A stretch of 64,000 nt of DNA, taken from assembly GCA_023014365.1 (NCBI GenBank), contig JAEBUN010000019.1:682001-746000 (forward strand). The letters are read 5' to 3'. This stretch comes from Lepiota brunneoincarnata (taxonomy: Eukaryota > Basidiomycota > Agaricomycetes > Agaricales > Agaricaceae). Shown here in pieces: positions 1 through 64,000 of the stretch; position 1 is the first letter of the stretch; each line of letters starts with the position of its first letter. Both the position numbers and the translations under genes were made by a program. The notes under the pieces are model-generated. The model did not search any database and was not told the DNA's origin. It saw only the letters and a program-made list of their open reading frames with translations.

Positions 1-612
1 AGGGGCTTCAAGTTCAAGTGTGGCGAGATGCTTGGTGTTGTGAGGGATTTTATTGACAAGCGAGATAACATCGGATGCTGGCTTGAGTCCTTTGATAGAA
101 GTAATTGAGGTGTTGAGCGAGCTTGAGCTTGAATCCATTGGCACATGCAAAGCTTCCACCGATATACCAACATCCTGACCAAACTCTTCCGAGTCCTCAT
201 ACTGTTGATTGATGACAGGCAGTGTCTCCTTCTCCTTCTCCTTCTTCACATTCTCCCTCGAGTTGCCCTCACCTTGTGACCGCTCAAGAACGAGTAGCAA
301 TTCCTCCACTGACCCAGTGTCATCCAAGTCAGTGTATTTGCGAGGCATCCGTTTTGCTGTGGCAAGAACGAGTTCATGTTCCACTCCACCCTTGTATTTC
401 CTGATCTCGAGCCTGGAGATATACCAGCCTTGAGGTGTCGCTTGATGGGGCGAGTCGCTGTAGAGCTGGAGTAGGCATAATCTATAGCCATTTATGGCAA
501 CCCATTCCATCTCCGGGCAGATAAATTGAAATTCGGGGGGGTAAAATAGTTGTGCTGGGGTGTCTTCCATGATACCAAGAAGGCGGAGAAAGGAGCGAAC
601 AAGTTTGAGCAT
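1..612 (-). CDS. Unrecognised protein, N-terminal part, runs off the left edge
   Basis: An uninterrupted minus-strand reading frame of 204 codons runs from an ATG at 612 to the window edge. A second ATG at 570 would give a protein beginning MEDTPAQLFYPPEF. The first half is mixed and globular-looking (FICPEMEWVAINGYRL, GWYISRLEIRKYKGG). It is followed by a charged, low-complexity acidic and lysine-rich stretch and then a serine-rich segment. I do not recognise a domain. The frame is supported by its length without stops and by ordinary amino-acid composition. The 3' end and any introns lie outside the window, so product and size are unknown. The choice between the two starts is open. Confidence 0.55.
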   Translation of the reverse strand, partial: MLKLVRSFLRLLGIMEDTPAQLFYPPEFQFICPEMEWVAINGYRLCLLQLYSDSPHQATPQGWYISRLEIRKYKGGVEHELVLATAKRMPRKYTDLDDTGSVEELLLVLERSQGEGNSRENVKKEKEKETLPVINQQYEDSEEFGQDVGISVEALHVPMDSSSSSLNTSITSIKGLKPASDVISLVNKIPHNTKHLATLELEAP

Positions 613-1940
613 GGTAGGCCTGACTTATAGGGCAGTGTGGCATAGAAGAAAAGCGGTGAGGCCACCGTGCGGCAACCAGCCCTCCTTCACGCTGTCACAC
701 CAACACGCTCGGTCACACAACAACATATTTCAAAATCATCTATCTGTGCTGCTTAGTTTTAATGGCTTAAATGCTCTATTTTGCTTGGGGTCTCATTCTA
801 CAATCCACAAACCATTAGCTACCGAATCCACAAACCATTAGCTACCGAATCCAAATAATTCAAAGCGCAACCCCCCCCCCCCCCTGTACATCGTTCCTCT
901 CCAGATCCGATATTCTCAATGCCCCAAGTTCCAACGCATCCAAACATCTGACATCATCCATAAGGGTAGCACTCGGCCCCCGACCATGCTTCCACTAGTT
1001 CCTCCTGCCTCGCGCGTGTGAACCCTGTATTTGTCAATGTCAGACGCCTCGTCGCAACACTAGCCCGTTGCAAAGTTGTAATGATGGGAATTGGTTGGCC
1101 TGTAGGCGATGACGGCCCCGCAGTGGCAGCAGCAGCACTCGCAGTTGACGTAGATAGAGAGAGATAGTAGGCCTCGGTCGCCGTTTTGATTATAAGGCAT
1201 TCAAGTGATCCGCGGTCCAATGGGTGTGCGACGTGGGGGTAGGAGAACTGGACCACCCTTTGTTGGTGGTTTGAAAGGGGGTGGCCGACGCGACGTGGCG
1301 CGGGTGGGCTGCCCTTGAGATTACTGCAAGGTCGAATTTGTGACCTGTAGGATCGGTAACGTGAGTTGTCGAGGGAGCAGCCAGAATCCGAGGAACAAGA
1401 TCTCACTGGAGTCCTTGCCAGTAACGTGGAGGAGGCCGAGATAGATGTGGAGGGATGACCGGGACCCTCGTCATTGGTAGATGGCCAGGACACGCGGGCG
1501 ACCTTAGAAGGGGCGAGCGGGTGAGTGACACGGACTGATTGGGATCCTCGCAATTCGGTGAGCTAGAGTGAGATTTCATGAATCAGTGAAACAATAAACG
1601 TATATCATGCCAAGAGCTAAGGCAATGGCAAGATATACATGGACACCTATCAGGATTTGTACAATGCTGCGAAAGTGCAAAGCTTGGGACAGGGCACCCC
1701 ACAGAGAAGATACGATCAATGCAGCCTTTTAAAAGATCTACGGGACAAAATGCTTAGAGTCCCGCCTTCAGAAACTGACTAGTGTGGGCACTTACCCAGC
1801 CTTTCTCAAACTGGCGGCTGACAGGTTTGGGTACACGTCTAGGCATGATCTTTTACCACCAGAATCCTCTACCTCCCAACAAAGTGCCTTGTTTTTTCCA
1901 TGCCCTAGAACATATAGCCAGGTCCAGCGCACGTTTTCAA
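613..1940. other. Intergenic stretch with a short tandem repeat and a poly-C run
   Basis: No convincing gene is seen. A unit of about 22 bases (acaaaccattagctaccgaatcc type) is repeated twice at about 808-853. A run of 14 C follows at 871-884. A minus-strand open frame of 199 codons at 954-1553 has arginine/serine-rich composition and no recognisable motif. It is treated as chance. Confidence 0.4.
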
Positions 1941-1941
1941 G

Positions 1942-2850
1942 TTACACAAGATAGGAAAATAGTAAACGAAAATACAATTTGAAGGAGTACCTCCGGATCG
2001 GAACTGTCAGAAGCGTCCTTGGTGGTACCCTTCCCATTATAAGTGTATAGAAAATGTCCAAAGCCGATAATGGGCCGCTTGAGTTGTCCTTGACTGAACG
2101 GTGTATCGCAAGTGCGAGGACAGATTGTAGCTGGTCGTCAGGGCCAGACGAGTCGCGTTCTCTGATGAAGCGAACAACAGTGACTGCGTAGGTAAACAGT
2201 CCGGCTGAGAGGTGGACCAGCGTCCCAATGGCCTTCTCTGACGGCCAAGGCTTCGGTATGTCATGCTCCCTTCCAATGTTCTCCAGCTCGTCCGTCGAGT
2301 ATTTCGCAATCTCACTGTCGGTATTCCGGAACACCGGAAGCTCCATGTGGGAAAGATATCGGCAATACATCTGGCGAAGTGAAGGTGGCTGACGGCGCTA
2401 TGGAACTCGGGACGACTGAAGAAGAGCCAGAGGAGGAATGTGGATTGACCTCGTGCAGATACTGCAAAATGTTGCTCTGAGCCTCGGAGCCTGCCCATTC
2501 ATCAAGGCTATCGACAATTATGATTAACTCCCCGACATGCTTCCCTTGAGCTCCGAGCCCGGTGAGCGGAGCAACGATGAGGTCTTGGAATTGGTGCCTT
2601 GGTGCCTTGTTGACGACAGCTAGGTTCACGGCGAACTCCATGGTCGACGATATTGCCACATAATTCGAATTTGGCAGCGAGCTGGTATGAGATGGAAATG
2701 AAAAGGTGATTTGGATTTCGCCTGTGGTTGAATTCGGAGAAAAAGAATGCAGCGCCCAACTTCTCTCCTAATTCCTCTGCACAGCTCTGTGCCTCTGTTA
2801 CTCGGTTCATTGGCAACGTTGATGTTGGGGATCCCGATTTTCAATTGAAG
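1942..2850 (-). pseudogene. Decayed NACHT/STAND-type NTPase fragment
   Basis: Reading the minus strand across three frames gives pieces in the order expected for the NACHT domain of fungal STAND proteins. First comes CAEELGEKLGAAFFFSEF followed by LFISISYQLAAKFEL, the region just after the P-loop. Then a Walker B-like IIIVDSLDEWAG and SNILQYLHEV, then FFSRPEFH, and finally KAIGTLVHLSAGLFTYAVTVVRFI, typical of the helical part after the ATPase core. The P-loop position reads roughly GSPTSTLPMNRVTEA and lacks GxxGxGKS. Frames change between the pieces and no plausible introns repair all of them. Intact proteins of this class act in non-self recognition and cell death in fungi. This copy looks dead. 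The N-terminal effector and the repeat domain are not visible. Confidence 0.55.
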
Positions 2851-2984
2851 GATGACCTTATTTATATTTCGGAGGCGAGTATCGTGACTGAGAGTACAAC
2901 CCGCTCGCCCTTCTCGATGTCTTGTACACTCGACTTCTTTCCAGCGTCCCTCGTGTATCTTTGGATGCGATGAACCTTCTTGTG

Positions 2985-3550
2985 GGCTCCCCTTTCGTCA
3001 CCGAGCTCCTATTTTATAATGGTTTCAATCTCCTGAACCTCTAACGAAGGTCGCACACGGTACTCTTCAGAAGCTCCATTCAGTTCTTCGGGTTCCACTA
3101 CCCGACAAGGTGTTTTCATCTCCCCTGTCCTGGAACCATGCTTCTTTTGCTGATTTTCCGCGGGACTCACACCGATCGCGCGATTTTACTATCAACAAGT
3201 GTCAGGGTCATGACAAATATCTGGTGGTGTTGCAACCGGGTATTATAACAAGCCAATGGTACTAATGAGTCTCTCTTACTGTTACTGGATCTCATATTGA
3301 AACACGCGCCAGATCTGCCAAATGCACAGACTCCTGGCCTCATCCCATAACCAAGTCAAACGAGCGCACCAGGAGGATTTTGGGATGTGCGAGAACTATC
3401 TGTGCAGATCGTCTCTTGCCTGATTTTCCTTTGGTTGATGCGTTCCCTATTCCATTGAACTTTACGGGACTCGCTGATTCAAGTCACATGATCATTACAA
3501 TGCCTAAATCGGAGTTCCGCGAATCGTAGTCATGTGGTAGGAGATTTCCG
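2985..3550. other. Gap upstream of histidyl-tRNA synthetase
   Basis: No gene is recognised. It should hold the promoter of the downstream synthetase gene. Part may be further remnant of the NACHT gene, but no motif supports that. Confidence 0.3.
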
Positions 3551-5820
3551 ATGATGTACTTCTCGACCTCGTTATACCGCCTCTCTTCGCTCCTAAGACG
3601 GTCGATACACAGCTCCACTCCATCTAGAATCAGCAGGGGCATGCCATCCGATCCTATCCCGATGGGTACCGAACAACTCGAGCAAGAGATTGCCAAGCAG
3701 AAAGCGATCTTCAATGAACTGAGGCAAGATGCCGCCGGGTCGCCAGAGTTGGAGGACGCCAAGAAGAAGTTGAGTGAGTTGCAGAAGGCATTGGGGTTGT
3801 CAAAGTCGAAGGGTAACGCATCGCTTGAGGCAACTGGTGGGAAGAAGAAGGAGAGGCTACTGCTGAAAACTGCCAAGGTGTGTGCTACCGTGATAATGAT
3901 TCCGCCCGTCCGATTACAAGTCGCGTCGCGTCCTTAGGGTACCAAGGACTATGGCCCAGGAGAGATGTTCTGTCGCGAACACATCGAGAAAATTGTCAAG
4001 GGCTGCTTTACGGCCTATGGCGGTTCTTGCCTTGATACCCCTGTGTTCGAGCGTAAAGATGTCTTGACAGACAAGTATGGTGAGGACTCGAAACTCATTT
4101 TCGACCTTATGGACCAAGGAGGGGAACAACTCGCGTTGCGATATGACCACACTGTGCCGCTTGCGCGTTACCTTGCTATGATGGGAGGCACAAACACACA
4201 GAGCAAGATTTGGCAGGTTGGAAAGGTGTATCGGAGAGATAACCCCGTAATGTCGAAGGGGCGAATGAGAGAGTTCATGCAGGCGGTAAGTGAACCACGT
4301 TTCCTTGGTTCTCTGTGATTCTGAAACTTTCTTGAGGATTTCGATATCAGTGGAGCTTGGGATCCTATGATTCCAGATGCTGAACTCCTCAGTTTGCTGT
4401 GTACAATTCTGACCAGCCTTGAGGTTGGAGAGTTCACTATCAAAGTATATCACCTCTCCCTTGTTCGTGTATCCTTGCTTATAGATCTCAGGTCAACCAC
4501 CGAAAAATTCTTGATGGTATCTTTGAAGTCTGCGGTGTCCCGGCGGAGAAAATTCGCACCATCTCATCGGCCGTCGACAAATTAGACAAAGTGAGTCATA
4601 TATATTTATGGTCGACAGCAATCTCTCAAACCAATTCCAGTCTCTATGGGCAGATGTCAAAAAGGAAATGACGGTGGAAAAGGGCCTTGATGCCTCTGTG
4701 GCTGACAAGATCGGCGAATACGTGCAGCTCAAAGGTCGGTCCATCCAATGAAGCTCACCAGCATTCAATATTAACACCGTGCTCAAGGCGGCGCTGAACT
4801 GATCGACAAGCTGACAGAAGATCCAGCGATCGTTGCGAATGCCAGTGCTAAGCAGGGCCTGGGCGAGATGAAGATCCTCGTTTCCCTCCTCCAGGCGTAC
4901 AGAATCCTCGACAAGGTTCACTCTCATCCCAACCACTTAGTTATCAGCCACTGACCCCAATGTAGGTTTCCTTCGATATGTCCCTCGCTCGAGGGCTCGA
5001 TTATTACACTGGTATCATCTACGAAGCTATCGTTGAAGACTCTGCTCCTCCCTGGCTCAAAGCCGCTCAAGCAGCGGCAGCGACGGGAAACCCTACACCC
5101 AACACACCTGCTCTCAATGAATCCGCACCGCCCGCATCTACGGCCGCCAAAAAAGATAAGAAACCAAAAAAGAAAGCTGACGGGGAAGAAGAAGATGAAG
5201 TGGACGACTCACAGGTGGGGGTTGGATCCATTGCCGCCGGTGGGCGATATGACGGCCTCGTGGGTTCCTTTAGCTCCGCAGCTGCCGGTGATAAAGAGAA
5301 GAACAAGGGGCACTTGCCGTGTGTGGGTGTGAGTATTGGAATGGATCGGATTTTTGCACTGTTATGGCCGAAATGGGTGGAGAAGGGGATGAGGAGCAAG
5401 GAGACGATGGTGTACGTGATGAGTGCGGGCGATGGGTTGTTGACGGAGCGGGTGGAGCTGGTAAGGGAGCTGAGGGAGGCTGGGATCAATGTTCGTGTTG
5501 CGCTCCTTTCACTTTTTGCTCGGTTGGCTGACATTGTGGACTTTGAATAGACCGATTTCCTTGCGAAAAACAAGCCTAAGCTTCCTGCGCAGTTTGCAGC
5601 GGGAGAGAAGGATGAGGTTCCATTTGCTGTTATACTTGGTGGTGACGAGCTGAAGGCTGGGTTGGTGACTGTGAAGGAGCAGAGGTGGCAGCTTGTGGAT
5701 GGAAAGAAGGTCAAGGTGGAGAGTTCAGATAAGGGTACAAAGGTAAAGAGAGATGAATTGGCACAGTGGTTGAAAGAAACGAGAACCTACAAAGAATGGG
5801 GTGGCGGGAGGTTGATTTGA
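3551..5820 (+). CDS. HTS1: Histidyl-tRNA synthetase, probably both mitochondrial and cytosolic
   Basis: Charges tRNA-His with histidine. Eight exons can be placed: 3551-3877, 3938-4285, 4337-4444, 4492-4590, 4641-4734, 4788-4915, 4966-5490 and 5551-5820, all with GT-AG introns of about 46-60 bases. They give 632 residues without a frameshift. The N-terminus ([22 protein letters not shown]) is basic and hydroxylated like a mitochondrial presequence. A second in-frame Met ([12 protein letters not shown]) could start the cytosolic form, as known for yeast HTS1. A WHEP-like helical segment ([18 protein letters not shown]) follows. Class II motif 2 lies around [18 protein letters not shown]. The HisRS signature [13 protein letters not shown] is at the start of exon 7, followed by a lysine/acidic insert of about 50 residues and then [11 protein letters not shown]. 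The anticodon-binding domain ends in EWGGGRLI. The two starts at 3551 and 3554 are equivalent. Confidence 0.97.
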
Positions 5821-6554
5821 GTGCATTGACATAGAAGTCGCTGTTGTATAGGAATACAATACATACTCGGCGCTCGCCCAGGTGGCGGGGTTGAGGGTAA
5901 AATACTGTGATTTTCGTTCCGGAAATATACCATCCAAGCTGAGCCGGCGGATTGGGTGATATACCAAGCAGCTGTGTTCAGGGCATGAACATGCCCTATA
6001 GTTGCCCGAACTTGGCCTTGATAGGGCTACAAAGGTGATGCTCAGCATTGGGGTCATCGACACACATGTCTTCTAGCATACTTTTCGATAATTAATCCGT
6101 TGTTCGCGCTGCGAGTCCGAGTGTCTCAGATGCCAGACGTGCTTAGTTCTGTCTGTAAATCCCTTGCACCTACTCATCTTTCCACCCCGCCTGGCTTCGG
6201 TCAGTGACAGGCGAAAGGCTAATTCTACGAAGCCTTGCCTTCTCCCCCTTTCTTTGCTTGTGGCCTCTCTCCTCATGCCTCTTACGATGGGCGCGAGCGC
6301 CCTCGACAACGAAGATCTCATAGATCACCACTGGGGCACCATCTATCTCCGCTTTGTTATCCGCGCCCCAAATGCGCGGAATTTCGAGCATCCTCATCGC
6401 ACGATCCTGCATGGATATTGTTCGAATTTTCACCCCGCCCTTTCCGCTTCAACACGGTCTTTCCCGTTTGTCGATGACGGTAGAATAACTTACCTCTACC
6501 AAGTTGGTTTGGTTAGCTCGCGTGAGCGGGAACATTGTTGGTTGGTTGTGATTT
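5821..6554. other. Gap after histidyl-tRNA synthetase
   Basis: It should contain the 3' UTR of the synthetase gene. Open frames on both strands at 6073-6562 overlap each other and show no motif. No gene is called. Confidence 0.3.
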
Positions 6555-6783
6555 CACTGTGAACCCCTACAGGTTGTAATTTACGTCAGAAATAGTCAAG
6601 AAGTGAGAATTACACCAGATAGTGCCGTTTTTAGGAGAGTACGTAATAATGACATTTTGATAATTACACCAGATAACGCCGTTTTTCTGAATAAAGGTCG
6701 TAATTCTTTAATAATTCGATGTGAATTACGACACAGCCCCCACATTTTTCGACGTAAATCACGACTGGTAGGGGTTCACAGTG
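6555..6783. mobile_element. 229-base MITE with CACTG ends and a TTT target duplication
   Basis: The element begins CACTGTGAACCCCTAC and ends with its near-perfect reverse complement, GTAGGGGTTCACAGTG. The inverted similarity extends about 33 bases inward (..TTTACGTC / GACGTAAA..). It is flanked by TTT on both sides. The inverted paralogous segment at about 28,935-28,950 reads GATTTGTTC with a single TTT and no insert, so it shows the empty site. Inside, aattacaccagata followed by gccgttttt occurs twice (about 6608 and 6662). No coding capacity is present, so it must be mobilised in trans. CACTG ends with a 3-base duplication fit a CACTA/EnSpm-like origin; that family assignment is inference. 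Confidence 0.82.
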
Positions 6784-8745
6784 TTTGTTCCGAACACGGA
6801 TGCTGGACAATAGCTCCGAAAAGAGTTTTAATCGACATTTACCTCAATACGTAACACAACAGCTGTAATATGGCTCTGGCTGGACACGAAGTGATGGTGT
6901 TTTCCGTTTTCTGAACCTCCCAAGCGGTATAGAGTGCAGGGTCGGGCTGCATGGCCACAATGATCGGCCCATCCGATTCCGAAGGCCTCGAAGTTGCATA
7001 GATCAAGTTACTGGTGCGATACGTCGGACTCGCACCTGTGGGAAGGTGATATGAGCTGTGGCCTATTCTCGGCACAAACTCATTCGACTCCAAAATTAGA
7101 ACAAGTGCCCATACCGACGCCGTCGGCATCCTTGCAGAGCACAGCTCCAGTAGGCTGGAAGGCAAATCGGCCGAGTGCTCATGTCCTGAGCGAGCGGGAG
7201 CAGGAGGTCGGTGACCTTAAATACGAAGTCAGATACTCGACTTTTTCCCAACTTCATTCGAGCTTTACGACCGAGAACACAAAAAATTTCCATGACATTA
7301 CCACGAATTGCAATCATTGGCGGTAGGCCCTACTCAAATCTACATTGCACGTATGCTCACAACTCTACAGCCGGCCCCGGCGGTCTCACTCTTGCGCGTC
7401 TTCTCAAGCTCCAGAACATTCCCTCCCGACTCTTTGAGCTGGATGCGTCCAGTGGGAGTCGCTCCCAAGGCGGTTCTCTCGACCTTGGCCCGGACTCTGG
7501 CCAACAGGCTTTGAAGGCCGCCGGTCTTTTCACAGAGTTCGAAAGGCATTCTCGAAGGGATGGTGCTGCTACCAAGTTTTTGGACAAGGATGGAACAGTG
7601 GTATGGGCTGATGACGGACTCAGCCCAGAAGGCAGTGATATCATGCCTCCTGATCGACCGGAGATTGACAGACAAGATTTGCGCAGGATCCTCCTTGACT
7701 CTTTGGATGATGGAGTGGTAGAGTGGGGAAAGAAGGTAGTCAAAATCTCGGAGGATGAGGGCTCGACGAAGGACAAACCACAATTCACCATCGAGTTTAC
7801 AGATGGTGGAAAGGAGAGCGGGTTTGAGCTCATCGTAGGTGCGGACGGCGCATGGAGTCGCGTGCGAAGGCTCTTGACAGACGAAGAGCCTTTCTATAGT
7901 GGCATCACTTGTGTTGAGGCTCACGTTGAGAGAGTCGATGAGAAGCATCCCGATCTTGCCGAGCGTGTTGGTCTCGGGACATCTTATCAATTTCATGGAA
8001 ACAGTGTCTTGGGAACCCAGCGGAATAGCGATGGTTCAGTGAAGACGTATGCTGCGGTCCGAGTTGACGAGGATTGGGCTGCCACCTGCGGCATTGATTG
8101 GGCGGATGTTCAGGCTTCGAAGCAGGCTCTCGTCGACCTCAAATACCCCGACTGGGAGGCCTTAAGCAAGGATTTCGTGTTGCGGGCTTCCGGGCCACTT
8201 ATTGTCCGTCAAATGTACATGCTTTCCAGTTGAAATGAAATGGGAAACTCGTCCTGGGTAGGTGATATCGCGATGTTGTTCCTTTCATCCAGTTCTCACC
8301 GTTTGTGTTTCAGTGTCACTCTGATTGGTGATGCGGCGCATCTGATGACATTTTTCGCCGGAGTAGGAGTCAACTTAGGCGTTGACAGATGCTCTAGATC
8401 TTTCCCAAGCAATCCATTCCCATATAGAAGACAAGGTCGACTGGACAACAACTCTGCAACAGTTCGAGGCGGGAATGCTTGCAAGGTCCCACATCAGTGC
8501 CAAGAAGACCCTTGACAAATTTGAACTAACTTCTTTAGCGGAGCAAGTGTAGCTGAGATTGTGAAGAGACTCGGCGAAGTTATGGTGGGTCCATAGAGAT
8601 GCAGATGAGGAATGAGGAAGAACTGAGTAGTCGGTAGATACATGCCAGGGTGCTGGTTTATTCATAGTGAGTAGTATTTTACCAACATTTATATAGTCAG
8701 TGTATGTATGAATTCTAATAGGGCACTTGGTTGCCTGCATTGATG
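6784..8745 (+). repeat. Inverted segmental duplication, copy 1 (partner about 27,120-28,950)
   Basis: The stretch from the right edge of the MITE to about 8745 matches the reverse complement of about 27,120-28,950. The match covers the 5' flank (for example tgagctgtggcctattctc), the whole FAD monooxygenase, and the 3' flank (gaattctaatagggca). The copies differ by many substitutions and small indels, so the duplication is not very recent. Confidence 0.85.
7292..8615 (+). CDS. TetX-like FAD-dependent monooxygenase, copy 1, with frameshifts as read
   Basis: Group A flavoprotein hydroxylase of the TetX/PHBH type, expected to use NAD(P)H and O2 to hydroxylate a small, often aromatic or polyketide-like substrate. 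Exon 1 (7292-7322) and exon 2 (from 7371) join to MTLPRIAIIGGAGPGGLTLA, with the dinucleotide-binding GxGxxG. Further marks are RSQGGSLDLGPDSGQQAL, DRQDLRRILLDSL and the GADGAWSRVR motif. After an intron near 8266-8311 the second FAD motif reads LIGDAAHLMTFFAGVGVNL. Compared with copy 2, extra single bases occur near 8222, 8378, 8512 and 8591. As read, the frame stops at 8231-8233; with them ignored a protein of roughly 400 residues results. These may be sequencing errors, since conserved neighbours show the same type of change. The promoter side carries the MITE. Confidence 0.85.
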
Positions 8746-9351
8746 GTCTCATATTACACGGCGTGATGTGGATAATGTGTGTGCGAGTTTCAGAGGAGAT
8801 AGGTGACAAAAGGGACAGGGGTTCGGGGTCGAGCTCAGGTAAGAAATTATCCATCGATTTATTTACAATATCGGATTTCCATATCACTCTTCTAACCCCC
8901 ATCCCCCTTGGCCAGCGTAAAATCCTACATAAAGTCAGATCAGGACGTCACTCACCTGCCAGGATCCCGCGCCCATAGGAAAGCTTAGGTGAGTTCTTGG
9001 ACAGACAGGCCCTCATAGGTTTCTTTACTCATGTGTTCGATTTGCATAACATAAAGGAGCTACTGATACGTCGGTCTAGCGCATACGAAGGGAACGGCCG
9101 GGATTCGAGGAACAGCGCACGGGGTCGAAAGCCCAGTGCTGGGTAGGTAATCGGCTGAGCGCAGGTATGTCTCGCACACCGCACCACTCAGCTCGCACTT
9201 TCGATCCCCCAGTTATTATCATTGACTTGACAGATCCCGGGGCCAGCTTGGACAACTTTCAATTTCGCAACCTTTCAAAGATGAGCGCAATTGGCCGCCA
9301 ATGGGGGGGAGCAGATGCTAGTGACTTGGACAATGGTAAAAGTGTGAACTA
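8746..9351. other. Gap between the monooxygenase and the phosphatase gene
   Basis: No gene is recognised. A plus-strand frame of 62 codons at 9167-9355 has no motif and overlaps the uncertain 3' end of the phosphatase gene on the other strand. Confidence 0.3.
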
Positions 9352-10555
9352 CTAGAATCCCCGGCGTGAATCTGTCCTTCTGTGGCTCATTGACAAGCTA
9401 TGAAATGACGACGCGAGATCTATTCTGATTCCAGTGGTATCAGATGAGCATCTATATAACCTAACCGCACTTGAACAGACTAGTCCAGTCTTAGCAAGAG
9501 TGACCTCGGCATTTGTCGTCGAGACGGCCTTTCCAGCAAAGTATGCTCGGACTTGGTCGTTGTCCGCAGAAGGGGGAGGCTGTGGAGCAATTAGCCCACC
9601 ACTGAGGAACGTTTTAAGGGGAAGTATACCAGTGAAGCGAGGTGGTCGTAAGTTGTTAAAGGCAACGAGGCGAACCCGAAGCGGGGGTGGGGAATTGAGG
9701 TCGTAATTACCTTCATACTGGTCCCTGAGTGGATGTCAGCAAGAGGAAGCGAGAGCAGATCATGAGGGATTTACCCTCAACGAGACTTCTAGGCGAGTCC
9801 AAGCGGTATTGATATGGCCCTTGTATGGTACGGTACAGTCCGCCTCGGGGTCCATCTTCAGTAACACGGAGATAAACTCAGTTATGCAAATACCAGTGAC
9901 TGGTAAGTCCGATATGTGCCTCGGCTAGGGTTTTGTCAAAGAGATGAAGGGAGAACACACTCCTTGATCACTTCTCTTGCCCTCTGAGCGACATCATCAA
10001 GGCTTTCACCCTTGGGAAAGCTCCCTGAACGACCCTGAGGTTGAGGGGAATATACCTTGCTTGTACAGTTCTTCCAGCGTCTTATTCTTTGGTGGCCGGG
10101 ATGGCGTCCAAAGTTGACCTTCAGCGATGCCAAAATGTTGTTCCCGTAGATTCGGTGTCGTCCTGAGCGAAGGTTTAGGCTCTGGATGAGAGTCTAGTAT
10201 AGCGAGAGCTGTGCTGTGAGCACGGTGGAGGTCCGATGAATAAAGGTGTGTGAAACACGTCGAGGAAGCAGCGAAAGTGGATCCGAGAGTTTTGACTTGC
10301 TGTAAATTTGGGTTGGTATGAAGTCAAGGGCTTCCTATTACTGGGACGGAACCTGGTCGCCCAAGTTGGAAAGAGGTGCATCTTTCCATCCTGCCCAAAC
10401 AGCTTTCTGTCATAAGGATTGGAATGAGGGAATATTGAGTCACAAAAAGGGCAAGCGTACCACGTTATCTTGACTTTCGCCGTGTCTAATCTACAAATGT
10501 TGAGGCGGCCTCTCAGAATAAAAGCATACCAGCTCACCAAGGTTATTGTGATCAT
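9352..10555 (-). CDS. Histidine phosphatase (phosphoglycerate mutase-like) family protein
   Basis: Minus-strand gene with very short first exons. Exon 1 from ATG at 10,555 encodes MITITL, and splicing gives MITITLIRHGESQDN, the RHG catalytic signature. Next come KAVWAGWKDAPLSNLGDQ and KTLGSTFAASS, then FTHLYSSDLHRAHSTA, LREQHFGIAEGQLWTP, TLEELYKQG and FPKGESLDDVAQRAREV. The second catalytic His region reads SH-GICITEFISVLLK. A C-terminal extension (YKGHINTAWTRLEV, then a spliced segment to a stop at 9352) is less certain. Extra single bases near 10,024, 9947 and 9895 break the frame. All three look like insertions and may be sequencing errors. Substrate cannot be told: members range from sugar phosphatases to fructose-2,6-bisphosphatase relatives. 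The upstream gene at 10,937 is divergent and shares a 380-base promoter region. Confidence 0.85.
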
Positions 10556-10936
10556 GATTGTGTGTGTGTGATGAGAGGGTGACGACCGGACCTATTAACA
10601 TCCCGGGGACACGTGGGCTCACGTTCACGGCCGAGTGAATGACGGCAGATGTCCTGTCCGCATAGAAACGCACAAGTGTTTCCATTCGCTCTTGTTATCC
10701 ACTGCGCAGGCAGCAAATGGGCCATCGCTGTGGCGGAGCCACAAGAGACAATGAAAACGTTGAATTGAAGGATTGAAGGAGGATGAATAATAGCAGCGGT
10801 CACGTGAGGATGATTGATACGAAGCTCTAGGACATTCCTCAGCATTCCCTGATTTGCAAAGCATAGTTCTTCGACCCACTTTCCTCTTCTTTCTTCTCTT
10901 CCACTACCATCGCATACGAAGAGCTGACCAGGAGAC

Positions 10937-12951
10937 ATGTCATCCAACCATGGCCTTCCACTGCTGAGTGGCCCTCCAACCCTGGTCGAGTCATCTGACG
11001 CCTGCAGGAAGTGCAACAAAGAGTTTAACATCTTGTTCACAAGATCGAGGAAATGTAACCATTGTGGTGCGCTGCTACTGTGCTGTATCCAGTTATCGGT
11101 CTCAATCTACTCTGGATAGGGTACTTGTATTGCCATTCGTGCTCGGACTTTCAGGCACTTATGCCTCGTTCTGGACCCGACGGGTTGAACGGCTATGATC
11201 CTATGAATGTCTGTGCTTACTGCATCGAGCTTTTGAACAGTATGGTTATATCTTTGTATCGATGCTTGCGGCAGTCTGATGTTTGGTGATTAGTTACTGC
11301 AGCTGGGCCAGCCCATTTACGGGGAATGTCCTCTGGGCAAGCTCAAGTCATACGCTGAGGCTTACAGCATTGATATCAGCCGAGCCGTCGAAAAGAGTGA
11401 TATCATAGATGCTATAGTGCGAGCTAGAGTGAGTATCGGGGAGAGCTCCTATGCGTATGAGCAGGAACTGACTCTCATAGGCGGTCAATGGGTGCTTACC
11501 TCGAGCAAAAGAGGTGAGCATAATCTTCTCTCCAAAGAAAATAGAGCTCTTTGAACAAATAAAAAACATAGGATTACTACCGCAAGAATAAAGTCCCCAG
11601 TCCTTACGCAGGAGCCCGACCACGCGGGATCTTCTCGAGAACAGGCTCAGGCAACGCTCCTCCTATACCTCCCCGTTCTCAACCTCAGACTCCCAGCTTC
11701 CCTCGACCAGACCTTGGGTCCGATAATACATCTCCGCCACCACCCCCGCCACGCCCACGCACAACGTTTTCTCCACCGCCTCCTCCCCGTTCCCAACATT
11801 ATTCACCACATACTGCCCCACCACGGCCACCACCACCACCACCACCACCACCACCGAATCATAATCACTACACTCCGCCATATCCAACGTACACTCCTAA
11901 TTATCATTCACAACAGCACTACAATGCACCTCCATATCACCCATCTTTCCATCATTCTCAGTCACATCCACAGCCGCCTCCGGCTCCATCACACGAAACC
12001 CGACCACCTCCGCCACCTCGGCCCAATACCTCTCACACAAATCGGCCATCACCATCACCACCATCACAACCACCTCCACCGCCTTCGTCCACACGCCCAC
12101 GCACAACTTCAACTCCTTCGCGACCTCCAGCATCGGCGAACCCGCCACCGCCGCCTCCCCCTCCTGCGGTTGCGCTGCCCACTCTTGATCAGCTGTTGGT
12201 GATGACGCAGGCGTCGGTTGGGGCGTTGCCTATCAGTGTGTTGAAGAATATACTTTTTACGAATCATGTTAATGCGTCGATGATTTTGGAGAAGAGTGAG
12301 TTGGTGAAGAAGGTGATAACGTTGATTGAAGACGAGAGAAGGGACCGGGAGAGACAGCGGCTTGCAGAAGAGGCGGAGAGATTGGAGGAAGAAGAGAGAC
12401 GTAGGGAGAGGGAGGAGGCGATTAGGAAGGAGCAGGAAGAAAAACGGAGGGAAGGGGAAGAACGGATGAGGAGGGAGAGGAGGGAGAGGAGGAGAGGCAG
12501 AGGGCGAGGGTGGAGGATGTTGAGGAAGATGAGGATGGAATGTGGGAGTCTGAGGTGGAAGTGGAAGTGGATGAGGACGTGGAAGTGAATGAAGATGAGT
12601 TAGGTACCGATGGACGACAGGATAGGGGGGCGGAACAGACAGATGATATTCCAGCGTCTACTTCGACTCCGGTACCTACTCCTCCTAAACCTATGGCACC
12701 CTCGTCGTTGGAACGATCGGGTTTGTGTGTGATTTGCCAGGATGAAGAAGCGAATATTGCTATTGTTGATTGCGGGTATGTTGCTGCCTCTTGTTCCTGA
12801 TAGCCTTGGTCCGCTCACGGGTATTTTGTAAAGGCATCTGTCGATGTGTAGAGCTTGTTCGGAGCTGATCATGGCGAGCTCAAGGGAATGCCCATTATGC
12901 CGGACGAGGATTGTCACGGAGGCGAGATTGCTTCGGATATTCAAATCTTAG
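10937..12951 (+). CDS. FYVE-like/RING ubiquitin ligase, RNF34/RFFL-like architecture
   Basis: Predicted E3 ubiquitin ligase. The N-terminus has a FYVE-type zinc finger spread over two exons: ACRKCNKEF, RKCNHCGYLYCHSC and NVCAYC, giving four CxxC pairs. A SAP-like helix pair follows (LGKLKSYAEAYSIDISRAVE, then KSDIIDAIVRAR). Next is a long proline-rich, histidine-rich region (about 11,640-12,190), a hydrophobic stretch (LPISVLKNILFTNHVNASMI) and a charged Arg/Glu coiled coil (about 12,320-12,600). The C-terminus has a C3HC4 RING: CVICQDEEANIAIVDCG, spliced to HLSMCRACSELI, then ECPLCRTRI. Metazoan RNF34/RFFL proteins have the same FYVE, SAP and RING order and act at endosomes, which supports the call by analogy. 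Extra bases near 11,330 and within 12,470-12,500 shift the frame. The RING exon lies in the frame that follows the second shift. Confidence 0.88.
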
Positions 12952-13694
12952 GAGGTTCCTGCGTAGGTCGTGCTGTACTGTACTGTGGTTAGAAAGTGGG
13001 GATGTATTTTTACTTGCTTGCTTTGTTGGTTGAGTCTGTGTCTGGCCTTTTGACTAGATTCTAGGAACATCTGTCCGTTTATTCATTTATCACTGAAGAT
13101 CGTAGATCCTGATCAATTATCAGCTGTCCCATCGTGGGAAGCTATGGTTGGGCGCTCGACAAGAACGGTCTTAAGTTGCGTAAGAGTTGTCCAGAACACT
13201 TCCGAAGAGGCTTGGCTATTCGGAAGAAGGCCGCAGTGTGTTGCTGGAAGAACGGGATCACTTGACCATGGGTGAGGAAAGCGTCGGGGCGTGGATGATA
13301 GCTCACCGGGGATGCTTTAGAATCGTGGGTCCGGGAGTAGGGGACGACGGCGATGACTGGAATTTCTTATAAAATTTAGAACAGATGGTACCTGGACTGC
13401 TAGTTTGTTATTTTTTGTTGACATTTTGCAGTACCGGGAAGAAGAGGACTCCGACTCCGTGAGATTGGATGATGGCTGTGATCACCACCCAGCGTTATAG
13501 TGCGGCGAGATATCTAGCGTGTGGAGGGCTGTCGAGGACCAACAGAGGTACGATGGGGAGAATGGATAATTGAATTAGGGGAATGATCGAGCGGGCTATG
13601 CCGAAAGGGGCAAATGCGGATAGACTGACGTCAGGCTTGCTTGGTATATAACAGGACCATCGCTTTGTTCGTTCCCGCCTTCTGTTCCTCCACC
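12952..13694. other. Gap upstream of the Csc1-type channel
   Basis: No gene is seen. A TATA-like ttggtatataac at about 13,640-13,652 lies some 45 bases before the ATG of the downstream gene and is a candidate promoter element. Confidence 0.35.
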
Positions 13695-16600
13695 ATGTCA
13701 GTATGCCCGCCTATTGCTCTTACTTTTGCTCCTGCGATATGCTAATCTCAGCTGCAGGTCAGAGGTCAGCGAGGCAAAATCAGCCTCGGTATCCACGTTT
13801 GTAACCGCACTTGTCTTCAATGCTATTGTTTTCGGTGCGGAACTTAGTGTGTTCACCCTCATCCGCCCGTATTTCAAGTCCATCTATGAACCGCGTACAT
13901 ATGTACCACAACCTTCGTGAGTCTTTGTTCTTGTGCTTGTCAATAGTCCTTTGTTGAGTTTGGACCAGAAAGCGTGCGCAACCGCTTTCGCGCAACATGT
14001 TCTTATGGCCGCTGGCCATTTGGCGCGCGGACTATCGTGCCATCAAGCACGCCAATGGCATGGACGCATACTTTTTCGTGCGATTCCTCCGTATGATGGT
14101 CAAAGTCTTCCTTCCCATCTGGATCGTTTCCTGGGTTGTCTTGATTCCAGTCACTACTGTCAACACCTTGGTTGCCGGCAAGGATGGCCTTGACAAGTTT
14201 ACCTATGGAAACATCCAGCCAGACAAGCAGGTGAGGTACGCTGCCCATTTGATATTGGTTTGGTTCTCCACGTGTAAGTCGGCTGTTACGTCTACAGACA
14301 GAGGGTATTGATTGTTCATTGCAGTTTGGGTTCTCTACAACATAAAACGCGAGATGAACCACTTCATCACCACCCGTCAACAGCATCTCATCGAGCCCCA
14401 CCATGCCAAATCCCTACAAGCCAATACCATTTTGATCACAGGCATCCCTCTGCGTTACCTCAACCAACGCTCGTTGCTCAAACTGTTTGCGGACCTTCCG
14501 GGTGGCGTTAAGAAAATTTGGATCAACCGCAACCTGAAGGAACTACCGGACATATATGACCGTCGCCTCGCTGCTTGCAACAAACTCGAATCTGCAGAGA
14601 CGGCCCTCCTACGCACTGCAGCCAAGCTGCGTCTAAAGGCACAGAAGGAGGAAAAGAAGGGAGGTAACGCGGTAGAGAGTGCGAAGCAGGATACGGACCC
14701 CGAGGCTTCTCCTGTAGACGTCGAAACAGCCGCTTCTGTTGTTCCCCCCGATCAGCGTCCAACCCACCGGCTTGGTGCAATCCCATTCGTGGGCAAGAAG
14801 GTAGATACAATTGAGTGGGCCAGGGAAGAGATCAGGGAGTGCAATAAGCTTTTGGAGGAAGGGCGAACAGAGATCCGGGATGAAGACGCGGCTCCTGCCG
14901 GCGATGAGGTCCAGGCAAGCAACGAGGGTACTAGTGCTGATGGAGCTGGCAAGAAAGGTGCGCGGTTTGTTCATATACTTCGATGAACTATATCTAATCT
15001 TGTCTTGGCAGGTTTCCGTCCGACAGCTATTGTCAAGGAAACTGCGGGTGCTGTAAAGCACACAACCACCGCCATCAAAGGAGGAGTTACTGGCCGAATT
15101 GCCGGCTACGGTGATATGAAGTATCCACCCCTGAACAGTGCATTTGTTACCTTCCATAAGCAAATTGCAGCCCACCTCGCCGTACAGGTTCTGGCTCATC
15201 ATGAACCATATCGGATGAGTGCGTCATCGACCCTCTCCTCTCGTTCGTGATTCGGGTTGTGACAGTTGCACAGGTCGCAGATATAACGAAGTCAGCCCCG
15301 TAGATATCGTTTGGCCTAACTTGAACTTGAACCCATATGAGCAGAAGGTACAACTCTCTACACCCCCTCGCGTTGGTGGCAAGACATCCTTACATGTTGT
15401 TTCGTAGGTCCGAGCTGCCGCTAGCTATGCTGCCACTGCAGGACTTATCATCCTCTGGTCGTTCCCTGGTGAATCCTATCACCAACTAAAGACGTTTCGG
15501 ATTTTTAACCCCCCGTTGTAGTCGCATTCGTCGGTGCCATCTCCAACATATATGCTCTTTGCAGTACTACGAGTTGGCTAGCATGGATCTGTGATTTACC
15601 AGATGTTGTAGTTGGCATAATTTCTGTGCGTATTTCTCACACGTTATCTCGCCTCAGCTCGGGTCCCAAGACCGTTACAGGGTATTCTTCCCCCAGTGTT
15701 ACTTGCGATCCTCATGGCATTGCTTCCGATTATCTTGAGGCTTCTTGCGCGATTCGAGGGAATTCCTAAGTTTACAGGCCTAGAGCTCTCCCTGATGACT
15801 AGATTCTTCATCTTCCAGGTCATCGTAAGTAACACTATTCTCTGGAACTGAACACAAATTCTGACATACATATCATAGCACTCATTCCTCATTGTCACCC
15901 TGAGTTCTGGCATAATCGCTGCACTCCCTGATCTCATTAACGACCCGACATCCGTGGCTAACATTCTCGCTACGCAACTTCCCAAGGCATCTACTTTCTT
16001 TTTGACCTATATTATTTTGCAAGGTCTCTCTGGCACGGCTGGTGGATTCTTGCAAATTGTGGGGTTGGCCATCTACTATGTCAAGCTATTCATCCTGGGC
16101 ACCACTCCGCGGTCGGTGTACGGCATCAAGTATGTTTTGAGAAACGTCGCCTGGGGTACACTGTTCCCTTCCATCACCCTCCTTACCGTCATATGTGAGC
16201 CTTCCAACCTTTTTCTACTCGTGTTACAAGACTCACCTTGGAATTTCCTAGCCCTTGCCTATTCTATAATATCTCCTGTTATCAACGGACTGGCTTGCGC
16301 TACGTTTTTTGGGTTCTATCAACTCTACAAGTACCTTTTCCTGTGGGTATACGAACAGAGCCCCAGCAGTGACACCGGAGGACTGTTTTTCCCCCAGGCT
16401 TTACAGCACGTATTTGTCGGTCTGTACATCGAGCAGGTGGGTCACCCAGAGTTCTCATACACCCCGATTTAACAAGCGTTATTCCCCAGATCTGTCTGTG
16501 TGCTCTCTTCTTCCTCGCCCGCGACCAAAACAATAAGGCTTCCTGTATCCCTCAAGGCGTTTTGATGATCGTCCTTATCGTTATCACAGCAGGCTTCCAT

Positions 16601-17081
16601 GCCATTCTTAACAACTCTTACGGTCCTCTCGTGCATGCACTGCCTTTGAGTTTGAAGGACAAGGCATATTCCCCCGTTGAAGCCAACCCCGAACACCAGC
16701 ACGAGAACGGAGCGACTAGCAGCAGCAAAAAGTCGTCTAGCAAGGACCGCGACACCGGAACGGATACTGACGCTGACTACGCAGAACATGACCGCAAGGA
16801 AAAGAACAAACAAGTGGATGATGATGTGGCAACTGGACAGAATGCAACTGCGAGGCAGGAGGCTGAGGAAGCCGAGTTCGGCTTCGCGCATCCTGCGATT
16901 TCAAGGACCGCAGAGGACAATTTGGATACCGAGGGATACATTGGGATTGGGTGAGGAGGAGGTGAATGGGTGTGAAGAGATGGGTATTGGGGCGAGTACA
17001 CAGGGTGCGGTTATGAATGAACGAGGGAAGGTGGAGGTGCATGGGGATGAGGTGCCTGAGGAAATTACGGCGGGTTTCTAG
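13695..17081 (+). CDS. Csc1/OSCA/TMEM63-family osmosensitive cation channel
   Basis: Polytopic membrane protein of the calcium-permeable stress-gated channel family. The first exon encodes only Met-Ser (13695-13700) and joins exon 2 at 13,765. An early TM helix follows (FVTALVFNAIVFGAELSVF). Then come WPLAIWRADY, a second TM block (FLPIWIVSWVVLIPVTTV) and AAHLILVWFSTFWVLYNI. A cytosolic domain follows with TILITGIPLRYLN and the charged region to about 14,960. The FNAFVTF-like motif reads LNSAFVTFHKQ, then VDIVWPNLNL starts the channel core. At least six further TM segments follow (for example VAFVGAISNIYALCS, FFLTYIILQGLSGTAGGF, VLMIVLIVITAGFHAIL). At least ten introns are present. The tail in one frame stops at 16,952. 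One extra base near 16,905 restores TIWIPRDTLGLGEEEV, the conserved C-terminal motif, ending at 17,081. Confidence 0.95.
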
Positions 17082-17179
17082 ACTGACTGGTGATGAACGT
17101 TTTGGTGAAGGGGAAGGCAGGTGTTGAGTTCGCCAGATAAGTTTAGATATATCCCGAGACCACGTACGAATGATTTTGG

Positions 17180-18185
17180 CGTTGCTCTGATTTTCACGAC
17201 TCGACATGTCTCTGTTTTTCTCTTTGCAGATCCATATATGCACTTTGTAATTCGCGATGCAAAGAAATACGATGGACGTTGGGACTGTTCTCACCTTGTT
17301 GCGGTACATACATCGTCAAACAGACATGATCACTCCGGGTAGAGTCACACCTATAGTAAAGTTAGAGAGAACTAAGACGAGAGGAACAGCCATGTATTTG
17401 GCTTAGAGAACGAGTCTCCGGGGCTCATTCCTTATATACAGACAGATTTATGACAGACTAATAGTCCTTATACACGCAGCACCACCCACTGAAGATCATG
17501 CATCTCTGCAGTAGTCCTGACAATTGAGCCTATCTTTGGCCTGAGGGCTGTGTTGAGAGGATATCTGTCGAGGGTGCCTTCAGTCGCAGGGGTAGTTTTC
17601 AGTACATGGTATTACGGGTAGCCACGGCCGGCCAGATGGGTACAGGAGCTATGTACCATCAGCCAGTGGCCAATTCGGGTTTTTAACTGGGTCCTGAAGG
17701 GGAAAATGGGGCGGATGAAATAAGAGGTTACGGGGGAACATGATCAAGAGGTCCCAGTTCAAGGAGAGTGCCAAGTTCTTCCCATCCGGGGGTATATATG
17801 TAGCGGATAGCTCGAGTGATCGGAGAGTAGGATAGACGTCCAATATGAGGCCATTATGAGGCATGAATGGGAGGGTCCGGAACCTGCTCAGCCTCGGAAG
17901 GTTTCAAGAGACTCGGGTTTGTTCATAGGAGTGGCTTTTGATACAGTGGCATAACTTACTAGACCCAGTCCATATCTATGCTACCCTCAGGCTCGGACCG
18001 TGGTATTTATCCCAATATTATAAGGCAAAGGGTTCGTGCCCCGAACTCGAGTATCTGTACATAAACGCCGACGCTGAGGCTCAAGTGGGGACCAGGATTC
18101 CCCGACTACGGAGCTGAGAGGTGAAACCAAAATGGCTGGATCGACTTCCGGCTACTGTTTTGAGCTTCCTCACTAGGGCCCAATA
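17180..18185 (-). pseudogene. Relic of the RING ligase gene, left end of the P450 array
   Basis: Non-coding stretch with patchy similarity, on the same strand, to the RING ligase gene at 43,327-45,415. Around 17,640-17,780 it shares gcggatgaa, aagaggttacgggggaacatgatc-like sequence and gagagtgcc with 44,600-44,680. Around 18,050-18,140 it shares cggagctgagaggtgaaa with 44,895. It also closely matches 31,850-32,900, where another relic lies. No open frame survives. Confidence 0.6.
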
Positions 18186-18313
18186 AGGGGTCCCATTTAT
18201 ACAGTTTCAATTTTACAGGAAATCGAGAACGGTCGCAGTATCGATGTACGCATATGTCCAACCTGGCATTACTTCAATTCCGAGCGTCCAGATGGCCGGA
18301 AAGACGGAGTCAA

Positions 18314-20320
18314 TTACGACAATGAGCGAATCAGTCTGGCTGCTGCCTCCGAGCGTGGCTTGATAGAGCAGTTGAATGGCATGGGCTGTCTGACACCACA
18401 CGTCAATACCAGATAGTATCGTGCGATTTGTGCATCTGCGTACGGCTTACCTTCCAAGCCCAGTAGTATACTTGCATGTAGGTTCAATTACATTTCCATC
18501 AGCGTCCACCGCTTTCGTGACATCGAACAATGAAAGAACAGAAGCGGCGACGTGGAACATGGTTGATTCGGCGATATGTCGACCTGTGCACACCCTATTC
18601 GCGTGTGATTTGAATATGAATTCACCAGGGGGAGAAATCCCAGAAACCTACTCACCGCCTACCGAACCCAAACGTGATCTCCGAAGGATCCGTGCCGGGA
18701 ACATGCAGCTTTCCATCCTTGAGGAACCGTTCCGGTTTGACATTTCTGGCTCAAAGAATTCTGCTGGGTCGTAGAATAATGCCCTAGATATACGCCATCA
18801 GTAGCTGCCTGACAAGGAGAAATGGAGTAAGATCTCACCAGACATTAGGTATCACAACAGAGTTTGCAGGAATATGATATCCTTTATAGACATCATCGCG
18901 GAGAACTGCATGATATACCCCGAGCGGAAAGACCGGCTGCCATCTATACCTTTTGTGAAACATAGGTACGTGAAACCAAGCGTCCATGGCATACCTCAGA
19001 ACTTCTTTCAACAGCGCATTAAGATATGGCATGGATTCCATATCATTATAGTCTGGCAATCGTCCCTCGAGTACTCGATCAACTTCCTCTTGTCCTTTTT
19101 TGTACACTTCAGGGAAGCGAATGATAGCAAGGAAAAAAGAGGTGACGGCGCAAACGGTGGTGTCGGCTGCGGCTGCCGGAACAAAGAGTCAGTTAGCAAT
19201 CCTGACAAGGAAAAAGAGAGGGTGGCAAGCACCAATAAAACCCATTCCAGCTGTGTCCTTTACGAGGTTTTGTTCGGCTGGAGTAAGGCGGCCCTCGTTG
19301 AAATCCTGCTGGCAACGCGACACAAAACTGTCTGTTGAGGTCCCATTTGCCCGCGATGTACAGGGAAACTTTTAGCAAGCCACTATGGAAGAGGAAAGAG
19401 AGCTTAACGCACAATCGTCGTGAGCGCAGCATCGTAAGGTACATTCAAGCAGTCAAGCATCTCGCGCCGCAATTCCCGGACCTTGGCCTTCCAGCCTGTC
19501 CCTGGAAATCCCTCAGGGACATGGCGAAGGAAATAAAAAAGTCTCCGCAACGAACGTTCCAGGGTTCACAGCTTCGGTGACACCCTTGACTGTTTGTTCC
19601 GCCTGATCCACATAAGGATCATGTGTGGGCTTGACCTCAATGCCATATGTCATGGATATGGCGGTAGCGCCAATCATGCTACAACCGTGTGTAAAACATT
19701 AGGTACCACACAAAGACAGACTGTATATTCAGACTCACTGCCTGATGTGTGCAATGAAGTTCTGCGGCTCCGAGAGCAAAAGATTGAGGAATATGTGAAG
19801 CTTCTCTGTTTCGTGTGATTTGTGAAGGGATGTGTTAGAGGGATGAATGTATTTCTGGAACAGACGTCGCCTCTCCTTCCAGGGATCGTCATATGGCATC
19901 AAGACCATGAGCCAGTCCCATCCGACCCCATGATGATATATAACGTTCAGTCGGCTGCAGGGCTAGAAAAGGAGTTGGTACTTACAAGTCGAACATGACT
20001 CTCGAAACCGCCCTGCCTCCTCTGACTGCAAAATGACGATTGAATTTCCAGCAGCCTCAATGTAGAGAATATCAGAATCTGAAGTACAGCTGAAGGCTGA
20101 AGTCAATGAGACGCGGTTCGACAATAGACGTACTGTATTCTTTGGCCCACTTGCAGAATGTGGACCATTGATGCTTGGTGGGTAAATCGAAAAGGTTTTT
20201 AACCAAAGGGAGTTTTCTTGGCCCAGGTGGTGGCGGGAGCCGTGAACGCTTGGGTGATAGCAGCCAATAGGCCAGGACACTTAGGAGGGCCCCCAGAGCC
20301 AGATACCTGTCGTAGGCCAT
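18314..20320 (-). pseudogene. Cytochrome P450 paralogue 1 (group A), internal deletion
   Basis: Member of the array of microsomal P450 monooxygenases. The start MAYDRYLALGALLSVLAYWL gives the N-terminal anchor, followed by the proline-rich hinge LPPPPGPRKLPL. The I-helix reads AAADTTVCAVTSFFLA, with Ala in place of the usual Gly. The K-helix (NALLKEVLR), VKPERFLKDGKL-type meander and the terminal RLIRSLS are present. The sequence runs directly from the end of LQSEEA into the 27-base microexon, so the codons for the LLERRSAIYSSR stretch and an intron are deleted, and the frame breaks. An extra T in a T run near 19,540 also shifts the frame. The deletion makes a non-functional copy likely. It stops with TAA where most paralogues have TGA. 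Confidence 0.85.
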
Positions 20321-21120
20321 AGTTTCAGCTTGTCTGAATGGGGAGGAGCTGAGGGTGACTGACGATCTGCATATAAGTAACGGTCAAAGAGCGCTTCCTA
20401 CGTTCAGCCTTTTTCCCCATGGAACTTGAGTCCTCCGGGATGCTATTCAAAGTCGAACGCTCAAATGCGGGCTAATCCAGTCTCTCCGCGTTCTCCTTTT
20501 CTCCTCGCCAAATTGGACATTGAACACCGGGCCCCGAGCTTGAACGTCGACCTCAACTCAGTCGAGACCCCGGGCCTCCTCTTCGCTCGAACTTTGATTT
20601 CTGCGAAAGCAGTTTTTGTTGACCAAAACAAATAGATTGGTGATTGGTGAAAGGGCCTGCAGGACACGTGCCTTAGTTGGGAAACACATAGGAGTTCGGT
20701 CCACTGCGTATAACGCGAGCAGTGCTACAAACGACAGCTTCGGTGTTAACAACACGCCGGACTACTTCCAACTAAGGTGCAAGTGTATCCAGGATAGCGT
20801 TAATAGGAATTCAAAGATATGTTGGGCCAGTCCCCACTCAAGTATCCGGTCTTCCCGGATTCCACAGTGGCACACTTCCAACATCCCGGGCTGGAGTTGT
20901 GTTAAGGGGTCTTTCGAGCTTTTTCGTAGTAGGGACGGCTTTCCGATAGTGGTATTAGGTCGTGCTCCTCCAGTGTGGGGCTCGCAAGAAAGGCTCCCAT
21001 ATCATAGTACAGTCTTCGTTTACAGGAAGTCGAGACTATCTTTGTATTGATTGATTTACGAATACGTCACTGGTACTATTCCAATCTCAAGCCTACAAGT
21101 CATCGGAAAAGTGGAATCAA
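20321..21120. other. Gap between P450 paralogues 1 and 2 with weak duplication scars
   Basis: The 5' flank of paralogue 1 is followed by sequence resembling the 3' flank of the RING gene (43,170-43,340), for example aaggtgcaagtgtatccaggata at about 20,775 and ccggtcttccc at about 20,845. No gene is seen. Confidence 0.45.
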
Positions 21121-23213
21121 TCACGACAATGAGCGAATCAGTCTGGCTGCTGCCTCCGAGCGTGGCTTGATAGAGCATTTGAATGGCATGGGCTGTCTGA
21201 CACCACACGTTAATACCAGACAGTATCGTGCAATTTGTGCATCTGCGTACGGCTTACCTTCCAAGCCCAGTAGTATACTCGCATGTAGGTTCAATTACAT
21301 TTCCATCAGCGTCCACCGCTTTCGTGACATCGAATAGTGAAAGAACAGAAGCGGCGACATGGAACATGGTTGATTCGGCGATATGTCGTCCTGCACACAC
21401 CCTATTCACGTGTGATTTGAATGTGAATTCATCAGGGAGAGAAAACCCAGAAACCTACTCACCGCCTACCGAACCCAAACTGTGATCTTCGAAGGATCCC
21501 TGCCGGGAACATGCAGCTTTCCATCCTTGAGGAACCGTTCCGGTTTGACCTTTTCTGGCTCAGGGAATTCCGCCGGGTCGTAGAATAGTGCCCTGGACAC
21601 ATGGCATCAGTAGCTGCCTGACAGGAAGGGATGTAGGAGGATCCCACCAGACGTTGGGTATCACAATTGAGTTCGCAGGAATATGATATCCTCTATACAC
21701 ATCATCAGCGGAGTACTGCATGATAGAGCCCTAGTGGCAAGACTGGCTGCCATCTATACGCTCCTCAGGTAAATCATAGATGCGTGGGGCGACGCTGCCC
21801 CTGACGTACCTTAGAACTTCTTTCAATAGTGCATTGAGATAAGGCAGGTGTTCCATATCGCTATGTTCCGGCAAGCGTCCCTCCAAGCACTCGATCAACT
21901 TCCCTCTTGTGCTTTTTTGTACACTTCAGGGAAGCAAATGCTAGCGAGGAAAAAGGTGGTGACGGCACAAACAGTAGTGTCGGCTGCGGCTGCCAAAAAG
22001 ACGGTCGGTTAGCAATGTCGACAAGGAAAACAGAGGATCGAAAGTACCGATAAAAACCATTCCGGCTGTATCCTTTACGAGCTTTTGTTCGGCTGGAGTA
22101 AGGTGGCCTTCGTTAAAGTCCTGCTGACAACGTGACACAAAGCTGTCTGCTGAAGTCCCATTCTCCTACAATGTGCGTGGAGCTTCTTGCGAGGTGCTAC
22201 AGAAGAGGGAATACTTACAATTGCTGCGAGCGCAGCGTCGTAGGGCAGATTCAAGAAGTCAAGCATCTCACGCCGTAGTGCTCTGACCTTGGCCTTCCAT
22301 CCCGTTCCTGGAAACCCCTCAGGAATGTGACGAAGGAAATAGAAAGTCTCCACGAGAAATGTTCCAGGGTTCAAAGCTTCGGCAATACCATTGATCGTGT
22401 GTTCCGCGTGCTCCACGTGGGGATCGTGCGCGGGCTTGACCCCAATGCCGTATGTCATGGATATAGCAATGGCGCCAATCATACTGCAATCGTGTGTAAG
22501 ACATTAGGTTACCATGTAAGGATGGACTGCATACTCAGACTCACTGCCTGATGTGTGCAATGAAGTTCTGCGGCTCCGAGAGCAAAAGATTGAGGAATAT
22601 GTGAAGCTTCTCTGTTTCGTGTGATTTGTGAAGAGATGTGTCGGAGGGATGAATGTATTTCTGGAACAGACGTCGCCTCTCCTTCCAGGGTTCACTGTAT
22701 GGTATCAAAACCATAAGCCAGTCCCATCCGACCCTGCATATATTCGGTCAGTTGCAGTGTTAGAAACGAAGTTGATACCTACAGGTCAAACATGACTTTT
22801 GACAGCGCGCTGAGGGAATTTGATCATCAAAATACGAGGAACAAGCGTTCGGCAAATCTCACCGACTGGAATAGATGGCCGACCTCTTTTCCAAGAGGTC
22901 GTCGATGGCTTCCTCTGACTGCAGAATGACTATTGAATGCCCAGCGGCCTCAACGTGAAGAATGTCGGAATCTAAAGTACGGCTGAAGGAGGGAGCAAAT
23001 GGGATGTGGCACGACAACACACGTACTGTAATCCTCGGCCCATTTTGAGAATGTGAACCACTGATGCTTGGTGGGTAAATCGAAAAGGTTTTTAACCAGG
23101 GGGAGTTTTCTTGGTCCGGGTGGTAGAGGGAGCTGTGAACCCTTAGATGATTGCAGCCAATAGACTGAACCACCAACGAGGGCCCCAAGAGCCAGATACT
23201 GGGTGTAGGTCAT
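21121..23213 (-). CDS. Cytochrome P450 paralogue 2 (group A), frameshifts as read
   Basis: Full-length copy with all expected segments: anchor (MTYTQYLALGALVGGSVYWL), LPLPPGPRKLPLVKNLFDLP, DILHVEAAGHSIVILQSEEA, WKERRRLFQKYIHPSDTSLH, AIAISMTYGIGVKPAHDP, FYFLRHIPEGFPGTGWKAK, SRCQQDFNEGHLTPAEQK, an I-helix with ADTTVCAVTTFFLA, K-helix LNALLKEVLR and the terminal RLIRSLS. The heme-loop exon is present. Extra single bases occur near 21,905 (a G run after KKAQE), near 21,708 and near 21,480, so no uninterrupted frame is left as read. Given similar insertions in essential genes here, the copy may be intact in the organism. Predicted ER-bound monooxygenase; substrate unknown. Confidence 0.85.
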
Positions 23214-24286
23214 AGCTTCAACTATCCCAGCGAGGTGAGAGATGGGGGGTGAATGAAGATCGGAGTATAAAATGAGTAAGGGCTGACGGGTGTCCTCACC
23301 TCACAGGAACATCTTGACGTACTGGCACTGATACCCGCTTCCTGCATCACCCCGCCGGGAATGCCAAGTTCCTCGTTGGAAAAGCAATGAATAATGCAGG
23401 GGTGGTAGGATCGAAAAAGTGCCCTGACCGGCTATAAGGTGAAGAGATTTCACCGGACCCCAACACACACAGCGAAGAAGGTTAACAGAGCCCCAGGCCA
23501 GCTAGTTGCAGTGCAAGCGAACCAAGGATATTATGAATCTGAAAACGTAAACTATTGCATCAATAGAGGGTCCACGGCGTATGCTGGACCAGGCCGCAAG
23601 TGGTATCTCATGAAGTGCCCAGTCCTCCCGGCCCTTCCCAAATCTGACTCCGCACATCGGCTACGGGCGGTGCATTCTCACTCGCATTTGCAACCTCTAG
23701 GCCATAGGGTCCCTGACTGTCTGGGCTGACATTGTACTGGGAAGACACTATCTGGCATCTGTCATTGTGGCGCTTTCAATCGCAAGGGTCGTTTTCAGGT
23801 GGCAGCCGGTCTGCGGGGAGTTGCATGAATTAGGGACTAGACGGTAAGGTCAGATGTCCCAGTAGTCTTCCGATGCCTAATTGCTTGCTCCCTCAACCTT
23901 CCAGAGGTAGCGGATTCAACTGGGACAAGTAATCATGTAGAGCGCTTGCGGAACTTTGCCAGGTAAATTTTTTTCGAACAAGATGAGACGACAGGGGCAG
24001 TTCAGTGGATGGGTCCCGGTCGTACTTGAAGGCGGAGCCACACAAATGCTAATACCGAGGCTCGAGCGGAGGCCAGGGCTTTCTCGGCTACGGGAATTGA
24101 AAGACGAGGGCGAAGTTGGGTCAACTGCCCGCTGTTTTGAACAGCTCCACTGGGCCTTCCATTTAGATACTTGAAAGGGAGTGTTCGCATTGTATGGTAT
24201 CAGTTGACGCTAAGAGTGCACATGTATCTTTATTTATGTCGCCGGTACCTATCATGTCAATTTCGATTCCATAAGGGTGGCGTCAA
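23214..24286 (-). pseudogene. Gap with a RING-gene relic between P450 paralogues 2 and 3
   Basis: The part at about 23,440-24,180 is nearly the same as 35,995-36,690: both contain agccccaggccagc, gcaagtggtatctcatgaag and gtagtcttcc. Segments match the RING gene and its 3' flank (compare 24,000-24,170 with 44,820-44,900, and 23,490-23,600 with 43,210-43,320). It is an array unit scar without coding capacity. Confidence 0.55.
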
Positions 24287-26361
24287 TCATGACAATGAGC
24301 GGATCAGTCTGGCCGCTGCCTCCGAACGCGCCTTGATAGAATACTTGAACGGCATGGGTTGTCTGACAATACACGTAAATGACCAACGATATCGTGCGTT
24401 TGCACATGCACACCCCTCCTTACCTTGTCATACCAGTAGTAAACTCGCATGTAGGCTCAATGACATTTCCATCATCATCCACCGCTTTCGTGACGTCGAA
24501 TAACAAAAGGACAGAGGCGGCGACACGGAACATGATCGACTCTGCGATGTGTCGGCCTTGGCACACTCTATTTGCGTGACTCGAATACAAAGTCATCACA
24601 GGGAGACCAGAAACCTACTCACCTCCTACCGAACCCAAACGTGATGTTCGAAGGATCCCTGCTGGGAACATGCAGCTTCCCGTCCTTGAGGAACCGTTCC
24701 GGTTTGACCTTTTCTGGCTCAGGGAATTCTATCGGGTCATAAAATAATGCCCTAGATGTACATCAGCAGCCCGCTTAATAGGGAGAAACGTGGTGGCATC
24801 TCACCAGACGTTGGGCATCACAATGGAGTTCGCAGGAATATGATATCCCTTGTATACATCATCGCGGAGTACTGCGTGATAGACCCCAAGCGGAAGGACC
24901 GGCTGCCATCTGCACCTTCTGTGAACTATAGATGTATTGAGCGACATGTTCCTGACGTACCTCAGAACCTCCTTCAGGAGCGCATTAAGGTAAGGCATGG
25001 ATTCCATATCACTGTGATCCGGCAGCCGTCCTCCAAGCACTCGATCAACTTCCTCTTGTGCTTTTTTGTACACTTCAGGGAAGCAAATGATAGCGAGGAG
25101 AAAGGTGGTGATAGCGCAAACGGTGGTGTCAGATGCAGCTGAAAAAAATTCAGTTGGCAAGGCTGATGAGGAAAAAGGGAGGGTTGAAAGGACCAATGAA
25201 AACCATCCCGGCTGTGTCCTTCACAAGTTTTTGCTCTGCTGGGGTAAGGTTGAGATCCTGCTGGCAACGTGACATAAAGCTGTCTACTAAGGTCCCATTC
25301 GCCTGCAGTGCGCATGGAGTTGCTAGAAATTCGCTACAGAAGAGGGAATACGTACCATTGCCGCGAGTGCAGCGTCGTAAGGCAGATTCAAAAAGTCAAG
25401 CATCTCACGCCGCAATTCCCTGACCTTGGCCTTCCACCCTGTGCCTGGAAATATTTCAGGGATGTGGCGAAGAAAGTAGAATGTTTCCACGAAAAATGTT
25501 CCCGGGTTCAAAGCCTCGGCAACGCGATTGATCGTGAGTTCTGCGTGCTCCACATATGGATCTTGCGTGGGCTTGACTTCGATGCCATATGACATGGACA
25601 TGGCGATGGCGCCAATCATACTGCAACCATGTGTAAGAAACGAGGGATACCACATAAAGGCGGACCGCATATTCAAACTCACTGCCTGAGATGCGGAACG
25701 AAATTCTGGGGCTCTTTGAGCAAGTGATTGAGGAAGATATGAAGTTTCTCTGTTTCGTGTGATACGTGGAGAGATGTGTCGGAGGGATGGATGTATTTCT
25801 GGAATAGACGCCGCCTCTCCTTCCAGGGGTCACCGTACTGGCATCAAAACCATGAGCCAGTCCCATCCAACCCTACAATGCATTATGCTCGATAGGCTGC
25901 AGTGCTAGAGAGGGGGGTAGGTACTTACAATTCGAACACGACTCTCGACAATGCCCTGAGGAGCTTTGGTTACGTGAAATATGAGGAGCAAACATTCAGC
26001 AGATCTCACCGACTAGAATAGATAGCCGACCTCTTCTCCAAGAGATCATTGATGGCCTCCCCTGATTGCAGGATGATAATCGAATTTCCAGCGGCCTCAA
26101 CATGGAGAATGTCTGAGTCTGGGGTATAGTTGAAGGTAGGAGTAAACCGGAAGTGGCACGACAACACACGCACTGTAGTCTTTGGCCCACTCGGAGAACG
26201 TGAACCACTGGTGCTTGGTGGGCAAATCTAAAAGGTTTTTAATCAAGGGGAGTCCCCTTGGTCCGGGTGGTAGCGGGAGCGGGGAGCGCTTGGGTGATTG
26301 CAGCCAATAAGCCAGGAACACTTAGGAGTACCCCAAGAGCCAGGTATGCCTGATAGGCCAT
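24287..26361 (-). CDS. Cytochrome P450 paralogue 3 (group A), frameshifts as read
   Basis: The start reads MAYQAYLALGVLLS; an extra T near 26,314 then shifts the frame, after which LAYWLQSPKRSPLPLPP follows. Recognisable downstream are LIKNLLDLPTKHQWFTFSEW, the SMTYG-like SMSYGIEVKPTQDP, FYFLRHIPEIFPGTGW, the I-helix AASDTTVCAITTFLLA (Ala-Ser where group B has Gly-Ala), K-helix LNALLKEVLR, RWQPVLPLGVYHAVLRDDVY, PERFLKDGKL, FGFGRR and RLIRSLS. The FNEGR segment found in the other copies after SRCQQD is missing, an in-frame loss of about four codons. An extra G near 25,838 shifts the frame at MPYGDPW. The rest of the heme and I-helix region is open. Confidence 0.85.
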
Positions 26362-27198
26362 AGCTTCAACTATCTGAGTAGTGTGAGGTCGTTGAGGGGA
26401 GGGGGGAAAGCGGGTTGAGGTGGATGGCAATTGCAGTATATGCCAAGTACTCATTGAAACGTGGGTGCCACCCCCTCGCAGGGACATCTAAACCTTTGGT
26501 TCCCTGCGCCTGGCCTCTTCCCAAGGGAGCTTCAGCCTTCCAGGATACCATTCATAGTTGAATGCAGGGATGCTGGGTAATGAGTGAACAGTTCAGATGA
26601 ATGACCGAGATCCACCATTCTCTGACCGTTCCATTCCTCCTCTCGAAATGGAACATTAAGCATGAGTTCGAAGGTCGACTTCAACTTGACTGGGGATACC
26701 TGACCGGGCAGTGCCAGGACTAGACTCGCTACCAGTCCTTCGACTCTTTCCGTAATCAGATTTATAATGCCGATTTAGCCGAACATGCCGAAATGATTAT
26801 ATCAAAACGATGATATCATTACTTCTTTTAAAGGAAGTCGGAGACTGAAAAGAAGGACCAGGAGAAACGGACGCAGTTTGGGGCCCGCACACGAGTATCC
26901 GAGGCTAACATATTGCTCGTATTGTTACAACTAGACAAAGGTCCAACTTCCAAAGACTCGAATACATACAAACTACGACACAAGCACAGGTGTGTTCGCA
27001 GTACGGCAAAGAACAACACCAGAATTGACAGACCAACACGAGTACATTGAGCAGCGTCAGGATTAACAGGCCAGCCGGCCGTAGTTGCGGGCGAATTACA
27101 AGTCTGCGAGCATAAACCATGGTATCAATGCAACAAACCAGTGGACCCCCTGCCCTATTAGAATTATACATACTATGAATAAACCAGCATTCATATAT
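26362..27198. other. Gap between P450 paralogue 3 and the monooxygenase copy 2
   Basis: Holds the 5' flank of paralogue 3 and, at about 27,050-27,140, a block also present at 29,130-29,220 and near 43,200-43,290 (gccagc..gta..gcg..gaattacaagtct). It is read as an array flank sequence. No gene is recognised. Confidence 0.4.
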
Positions 27199-28425
27199 CT
27201 ACTGACTACTCGTACCTTTTGATTCCCCACCTGCATCCCTATGACCCACCAAAACTTCGCTGAGTCTCTTCACAATCTCAGCTACACTTTCTCCGCTAAA
27301 GAAGCTGTTCAAATTTGTCAGGGTCTTCTTGGCGTCGATGTGGGTCCCTGCAAGCATTCCCGCCCCGAATTGTTGCAGAGTTGTTGTCCAGTCTACATTG
27401 TCTTCGAAATGGGAACGGATGGCTTGGGAAAGATCTAGAGCATCTGTCAACGCTAGATTGACTCCTACTCCGGCGAAAATGTCATAAGATGTGCCTCATC
27501 ACCAATCAGGGTGACACTTAAAGGAAAATAGTGAGAATTGGACGAAAAGAACAGCTTGTGATATGACCTACCCAGGGCGAGTTTCCCACTTCACTTCAAC
27601 TGGAAGCATGTACATTTGACAGACAATAAGTAGCCCGGAAGCCCGCAACACGAAATCCTTGCTTAAGGCGTCCCAGTCGGGGTATTTGAGGTCAACGAGG
27701 GCCCGCTTCCGAAGCTTGAACATCCGCCCAATCAATGCCGCAGGTGGCAGCCCAATCCTCGTCAACTCGGACCGCAGCGTACGTCTTCACTGACCCGTCG
27801 CTGTTCCGCTGGGTTCCCAAGACGCTGTTTCCATGAAATTGATAGCATGTCCCGAGACCAACACGCGAGGCAAGATCGGGATGCTCCTCATCGACTCTCT
27901 CAACATGAGCCTCAACACAAGTGATGCCATTATAGAAAGGCTTTTCGTCTGTCAAGAGCCTTCGCACGCGACTCCATGCGCCGTCCGCACCCACGATGAG
28001 CCCAAACCCACTCTTCTTTCCACCATCTGCAAACTCGATGGTGAATTGTGGTTTGTCCTTCGTCGAGCCCTCATCCTCCGAGATTTTGACTACCTTCTTT
28101 CCCCACTCTATCACTCCATCATCCAAAGAGTCAAGGAGGATCCTATGCAAATCTCGTCTGTCGATCTCCGGTCGATCAGGAGGCATGATATCACTGCCTT
28201 CTGGGCTGAGCCCGTCATCGAGTCCGGGCCAAGGTCGAGAGAACCGCCTTGGGAGCGACTTTCACTGGATGCATCCAGCTCAAAGAGTTGGGAGGGAATG
28301 TTCTGGAGCTTGAGAAGACGGGCAAGAGTGAGGCCGCCGGGACCACCTGTAGATTAATGAGCATACGTGCAATGTCGATTCGAGCAGGGCCTACCGCCGA
28401 TGATTGCAATTCGTGGTATTGCTAT
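27199..28425 (-). pseudogene. TetX-like FAD-dependent monooxygenase, copy 2, broken
   Basis: Inverted paralogue of the gene at 7292-8615. The initiator position reads ATA instead of ATG (28,425-28,423). About 112 bases present in copy 1 (7498-7609, from SGQQAL to VWAD) are absent, which changes the frame. An extra G near 27,715 shifts the frame again. The middle (MPPDRPEIDRRDLHRILLDS through GADGAWSRVRRLL) and the end (DALDLSQAIRSHFEDNVDW through GESVAEIVKRLSEVLVG) are well kept. They show what the matching parts of copy 1 should look like. The lost start and the deletion cannot be explained by base-calling noise, so this copy is probably dead. Confidence 0.85.
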
Positions 28426-29309
28426 GGAGAGTTTTTGCGTTCTCGGTCGTAAAGCTCGAATGAAGCTGGGAAACGGTTTGATGAAAGTTGACTATGTGAC
28501 TTCGGATTTAAGGTCGCCCGCATCCGACGCCCGCTCAGGACCTGGGCACTCAGCTGATTCGCCTTCCAGCCTGCAGAAGCTGTGCTCTGCAAGGATGCCG
28601 ACGGCGTCGGTATGGGCGCGTGTCCTGATTTTGGAGTCAAACGGGATTGTGCGGAGAATAGGCCACAGCTCATATCAGCTTCTCACAGGTGTGAGTCAGA
28701 TGCATCTCACTAATAACTCGATCTATGCAGCTGCGGGGCCTTCGGAATCGGATGGGCTGATCCTTGTGGCCATGCAGCCTGACCCTGCACTCTATACCGC
28801 TTGGGAGTCTCAGAAAGCGGGAAACACCATCACTGAGTTTCTGGCCGGGGTCATATTGCAATTGTTATGCTACGTTTCGAGCTGGATGTCAATTAAAACT
28901 TTCCCTCGGAGCAGCTTTCCAGTGTCCGCGTTCAGAACAAATCATATCCACGGACGAGATTGGGCTCACATGAGGTGACCAAACCGGCTTGGTAGAGGTG
29001 TTTTATTCCACCGCCGTCGACAAAGGGGAGAGACCGAGTCGAAGTGGAAAGAGCGAGGTGAAATTGCGAAAGCACCCATGCGAGGTCGAACTGAGTGCAA
29101 TACAAGCTTGGGTGTCAGCACGAGTGATAGTGCGTCAAGAGCAGCGTTAGGATAAACGGGCAAACCAGCCGTATGTGCGGGTGAATTACAAGTCTTCGAG
29201 CATGAACCGTGACATCAATGTACAAATTTCAGTTTACAAGAGATACAGGTTCTCCGGATTTACATTAGCACCATTTCAATTCCAAATCCGCAGAACATTG
29301 GGAAATCAA
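28426..29309. repeat. 5' flank of the inverted duplication and array flank sequence
   Basis: Up to about 28,950 it matches 6784-7291 in reverse complement. At 28,937-28,948 it shows the empty site of the MITE found at 6555-6783. From about 29,130 to 29,220 it carries a second copy of the flank block found at 27,050-27,140. No gene is seen. Confidence 0.65.
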
Positions 29310-31385
29310 TCACGAAAGTGAGCGAATCAGTCTGGCCGCTGCCTCCGAGCGCGGCTTGATAGAGCACTTGAACGGCATAGGTTGTCTAACAATACACGTC
29401 AGTGACTTGACGACATCGCCCATCTGTACTTGGTTACCTTGCAATCCCAGGAGTATACTCGCATGTAGGTTCGATCGCATTTCCATCGGCATCCACTGCT
29501 TTCGTGACATCGAACAACGAAAGAACGGAACAAGCAACATGGAACACCATCGATTCTGCGATATGTCGGCCTGGGCACACCCTATCCGCGTGACCCGGAT
29601 ATGAAATCACACAAGGGAGGAAACCGGAAGTCTACTCACCGTCTACCGAATCCGAATGTGATGTCCGAGGGATCCCTGCCGGGAACATGCAGCTTCCCAT
29701 CCTTGAGGAATCGTTCTGGCTTGACCTGTTCTGGCTCAGGGAATGCCACTGGGTCATAGAACAAGGCCCTGGATATGTATGTGTCATCAGCAATCGCTTG
29801 CCAAGGAGAAATATAATAGCATATCACCAGACGTTGGGTATCACAATCGAGTTCGCAGGAATATGATATCCTTTATACACATCATCGCAGAGTACTGCAT
29901 GATAGAGTCCTAATGGTAAGACAGGCTGCCATCTATACTCTCCTCCGTAAGCCATAAGCATGTGAAACAGTATGTCCCTGGCGTACCTCAGAACTTCTTT
30001 CAGTAGCGCATTAAGATAGGGCATGGACTTCCCTATCACTGTGGTCTGGTAACCGGCCCCCGAGCACTTGATCAACTTCTTCTTGGGCTTTTCTATATAC
30101 TTCGGGGAAGCGAACGATAGCAAGGAAGAACGTCGTGATGACGCAAACAGAAGTGTCAGCTCCCGCTGCCAAAAAAAAACACAGTTGGCAAAGACTGATG
30201 GGAGAAGGGGGAGGATAAAATGCACCATGAAAAACCTGTGCAGCCACCTCCTTTACGAGCTTTTGTTCGCTTGGGGTAAGCCGACCTTCGTTGAAGTCCT
30301 GCTGGCAACGTGACACGAAACTGTCTGTCGAGGTCCCACCCGTCTACAGTGTGTATGAAGCTTCCGAAAAGTCACTTCAGAAAATGGAACACGCACAATT
30401 GCCCCGAGCGCAGCGTCATAGGGCAGGTTCAAAAAATCAAGCATCTCACACCGCAACTCCCTAACCTTGGCCTTCCACCCTGTCCCCGGAAATCCCTCAG
30501 GGACGTGGCGAAGGAAGTAGAAAGTCTCCGCAAGAAACGTTCCAGGAATCACAGCTTCGGAGACCCCGACGAACGCCTGTTCCGCCAGCTCTACATAAGG
30601 ATCGCATGTGGGCTCGACTTTGATGCCGTATGTCATGGATATGGTGATGGCACCGACCATACTGAAGCCATTTGTGAGATACTGGCTGTTCCAAGCCGCA
30701 GGTTCGGACTCACTGTCTGATATGTGCAATGAAGTTCTGGGGTTCCTTGAGCAATAGGTTGAGGAAGATATGAAGCTTTTCCTGTCTCGTGTGATACATG
30801 GAGAGATTTATCGGAAGGATGGATGTATTTCTGGAATAGACGCCGCCTCTCTTTCCAGAAGGTCGTTGTATGGCATTAGCCCCAAGGCCAGTCCCATCCA
30901 ACCCTGCAATATGTATTATGTATGACTAGCTGCAGCACCAGAAACAGGAGGTACTCACAATTCCGATATGACTCTTGACACCGCGCTGAAGAACTAGATT
31001 ATTGAAATACAACGACCAGACATCCCAGCGAATCTCACCGACTGGAATAGATAGCCTGACCGCCGCTCCAAGAGCTCATTGATGGCTTCCTCCGATTGCA
31101 GGACGATTATTGAATATCCAGCGGCCTCGACATGGAGCACGTCGGTATCTGAAATACAGCTGGAGGCTAAATCCAATGGGATGTGATATGAGAACACACG
31201 CACTGTAATCCTCGGCCCACCTTGCAATATGTGAACCATTGGCGCTCTGTGGGTAAATCGAGGAGATTTTTAATCAATGGGAGTTTTCTTGGTCCGGGTG
31301 GTAGTGGGAGCTGGGAGCGCTTAGATGATCGGAGCCAATAGGCAAGGACAGTCAGGAAACCCCCAAGAGCTATGATAAGAGCCAT
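29310..31385 (-). CDS. Cytochrome P450 paralogue 4 (group B), several frameshifts
   Basis: The start at 31,385 reads MALIIALGGFLTVLAYWL; an ATG at 31,393 matches the MAYG start of relatives only if an extra base is ignored. LPLPPGPRKLPLIKNLLDLP and TERQWFTYCK follow. The I-helix AGADTSVCVITTFFLA, K-helix LNALLKEVLR, RWQPVLPLGLYHAVLCDDVY, HVPGRDPSDITFGFGRR and RLIRSLS are present. Extra bases occur in exon 1 (near 31,223), in the RRSAIYSSR region (near 31,055), around MPYND (near 30,885) and near 30,030. It has more breaks than its group B relatives, so decay is possible besides error. It lies next to the broken monooxygenase copy. Confidence 0.82.
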
Positions 31386-33045
31386 AATGCCATGGCTCCA
31401 ACAGTCCGAATGGAACGAAGGACTGGGGAGGGACGAGGTGACCGGGAACAGATGGAGGTCCATTAGTCAAGCCGTAGCTACTGCACAGTTATAGGGTGCC
31501 TCACCCCGGCGGTTACTTATTGGAGTACTTTCCTTCGGCTATCTGCGCTCGACTTCCTCTACATGGAACTTGCGGGATGCCGGTGACAGTTGAGATTGAA
31601 TGCCAACAAATATATCGAATAGTGATTAATCGGCTCCTAAGTGATCGTTTCCGCCCATTCTCTCACAGTTCTGTTTTCTCTCGGGGTCGAACTTGAAACG
31701 TTAAACGCTTAATCTTCGTCCGTGATATTGTCTTCAACTTCCTTCTCAGGAGCGGGAGCAGGGGCAGTGGCGATACGTAACAATGATAATGATGCATACG
31801 CTGGGGGAAATCTCATTTGTACATACAGGCGACATGGGGTGTTGCTCTGATTTTCATAGCCGACATGTTTTGTGTCCGCTTTTTGCCATCAGTTCTTTTT
31901 TCCTCTTTGCAGATCCATATATGCAATTTGTGATGCAAAGAAATATGATGGATGTCGGGACTGTTCTTACCTTGTTGTGGTCAAGTCAACTTACATGCAC
32001 CGTCCAACGAACATGATCACTTCCGGAATACATAGTACTACATAAATACACGAAACACCAGTCACTAATGACCACGCGTCTCCGCAAAAGTCCTAGTAGT
32101 CGAGCCTGTCTTTGGCCTGAGGCTGTGTTTGGGGGGATATCTGTCGAGGGCGCTTTCGTCGCAGGGGTAGTTTCCAGAGCCCGGCATTACTTGGGCTTAG
32201 CCACGGCCGGGGTGCCATCATCTTGCATAAGCCAACAACGGAGAGGGACTAGAGCCAGATGGGTACAGAAGCTATGATCATCAGCCAGTAGCAAGTTCAG
32301 ATTTACCTGGGTCCTGAAGGGAAAATTGGGCGGATGAAGTAAGGGGTTACTGGGGAACATGATCAAGAGGCCCCAGTTTAAGGAGAGTGCCAAGTTCTTC
32401 CCTTCCGGAGGCATATATGTAGCGGATAGTTCGATGATCAGGGAGTAGGATAGACGTCCATAATGAAACCATTGTGGGGCGTGAATGGGAGGGGGATGGC
32501 TTTTCGGAACTTGCTCAGCCTCGGAAGGAAGGGTTCAAGAGACTCGGGTTTGTTCATAGAAATGACTTTTGATACAGTGGCGTAACTTACTAGACCCAGT
32601 CCATATTTATGCTATCCTCTGGCTCAAACCGTGTACTTATCCCAATATAAGACGAAGGGTTTGTGTCTACGGAGGGTATCGAAACAGTCTGTAGATGATG
32701 GGGTTTCGTGAAGGCGACAAGTCGATATACACACTCAGAATCCCAAACACCAAACTTGGACGCGTCAGTCATACTCGAGCTCGAGTCCTTGTACACAAAT
32801 GCCGACAGAGGTTCAAGCGGGGGCTAGGAATCCCCGGCTATGGAGCTGGGGGGTAAAACCGCGATGGTTGGGTCAACTTTCCGGCTGCTGTTTCAGGCTT
32901 CTCCACTCAAGCCCTCAATAAAGGTTCCCATTTGTAGTTTCAGTTTACAGGAAATCGAGAACGATTGCAGTATTGGTGTACTCATATGTCCAATCTGGCA
33001 CTACTTCAATTCCGAATGTCCAGATAATCGGGAAAGTGGAGTCAA
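31386..33045 (-). pseudogene. Gap with the clearest RING-gene relic
   Basis: From about 31,705 to 31,850 the sequence follows 43,555-43,680 of the RING gene: cttcaacttccttctc, ggagcaggggcagtggcgat and gcgacatgggg have close counterparts there, including the last intron. From about 32,260 to 32,400 it follows 44,550-44,680, sharing ggatgaagtaaggggtt and ggggaacatgatc. From about 32,790 to 32,900 it follows 44,850-44,940. The frame is lost throughout. The order of blocks is the same as in the intact gene. Confidence 0.75.
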
Positions 33046-35125
33046 TCACGACAATGAGTGAATCAGTCTGACTGCTGCCTCCGAGCGTGGCTTGATAGAG
33101 CACTTGAACGGCATAGGTTGTCTGACGATACACGTCAGTGACTTAACGACATCGCGCATCTGTATTTGGTTACCTTGCCATGCCAGGCGTATACTCGCAT
33201 GTAGGTTCGATTATATTTCCATCGGCATCCACTGCTTTCGTGACATCGAACAACGAAAGAACAGAAGAGGCAACATGGAACATCATCGATTCTGCGATAT
33301 GTCGACCCTGACACACCCTAGTCGCGTGACTCGAATATGAAATCATTCAAGAGAGGAAACCGGAAGTCTACTCACCTCCTACCGAACCCAAAATTGACGT
33401 CTGAAGGGTCCCTGCCTGGTACATGCAGCTTCCCATCCTTGAGGAACCGTTCTGGCTTGACCCTTTCTGGCTCAGGGAACTCTGCTGGGTCATAGCATAA
33501 TGCCCTAGTGATATATCATCAGCGGCCACTAAAGAAGGGGGGAAATGGTATATCCCACCAGACGTTGGGTATTACGATTGAGTTGGCAGGAATATGATAT
33601 CCTTTATACACATCATCGCAGAGTACTGCGTGATAGAGCCCTAGTGGTAAGACAGGCTGCCATCTATACTCTCCTCCGTAACCCATAAACGTGTAAAACA
33701 GTATGTCCCTGGCGTACCTCAGTACTTCTTTCAGTAGCGCATTGAGATATGGCATAGATTCCCTATCGTTGTGGTCTGGCAGTCGCCCCTCGAGTACTCG
33801 ATCAACTTCCTCTTGGGCTTTTTTATATACTTCGGGGAAGCAAACGATAGCAAGGAAGAACGTTGTGATGGCGCAAACAGAAGTGTCAGCTCCCGCTAAC
33901 GAAAAAAAAAAGTTATCAGTCATGCAAAGGACTGATGAGAGATGAATAGAGATATAACACACCAATAAAAACCTGAGCGGCCATATCCTTTACGAGTTGT
34001 TGTTCGTCTGGGGTAAGTCGGCCTTCGTTGAAGTCCTGCTGACAACGTGACACAAAACTGTCTGTCGAGGTCCCATCCACCTACAGTGTGTATGAGGCTT
34101 CTGAAAAGTCACTTCAGAAAATGGAACACCCACAATTGCACTGAGCGCAGCATCATAAGGCAGGTTCAAGAAATCAAGCATCTCACACCGCAACTCCCTA
34201 ATCTTGGCCTTCCACCCTGTTCCCGGAAATCCCTTGGGGACGTGGCGAAGGAAGTAAAAAGTCTCCGCAAGAAACGTTCCAGGAATCACGCCTTCGGAGA
34301 CCCCTGCGAAAGTACGTTCCGCAAGCTCTACGTAAGGATCGTGTGTGGGATTGACTTTGATACCATATGTCATGGATATAGTGATAGCACCAACCATACT
34401 GAAGCCATTTGTGAGATATTGGATATGCCCCAAGCTACACCTTCAGACCCACTGTCGAATATGTGCAATGAAGTTCTGGGGTTCCTTGAGTAGTAGATTA
34501 AGGAAGATGTGAAGCTTTTCTGTTTCATGCGATAAATGGAGAGACGTATCGGAAGGATGGATGTATTTTTGGAACAGGCGCCGCCTCTCTTTCCAGAGAT
34601 CGTTGTATGGCATAAACGCAAAAGCCCAGTCCCATCCGACCCTACAATGTATTATATTCGACCAGCTACAGTGCTAGGGGAGGGAGGGTACCCACAATGC
34701 CGACATGACTCTTGACACTGCGCTGAAGAACTAGATTATTGAAATACGACGACCAAACATCCAGCAAATCTCACCGACTAGAATAGATAGCCGACCGCCG
34801 CTCCAAGAGCTCATTGATGGCTTCCTCTGATTGCAGGATGATTATTGAATATCCAGCAGCCTCGACATGGAGAATGTCAGTATCTAAAACACAGCTGAAG
34901 GCTAGAGCCAATGGGATGTGATACCAGAACACACGCACTGTAGTCCTCGGCCCACTTGCAATATGTGAACCATTGGCGCTCTGTGGGTAAATCGAGGAGA
35001 TTTTTAATTAATGGGAGTTTTCTTGGTCCGGGTGGTAGTGGGAGCTGGGAACGTTTAGATGATCGCAGCAAATAAGCCAAGACACTTAGGAAGCCACCAA
35101 GAGCTATGTAAGAGCCATAAACCAT
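33046..35125 (-). CDS. Cytochrome P450 paralogue 5 (group B), open in all exons
   Basis: The best-preserved minus-strand copy, about 510 residues over eleven exons with no frameshift seen. Exon 1 encodes MVYGSYIALGGFLSVLAYLL (ER anchor) and the hinge SQLPLPPGPRKLPLIKN. Next come DILHVEAAGYSIIILQSEEA, a 27-base microexon (VSRVMSA), WKERRRLFQKYIHPSDTSLH, ITISMTYGIKVNPTHDP, FYFLRHVPKGFPGTGWKAK and SRCQQDFNEGRLTPDEQQ. The I-helix is AGADTSVCAITTFFLA, with the oxygen-activating acidic-Thr/Ser pair. The ExxR motif is KEVLR. PERFLKDGKL and the heme loop FGFGRR spliced to VCQGRH supply the cysteine ligand. It ends RLIHSLS. Such genes are commonly named O-methylsterigmatocystin oxidoreductase-like in Agaricomycetes; the true substrate is unknown. 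Confidence 0.93.
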
Positions 35126-36788
35126 GGATTCAACTTTCTGAGTGGAGTGAAAGATGGGGGATGAGGTGACTGGGAACCAATGGAACTCAGGAAATAGCTA
35201 CGCACAATTATAGGGTGCCTCGCTCCAACGGTTCCCCCTTCAAATACTCCTTTCGGCTTTCAGCTCTCAGCCTTCTCCATAAAGAACTTCCAGAAGATGA
35301 CATTGATTGCCAACAAATATATTGAATAGTCCTATGCTGTTGGTTCGGATGGGGTGGTTCGGACGGGTCACATGCAGTCTACCGTGTGCCTCGAATCGGT
35401 GGTGGAAAACCTTCTTTTTTTAAAAAAAATCATGCTACTCTAGCCTTGCCAGACGCAGCTATGAGGTTTGCATATTCACTGATACCCAATCGCGATCCGT
35501 CGAGGGAGGCTACACCCAAACACTCTTAGCCATACCTTCACTCAGCAAGCGTGATTGCCAAGCTTGAACTGGAAGCCTTGGCGACCATGCTGGTGGTGTA
35601 GTACAAGCGAGGGGCCCTGGCGACAGGCGACAGTCTGCGCGATGGGCTGATGAAAGGGTTATGTATTGGAGTACTTAGTTGTAGTCCCCCTCGACGGACT
35701 GCAATTAGGCACCGGTGAATAGGTAATGTGGACACTGCCCGCAGGTCTTGGGTGCCCCCAAACCCCACAGCCCCGTCTGGCTCTGCCAGAATAGAATGAT
35801 TTAAATTAAAAGAAAAGATTACCAAGCGTGACATGGGTCAAGATTTCCTAGCTCCCCTTCAGGTTGAATTTCGGGCAATAAAAAGGCCAAGGATGCATGA
35901 AATGCCTCCATACGTATGCCGTCCAAGAATGATATGGTCTGCCCCAGTCAAATGTGAGATATCAGAACTCGTGCGAACTCCACTAGTCTGAATTTGGTTC
36001 CGGGTTTGACGAGATTTCACCAGACCCTAACACGTACAGTGAAGAAGATTAACAGAGCCCCAGGCCAGCCAGCTGTAGTACAAGAGAACCAAAGATATTA
36101 TGAGTTTGAGAACGTAAGTCATCGCATCAATAGAGGCTCCACGGCGTGGGCTCGACCAGGCCGCAAGTGGTATCTCATGAAGGACCGTACCAAGCCTGAC
36201 CCCGTGCATTCCTACTCGCATTGGCAACCTCTTGGCCGACGTCGTGCTGGGAAGACACTATCTTGCATCTGTCATGGTGGTGCTTTTGATCGCAGGGGTC
36301 GTTTTCAGGTGACAGCCAGTCTGCGTGGAGTTGCATGAATTAGAGACTAGACAACAAGGTCAGACGTCCCAGTAGTCTTCCTATGCCAATCGCTTGCTAG
36401 CTCAACCTTCCGGAGGTAGCAGATTCAAGGACACGTAATCATGTAGAGTGCTTGTGGAACTTGCCAGGTGATTTTTTTCGGACAAGATGGGATGACGGGG
36501 GCAGTCCGGTGGGTGGGTCCTGGTCATACTCAAACGTGAAGCCATGTAAATGCTATTGTCGAGGCTCGAGCGGAGGCCAGGGATTTCTCGCCACGGGATT
36601 GAAAGACGAGGGCAAAGCTGGGTCGACTGCCTGCTGTTTTGGGTAGCTCTACTAGGCCTTCCGTTGTGGTACTTGCAAGGGGGTGTTCCCATTGTATGAT
36701 ATCAGTTGACGCTAAGCGTGCACATGTATCTTTATTTATACCACTAATACCTATCATTTCAATTTCAATCCACAAGGGTGGCTGTCAG
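35126..36788 (-). pseudogene. Gap with an inserted unknown block and a RING-gene relic
   Basis: At 35,330-35,940 lies sequence without a counterpart in most other gaps, starting near tgttggttcggatggggtgg and containing a T7/A8 palindrome at about 35,414-35,430. At 35,942-35,975 the string ccccagtcaaatgtgagata is shared with 40,284. From about 35,995 to 36,690 it matches the relic at 23,440-24,180. The gene-derived part (36,470-36,660) resembles 44,820-44,940. No open gene is present. Confidence 0.5.
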
Positions 36789-38782
36789 TCACGACAATGA
36801 GCGAATCAGTCTAGCTGTTGCCTCCGATCGCGGCTTGATAGAGCACTTGAATGGCATGGGTTGCCTGACAGTACACGTAAATGACCAACGGTATCATGCA
36901 TTTGCACACCCTTCCTTACCTTGTTACACCAGTGGTATACTCGCATGTGGGCTCAATAACATTTCCATCATCATCCACCGCCTTCGTGACGTCGAATAAC
37001 AAAAGGACAGAGGCGGCGACGTGGAACATAATCGACTCTGCAATATGACGGCCTTGACACACCCTATGCGCGTAACTCAAACACAAATTCATCAAGGGGA
37101 GACAAGAATCCTACTCACCTCCTACCGAACCCAAAGGTGATTTCCGAAGGATCCCTGCCTGGAACATGTAGCTTCCCATCCTTGAGGAATCGCTCCGGTT
37201 TGACCTTTTCTGGCTCCGGGAATTCTGCTGGGTCGTAGAATAACGCCCTAGGTGTTCATCATCAATAGCTCGTTCGGCAGGGAGAACCGTGATGGCATCT
37301 CACCAGATGTTAGGTATCACGATAGAATTCGCAGGAATATGATATCCCTTGTACACATCATCGCGCATTACAGCATGATAGACCCCGAGCGGCAAGACCG
37401 GCTGCCATCTACACCTTCCGTGTCTATGATGTACCTCAGAATTTCCTTCATCAGCGCATTAAGATAGGGCATGAATTCCCTATCATTATGATTCGGCAAA
37501 CGTCCTCCGAGCACTTGGTCGACCTCCTCTTGTGCCTTTTTGTACACTTCAGGGAAGCAAATGCTAGCAAGGAAAAAGGTGGTAATGAAGCAAACGGTGG
37601 TGTCAGATGCGGCTGAAAAAACCAGTTTGCAAGACTTATAAAGAAAACGAGGGGATCGAATGCACCAATAAAAACCATTCCAGCTGTGTCCTTGACGAGC
37701 TTTTGTTCGGCTGGAGTAAGATGGCCCTCGTTGAAGTCCTGCTGACAACGTGACAAGAAGCTATCTTTTGAGGTTCCATCCGCCTACAAAATGCATGTAG
37801 CTTTCAGAAAGCCGCCATAGAAGACGGAATACGCACAATTGTCGCGAGCGCGGCGTCGTAAGGCATATTCAAGAAGTCAAGCATCTCGCGCCGCAATTCC
37901 CTGACTTTGGCCTTCCACCCTGTGCCCAGGAATCCTTCAGGGATGTGGCGAAGGAAGTAAAGAGTCTCCGCAAGGAAGGTCCCAGGATTCAAGGCTTCAG
38001 TCACTCCCACAATCGTGCGTTCTACATGCACTACATAAGGGTCGTGCGTGGGCTTGATTTTGATGCCGTATGTCATAGACATGGCGATGGCGCCGGTCAT
38101 GCTGTAGCCAGCGTAAGATATTGGGTGTACCACATACACAACGACAGACTGTATGTTCAAACTCACTGCCTGATATGCGCAGTAAAGTTCTGGGGCTCTT
38201 TGAGTAAGTAGTTGAGGAAGATGTGAAGCTTCTCTGTTTCGTGTGATATGTGAAGAGATGTGTCGGAGGGATGGATGTATTTCTGGAACAGACGTCGTCT
38301 TTCCTTCCAGAGGTCATTGTATGGCATCATGACCATGAGCCAATCCCATCCGACCCTACAATGTATTGTATTCGATCAGCTGCGGCACCAGAAGGGGGGG
38401 TTGATACCTACAGTTATTCGGCAAATCTCACCGACTGGAATAGATCGCTGACCGACCCTCCAAGAGGTCATTGATCGCTTCCTCTGACTGGAGGATGATG
38501 ATCGAATTTCCAGCCGCCTCGACATGGAGAATATCGGAATCTAAATTACAGCTGAAGACTGGAGCAAACGGGACGTGGGACAACAGCACACGTACTGTAG
38601 TCCTCGGCCCATCTTGAGAAAGTGAACCACTGGTACTTGGTGGGCAAATCGAAAAGGTTTTTGATCAAGGGGAGTCCGCTTGGTCCGGGTGGTAGCGGGA
38701 GCTGGGAACGCTTGCGTGATCGCAGCCAGTAGATCAGGGCACTCGAGAGGGTCCCGAGAGCCAGATACCTGCCATATGTCAT
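36789..38782 (-). pseudogene. Cytochrome P450 paralogue 6 (group A), microexon lost
   Basis: Anchor MTYGRYLALGTLSSALIYWL and LPLPPGPSGLPLIKNLFDLP start the protein. WKERRRLFQKYIHPSDTSLH, IAMSMTYGIKIKPTHDP, FLRHIPEGFLGTGWKAK, SRCQQDFNEGHLTPAEQK, I-helix AASDTTVCFITTFFLA, ExxR KEILR, PERFLKDGKL and ACQGRH of the heme loop are all recognisable. Two changes argue against function. The 27-base microexon between IYSSR and VGWDW is missing because the two introns have been joined. The intron after KEILR has shrunk to about 28 bases, shorter than the 54 or so elsewhere and probably too short to splice. Both are deletions rather than single-base noise. Confidence 0.8.
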
Positions 38783-40629
38783 GGCTTCAGCTGTTCAAGT
38801 GGGGTAAGAGCCTTGAGGGCGGAATATAAGTCATGTACCAACTTAAGGGACGATGAGTGTCATCCTAACGTGCTGTCTTCTCTTCCATTTCCTGCGCCAA
38901 GTCTCGTCTTAGCGAAACTTCTGCCTTCCAGGATACCAGTCACAGTTGAATGCTGGAGATGTTGGGTAATGAGTGACTAGCAGATCATATGAATGCCCTA
39001 AGCCCAAGATCCACCATTCTCTCACCCATTCTACTTCTCTTTTCCAAATCGAACGTTAGACAACAAACCTTGGGCTCGAACTTCAGACACAGGTTTGTCT
39101 TTTGAGCCTTGACCCCTAGGTCGCGAGAGATACCAAGGTTGATCGAAACAGGCAGGGCACGTGCCTTAACCGGGAAGCTCTTCAAGCTTGTAGTATCTTG
39201 CATAAGGGTACAACTGGCCGTACCCAATTTTCCTCATACAAGTCTAGCGTCTGTGAGCAGACTAGGGTCACATTTAGGAAAGTACCAGGCCTTCCCGAAC
39301 CTGCCTAACTTCTCTACAGCAACTAGTAGCAGTAGCGGTGGCGCATTTGCTATTAAAGCCACAACAGCAACTTTCGGGTCATCAGTCCCTGACTCTTTGA
39401 ACCGAGGCTGTGTCGGCGGACACTATCTTACATCCCTTGTTGAGGCGCTTTCAATAGCAGGGGTGATTTTCAGAGCATAGTATTAGGTGCCAGACAATCT
39501 GCCCCCTGGACCCTTGGGGTTGTCGCCTTATTGTGTGAGCCAGTGACAGCGAGGCACTCGCCTCACCTGAGGCAAATGTTACAGGAGCCACATCAACAGC
39601 AGATCCAGATTTGATTGGGCCCTTGAAGGGGGAGTTGGACGTAGTAGTGTTCGGGTGACAAGGTTAGACATCCCAGCATAGTCTTCCAACGCCAACTTCC
39701 TGTCAGCTTGACCCTCCGGGAGTAGCGAATTCAAGGGCAATTAACCACGCCTGGGTGATCGTTGAGGATGGGTTCTCGACAACTCGAGCCCGAGGCCATG
39801 TAAGCTATCACGCTGAGCCGCCAGTAATTGTTACACCAAAAGGGACATAACAGAGCATTTCTGTTACCAGACTGCATAGATGTATAGTGGAGGGACTGTA
39901 GTAAACTCAGGCTTACACTCTTCAATACCCTAGAACAAGACCTACTCACGCATGGCCCTCATCCCAGACGTTCAGTTCTTAACAGTGGCAGTTCAGGGTA
40001 TACCATATAGGTCAATGTGCCGGGCATGTTGGCCTGCCGGTCTACACGTCAGTTCATTCTCTTCCTTTGTTACTCGATTATACCTATTGTAGCCACTCCG
40101 TGATCACTCGTAGATTATCATTTATTGTCCCCTCAGATATAAGTAGTCCCCGTTTTCTCTTGGTCACCTCAGTTCTCACATATCTCGTGAAGCGGAGGTG
40201 AGCCATCTCTATTATTTGGGTCCTGCAATGACTACTATTGCCAACGATGTTGTATCATCCACTGTTCCTAAGTTGGAGCCATGCCCCAGTCAAATGTGAG
40301 ATATCAGAACTCGTCCAAACTACTACCCCGTCCGAACCCAACATTCCACTATGTGTGCACTCTCAGTCTCAAACATCACACTGGGCAGGCCAGTCATAAT
40401 CGAACTCGGGTCGGAGAGGTGAAACCAAAGCAGTTGGGTCGACTTGCGGCTACTGTTCGAGCTTCTTCACTGGGATTCAATCAGACCACGGTCCTCGTAA
40501 GAACGGTCCCCATTTGTACAATTTGAGTTTACAAGAAATCGAGAACTATCGCAGTATTGTTGTACTCATATGTCTGACCTGGTACTACTTCAGTTCAGAC
40601 CGTCCAGATGACCGGGGAAGTGGAGTCAA
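38783..40629 (-). pseudogene. Gap with a RING-gene relic and a copia-like fragment
   Basis: Blocks at about 39,540-39,800 resemble 44,525-44,850 of the RING gene: gaggca.tcgcctcacctg and cagaagccacatca-like sequence, then a stretch ending in gaggccatgtaa. At about 40,400-40,470 is the ggtgaaaccaaa..gtcgactt block found in the other relics. A probable LTR retrotransposon fragment lies at 40,027-40,282 and is listed separately. Confidence 0.5.
40027..40282 (+). mobile_element. Possible 5' end of a Ty1/copia retrotransposon
   Basis: Starts TGTTGGCCTGCCGG, has an AT-rich promoter-like part and cagatataagtagtcc, and is followed at 40,228 by an ATG whose frame reads MTTIANDVVSSTVPKLEP. The STVPKLEP string resembles the beginning of copia Gag proteins in basidiomycetes. 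The frame is cut off at once by array flank sequence. Only a truncated LTR-gag junction is left, with no 3' LTR found in the window. Confidence 0.4.
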
Positions 40630-42707
40630 TCACGACAATGAACGGATCAGTCTGGCTGCTGCCTCCGAGCGCGGCTTGATAGAGCACTTGAACGGCAGGG
40701 CTTGTCTGACAATACACGTCAGTGAACATGACAATATCGCGCATCTGTACTTGGTTACCTTGCAATGCCAGGCGTATACTCGCATGTAGGTTCGATCGCA
40801 TTTCCATCGGCATCCACTGCTTTCGTGACATCGAACAACGAAAGAACGGAACAAGCAACATGGAACACCATCGATTCCGCGATGTGTCGGCCTGGGCATA
40901 CCCTATTTGCGTGACCCGAATATGAAATCACACAAGGAGAAATCGGAAGTCTACTCACCGCCTACCAAACCCAAATGTGATGTTTGAAGGATCCCTGCCG
41001 GGAACATGCAGCTTCCCATCTTTGAGGAATCGTTCTGGCTTGACCTTTTCTGGTTCGGGGAATTCCGCTGGGTCATAGAATAATGCCCTTGATATGTATA
41101 TGTCATCAGCAACCCTTGACGGGGAGAAAGAAAGGTAGTAACATCTTACCAGACATTGGGTATTACAATTGAATGGGCAGGAATATGATATCCTTTATAC
41201 ACATCATCGCAGAGTACTGCATGATAGAGCCCTAGTGGTAAGACAGGCTGCCATCTATACTCTCCTCCGTAAGCCATAAATGTGTAAAACAGTATGTCCC
41301 CTGGCGTGCCTCAGTACTTCTTTCAGTAGCGCATTAAGATATGGCATGGATTCCCTATCATTGTGGTCTGGCAAATGACCCCCGAGCACTTGATCAACTT
41401 CCTCTTGGGCCTTTCTATATACTTCGGGGAAGCGAACGATAGCAAGGAAGAACGTTGTGATGATGCAAACAGAAGTGTCAGCTCCCGCTAACGAAAAAAA
41501 GCTATCAGTCATGCAAGGGACTGATGGGGGAGAGGAAGTAAAGCACACCAATGAAAACCTGAGCAGCCATGTCCTTTACGAGTTGTCGCTCGCCTGGAGT
41601 AAGCCGGCCTTCATTGAAATCCTGCTGGCAACGTGACACGAAACTGTCTGTCGAGGTCCCATCCACCTACAGTGTGTATGAGGCTGTCCGAAAAGTCACT
41701 TCAGAAAATGGAATACGCACAATCGCCCTGAGGGCAGCGTCATAGGGCAGGTTCAAGAAATCAAGCATCTCACGCCGCAACTCCTTAACCTTGGCCTTCC
41801 ACCCTGTCCCCGGAAATCCCTCAGGGACGTGGCGAAGGAAGTAAAAAGTCTCCGCAAGAAACGTTCCAGGAATCACAGCTTTGGAGACCCCGACGAAAGT
41901 GTGTTCCGCAAGCCCCACGTAAGGGTCATGCGTGGGCTTGACTTTGATGCCATAGGTCATGGATATAGTGATAGCACCGACCATACTGGAGCAATTTATG
42001 AGATATTGGGTATGCCCCGAGCTGTGTGTCCAGACTCACTGTCGAATGTGTGCAATAAAGTTCTGGGGTTCCTTGAGCAATAGATTAAGGAAGATATGAA
42101 GCTTTCTGTTTCGTGTGATATATGGAGAGATGTATCGGAAGGATGGATGTATTTCTGGAATAGACGCCGCCTCTCTTTCCAGGGGTCACCGTATGGCATA
42201 AATGCCAAAGGCCAGTCCCATCCGACCCTGCAATGTATTACATTCGACCAGCTGCACCGTTAGAAAGGGAAATACCTACAATTCCGACACGACTCTTGAC
42301 ACCGCGCTGAAGAACTAGATGATTAAATTACAACGACTAAACATCCAGCAAACTCACCGACTAGAATAGATAGCCGACCGCCGCTCCAAGAGGTCATTGA
42401 CGGCTTCCTCCGATTGCAAGATGATTATTGAATATCCAGCGGCCTCGACATGGAGAATGTCGGTATCTAAATACAGCTGAAGGTTAAAGTCAATAGGATG
42501 TGATATGGGAGCGCACGCACTGTACTCTTCGGCCCACTTGCAATAGGTGAACCATTGGCGCTCTGTGGGTAAATCGAGGAGATTTTTAATCAATGGGAGT
42601 TTTCTTGGTCCGGGTGGTAGTGGGAGCTGGGAACGCTTAGATGATCGCAGCCAATAGGCCAGGACACTCAGGCAACCCCCAAGTGCTATGTAAGAGCCAT
42701 AGGCCAT
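40630..42707 (-). CDS. Cytochrome P450 paralogue 7 (group B), one frameshift as read
   Basis: Begins MAYGSYIALGGCLSVLAYWL, then SQLPLPPGPRKLPLIKNLLD and TERQWFTYCKWAEEYS. DILHVEAAGYSIIILQSEEA, LLERRSAIYSSR, the 27-base microexon, WKERRRLFQKYIHPSDTSLH, ITISMTYGIKVKPTHDP, FYFLRHVPEGFPGTGWKAK, I-helix AGADTSVCIITTFFLA, KEVLR, HVPGRDPSN-like loop, VCPGRH and RLIRSLS complete it. Here the residue after the heme cysteine appears to be Pro (VCPGRH), as in most P450s, against Gln in several paralogues. One missing T near 42,103 (HETE.K) breaks the frame. It is the copy next to the intact RING gene and so closest to the presumed founder arrangement. Confidence 0.88.
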
Positions 42708-43326
42708 GGCTCCAAGTGTCTGTATGGAGCGAATGAAGGGGGAAGCAGGAACCGGTGGAGGTCAAGCCATAGCTATGCACAGTTGTAGGGTGCTTTACCC
42801 AACGGTTCCTTCTTCGAATCCTCCTTTCGGCTTTCTGCGCTCAGCCTCCTCCACATAGAACTTCCAGAATGTCGGTGATAGTTGAGATTGAATGTCAACA
42901 AATATATTGAATAGTGATTAATCGGCTCCTATGCGATTGCTTCCCATTTTCAGTAACAGTTCCGTCTTCTCTCCGGACCAAACTTTAAACGTTAAACGCT
43001 GAACCTTGAGCCTCGACTCAACTAGGGTTCCTGACTGAGCGTACGTACTCTGTCCTCTGTTGGCCACGAAGGTGATGAATCGTGGTAGGAAAGCCTCCCA
43101 ACCCAGTTCATAAATCCAGGTTAGGGCACATGCCCTAGTATAATACAATACAGATGGTACAACGGGAATGTGTTTGTAGTAGTACGTCAAGGGACAGCAT
43201 CGGGATTAGCAGAGTATCAGATCAGCCAGCTGTAAGTGCAAGTGAATCCAGAATATACGAGTCTGGAACATAATCCACTGCATCAATGAAAGCAGGCGTC
43301 TGCAAAGCATGTTGGACAGTGGTATT
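42708..43326. other. Gap between P450 paralogue 7 and the RING ligase gene
   Basis: Contains the 5' flank of paralogue 7 (similar to the 5' flanks at 31,590-31,700 and 35,280-35,330) and the 3' flank of the RING gene (43,170-43,326), which is the source of several blocks found in the other gaps. No gene is recognised. Confidence 0.45.
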
Positions 43327-45415
43327 TCAAGCACCGGGTCTTCCCAAACCTGCTTGACTCTCTACGTCAGCTGGTGGTGGTGGTGGTGGTGGTGGTGGTG
43401 TTGGATTTCCACCCCTGTTGTTGAAACTAATTCCCCTCAAGAACCCGGGTCTACTGAATGTGTTGCCAAGGAGCCCTCCAGGTCTGGTTTCGGTTGTCTC
43501 GGCTCCCGCAGTCCGGTTATCTCCGGTCATATCGGCAGGTGCTCGCTGAGTGTGGTCTTCGTCCGTAACATTACCTTCAACTTCCTTCTCGGGAGCAGGA
43601 GGAGGAGCAGTGGTGATGCGTAACAATGATGTATACGCTAGGGAATATCTCAGTTGTGCAGGGTGACATGGGCTACGTCTCAAAGTGACTTACGTTGACG
43701 GCAAACGGGACAAAACCATCCTTTTGCCTTCCTTTTCCGCCTTGCAGCAGTCAGAGGAACAGTGGGAGAAGCTGGAGCGGGCGCGGTGGTGGCTCCACCT
43801 TCCGTTGCTCCGGTGGCCAGCCCACCTGTTGCTTCAGCGGTTTCAGCGGCGTTGGTTGCGGGTGCTGACTCCGGAGTATGGGTGATGTTGCCACCAGCAC
43901 CGAACTCAACCATATTAAGTGCACATTCCTTACAGGCGACGAGATGCCGACAAGGGATTAGGACAACTTCACGAGATGAGGACAAACATAGGAGACATTC
44001 TGAAGAAGGGTCTTCGTCGTCAGCTGCTGCCGCCGGTGGATATGTATGTGGATCCGTTCCATTAGCTGTAGCTTGGACGTTCGCAGACGAGGTTAATCCA
44101 TAAATTTCGTGTAGTTGGAATGTGTGTGGCCCAATCTAAGCTAGGACATCAGACGAATGGCACGAGTGTAAGCTGCAATACTTACAGTCGCTTCACGTTT
44201 TACTACTTTAACGACCCAAGGCCTGTTGTCCTCGATTTCGCCGTCTTCACCAGGAGTGTTTGACCTCGTTCCAAGGCGTACAATATGAAGGAATGTAGTT
44301 TGTTCATTGGGAGACGCAAGCTCCGTTCCTTGTTCGTCGAGGGCTGCCAACCTGATGATCACGCGGATGCCTTCTTGTTCCTCCTTGTCTCTGTCCTTTT
44401 TGGCATCTTGGGCGGGAGCGGGTTCGGCATCAACAACAGCAAGCGCCGGACCCGCCACACTCCGGTTGTGGGACCGTTTCCGGAAGTGAAAGTGTTGTGT
44501 AAACCGACGACGAGAAGGACGGTTTGAGGCACCCGCCTCACCTGGGGCGGATGGTACAGAAGCCACATCAGTCGCAGATTCAGATTTGACGGGTTCGTCA
44601 AGAGGAGGATCGGATGAAGTAAGGGGTTGGGGAACATGATCGAAACGCCCAAGTTCGAGGAGAGCGCCTTCTTCTAGAGTAAGTCGTTTGCCAAACCCTC
44701 CGGATGTGACAGATTCAAAAACCAGTATTTGTGCCTGGTTACTTGCAGAGGGTATTGCGGCGGCCTCTGGATGAGTTTTCGATAAGACAACGTGGACATA
44801 AATGCTACATTTGGGTGCGTCACAGTCATACTCGAACTCAAGGCCATGTAAATGCTGATGCTGTGGATCAAGTGGAGACTGAGAATCTTCGGGTACGGAG
44901 CTGAGAGGCGAAAGGCGGAGAGTAGGTCGCTTGAGGTTTACTAGCGCTTGCAGGGTGGTCGTTGGCTGGCCGGGCTAAGAAATGGAGAGAATTAGCGATC
45001 GACGGCCAAATTAAACCTGATACGGACAGCGGTGGGACGTCAGTCGAGCTGGCCGATCGTCTGGCATCATTCGTACGGAACTGTACGCTGACGCCAGAAG
45101 GCAGTGTTCGACGGCCGACGAGGCCACGGATGCGGCGGACGACGAGGACTTATCTCCCTATGGTAGAATAAATGACCTCACCTGTTTGCTCTTTTCAACC
45201 CAACTGGTGAGGACTTCGGGAGTGAGGTCGTCAGTAATCAGCTTTTTGCGACTTGCGGTGGTTGTCCATGTCGGACCAGCAGAGGTGGGGCCGATATTGG
45301 GACCAAAGAGCGGATCCGTAGCCTTCTTATCCTTGTTGGGATTGGGAGCGATGGTATCTGGACTCGCGGCCAGGACATTAGTAGATGGCATGCCTGCCTG
45401 ACCGTTCTGTGCCAT
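43327..45415 (-). CDS. Mahogunin (MGRN1)-like RING E3 ubiquitin ligase
   Basis: Predicted ubiquitin ligase and founder of the relics in the P450 array. From ATG at 45,415 (MAQNGQAGMPSTNVLAAS) exon 1 runs to KSKQ at 45,182. After one or two short exons the sequence continues TTTLQALVNLKRPTLRLSPL, EFEYDCDAPKCSIYVHVVLS, LEEGALLELGRFDHVPQP and NRPWVVKVVKREATIGPHTF. This is the conserved MGRN-type domain before the RING. The RING reads ECLLCLSSSREVVLIPCRHL and VACKECALNMVEFG. About 50 residues of Ala/Thr/Gly-rich insert follow before WFCPVCRQPYTSLLRI. The C-terminus is low-complexity, with FLRGISFNNRGGNPT and nine prolines coded by a GGT/CAC repeat at 43,372-43,401. An open frame continues upstream of the chosen ATG to 45,658 (including SPWNRTRRLQQSQFLAHT), so the true start may lie there. 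Confidence 0.88.
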
Positions 45416-45749
45416 GGCTGTTGCAGCTCGAGAAGCGTTGGTATCAGTGTGGGCGAGGAATTGGGACTGCTGGAGACGCCTTGTTCTGTTCCAGGGAGAG
45501 TATTGCTGGGAGTCTGCGGACGCCACGGCAACTGTTAGTGTAAACGAAAGGTCGTCATGGACGACAGAAGGGACATACACCAGGAGGCCAAGCTCATGGC
45601 AGATGATGGTGGTCGGAGAGAGAGCTGGCGCCGTGTGAGACAGGAACAGGTGCATCATACCTGCACAGCCATCACTCCTGCCTTATTGGGTTATTTTATC
45701 TCGCATGTAGTATTTAAAGTTGCATCCAAGTACAAATCGTAAGAGTCTT

Positions 45750-46369
45750 TCACGCAATAAGCTGCACTACACCACCCGCCTCCTTGATTTTGCGCCTGCA
45801 CAAGTGTGTGAAAAAGACAGATTTGCATGTTAGGCATGGAACATACTCGGCTATTTCGGACACGAAGCGTGCCTTCACAATGAAGGGAAGTTTCGGTAGT
45901 CTGTCACTACCGTTAGGTAAACCAGCCCCAATTCCAACAGTATAAGATCCACTTACTTGCCATTGCCCAACACCTTTCCATATCCATGTCGCAGCGTGTC
46001 GATAACAGGCACCACCTCCGATGTCTCGGTTAGATTCTTCTTCTCCTCTTCGGGAACAAGACTCCAAAGCTTGTCGACGTTGATAACGGGACGCCAGTAC
46101 TGATTGCGGGTAAGGTGGAAGTAGCGCATACCAACCTTACCAAAGTAACCAGGATGGTATTTGTCGAAGTTGGTACTATGAACAAAAGGGAGATCATTGA
46201 GCTCTATAGTTTGACGGCCATAAGAGCAGAGTAACGCAACGCACCGGTGATGGTGTTGACCACCAGCGAGACCACGACCACCGGGGTGCTTGCGGTGCTT
46301 GCCTACACGTCCATGACCAGCCGAAACATGGCCGCGATGCTTGCGTGTTTTTGAGAGTCGTGTAGGCAT
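45750..46369 (-). CDS. RPL28: 60S ribosomal protein L28 (uL15, L27a in animals)
   Basis: Large-subunit ribosomal protein. Exon 1 from ATG at 46,369 encodes [40 protein letters not shown], the strongly conserved basic N-terminus. After an intron follows [20 protein letters not shown], then [15 protein letters not shown] and [17 protein letters not shown]. After another intron comes [18 protein letters not shown], and a final exon gives [14 protein letters not shown]. No frameshift is needed. The gene is divergent from RPB11, with about 730 bases between start codons; that interval should hold both promoters. Confidence 0.97.
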
Positions 46370-47095
46370 TATTTTCTGTACAAGAAAGAGTTTAAAACCA
46401 CAGTCAGCGTTCGATTTCAAGGTTCTCGGATAAGCCGCGCGGTCCATCCGGAGTCGTTTCCAATCATCCAGCCCGTAGTCCCAACCCTTCTGCTTAAATC
46501 TACCACCAAGTGGTTCGTCGCGGCTTCCGGGTTCCAGCGGACAGCATATTGTAGTGTAATAAGGACGTGGGGACTGACCTTGAGGAGCGGTGTCGGTTTG
46601 GTGGACTGTTGCGGCGACCTCGAGACTTGTTGCCAGATTTGGTGCCACCTAGCAAATATGTACAAATAAATAAACAAATTTCACCGACAATCGAACTTCT
46701 TGTTGCTTGTACCACCTCAAGTCGGACAGGTGAGCATCCCCTCTCCACTCTTTCAAGAATGATGGGGATATTATCCTTATTTATTGTCAATGAATCACCA
46801 TGATCTCAAACCTCGCTGAATTTACCTATTCATGCTTTACCATTGATTTGTGCTCACAGTTGCCTTTCGCAGATCAGTTAAAGCACGCGCTACTTGAGAT
46901 TTGCCTATAGGATCTGTGAGTGTGCATTCCCACTTATTGTTTGAAATGATTAGAAACTTGTAAATCTGTCAATCCACTGAGTGCATCTCAGTGCGCGGTG
47001 ACGAGAATCTTCAAAAACATGCATGGCTTTATGATCCCTTCATCTGTTCCCCGTTCACCGAAATCCAGCTTGCTAACGGCATCCCCAATCAGATA
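46370..47095. promoter_or_regulatory. Divergent promoter region of RPL28 and RPB11
   Basis: The interval between the two start codons has no gene of its own. Open frames on either strand show no motif. An intron in the 5' UTR of RPL28 is possible (cttgaggtggtacaag region) but not proven. Confidence 0.4.
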
Positions 47096-47599
47096 ATGAA
47101 CGGCGTAAACGCCCCTAACCGTTATGAACTTTTCGTACTCGAGGACGGCGAGAAGTCGTGCGTTGATGCATCCCATGATTTAAGAAAAGGCTTTATCGAT
47201 CTCGTCGGCTCACCGTCACAGTGTGGAGGTTACCGAAGACACCAAGATACCTAATGCTGCAACAATAAAGATCGTTAAGCAGGACCACACCCTTGGCAAC
47301 ATGCTTCGCGCGTACGTAGAGCTACACTCCCCCGAGATCCAACGCTAATCGATAATATTGAAGTCAACTGCTCGCGATGCCTCAAATCCTCTTTGCGGGG
47401 TACAAAGTCCCTCACCCACTGCACCCCTACTTCCTCATCAAGATTCAAACCGACGGGACCTGTCACTCCCCAGCTGCTCCTCGAACAAGCCTGTGCCAAA
47501 CTCATCGGCACCATGTCTTCACTAGAGACCAAATTCAAGCGCGAGTTCTCTTACAAGGATGTTGAAGGTGCCGTCGGCTGGAGTTACGAGCAACCTTGA
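47096..47599 (+). CDS. RPB11: RNA polymerase II subunit RPB11
   Basis: Small core subunit that pairs with RPB3, the eukaryotic counterpart of half of the bacterial alpha dimer. Exon 1 gives [20 protein letters not shown]. Exon 2 (47,222-47,311) gives [20 protein letters not shown] and [10 protein letters not shown], the family signature. Exon 3 from 47,364 gives [31 protein letters not shown], and then, in the next frame, [20 protein letters not shown] and [20 protein letters not shown]. The frames join only if one G of the GGG at 47,455-47,457 is ignored. As RPB11 is essential and normally single-copy, the insertion is most likely a sequence error. Confidence 0.95.
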
Positions 47600-49193
47600 T
47601 GATCCGTATGGTGGAACTGGCACCGGAGGGAGTGCTTGGTCGACAGGGAGGGACTACTTGGATCTGTAGTTTGTAGGGGCACCGACGAAAATCGTTCGAT
47701 GTCAGATCGGAACTGAGCGGGAACCGTCAAGATAATAGTTTGGCCATCTGTTATCGCCAGACTGCGCTCCCTCTCCGTCTGGCAAACTATCTGTCTCCGG
47801 CCGTCCTGTAAACACAGATATTCCTGTGGAGTTAGCCGCAATTGGTACTGCGCGACGTGTCTAAATATTTGTAGAGAGTGTCGCCATTATAGGATACTTG
47901 CTCTTCAAACTCTGGCATGAGGCGGACTGAGCAAGAATCTCCTTGGAGGTATGCCCCTACTGCTTGTAACCTACACCTGCTCGCTCCCAGCTGCCTCTGA
48001 AGTTTTGACGTATTGTGAGCTATGTGTGTTGTCGACCTAGTAGTAATGAAGAACTTGTGAATTGATTTGGTTGGGTGGCTGCGGTCGCAGACCTACTCCT
48101 GGTTCCATCGATTAGACGCGCAAGATTCAGAAGAGCATCGAGGTTGAGATAACCCTGGAAGTCGACTTCAGGTTCCGCGGTCCAAGCAAGTCGAAGAGTT
48201 CCACGGGGCGATACGCGGATCCCCGCGTGCTTTCACAGTGCTCGGTGCCAACATCAGCACCGTGTTAAGGTTATCAATACTGCGAACCCTGCACACTCAT
48301 TGAAGTAGCTGCATTTCTTGCCTGGACCATACTCCCGTAATCCAAAAATCCACACTATTCTCCTTGGCCCAAGTTCTCCAGTAGTGTTCCTGTAGAGACG
48401 TCACCTGCACAACTTACCCAAGCGCATCTCCACGACAGATAAATTGACTAGATGGTCCCACGAGCTTGGTAGTAGAATCGACCAAAACGAGTTTTCCTCT
48501 TTAAAGGCACGAGCCGGTATCCACCCTCACCGCAATGAGTCAGGGTTGTTGCAGAATATAACGAGAATGCCGTTCGATAATGCTTGGAGAAAGGCATAGG
48601 GCGAGAAGAACGATTTCCCTATCAAGTCCTAAGTCGTGTCCGGCATTTGAACAAGGGACAGCTACGCGCGCCGCCGATGTCAGGTTGCTCAGAAATAACC
48701 AGGCCCCCCTCACCTTCATTCTGATGAGGATATGGTTCCATATTTGCTAGTGTGCCTTTCGACAAAGAACAGGATTGGGGTGGGGATAAAGGGCGGTGGG
48801 AGCCACTTTTTTTTTGTAGTTGAAGTACGTACAAGGTTGACAGGAAACAGTGAGTGTGACCTGCTCCAAGGAAAGCTTCTGTGCAACACGCTCTTTCGTT
48901 CAACTTCAACTTGACTCTTTTCCCTGGCCCAATTGGCCGATACGCATCTCCCCTTCCCTGTTCTATCTATAGGAACCTGATATTCGTCAAGTTCTGAGTC
49001 ACCCATGAGCTTTTGTTGCTCTGGTGACCCTACCGTATCCCCATCCGTTCTTCTGAGTAGAGGCATCCCAGCTATATAGACCCAGCCTTGAACGAAACCA
49101 TGACGTTAACGCATTTGATCACCCATCATCAAGGCAACTAGGGCGCAGCACACAGTGCTGTATTGGAGTCGTCCATCTTCCCCCGTCACCTTT
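47600..49193. other. Long gap without a recognised gene
   Basis: About 1.6 kb with only short open frames on both strands, none with motifs or plausible splicing. A tttttttt run lies at about 48,810. A TATA-like ctatatagacc at about 49,071 lies some 120 bases before the next ATG. Confidence 0.35.
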
Positions 49194-51259
49194 ATGCACG
49201 TTAGGGCCTTTGGCTCAAATACGACGCCAGGGAGGAGCAACCAATTCCTATCGCTCGGCCTAGTGATGTTTATCAGTACATTATTGCTGTTGTATTTGAC
49301 TGTCTTCTTACGCGGGACGACGGGCAGTCAAACAGCCTTAATTGTCGGAGAGGTTTCCTCCTCCATAGACCCAGACGACGCTTGGGATTTTGACCAGCGC
49401 CCCTCGGTCAATGCAACAGGCCATCTTGTCTTCCACTCTGTTGCATCCCTTCTTCAACACTGGCCCAATACCCTGTATCGTAACGGTACGCTTGTTAAAT
49501 CCTCTTCCTGAATTTCAATTTAAGATTTGAACAGGCCACTCTATCGTTCCTGGCACAGTCCCCCCCGGCACACTCCTGTATCGCGGCTCTGTCCTTCCCG
49601 AAATTCCTCCACGATCGGAATGGGTCGCCACTGACCCTGAACATGCCAATAACTTCTGTTTGGCTTTTAACGAATCAGGATGTTGGCAGTTGACACTCAT
49701 GGCGACGAGACCACTGAAGGTGCTGTATTTTGATGGGACTAGTGCGGGGAAGATGGAGGACGGAGCGTTGGATACACAGGATCTTGTGGCCTGGGGAAGG
49801 CTGAGACCGGAATGTAACGTTGGAGCCGGAGAGTTGTTTAGGATTAGAGACCTATGTGAGTGGGGGGCGAAATATGATTTGGATGGGTTCGTCAGGTGCG
49901 TGTTGCACTCCTGCTTCTTGTAGTATCGTCGCAGTAAATCCCTCATCTCCTGCTGCATAGGATGGAAATGAATTTGTAAGTTATTTTAATTGAGTTTCGA
50001 GAAGAAAGCGTTGCTCATCACACGATTCCAGTGAGATCATGTTGTGCGACTTCAACAAAGGCGTCGAAATTGTCTCATTCCTCAATCTGCCATACGATGG
50101 TCCTCTTATATTCCCTCCAATCGACACTCCTCCAACCGACGAGGATGGAGTGCCTCTACCCCTTCCAACGGACTGTGGAACGCCGTTGCCACCGTCACCC
50201 CCTGCCTCCTCCAGGGGATCCGAAACCTTTTGTATCAGATGCGGGAAAGGTCTTCCGTGTCGTAGAATCGGGGTCCTGGCATTATCATTATCCAGGCGAG
50301 CCTCGTATCCACCTTGATCTCAATCGTTTTGTGTCATTCTATGACACGGACCTATTCCAGAGCCTTATACCTATTCGACTCGGGAAGGCGAGGTGGGAAT
50401 ATCGCCTTGAAGGGATCTCAAAAGAAGACGTGGATAACATGTATAAATGGTTGGAAGATATTTTGAGCGCGAATAGGACTCAGATTGGTGGGAGTGGCGT
50501 AGACTGGAGCGCCCTCGTAAGGGTGGTTATGAACCGATATGGAAAGAGGCTGGAGATACTGCAATACATTTTACAGAGCAAAGGAGAGCCTGAATCTGGA
50601 GCTAATTTAATAGAGAGGAACTGGACCTCGATTGTCACCAAAGCTCATGAATACCTTGGCGGGATGCTGAACCCCCACATTGTCATTACCGCTGTTCCTC
50701 CATCCGATGGTGGTCAACCTACCAACCTCTCTTGGGCAGCATCCGTATTCAAGGCATGTGCAACAACGCATACAGCATCTCTCAAAAGGGCATTCCTCTC
50801 CGAGTTTACGCGCTCCGAACGCCTCGTCCTCAAATCAATCGAGGCGACCGAGAAGGAGATTTGTAGGGTCCTTGTACGCGCTTGGGCTGAAGGTGCTCAG
50901 TTGAAATCACATAAATTTGACGTCAACCAAGTCGGATTAAGATCGTTGGAGGAAGTAAGCCAGAAATGGGAGAGCGAAGTATCAGGACTGATGGAGTGGC
51001 TGGGATGGGCTGATTGGACGACCTGTCGTCCGGCTTGTGGACATGAGGTGCGTAGCGCATTTTGTTGTTCGCAGTTTGGGGCGCTTAAATGCTGGCATTT
51101 TCGGTATAGGAGCTGTGTTATCTTCCAGGATGGCCGTTCTTCTATGAGAATCCTTCGTTGCCCCACCCTACACCCACTTTCTCTCCTATTGAAGAAGCTG
51201 GTCTACCAAAGCCGTTTTGCATCCGTCAGATGCCTCCCTATAGCAGAAATAGATGGTAG
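49194..51259 (+). CDS. Conserved-looking membrane-anchored protein of unknown function
   Basis: Begins MHVRAFGSNTTPGRSNQFLS and has one N-terminal TM helix (LGLVMFISTLLLLYLTVFL), so a type II or secreted protein with most of its mass in the ER lumen or outside. Exons continue HSIVPGTVPPGTLLYRGSVL, SEWVATDPEHANNFCLAF, CWQLTLMATRPLKVLYFDGT, LRPECNVGAGELFRIRDLCE and IMLCDFNKGVEIVSFLNLP. An extra base near 50,200 leads to VVESGSWHYHYPGEPRIHLD, LNRFVSFYDTDLFQSLIP, VDWSALVRVVMNRYGKRLE and WLGWADWTTCRPACGHELCY. It ends MPPYSRNRW. Total about 620 residues with several cysteines. I recall similar unnamed proteins in Agaricomycetes but can name no domain. Confidence 0.8.
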
Positions 51260-51642
51260 CACGATAATCAAACGACGCACCTAGCTATGAGGGGGCGCTC
51301 GGTCACTGTAACAGCAGTATTCCTTGGTCGTGAGAGTGAAAAGCAATATACATAATTATTATATCTTGATGCCTGTGCTACTGTTCTTACCGGGTTAGCC
51401 AACTCCATTCCTGTGGCGGAGCGTGCTGAAGATGAGGGCCCGCCAATCACTTGCCGGTATAATAAGACTCCGAGTCACTCATTCTTACCTCCAGTCACTA
51501 CACCCTCTACCAACGACGGATGGTGCCTGCTGAGGTGGCTCGCGCATGAGATACCAACGACTCCGTTGCTTTGCACCGAAAACGGGGCTCCATAAAATCA
51601 TTCCATTTCGTCAAGTTATTATACAATTTTGGAACGCCAAAA

Positions 51643-53124
51643 CTAATACGCGGCCCCGATAACCTTGTGATCCATCAGGGGCTTCTTTGAGGGAGTGGTA
51701 ACAGCTCGCTGTTGCAACTGTAGGTGATGTTGGTGTTGGAATTCCGAGTACTGAACCCACGATCCCGCAGATTTACTCTCCCGATCGGGCTCGACGACCG
51801 GGTTGTTTAATCGCAACCCCGCCCTTTCCATTGCCTCCCGTGTAGCACCAACCCTTCTGATGTTTCGTTTGTTGGAAGTCGGGGGCAATTCAGTCTCAGG
51901 TGCGCTCCGGCGCCGGGCTTGTCGCTGTAGGGCATCGACATCAAGAGCATTAGACGCTGGGGGCTGATGGCTAGGTAGTGGTGGGTTGGGAAAAGCCCGA
52001 GCCGCAGTTATCGGGGAAGGGCCGTCGACGACGGGAGAGATCGGTTCAAGAATAATCGGATTAGGGTGACGGTAGAAACCTGGGTCGTCCACATCAGCAT
52101 AATACATAGATTCAATTCCTGCCGGACTGTCAGCTGTTGGAGGGCGCGGCGGCCTTGTGGGGGTGCTTGGCTGCTGGGTGTCCATAGGGGTCCCAGGTTG
52201 TGTAGAGTGACCGGAACCAGCAGCGTGACTCGGTGGAGATGCACTGGGGTTAGAGAGATAACCGAGTCCATTGTAGGCAAGGTTTGGCACAGGAGATGAC
52301 GGGACGCTCGTGTCGAAAAATGTTGAGGCATCCGAGTCAGCAGAGTAGCCGTAGTCTGACGAGATCATTGAGAATTTGCTCCTCGGGCTATCTTTGGACA
52401 CATGTGCATAGGGTGAAAGAGCCTGGTGCCTTGTTCTCTTCGGATGAGTTTTCAGACGACGAGAGATCAGCCACGGGACGCATCCAAGTAGGGTAGGGGC
52501 TTTTCTCTGGATTTCTGCAGGCGAGTAACACGACGTCGTTCTTGACGAGCAGAACAGCACACAGCCCATATCCGGGGGTCCATCAAGAAGAAGAAACATG
52601 CAGTGAAAAGGATGACACCCTGCTATCACGCCTCCAACCACAGCGAAATGATGTATTTGAGACGAAGGCGGGCGGTTTTCTGCGTTCAGTAAGTTCCCTG
52701 GAGACTCCTGAGGTGCCGTTCCGCTATTTATGTCTGGAACTTGGGTGGGAAGAGGACTGTGCGAGGCGCCAGAAGAGGAACCAGGGAGAATTAAAATTCC
52801 AGGACCGGTATAACGCAAGGTAGTCGCCCGTGGGGCAGAACTCGACGAAGAAACAGAGTCATCCACAGCATGAGGAACCAGGGTTGGGGTCGCGCCAGGG
52901 TCGGAAGGGGCGGAGTGCATCGCAAGAGCCATCATAACCGCAGATACAGGGGGTAGATCATGTTCACCTCGCTGCTGAATGTTTATGAGCTTTGGGGCCG
53001 GATCACTATTGAGTGTTGATGGGGCTTGCAGGGAATGGGAGTCGAGGTAAGGGGTAGGCGTTGCACTGGCGACGGCGATGAGGGAAAGGAGCACCGCCTT
53101 AAGAGATAGTTGGGCTAGATACAT
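51643..53124 (-). CDS. Signal-peptide, single-pass membrane protein of unknown function
   Basis: Open for 493 codons. MYLAQLSLKAVLLSLIAVAS is a signal peptide with a cut site near ASATPTP. A Ser/Pro/Thr-rich, presumably glycosylated outer domain follows. Around residues 165-235 the open frame is probably not the real one. Ignoring one G of the GGG at 52,618-52,620 gives VVGGVIAG, GVILFTACFFFLMDPRIWAV and CCSARQERRRVTRLQKSR, a clear TM helix with a basic stop-transfer. Further shifts nearby would restore the outer frame (VADLSSSENSSEENK may belong). The cytosolic tail is serine/proline-rich (SDYGYSADSDASTFFDTS, NPIILEPISPVVDGPSP) and ends DHKVIGAAY. No enzyme domain is visible; a cell-surface or wall-sensor role is possible. 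Confidence 0.75.
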   Translation of the reverse strand: MYLAQLSLKAVLLSLIAVASATPTPYLDSHSLQAPSTLNSDPAPKLINIQQRGEHDLPPVSAVMMALAMHSAPSDPGATPTLVPHAVDDSVSSSSSAPRATTLRYTGPGILILPGSSSGASHSPLPTQVPDINSGTAPQESPGNLLNAENRPPSSQIHHFAVVGGVIAGCHPFHCMFLLLDGPPDMGCVLFCSSRTTSCYSPAEIQRKAPTLLGCVPWLISRRLKTHPKRTRHQALSPYAHVSKDSPRSKFSMISSDYGYSADSDASTFFDTSVPSSPVPNLAYNGLGYLSNPSASPPSHAAGSGHSTQPGTPMDTQQPSTPTRPPRPPTADSPAGIESMYYADVDDPGFYRHPNPIILEPISPVVDGPSPITAARAFPNPPLPSHQPPASNALDVDALQRQARRRSAPETELPPTSNKRNIRRVGATREAMERAGLRLNNPVVEPDRESKSAGSWVQYSEFQHQHHLQLQQRAVTTPSKKPLMDHKVIGAAY

Positions 53125-53343
53125 GCGAATTAAAGAGAGTGGTGCCTTGGCGGCGTAGTAGAACGGGCTAGTAGTTGGATAGTTGGTGAGTGCAGGAGCA
53201 AGGGTGAACGGGGGGTGTCACAGATTTTAAAACTCGCTGGACTTGGCGGCTGACTGAGTGTAAAAGCTATTAGCTTTACAATCAAACACAGACAAATACA
53301 ATTCTGCTGCGCAACATCATCCTTTCCCGTTCTGTAGCCATCC

Positions 53344-54349
53344 ATGTCCATCGACCCCTACCACGTAGTTCAGCAAGAGATAGCAACGTCGCTTCAAAAT
53401 GCAGGACAGCTACTATCCTCCTATCACCGAATACGAAATATGGCACGGGATGACAGTGAAGAGTTAACTTATGCACGAAATGAGGTATGTCATTTGTGAA
53501 TTCTTCAAGCCCTGCCTTCAAGCAGACCCCCCTCCCTTCCATAGCTCAAAGCCACTCTCACAACTTTAGAGGCTGACTTGGAAGATCTGGAGGAGAGTGT
53601 AAAGTATATCCACCCCTTCATATCCTCACCGACAATCTTTGCTAACCAGCCACAGGATTGTCGAATCCACAGGCGCGCGCATGTTTGGCCTAGACGATGC
53701 AGAAGTGAGCAAGCGACGGAAATACGTCAGTCATGTACGCAAAGAAATTGAGGTGCGTCCCATATCCAGCTCTGTTTACTTTCCATATCTTGACCCCGTC
53801 CTCCGCAAGTCCAGAACATGCGAGTAGAACTATCTGCAGCAGCATCTGGACGCTCACAGCCGCAGCCTTCCGGGCCTACTACACCCACATACCCACCTTC
53901 TCCGCGTGGAGGTGTCCCAGAGGACGACCAGGCTGCATGGGCACGAGAGGAGCAGCAGGTATTTTGTTGCCGCATCCTCCATCTTCAGTTCTACCTAATG
54001 CACATCTGCAGATGATGATACGACAACAGGACGATACTATGGATTCGATATCGGGTACTCCTAAATACCCTCGCCCAGCAAGCAAGCTTGATGGGACAAG
54101 AGATTGGAGAGCATAACGAGTGCGTGACATAATGTCGTCAAAACTAATTCAATAATTCCGACCCACCTCCAACTAGGCTCCTGGACGACCTAGAACGTAA
54201 CGTGGATCGGACTGATAACAAACTTGGGGATGCTATGCGCCGTATGCGCAAGCTCCTAAGAGACTCTGAAGAAAAGAGGTAGCGGATACTGTATCATCTT
54301 TCTCATAATCGTGTTAGCAGCTCTGCTGCTCGCCGTTATTTTGGTTTAA
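53344..54349 (+). CDS. TLG1: t-SNARE Tlg1 (syntaxin-6/10 family)
   Basis: SNARE acting in endosome-to-trans-Golgi transport. Exons give MSIDPYHVVQQEIATSLQNA, the syntaxin-6 N-terminal helix start, then LSSYHRIRN, LKATLTTLEADLEDLEESV, KIVESTGARMFGLDDAEVSK and RRKYVSHVRKEIENMRVELS. A proline-rich linker follows (PTTPTYPPSPRGG). The SNARE helix begins QQMMIRQQDDTMDSISGTL and continues LAQQASLMGQEIGEHNELLD, DLERNVDRTDNKLGDAMRRM. The tail anchor is SGYCIIFLIIVLAALLLAVI. Two extra bases, near 54,060 (before LNTLAQQ) and near 54,277 (before SGYC), break the frame as read. Both sit beside identical bases. Five introns are visible. The gene is divergent from the preceding membrane-protein gene, with 219 bases between starts. 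Confidence 0.93.
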
Positions 54350-54542
54350 ACCATGACCATTCCTTCGTCTTGATCAATTGATCACCAGCATCTCCCACAT
54401 TATCCAATATTTATACTTTCCATACCAACCCGGACACTCGTGTGTATTTAGACTGTTTCTTCGAGTACGCATACGTTAAACGCCAATTAATCTGTCCCTG
54501 TTCTATACCAAACCTCTTTCTGCATCCACCTTGACAGACTCC

Positions 54543-54914
54543 TCATTTCCCGCTCATTTGTAGCCTGTCCTTCCCTGGTTTTGGTATAGAGACAGCGGCA
54601 GCGACATCAGAGGATGTCATGTTGACATCCGAACCGCCAGACAGACCCTGACCTTGTTCTGTTGATGAAGCATCAGGCACCAAGCAAAAGAGCCTTCGAA
54701 TGAGGAACAACTCACTGTACGGTGACGCAACTCCCTCCTTCCCCTTTACATCTCCTATTCACGCGATACATAACCGCAAGCCCACCCACGATAGTAAGCA
54801 ACGCACGCAACCGCCTGCGTACCCCTGGTAGTGAGCCCTTGGAGTGTGTTGCGGCGGAGAGTGCTCACCATGGTCGTACCGCGGCTTCCAAAATTCTTGC
54901 TTGGTGTTGACATG
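54543..54914 (-). CDS. Possible small single-pass membrane protein
   Basis: A minus-strand start reads MSTPSKNFGSRGTTM up to a consensus gtgagc donor. A 44-base intron ending in ctaccag would join to a segment reading VRRRLRALLTIVGGLAVMYR, a basic residue cluster followed by a TM-like helix, then VNRRCKGEGGSCVTV. A second gtgagt donor and an acaacag acceptor join a last exon reading GQGLSGGSDVNMTSSDVAAA to a stop at 54,543. The phase of the first junction fits only if one base is ignored. About 85 residues; no family recognised. It is supported by splice signals and composition only. Confidence 0.35.
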
Positions 54915-55388
54915 TTCGGTGAAGTGTTGTAGAGAGAGGAATTTGTTTTCTATGTAGAGACCGACGATTATGACGTCATTCTCCGCTCATGTGATTGGAG
55001 CACCTACCAAAGGGTCATCACACTTGCATTATACCACCTGCACTGCGTTGTATGCGTCTCAGCCAATGCATACGCCCTAGCTTGGATTTTCGTACCACGA
55101 TTCCGGCCCAGTCGATCCCGACGAGGAACCTGGCACGCCTGGCCGCATATCTCCGATTGAGCTGGGAGTCAACCTCGAAGCTCGAAGATCCACCTGAAGG
55201 AACGGTGAGCGGATGGTATATCCGGCACCCACTTGTGAACGGCCATTCATTGAAATTTCAGCATTTATGTAACTGTGATTGACACCCTGTGAAAACTGAG
55301 CCACCCTGTCGAAGCCGCACCCTATTAATGCCCCACCGATTATCATTCACCCACCCCAGTCCCCGATCGCACCCGGACAACTGAAGCT
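54915..55388. other. Gap upstream of P450 paralogue 8
   Basis: No gene is recognised. It should contain the promoter of the first plus-strand P450. Short open frames on both strands lack motifs. Confidence 0.3.
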
Positions 55389-57462
55389 ATGGCCTATGGC
55401 TCTTATCTGACTCTTGGAGCCCTCCTCAGTGCTCTCACCTATTGGCTGCGATCATCCAAGCGTTCCCAGTTGCCACTACCACCTGGACCAAGAAAGCTTC
55501 CCTTGATCAAAAACCTTCTCGACTTGCCCACCGAACGCCAGTGGTTCACGTTCTCCAAGTGGGCCGAGGATTACAGTGCGTCTCTTGTCGTACTAATTCC
55601 TGTCTGCTTTAACTGTACTGAATCAGATACCGACATTCTCCACGTCGAGGCGGCTGGTAACTCAATCGTCATTCTGCAATCAGAGGAAGCTGTGAATGAA
55701 CTCTTGGAAAGGAGATCCGCTATTTATTCCAGCCGGTGAGCGGCATTGTTGAAATTATGGCTCTCGTATTTCAATAACCTGGGACTTAAGGGCAATGTCA
55801 AGAGTCTTGTTTGAATTGTAGGCATCGTTTTCCGGTTTTACAACTGATTGGTCACATATGTTTACAGGGTTGGATGGGACTGGCTCATGGTCATGATGCC
55901 ATACAACGAACTTTGGAAGGAACGGCGTCGTGTGTTCCAGAAATACATCCACCCCTCCGATCCGTCTCTCCACAGATCACACGAAACAGAGAAACTTCAT
56001 ATCTTTCTCAATCTCCTACTTGAGGAGCCCCAGAACTTCATTACACATATCAGGCAGTGAGTCTAAATATACACCTCGGAGCCTACCCAGTATCTCATGA
56101 ATGGCTCCAGTATGGTCGGCGCTATCACGATATCCATGACATACGGTATCGAAGTCAAGTCCATACATGACCCTCACGTAGAGCAGGCGGAACACACGAT
56201 CAATAGGCTCTCAGATGCTTTGAATCCCGGAACTTTTCTCGTGGAAACTTTCTATTTCCTCCGCCATATCCCTGAAGGATTTCCGGGAACAGGCTGGAAG
56301 AATAGGATCAGGCAATTGCGGCGTGAGATGCTTGACTTTCTGAATTTGCCATACGATGCCGCGCTCGCGGCAATTGTGCGTACTCCCTTCCCCTTTCTGA
56401 AGCGGCTTTATAAGAGCTCTATATGCGTGGCAGGCGAATGGGACCTCAACAGATAGCTTCGTGTCACGCTGCCAGCAAGATTTCAACGAGGGTCGCCTTA
56501 CTCCAAGCGAACAAAAGCTTGTAAAGGATACGGCTGCACAGGTTTTCATAGGTGCTTTCCACCCTCTCTCTTTGTCTCATCATCTTGACAAAATGAATTT
56601 TCTTTGGCAGCGGGAGCTGACACTACTGTATGTGTCGTCACGACGTTTTTCCTTGCTATTGTTTGCTTCCCTGAAGTATACAAAAAAGCGCAAGAGGAGG
56701 TCGATCGAGTGCTTGGGGGACGTTTACCGGATCACAGCGATATTGAATCCATGCCTTATCTTAATGCCCTGTTGAAGGAGGTCATGAGGTGCGTCGGGGA
56801 TACGTCGTTTCACACATCTGTGCTTCACGGAGGGGGATATAGATGGCAGCCTGTCTTGCCGCTTGGGTTCTACCATGCAGTACTACGCGATGATGTGTAT
56901 AAAGGATATTATATTCCTGCAAATTCTATCGTGATACCTAACGTCTGGTGAGATATTTCCATTTCTCCCCTTGCATATCAGGCAGCTGATGATATATATT
57001 TAGGGCATTGTGCTACGACCCAGTAGAATATCCTGAGCCAGAGAAGGTCAAACCAGAGCGATTCCTCAAGGATGGGAAGCTGCATGTTCCAGGCAGGGAT
57101 CCTTCTGACATCACATTTGGGTTCGGTAGGCGGTGAGTAGACTTCCGGTTCCTTCTTCCTAGATGAATTCATATTTAGATCACGCGAATAGGGTGTGCCA
57201 AGGTCGACATGTCGCAGAGTCGCTCCTGTTTCATGTTGCCTCCTCTGTCCTTTTACTGTTCGATATCACGAAAGCGGTAGATACCGATGGAACTGTGATC
57301 GAACCTACATGCGAGTATACTACTGGTCTTGGAAGGTAAGTGTGTGTAGACGTATGGTATTGTCTAGCACTAACATGTGGTGGAAGACAACCTGTGCCAT
57401 TTAAATGCTCCATCAAACCGCGCTCGGAGGCCGCAGCCAGACTGATCCGTTCATTGTCGTGA
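55389..57462 (+). CDS. Cytochrome P450 paralogue 8 (group C), open in all exons
   Basis: First gene of the plus-strand block and apparently intact. MAYGSYLTLGALLSALTYWL anchors it in the ER; SQLPLPPGPRKLPLIKNLLD and TERQWFTFSKWAEDY follow. DTDILHVEAAGNSIVILQSE, LLERRSAIYSSR, a 27-base microexon (AMSRVLFE), VGWDWLMVMMPYNELWKERR, QKYIHPSDPSLH and HMVGAITISMTYGIEVK come next. The I-helix is AGADTTVCVVTTFFLA, ExxR is KEVMR, and HAVLRDDVYKGYYIPANSIV, YPEPEKVKPERFLKDGKL and FGFGRR spliced to VCQGRHVAES give the meander and heme loop. It ends RLIRSLS, about 510 residues. Glutamine after the heme cysteine is unusual but shared by many array members. Substrate unknown. Confidence 0.93.
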
Positions 57463-57887
57463 CTGATCTCCCCTGGCCGGTGAACCTGAACCAGGGACTG
57501 TGATGTAGTACCAGTTATATCTCTAATATATAACCGCAGAAACATACGTACTCCCAGCCTCGATTTCCTGTACCTTATTATACAATGAGATGAGAGCCTT
57601 TCCCGTGGGTACCGTAGCAATAATTCAGATGGAGAGGCTCAAAAACAGCAGGCGGTCGACCTGGTCGAATATTCCGGGTCTACACATGAGCCTCGGCGTT
57701 CAACGTTCATTAAGTAGGGTTGATTTCGGACCCGGCGCGTTCACACACTTATGAACCGATTAATCAATAGTCAATATTACAGCGTTCAACCCTCAATACT
57801 CAACCATTCAACTTTGACCGGCATCGGAAAGTGTGTTGTGTGATTCTTTCATACGCCCCTCCATCCAGCACTCGGGCAGTCAAAACT
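57463..57887. other. Gap between P450 paralogues 8 and 9
   Basis: At about 57,630-57,660 the string gaggctcaaaaacagcaggcg matches in reverse complement the block next to the relics in the minus-strand array (about 32,880 and 18,160). It marks the same unit boundary. The TATA-like or promoter part for paralogue 9 is not evident. Confidence 0.4.
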
Positions 57888-60066
57888 ATGGCTTATGGCC
57901 ATTATCTGGCCCTCGGGGTCCTCCTCAGTGCTTTGGCCTATTGGCTGCGTCCATCCAAGCATCCCCAGTTCCCACCTACCACCCTGGACCAAGAAAACTC
58001 CCCTTGATTGGAAACCTTCTTGATTTACCCGCCGAGCGTCAATGGCTCACATTCTCCAGGTGGGCTGAAGATTATAGTACGTGTGCTGTCGTACCACATC
58101 TCACTGGCTGGAACCTTCAGCTGTTACCTCAGGATACCGACATTCTCCACGCTGAGGCCGCTGGAAATTCAATAATTATCCTGCAGTTAGAGGAAGCCAT
58201 CAATGACCTCTTGGAGAGGCGGTCTGCTATCTATTCTAGCCGGTGAGATTTGCTGGATGTTTCGTTGTCGTAGTTCAGTAACCCAGGTTCTCCAGGACGG
58301 TGTCGAGAGTCATGTCTGAATTGTGGGTACTACTTCCTTCTCTTCTTCTGCAGCTCTGACCAACCATGGGTTATGACTAGGGTTGGATGGGACTGGCTCA
58401 TGGCCATGATGCCATATAATGAATTTTGGAAGGAGAGGAGACGTTTGTTCTAGAAATATATCCATCCTTCCGACCCGTCTCTCCACCGTTTACACGAAAC
58501 AGAGAAACTTCATACCTTCCTCAATCTATTGCTCACGGAGCCCGAGAACTTCATCGCACATATCAGACAGTGAGTACGAACATGCAGTTTGGAGCGCACC
58601 TGGCAGTATCTTACACATGGCTGCAGTATGGTCGGCGCTATCACGATATCCATGACATACGACATCAAGGTCAAGCCCACACACGATTCTTATGTAGAAC
58701 GGGGGGAGCGCACGATTAACGGGACTGCCGACGCTTTGAATCTTGGAACTTTCCTCGTGGAGACTTTCTACTTCCTTCGCCACATTCCCGAGGGATTTCC
58801 GGGGATGGTTTGGAAGACCAAGGTTAAAGAGTTGAGGCATGAGATGCTTGGCTTCTTGAATTTGCCTTACGACGCCGCACTCACTGCAATCGTACGTACT
58901 CCCCCCCCCCTCCCTTCTGAAGCGGCTTTTTAAAGCTCAATATACATCGTAGGCGAATGGGACCTCGACAGATAGCTTCGTGTCACGTTGCCAACAAGAT
59001 TTCAACGAGGGTCGCCTTACTCCAAACGAACGAAAGCTCGTAAAAGATACAGCTGCGCAGGTTTTCGCTGGTACTTTCGACCTTCTCTCTTATTCCATCG
59101 CCATTACAAACTGATTTTTTTGGTAGCGGGGACTGACACTACTGTTTATGTTGTCACAACGTTTTTCCTTGCTCTTATTTGTTTCCCTGAAGTGTATAAA
59201 AAAGCACAAGAGGAGGTCGATCGAGTGCTCGGGGGACGGCTGGCGACTCACAGTGATATGGAATCTATGCCTTATCTTAACGCGCTGTTGAAGGAAATTC
59301 TGAGGTACATCAGTGACTCTATGTTCCGGATGTTTATACTTTACAGAGGAAAGCATAGATGGCAGCCGGCTGGGCCGGTTGGATTTTATCATGCAGTAAT
59401 CCGCGATGATGTATATAAAGGGTATCACATTCTTTTATTCATCGCGCTCTCTTTTTACACGGACCCAAGCCCCTAGACCGTTTCGCCGGTCTGACTATTT
59501 ATCAGTCATTTTCGTTGCTAACGAAGAACTCGTTTTACAACCTAACGGCTGGTGAGATCTACTATTTCGCCCCTTCTTTAACAGCCGCTGATGATATATA
59601 AATAGGGCATTATGCTATGACCCAGCAGAGTTCCCTGAGCCAGAAATGGTCAAGCCAGAACGGTTCCTCAAGGACGTAAAGCTGCATGTTCCAGGCAGGG
59701 ACCCTTCAGACATCAATTTTGGGTTCAGGTAGGAGGTGAGTAGACTCCTAGGTTTCCTCTTTAATGACTTCATATTCGGGTAACGCGAATAGAGTGTGTC
59801 AAGGTCGACACGTCGCAGAATCGATCTTGTTCCACGCCGCCTCTTCTGTTCTTTCGTTGTTCGATATCACGAAAGCGGTAGGTGCTGATGGAAATGTGAT
59901 CGAACCTACACGCCAGTATACTACTGGTGTCACAAGGTGAGTGATGCGTAGACACACTGGTGGTGCCCGGGTATTGACGTGCACTGGAAGGCAACCTATG
60001 CCATTCAAATGCTCTATCAAGCCGCGCTCGGAGGCAGCAACCAGATTGATTCGCTCCTTGGCGTGA
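57888..60066 (+). pseudogene. Cytochrome P450 paralogue 9 (group C), stop codon and inserted block
   Basis: MAYGHYLALGVLLSALAYWL starts the copy; two extra C in the LPLPPGP hinge shift the frame. In the exon with WKERRRLF the next codon is TAG where relatives have CAG, then KYIHPSDPSLHRL continues. ITISMTYDIKVKPTHDS, FYFLRHIPEGFPG, SRCQQDFNEGRLTPNERK, I-helix GTDTTVYVVTTFFLA and KEILR are kept. After DDVYKGYHI the 20 or so bases for PANSIV are replaced by about 100 unrelated bases (59,430-59,530) that bring stops. An extra A occurs in the heme-loop exon near 59,727. With a nonsense codon and an insertion, this copy is very probably a pseudogene. Confidence 0.87.
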
Positions 60067-61016
60067 CTGATTCCAAGTTTCCGATGAATCTGAAGGCCTG
60101 GAAATATAACAGCACCAGCAACATCCTAGTACAGACTCAAATAGGGAGATAGTTGTATTCTCAGTCTTAATTTCCTGTGAACCGGAACTGTACTATGAAA
60201 TGGGAGTTTGTGAGTACCACGGTGGGACATCCAGTAGGGGAGAGGCCCAAACCAGCAGGCGGTTGACTTGACGTAAGGATTTGAAGACGGAGATCCAGTA
60301 AACTAACCGGAATTTTTTTATCACCAGTGGATGAATCTAACGTGGAGCGATCTCCCAGGCCGGCGGACCCGGCTATGTACTGTACCTTAATATATATGTG
60401 CGGAAAACGCAATCCAAGCTAAGGACAGGGCCTGATCTTAGGCTGCCCACACCGAGACAATCGAAACCAGACACAACACATTCGGCTGGCCCCCGGTGTC
60501 TTGAGGGGAACAGCAGGAGTGGAAATTCACCACCACCACCGCCACCACCGCCACCAGTTGACGTGGGCCTGGCGCACCGCCCGCCTACTTTTCATTGCGC
60601 GACACTAAGCACGTACTTTATCTCGGATTTTCGATCACTAGATTCATTTTGATTGGTCCTCCTGCCACGATCCACCACTTTCGCTATCAAATAGAGGACA
60701 GGGGACTTGGGACTTGGAACGCTCGGCCAGGTGTCTCGATTGAGTCACGGATAGCGCTCATTATTCAAAGTCCAGCGCTCAGCATTTAAAGTCCGATCTG
60801 GAGAGAAGGGAATGGTGATAGAATGGACAGGAGCAATCGTATATCCACTGAGTTACCATTAGTCAACATACTTTCCGGCATTCAGGGCCAAGCAGAGTAG
60901 TACCTAAAGTAGTGCCTGTTCAGGTGAGGTGCGACCCTATAACTGTGCGCATTTAATACCTGACCTACGGGTTCATCGGCTTCTCGGTCACCTCATCCCT
61001 CCCCAATCTCCTCGTT
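60067..61016 (+). pseudogene. Gap with a relic of the RING gene 3' end, plus strand
   Basis: At about 60,498-60,560 the sequence gtcttgaggggaac, ggagtggaaattca, a CCACCACCG repeat and ccagttgacgt follows the sense strand of the RING gene end (FLRGISFNNRGGNP, poly-Pro, ADV). At about 60,240-60,285 the unit boundary block with aaaccagcaggcggttgac occurs. So the plus-strand array contains the same scar as the minus-strand one, in the same orientation relative to the P450 genes. Confidence 0.65.
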
Positions 61017-63092
61017 ATGGTTTATGGCGCTTATATAGCTCTTGGGGCCTCGCTGAGTGTCCTGGCCTATTGGCTACGATCACCCAAGCGTTCCCAGCTC
61101 CCACTACCTCCCGGACCAAGAAAACTCCCCTTGATCGGGAATATTCTCGATCTACCCACTGAGTCCCAGTGGCTAACATTCTCCAAGTGGGCCAAAGACT
61201 ATAGTGCGTGTTTGTCATACCCGTTCTCGAGCGCGTTGGCTTCAGCTGTGATTCAGACACAGATATTCTCCATGTCGAGGCCGCTGGAAATTCAATAGTT
61301 ATCCTCCAGTCAGAGGAAGCCGTGAAAGAGCTCCTGGAGAGGAGGTCGGCTATCTATTCTAGTCGGTAAGACTTATTGAACCTGTGACCTTCGTACCCTG
61401 ATCGCCGAGCTCTTAAGGGCGATGTCGAGAGTCATGTCAGAATTGTAGGTACCTTCCTTTTCTAGTTCTGCAATTGACCTACCAGATGTTATCGTAGGGT
61501 CGGATGGGACTGGTCCTTGGCGATGATGCCATACAACGACCTGTGGAAGGAGAGGAGGCGTCTGTTCCAGAAATACATCCATCCCTCCGACCCGTCTCTC
61601 CATCGTTTACACGAAACAGAGAAGCTTCACATCTTCCTCAACCTCTTGCTCACGGAACCCGAGAACTTCATCGCACATATCAGGCAGTGAGTCCGAGCAT
61701 GCAGTTTGACGCACACCCCAGTATCTCACGCATGGCTGCAGTATGGTTGGCGCTATCACGATATCCATGACATATGGCATCAAGGTCAAGCCCACGCACG
61801 ATCCTTATGTAGAGCAGGCGGAACGCACATTTGTCGGAATCTGCGAAGGCCTGGTTCCAGGAGCCTTTCTCGTAGAAACTTTCTATTTCCTCCGCCACAT
61901 CCCTGAAGGATTTCCGGGAACAGGTTGGAAGAACAGGGTCAGGCAATTGCGGCGCGAGATGCTTGACTTTTTGAATTTGCCTTACGATGCTGCACTCGCG
62001 GCAATTGTGCGTAGCCCTCCCTTCTGAGAAGCGGGCTTTCTAAAGTCCCATGTACATTGTAGGCAAATGGGACCTCGACAGATAGCTTCGTGTCACGTTG
62101 CCAGCAAGACTTCAATGAGGGCCGCCTGACTTCAAACGAGCAAAAGGATCGTAAAGGATACGGCTGCACAGGTTTTCGTTGGTACTTTTGATCCTCGCCC
62201 TTGTCCCATCACTATTGCTAACTGAATTTTTGGGTAGCGGGTGCTGACACTACCGTTAGTGTCATCACGACGTTTTTCCTTGCTATCGTTTGCTTCCCCT
62301 GAAGTGTACAAAAAAGCACAAGAGGAAGTTGATCGAGTGCTTGGGGGACGCTTACCGGATCACAGTGATATGGAATGCATGCCTTACCTTAGTGCCCTAT
62401 TGAAGGAAATTCTGAGGTATGTCAAGGATGTGTTGTTTCACATGCTCTACGTTACACGGAGGAGAGTATAGATGGCAACCAATCTTGCCGCTTGGATTCT
62501 ATCATGCAGTAATCCGCGATGATATGTATAAAGGGTATCAAATTCCTGCAAATTCTATCGTGGTACCTAACGTCTGGTGAGACGCCACCATTTCCCCCCT
62601 TCCCGAGCAGCTGTCGATAAATATATCTAGGGCATTGTGCTACGACCCAGTAGAATTCCCTGAGCCAGAAAAGGTCAAACCCGAACGATTCCTCAAGGAT
62701 GGGAAGTTGCATGTTCCAGGCAGGGACCCTTCAGACGTCAATTTCGGGTTCGGTAGGAGGCAAGTAGACTTCTAGTTCCCTCTCGTTCGATGACTTCATA
62801 TTCGGGTAACGCGAATAGAGTGTGCCAAGGTCGACATGTCGCAGAATCGATGGCGTTTTATGTTGCCTCCTCTGTTCTTTCGTTGTTCGATATCACGAAA
62901 GCAGTGGATGCCGATGGAAAGGTGATCGAACCCACATGCGAGTATACTACTGGTTTTGGGAGGTAAGTAAGTGCATGCGGACGATATTGTCGGGCATTGA
63001 CGTGTCCTCAAAGGCAACCCTGTGCCAGTTTCAATGCTCTATCAAGCCACGCTCGGAGGCAGCAGCCAGATTGATTCGCTCCTTGTCGTGAC
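61017..63092 (+). CDS. Cytochrome P450 paralogue 10 (group C), frameshifts as read
   Basis: MVYGAYIALGASLSVLAYWL, SQLPLPPGPRKLPLIGNILD and TESQWLTFSKWAKDY open the protein. DILHVEAAGNSIVILQSEEA, LLERRSAIYSSR, the microexon (AMSRVMSE), VGWDWSLAMMPYNDLWKERR, ITISMTYGIKVKPTHDP, FYFLRHIPEGFPGTGWKNR, SRCQQDFNEGRLTSNEQK, I-helix AGADTTVSVITTFFLA, KEILR, YQIPANSIVVPNVW, PERFLKDGKL, FGFGRR, VCQGRHVAES and RLIRSLS are all recognisable. Breaks lie near 62,150 (an extra base after EQK), near 62,299 (an extra C before EVYKKAQ) and near 63,020-63,030. All are single-base changes next to like bases, so the gene may be intact. Confidence 0.85.
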
Positions 63093-64000
63093 TGATTCCA
63101 CTTCCCCGGTGAATCTGAAATGTAATAGTACCAGCGACATCTTGTCACATACCTAATTACAAACATATGTGTACTCTTGGCCTCGATCTCCTTTAAACTG
63201 ATACTACACAATGAAATGGGTCTCCCATTTGCGCGTCCTGCAGTAGGAAACCCAGCGGAGAAGAGGCCCAAGCCGACCTGACCTAACCTAGCTGCTCCCG
63301 AATATCCTCAAATGCATTAGAATTCGAAGGTGGAAATCCAGAGAATGAGCTAGAAAGAAGTGAGAGTTCCGGTCCCGGCGGAAGATAGTATGACGGATAT
63401 GCGCATGCGCTGGTCGAGGAAGATATTAACGCTTGTAAATGCAAACGGTCACAATTCAGTTTCTAAGCAGATTGGTTGCACAGTTTCTGAAGTTTGCGGA
63501 TTGTGGTTGAGTTTTTTGGATGTTAATAGTATTGCCTTAACACACTTCCTACTGGCTACCCTGTGAACAATCTCCGCTAATGATGACCCCCAGAGGGCCC
63601 AACACTATTCGTCATATAAAATCGCTCGCCACTTGATGCGATGTGATCGTGTTGTTCGTCCTTTTGCAGGGTCATTTTGGGACTTTCCCGGATTGGACCT
63701 CTCCGATATCATATCCCGCTCCTGAAACCCGAGATACATAGCTGCTCCAGACAGATTCATGATCAAGTCCCCCATCCCCCACCTGCAGCATAATCCTTAC
63801 TGGGTAGTATCGTACGCAGCATAGTCACTTGCAACCTCATTGCAAGAGCCGGGACTGTCGACTTGTGGCCCGGTTAATCGGGCCGGAATAATTCGTGAGT
63901 GCGAGAGCGCTCTTCATAGCAACGATACCTCCTACCTTTGAACTTCACACGACGTACGTACGTTACAGGGGATGGTGCTCATTACAAAAATCGAAGTATG
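63093..64000. other. Right-edge region without a recognised gene
   Basis: The 3' flank of paralogue 10 includes, at about 63,255-63,290, the aagaggcccaagccga type boundary block seen in the other gaps. Beyond about 63,350 no gene is recognised. A TATA-like catataaaatcgc at about 63,613 could belong to a gene starting beyond the edge. Confidence 0.35.

What the first reader, a model, noticed from the sequence alone, without database searches (positions are those of the whole stretch)
17180..61016. RING ligase gene relics between P450 genes reveal the amplification unit
Decayed pieces of the RING ligase gene (43,327-45,415) lie in most gaps of the P450 array: about 17,180-18,185, 23,440-24,180, 31,705-32,900, 35,995-36,690, 39,540-40,470 and, on the plus strand, 60,498-60,560. 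They keep block order and orientation relative to the P450 genes. The simplest reading is that one duplication broke inside the RING gene and the unit P450 plus truncated RING gene was amplified on both sides of the island. A ubiquitin-ligase fragment used as the spacer of a P450 array is, as far as I know, undescribed.
Basis: partly seen in the sequence, partly recalled or inferred. Interest (0 to 1): 0.75.

Follow-up and report, generated by a model that had tools for sequence, protein, structure and literature searches.

The report
Truncated RING-gene copies between duplicated P450s
In a mushroom-type fungus, an old duplication broke inside a ubiquitin-ligase gene and carried its tail along with the neighbouring P450 gene, so that decayed tails now lie between several copies of a P450 array; it is a clear example of a known kind of duplication scar, not a new mechanism.

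The parts
43327..45415 (-). intact RING (C3HC4, PF13920) gene, 591 aa, 4 exons; introns 45,181-44,975, 44,185-44,136, 43,693-43,638
   Evidence: spliced model without frameshift or stop; PF13920 over cut-off; relatives to 69% identity
44911..44918 (-). edge of the duplicated part inside RING exon 2 (uncertain by a few bp)
   Evidence: free-edge class profiles begin at 44,913 (class a) and 44,912 (class b)
17211..18131 (-). relic class a, 3' of P1
   Evidence: 77% alike to the P4-P5 relic over 631 bp
23440..24114 (-). relic class b, 3' of P3
31713..32863 (-). relic class a, 3' of P5; most of the last RING exon deleted, RING 43,556 joined to promoter 43,007
36047..36617 (-). relic class b, 3' of P6, includes RING 3' flank 43,287-43,204
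   Evidence: class a profile E 0.00025
39280..40424 (-). relic class c, 3' of P7, with a deletion of about 60 bp just past the junction and its own insertion
   Evidence: RING 44,589-44,526 at 84% and weak 43,389-43,329; class a profile 40,476-40,414 and 40,412-40,352
57662..57728 (+). probable trace of the same junction 3' of P8 on the inverted right arm
   Evidence: E 0.0015 in 114 kb with the combined profile, about 203 bp past the P8 stop, right orientation; only E 0.13-0.21 with class a profiles alone
60452..60564 (+). RING C-terminal coding end (43,502-43,364) between P9 and P10
18314..20320 (-). P450 copy P1, disrupted (2 frameshifts, stop, about 94 bp missing near intron 2)
21121..23213 (-). 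P450 copy P2, disrupted; no relic 3'
24287..26361 (-). P450 copy P3, disrupted
29310..31391 (-). P450 copy P4, disrupted (6 frameshifts); no relic 3'
33046..35125 (-). P450 copy P5, models intact, 508 aa
   Evidence: PF00067 200 bits
36789..38782 (-). P450 copy P6, disrupted (stop, deletions)
40630..42707 (-). P450 copy P7, next to the intact RING gene; one 1-bp frameshift in an A-run
42708..43326 (-). RING-P450 intergenic stretch (presumed P450 promoter), copied with the unit (81% over 253 bp in the P4-P5 gap)
55389..57462 (+). P450 copy P8, models intact
57888..60066 (+). P450 copy P9, disrupted
61017..63091 (+). P450 copy P10, disrupted

Best explanation
A single RING ubiquitin-ligase gene stood directly upstream of, and in line with, one P450 gene. 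A tandem duplication copied the segment from inside RING exon 2 (about 44,913), through the rest of the RING gene and the intergenic stretch, to about 180-190 bp past the P450 stop. The new copy so began with a headless RING gene joined to the first P450's 3' flank. The duplicated unit then gave unequal crossing-over its homology: units were added in tandem, a pair of units (classes a and b) was duplicated as a block, and an inverted arm was founded from a unit that probably already had the junction. The headless RING copies, without their own start, decayed by substitution, deletion and insertion; P450 bodies stayed under selection longer and exchanged sequence. Shown here: relics, shared edge, orientation, flat codon divergence, conflict between bodies and relics. 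Inferred: order of events, crossing-over, gene conversion, the right arm's descent from a junction-bearing unit.
Confidence: 0.9

Rival explanations
1. Independent captures: each P450 duplication broke at its own point in the RING gene, or RING pieces were inserted separately.
For: Relics keep different parts of the gene.
Against: Classes a and b share one edge to within 1-2 bp by free-edge profiles and share the P450 flank before it; P7 crosses the same edge. Shared insertions and deletions pair P1 with P5 and P3 with P6.
Confidence: 0.03
2. The relics are kept for a function, e.g. as regulatory spacer of the P450 genes or as a non-coding RNA.
For: Close relic pairs differ less than 4-fold sites of the P450s in the same units.
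Against: Each relic has lost different parts; 2 of 7 left-arm copies have none; the intact P12 has none detected and the intact P8 at most a trace. No codon-position constraint in the two close pairs. What is kept next to the P450 start is the old intergenic stretch, not RING coding sequence.
Confidence: 0.05
3. The relics are remains of several once complete RING paralogues, each duplicated with its P450, that later lost their heads.
For: Leucoagaricus has two RING proteins on contigs of different length.
Against: Both relic classes lack the same head and are joined at the same base to P450 flank. The two Leucoagaricus proteins are nearly the same sequence by eye, which looks like two haplotypes.
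Confidence: 0.02

Closest known systems
Human RCCX module (STK19-C4-CYP21-TNX)
   Same: Tandem unit with a P450 whose duplication cut its neighbours: STK19B is only the last 914 bases of STK19 and TNXA a truncated copy of TNXB; unequal crossover and gene conversion go on between units (PMC8362596, passages).
   Different: One to three segments there; here at least 14 P450 copies in short units, strongly diverged, partly inverted, most relics decayed; the cut gene is a RING ligase.
Grapevine F3'5'H P450 array
   Same: P450 array of full-length, frameshifted and fragmentary copies grown by block duplications that the authors ascribe to unequal crossing-over (PMC3091711, passages).
   Different: Blocks of about 35-55 kb; the passages read do not describe a truncated neighbour gene repeated in the gaps.
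Phanerochaete chrysosporium P450 clusters
   Same: Basidiomycete tandem P450 clusters of up to 11 genes ascribed to local duplication (PMC1184071, passages).
   Different: No truncated neighbour gene as marker of the unit in the passages read.
MGRN1/RNF157-like RING proteins of Agaricomycetes
   Same: The intact gene matches this PF13920 group; a Pleurotus member carries that name.
   Different: Function in this fungus not tested.

Membership tests
Tandem duplication with a breakpoint inside a neighbouring gene (RCCX-like) | one intact donor gene at the end of the array | tested here: met
   RING 43,327-45,415 intact and the only copy found by DNA search
Tandem duplication with a breakpoint inside a neighbouring gene (RCCX-like) | partial copies share the breakpoint | tested here: met
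   classes a (P1, P5) and b (P3, P6) at 44,912-44,913, P7 crosses the edge; P8 probable
Tandem duplication with a breakpoint inside a neighbouring gene (RCCX-like) | partial copies in donor order and orientation relative to the P450 | tested here: met
   6 of 6 named gaps sense strand only, collinear blocks
Tandem duplication with a breakpoint inside a neighbouring gene (RCCX-like) | partial copies evolve without coding constraint | tested here: met
   even divergence over codon positions in the two close pairs; the other 8 of 10 relic pairs are 0.38-0.57 at each position and partly unalignable
Tandem duplication with a breakpoint inside a neighbouring gene (RCCX-like) | unduplicated ancestral arrangement in relatives | tested here: inconclusive
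   equal contig lengths for RING and a related P450 in two species; distance and orientation not visible
Cytochrome P450 (PF00067) | profile match and haem-binding motif | tested here: met
   PF00067 9e-59 for P5; FGFGRRVCQGR in the P5 model, motif recalled
RING E3 ligase | C3HC4 zinc finger | tested here: met
   PF13920 above cut-off
RING E3 ligase | ubiquitin-ligase activity | not testable with these tools
   no experiment

The most novel reading that the evidence does not exclude
The unlike relic spacers act as barriers that confine gene conversion to the P450 bodies, so that the array goes on exchanging coding sequence while each spacer keeps an unconverted record of the unit's true descent; a decayed ligase gene would then shape how the array evolves.
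Probability: 0.12. Interest if true: 0.5.

Novelty: new member of a known kind. Interest (0 to 1): 0.3.

Why it matters
The relics are a scar that names the founding breakpoint and lets duplication history be read where the P450 bodies give another tree (P1 groups with P2, P3, P6 by body, but with P5 by relic). It is a compact, well preserved example of how a fungal P450 array starts and grows. It shows no new mechanism.

Tried and rejected
RING hits near 11.8 and 12.1 kb are the CCA repeat. Homology of the RING exon 2 start (44,974-44,919) to P450 flanks looked possible by eye but fails against shuffles (summed Z -0.1; highest single flank of 14 for the segments upstream of 44,919 is 2.3). 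Profile scores of P1, P3, P5, P6 are partly circular because those rows are in the profiles; removes this by building each class apart. The P1 promoter hit 17,131-16,899 is circular and not claimed. In one search, 4 of 1,500 null windows reached the P8 score; that null did not exclude the P8 site and I take the four to be it, as the scan shows no other place outside the left arm above 5.4 bits. In one search the intended masking of the CCA repeat in the whole-gene comparison did not take effect (the script printed False); the repeat-free result is the separate test with RING 43,520-43,406.

Frameshifts as assembly errors: not excluded for P7 (A-run) nor for P2, P3, P6, P10, P14 (N/S of unshared changes 0.57-0.93). 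P1, P4, P9, P11, P13 have N/S 1.2-1.7 against 0.4-0.8 in the intact P5, P8, P12, so relaxed selection looks real there. Literature: six searches, of which I saw the listings, show no paper on RING relics in a P450 array; several hit lists were long and only their top rows were shown (20 of 190; 41: 10 of 917), so this is weak evidence of absence. One search failed and was repeated.

Full report
Setting. The window is C13:682,001-746,000 of a 55.6-Mb, 95-contig genome. Protein relatives point to an Agaricaceae-like mushroom (family name recalled): the best RING relatives are Macrolepiota (69%) and Leucoagaricus (66-68%), the best named P450 relatives are of Leucocoprinus, Macrolepiota and Leucoagaricus. 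The species was not identified.

The array. A search with copy P7 finds 17 pieces, all on C13, that make up 14 P450 copies (the search scores only its best candidates, so 14 is a lower bound): P1-P7 on the minus strand (18.3-42.7 kb), P8-P10 on the plus strand (55.4-63.1 kb), and beyond the window, in window coordinates, P11 65,848-67,934 (+), P12 83,709-85,783 (-), P13 90,259-92,348 (+), P14 93,750-95,832 (+). Spliced models of P5, P8 and P12 have no frameshift or stop; the other 11 of 14 have at least one.

The RING gene. 43,327-45,415 (minus) models as four exons, 591 aa, without fault, with PF13920. DNA search of the genome lists it and four pieces that are relics in the window, nothing else.

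Relics. Blocks are collinear. P1's relic is 77% alike to the P4-P5 relic, and the P2-P3 gap 79% alike to the P5-P6 gap over about 846 bp; each pair shares insertions or deletions not in the RING gene. So there are classes a (P1, P5) and b (P3, P6) and a lone class c (P7). The order a, b, a, b, c along the arm, with relic-free P2 and P4 between, fits duplication of a two-unit block.

One breakpoint. RING segments were tested against 260 bp behind each of 14 P450 stops. RING 45,415-45,101, 45,100-44,975 and 44,974-44,919 give summed Z for the five relic copies of -0.8, -0.6 and -0.1 (highest single flank of 14: 2.3). RING 44,918-44,830 gives 14.7, with P1 15.7, P3 6.4, P5 13.0, P6 7.2, P7 0.8, P8 3.8, P9 2.4 and the other seven between -0.3 and 1.3. 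The cut at 44,918 was picked from the alignment. An unchosen scan in 30-bp windows shows the summed rise at 44,920-44,891, carried by P1 and P5; P3 and P6 rise from 44,880, P7 at 44,850-44,811. To place the edge for each class on its own I built class a and class b profiles without RING, with 60 bp of P450 flank kept. Class a meets RING at 44,913 (E 4e-15), class b at 44,912 (E 1e-10), both at the column where the added flank ends, and each class matches the other's flank across the edge (E 8e-11 to 7e-9). P7 matches the class a flank to 40,414 and resumes at 40,412 after a deletion of about 60 columns. The P450 flank before the edge is also found behind P2, P8, P9, P10 and P12 and not in the RING gene, so it belongs to the P450.

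Decay and history. The two close relic pairs diverge evenly over codon positions, P450 pairs mainly at third positions. P5 and P7 have close bodies (0.08-0.16) but unlike relics (0.31-0.55); P1 and P5 have closer relics (0.10-0.16, one poorly filled bin 0.34) than bodies (0.18-0.30); P1 and P2 differ by only 0.03-0.07 at the body's 3' end and then have no similarity. The protein tree groups P4/P5/P7, P8/P9/P10 and P1/P2/P3/P6 and does not resolve whether Macrolepiota P0122 lies inside or beside the array copies, so the array's age relative to that split is open. Exchange among P450 bodies is the simplest reading; the relics hold the older record.

Relatives. The Macrolepiota RING P0001 and P450 P0124 both list a longest contig of 68,388 bases, the Leucoagaricus RING P0003 and P450 P0125 one of 89,279. 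I infer linkage. These P450s fall in the sister group of the array and are 59-66% identical to its copies.

Comparison. In RCCX a P450-bearing tandem unit ends in truncated neighbour genes, with unequal crossover and conversion between units (PMC8362596, passages). By the features tested this array is the same kind of thing. The RING instance itself appeared in none of six literature listings.

Noticed in passing
window 6784-8681 and 27159-28941: A FAD_binding_3 (PF01494, just over cut-off) monooxygenase-like gene has an inverted copy, 84-91% alike, inside the array between P3 and P4; its arrival may have removed the P4 relic.
   Followed up: partly
window 18314-63091 and beyond: 11 of 14 P450 copies model as disrupted while third-position excess shows long past selection: an array that seems to be decaying recently.
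   Followed up: partly
C13 746,001-786,000 (L024-L027): Four more copies of the same P450 family in both orientations, two in tandem (P13, P14), without detected RING relics.
   Followed up: partly
P450 copies P1, P6, P7, P9, P10: These five models use GC instead of GT at one or two intron donors; in the disrupted copies this may be a model artefact.
   Followed up: no
genome-wide: Pairs of contigs carry equal or nearly equal P450 hits (e.g. C43/C50, C20/C26, C14/C88), suggesting some two-haplotype contigs; the DNA search showed no second haplotype of this array.
   Followed up: no
P0121, P0127 (Leucocoprinus birnbaumii NP233_g9884, g9885): Consecutive locus tags, both with longest contig 16,624; the 869-aa P0121 model holds two P450 stretches: this P450 subfamily is tandem there too.
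   Followed up: no
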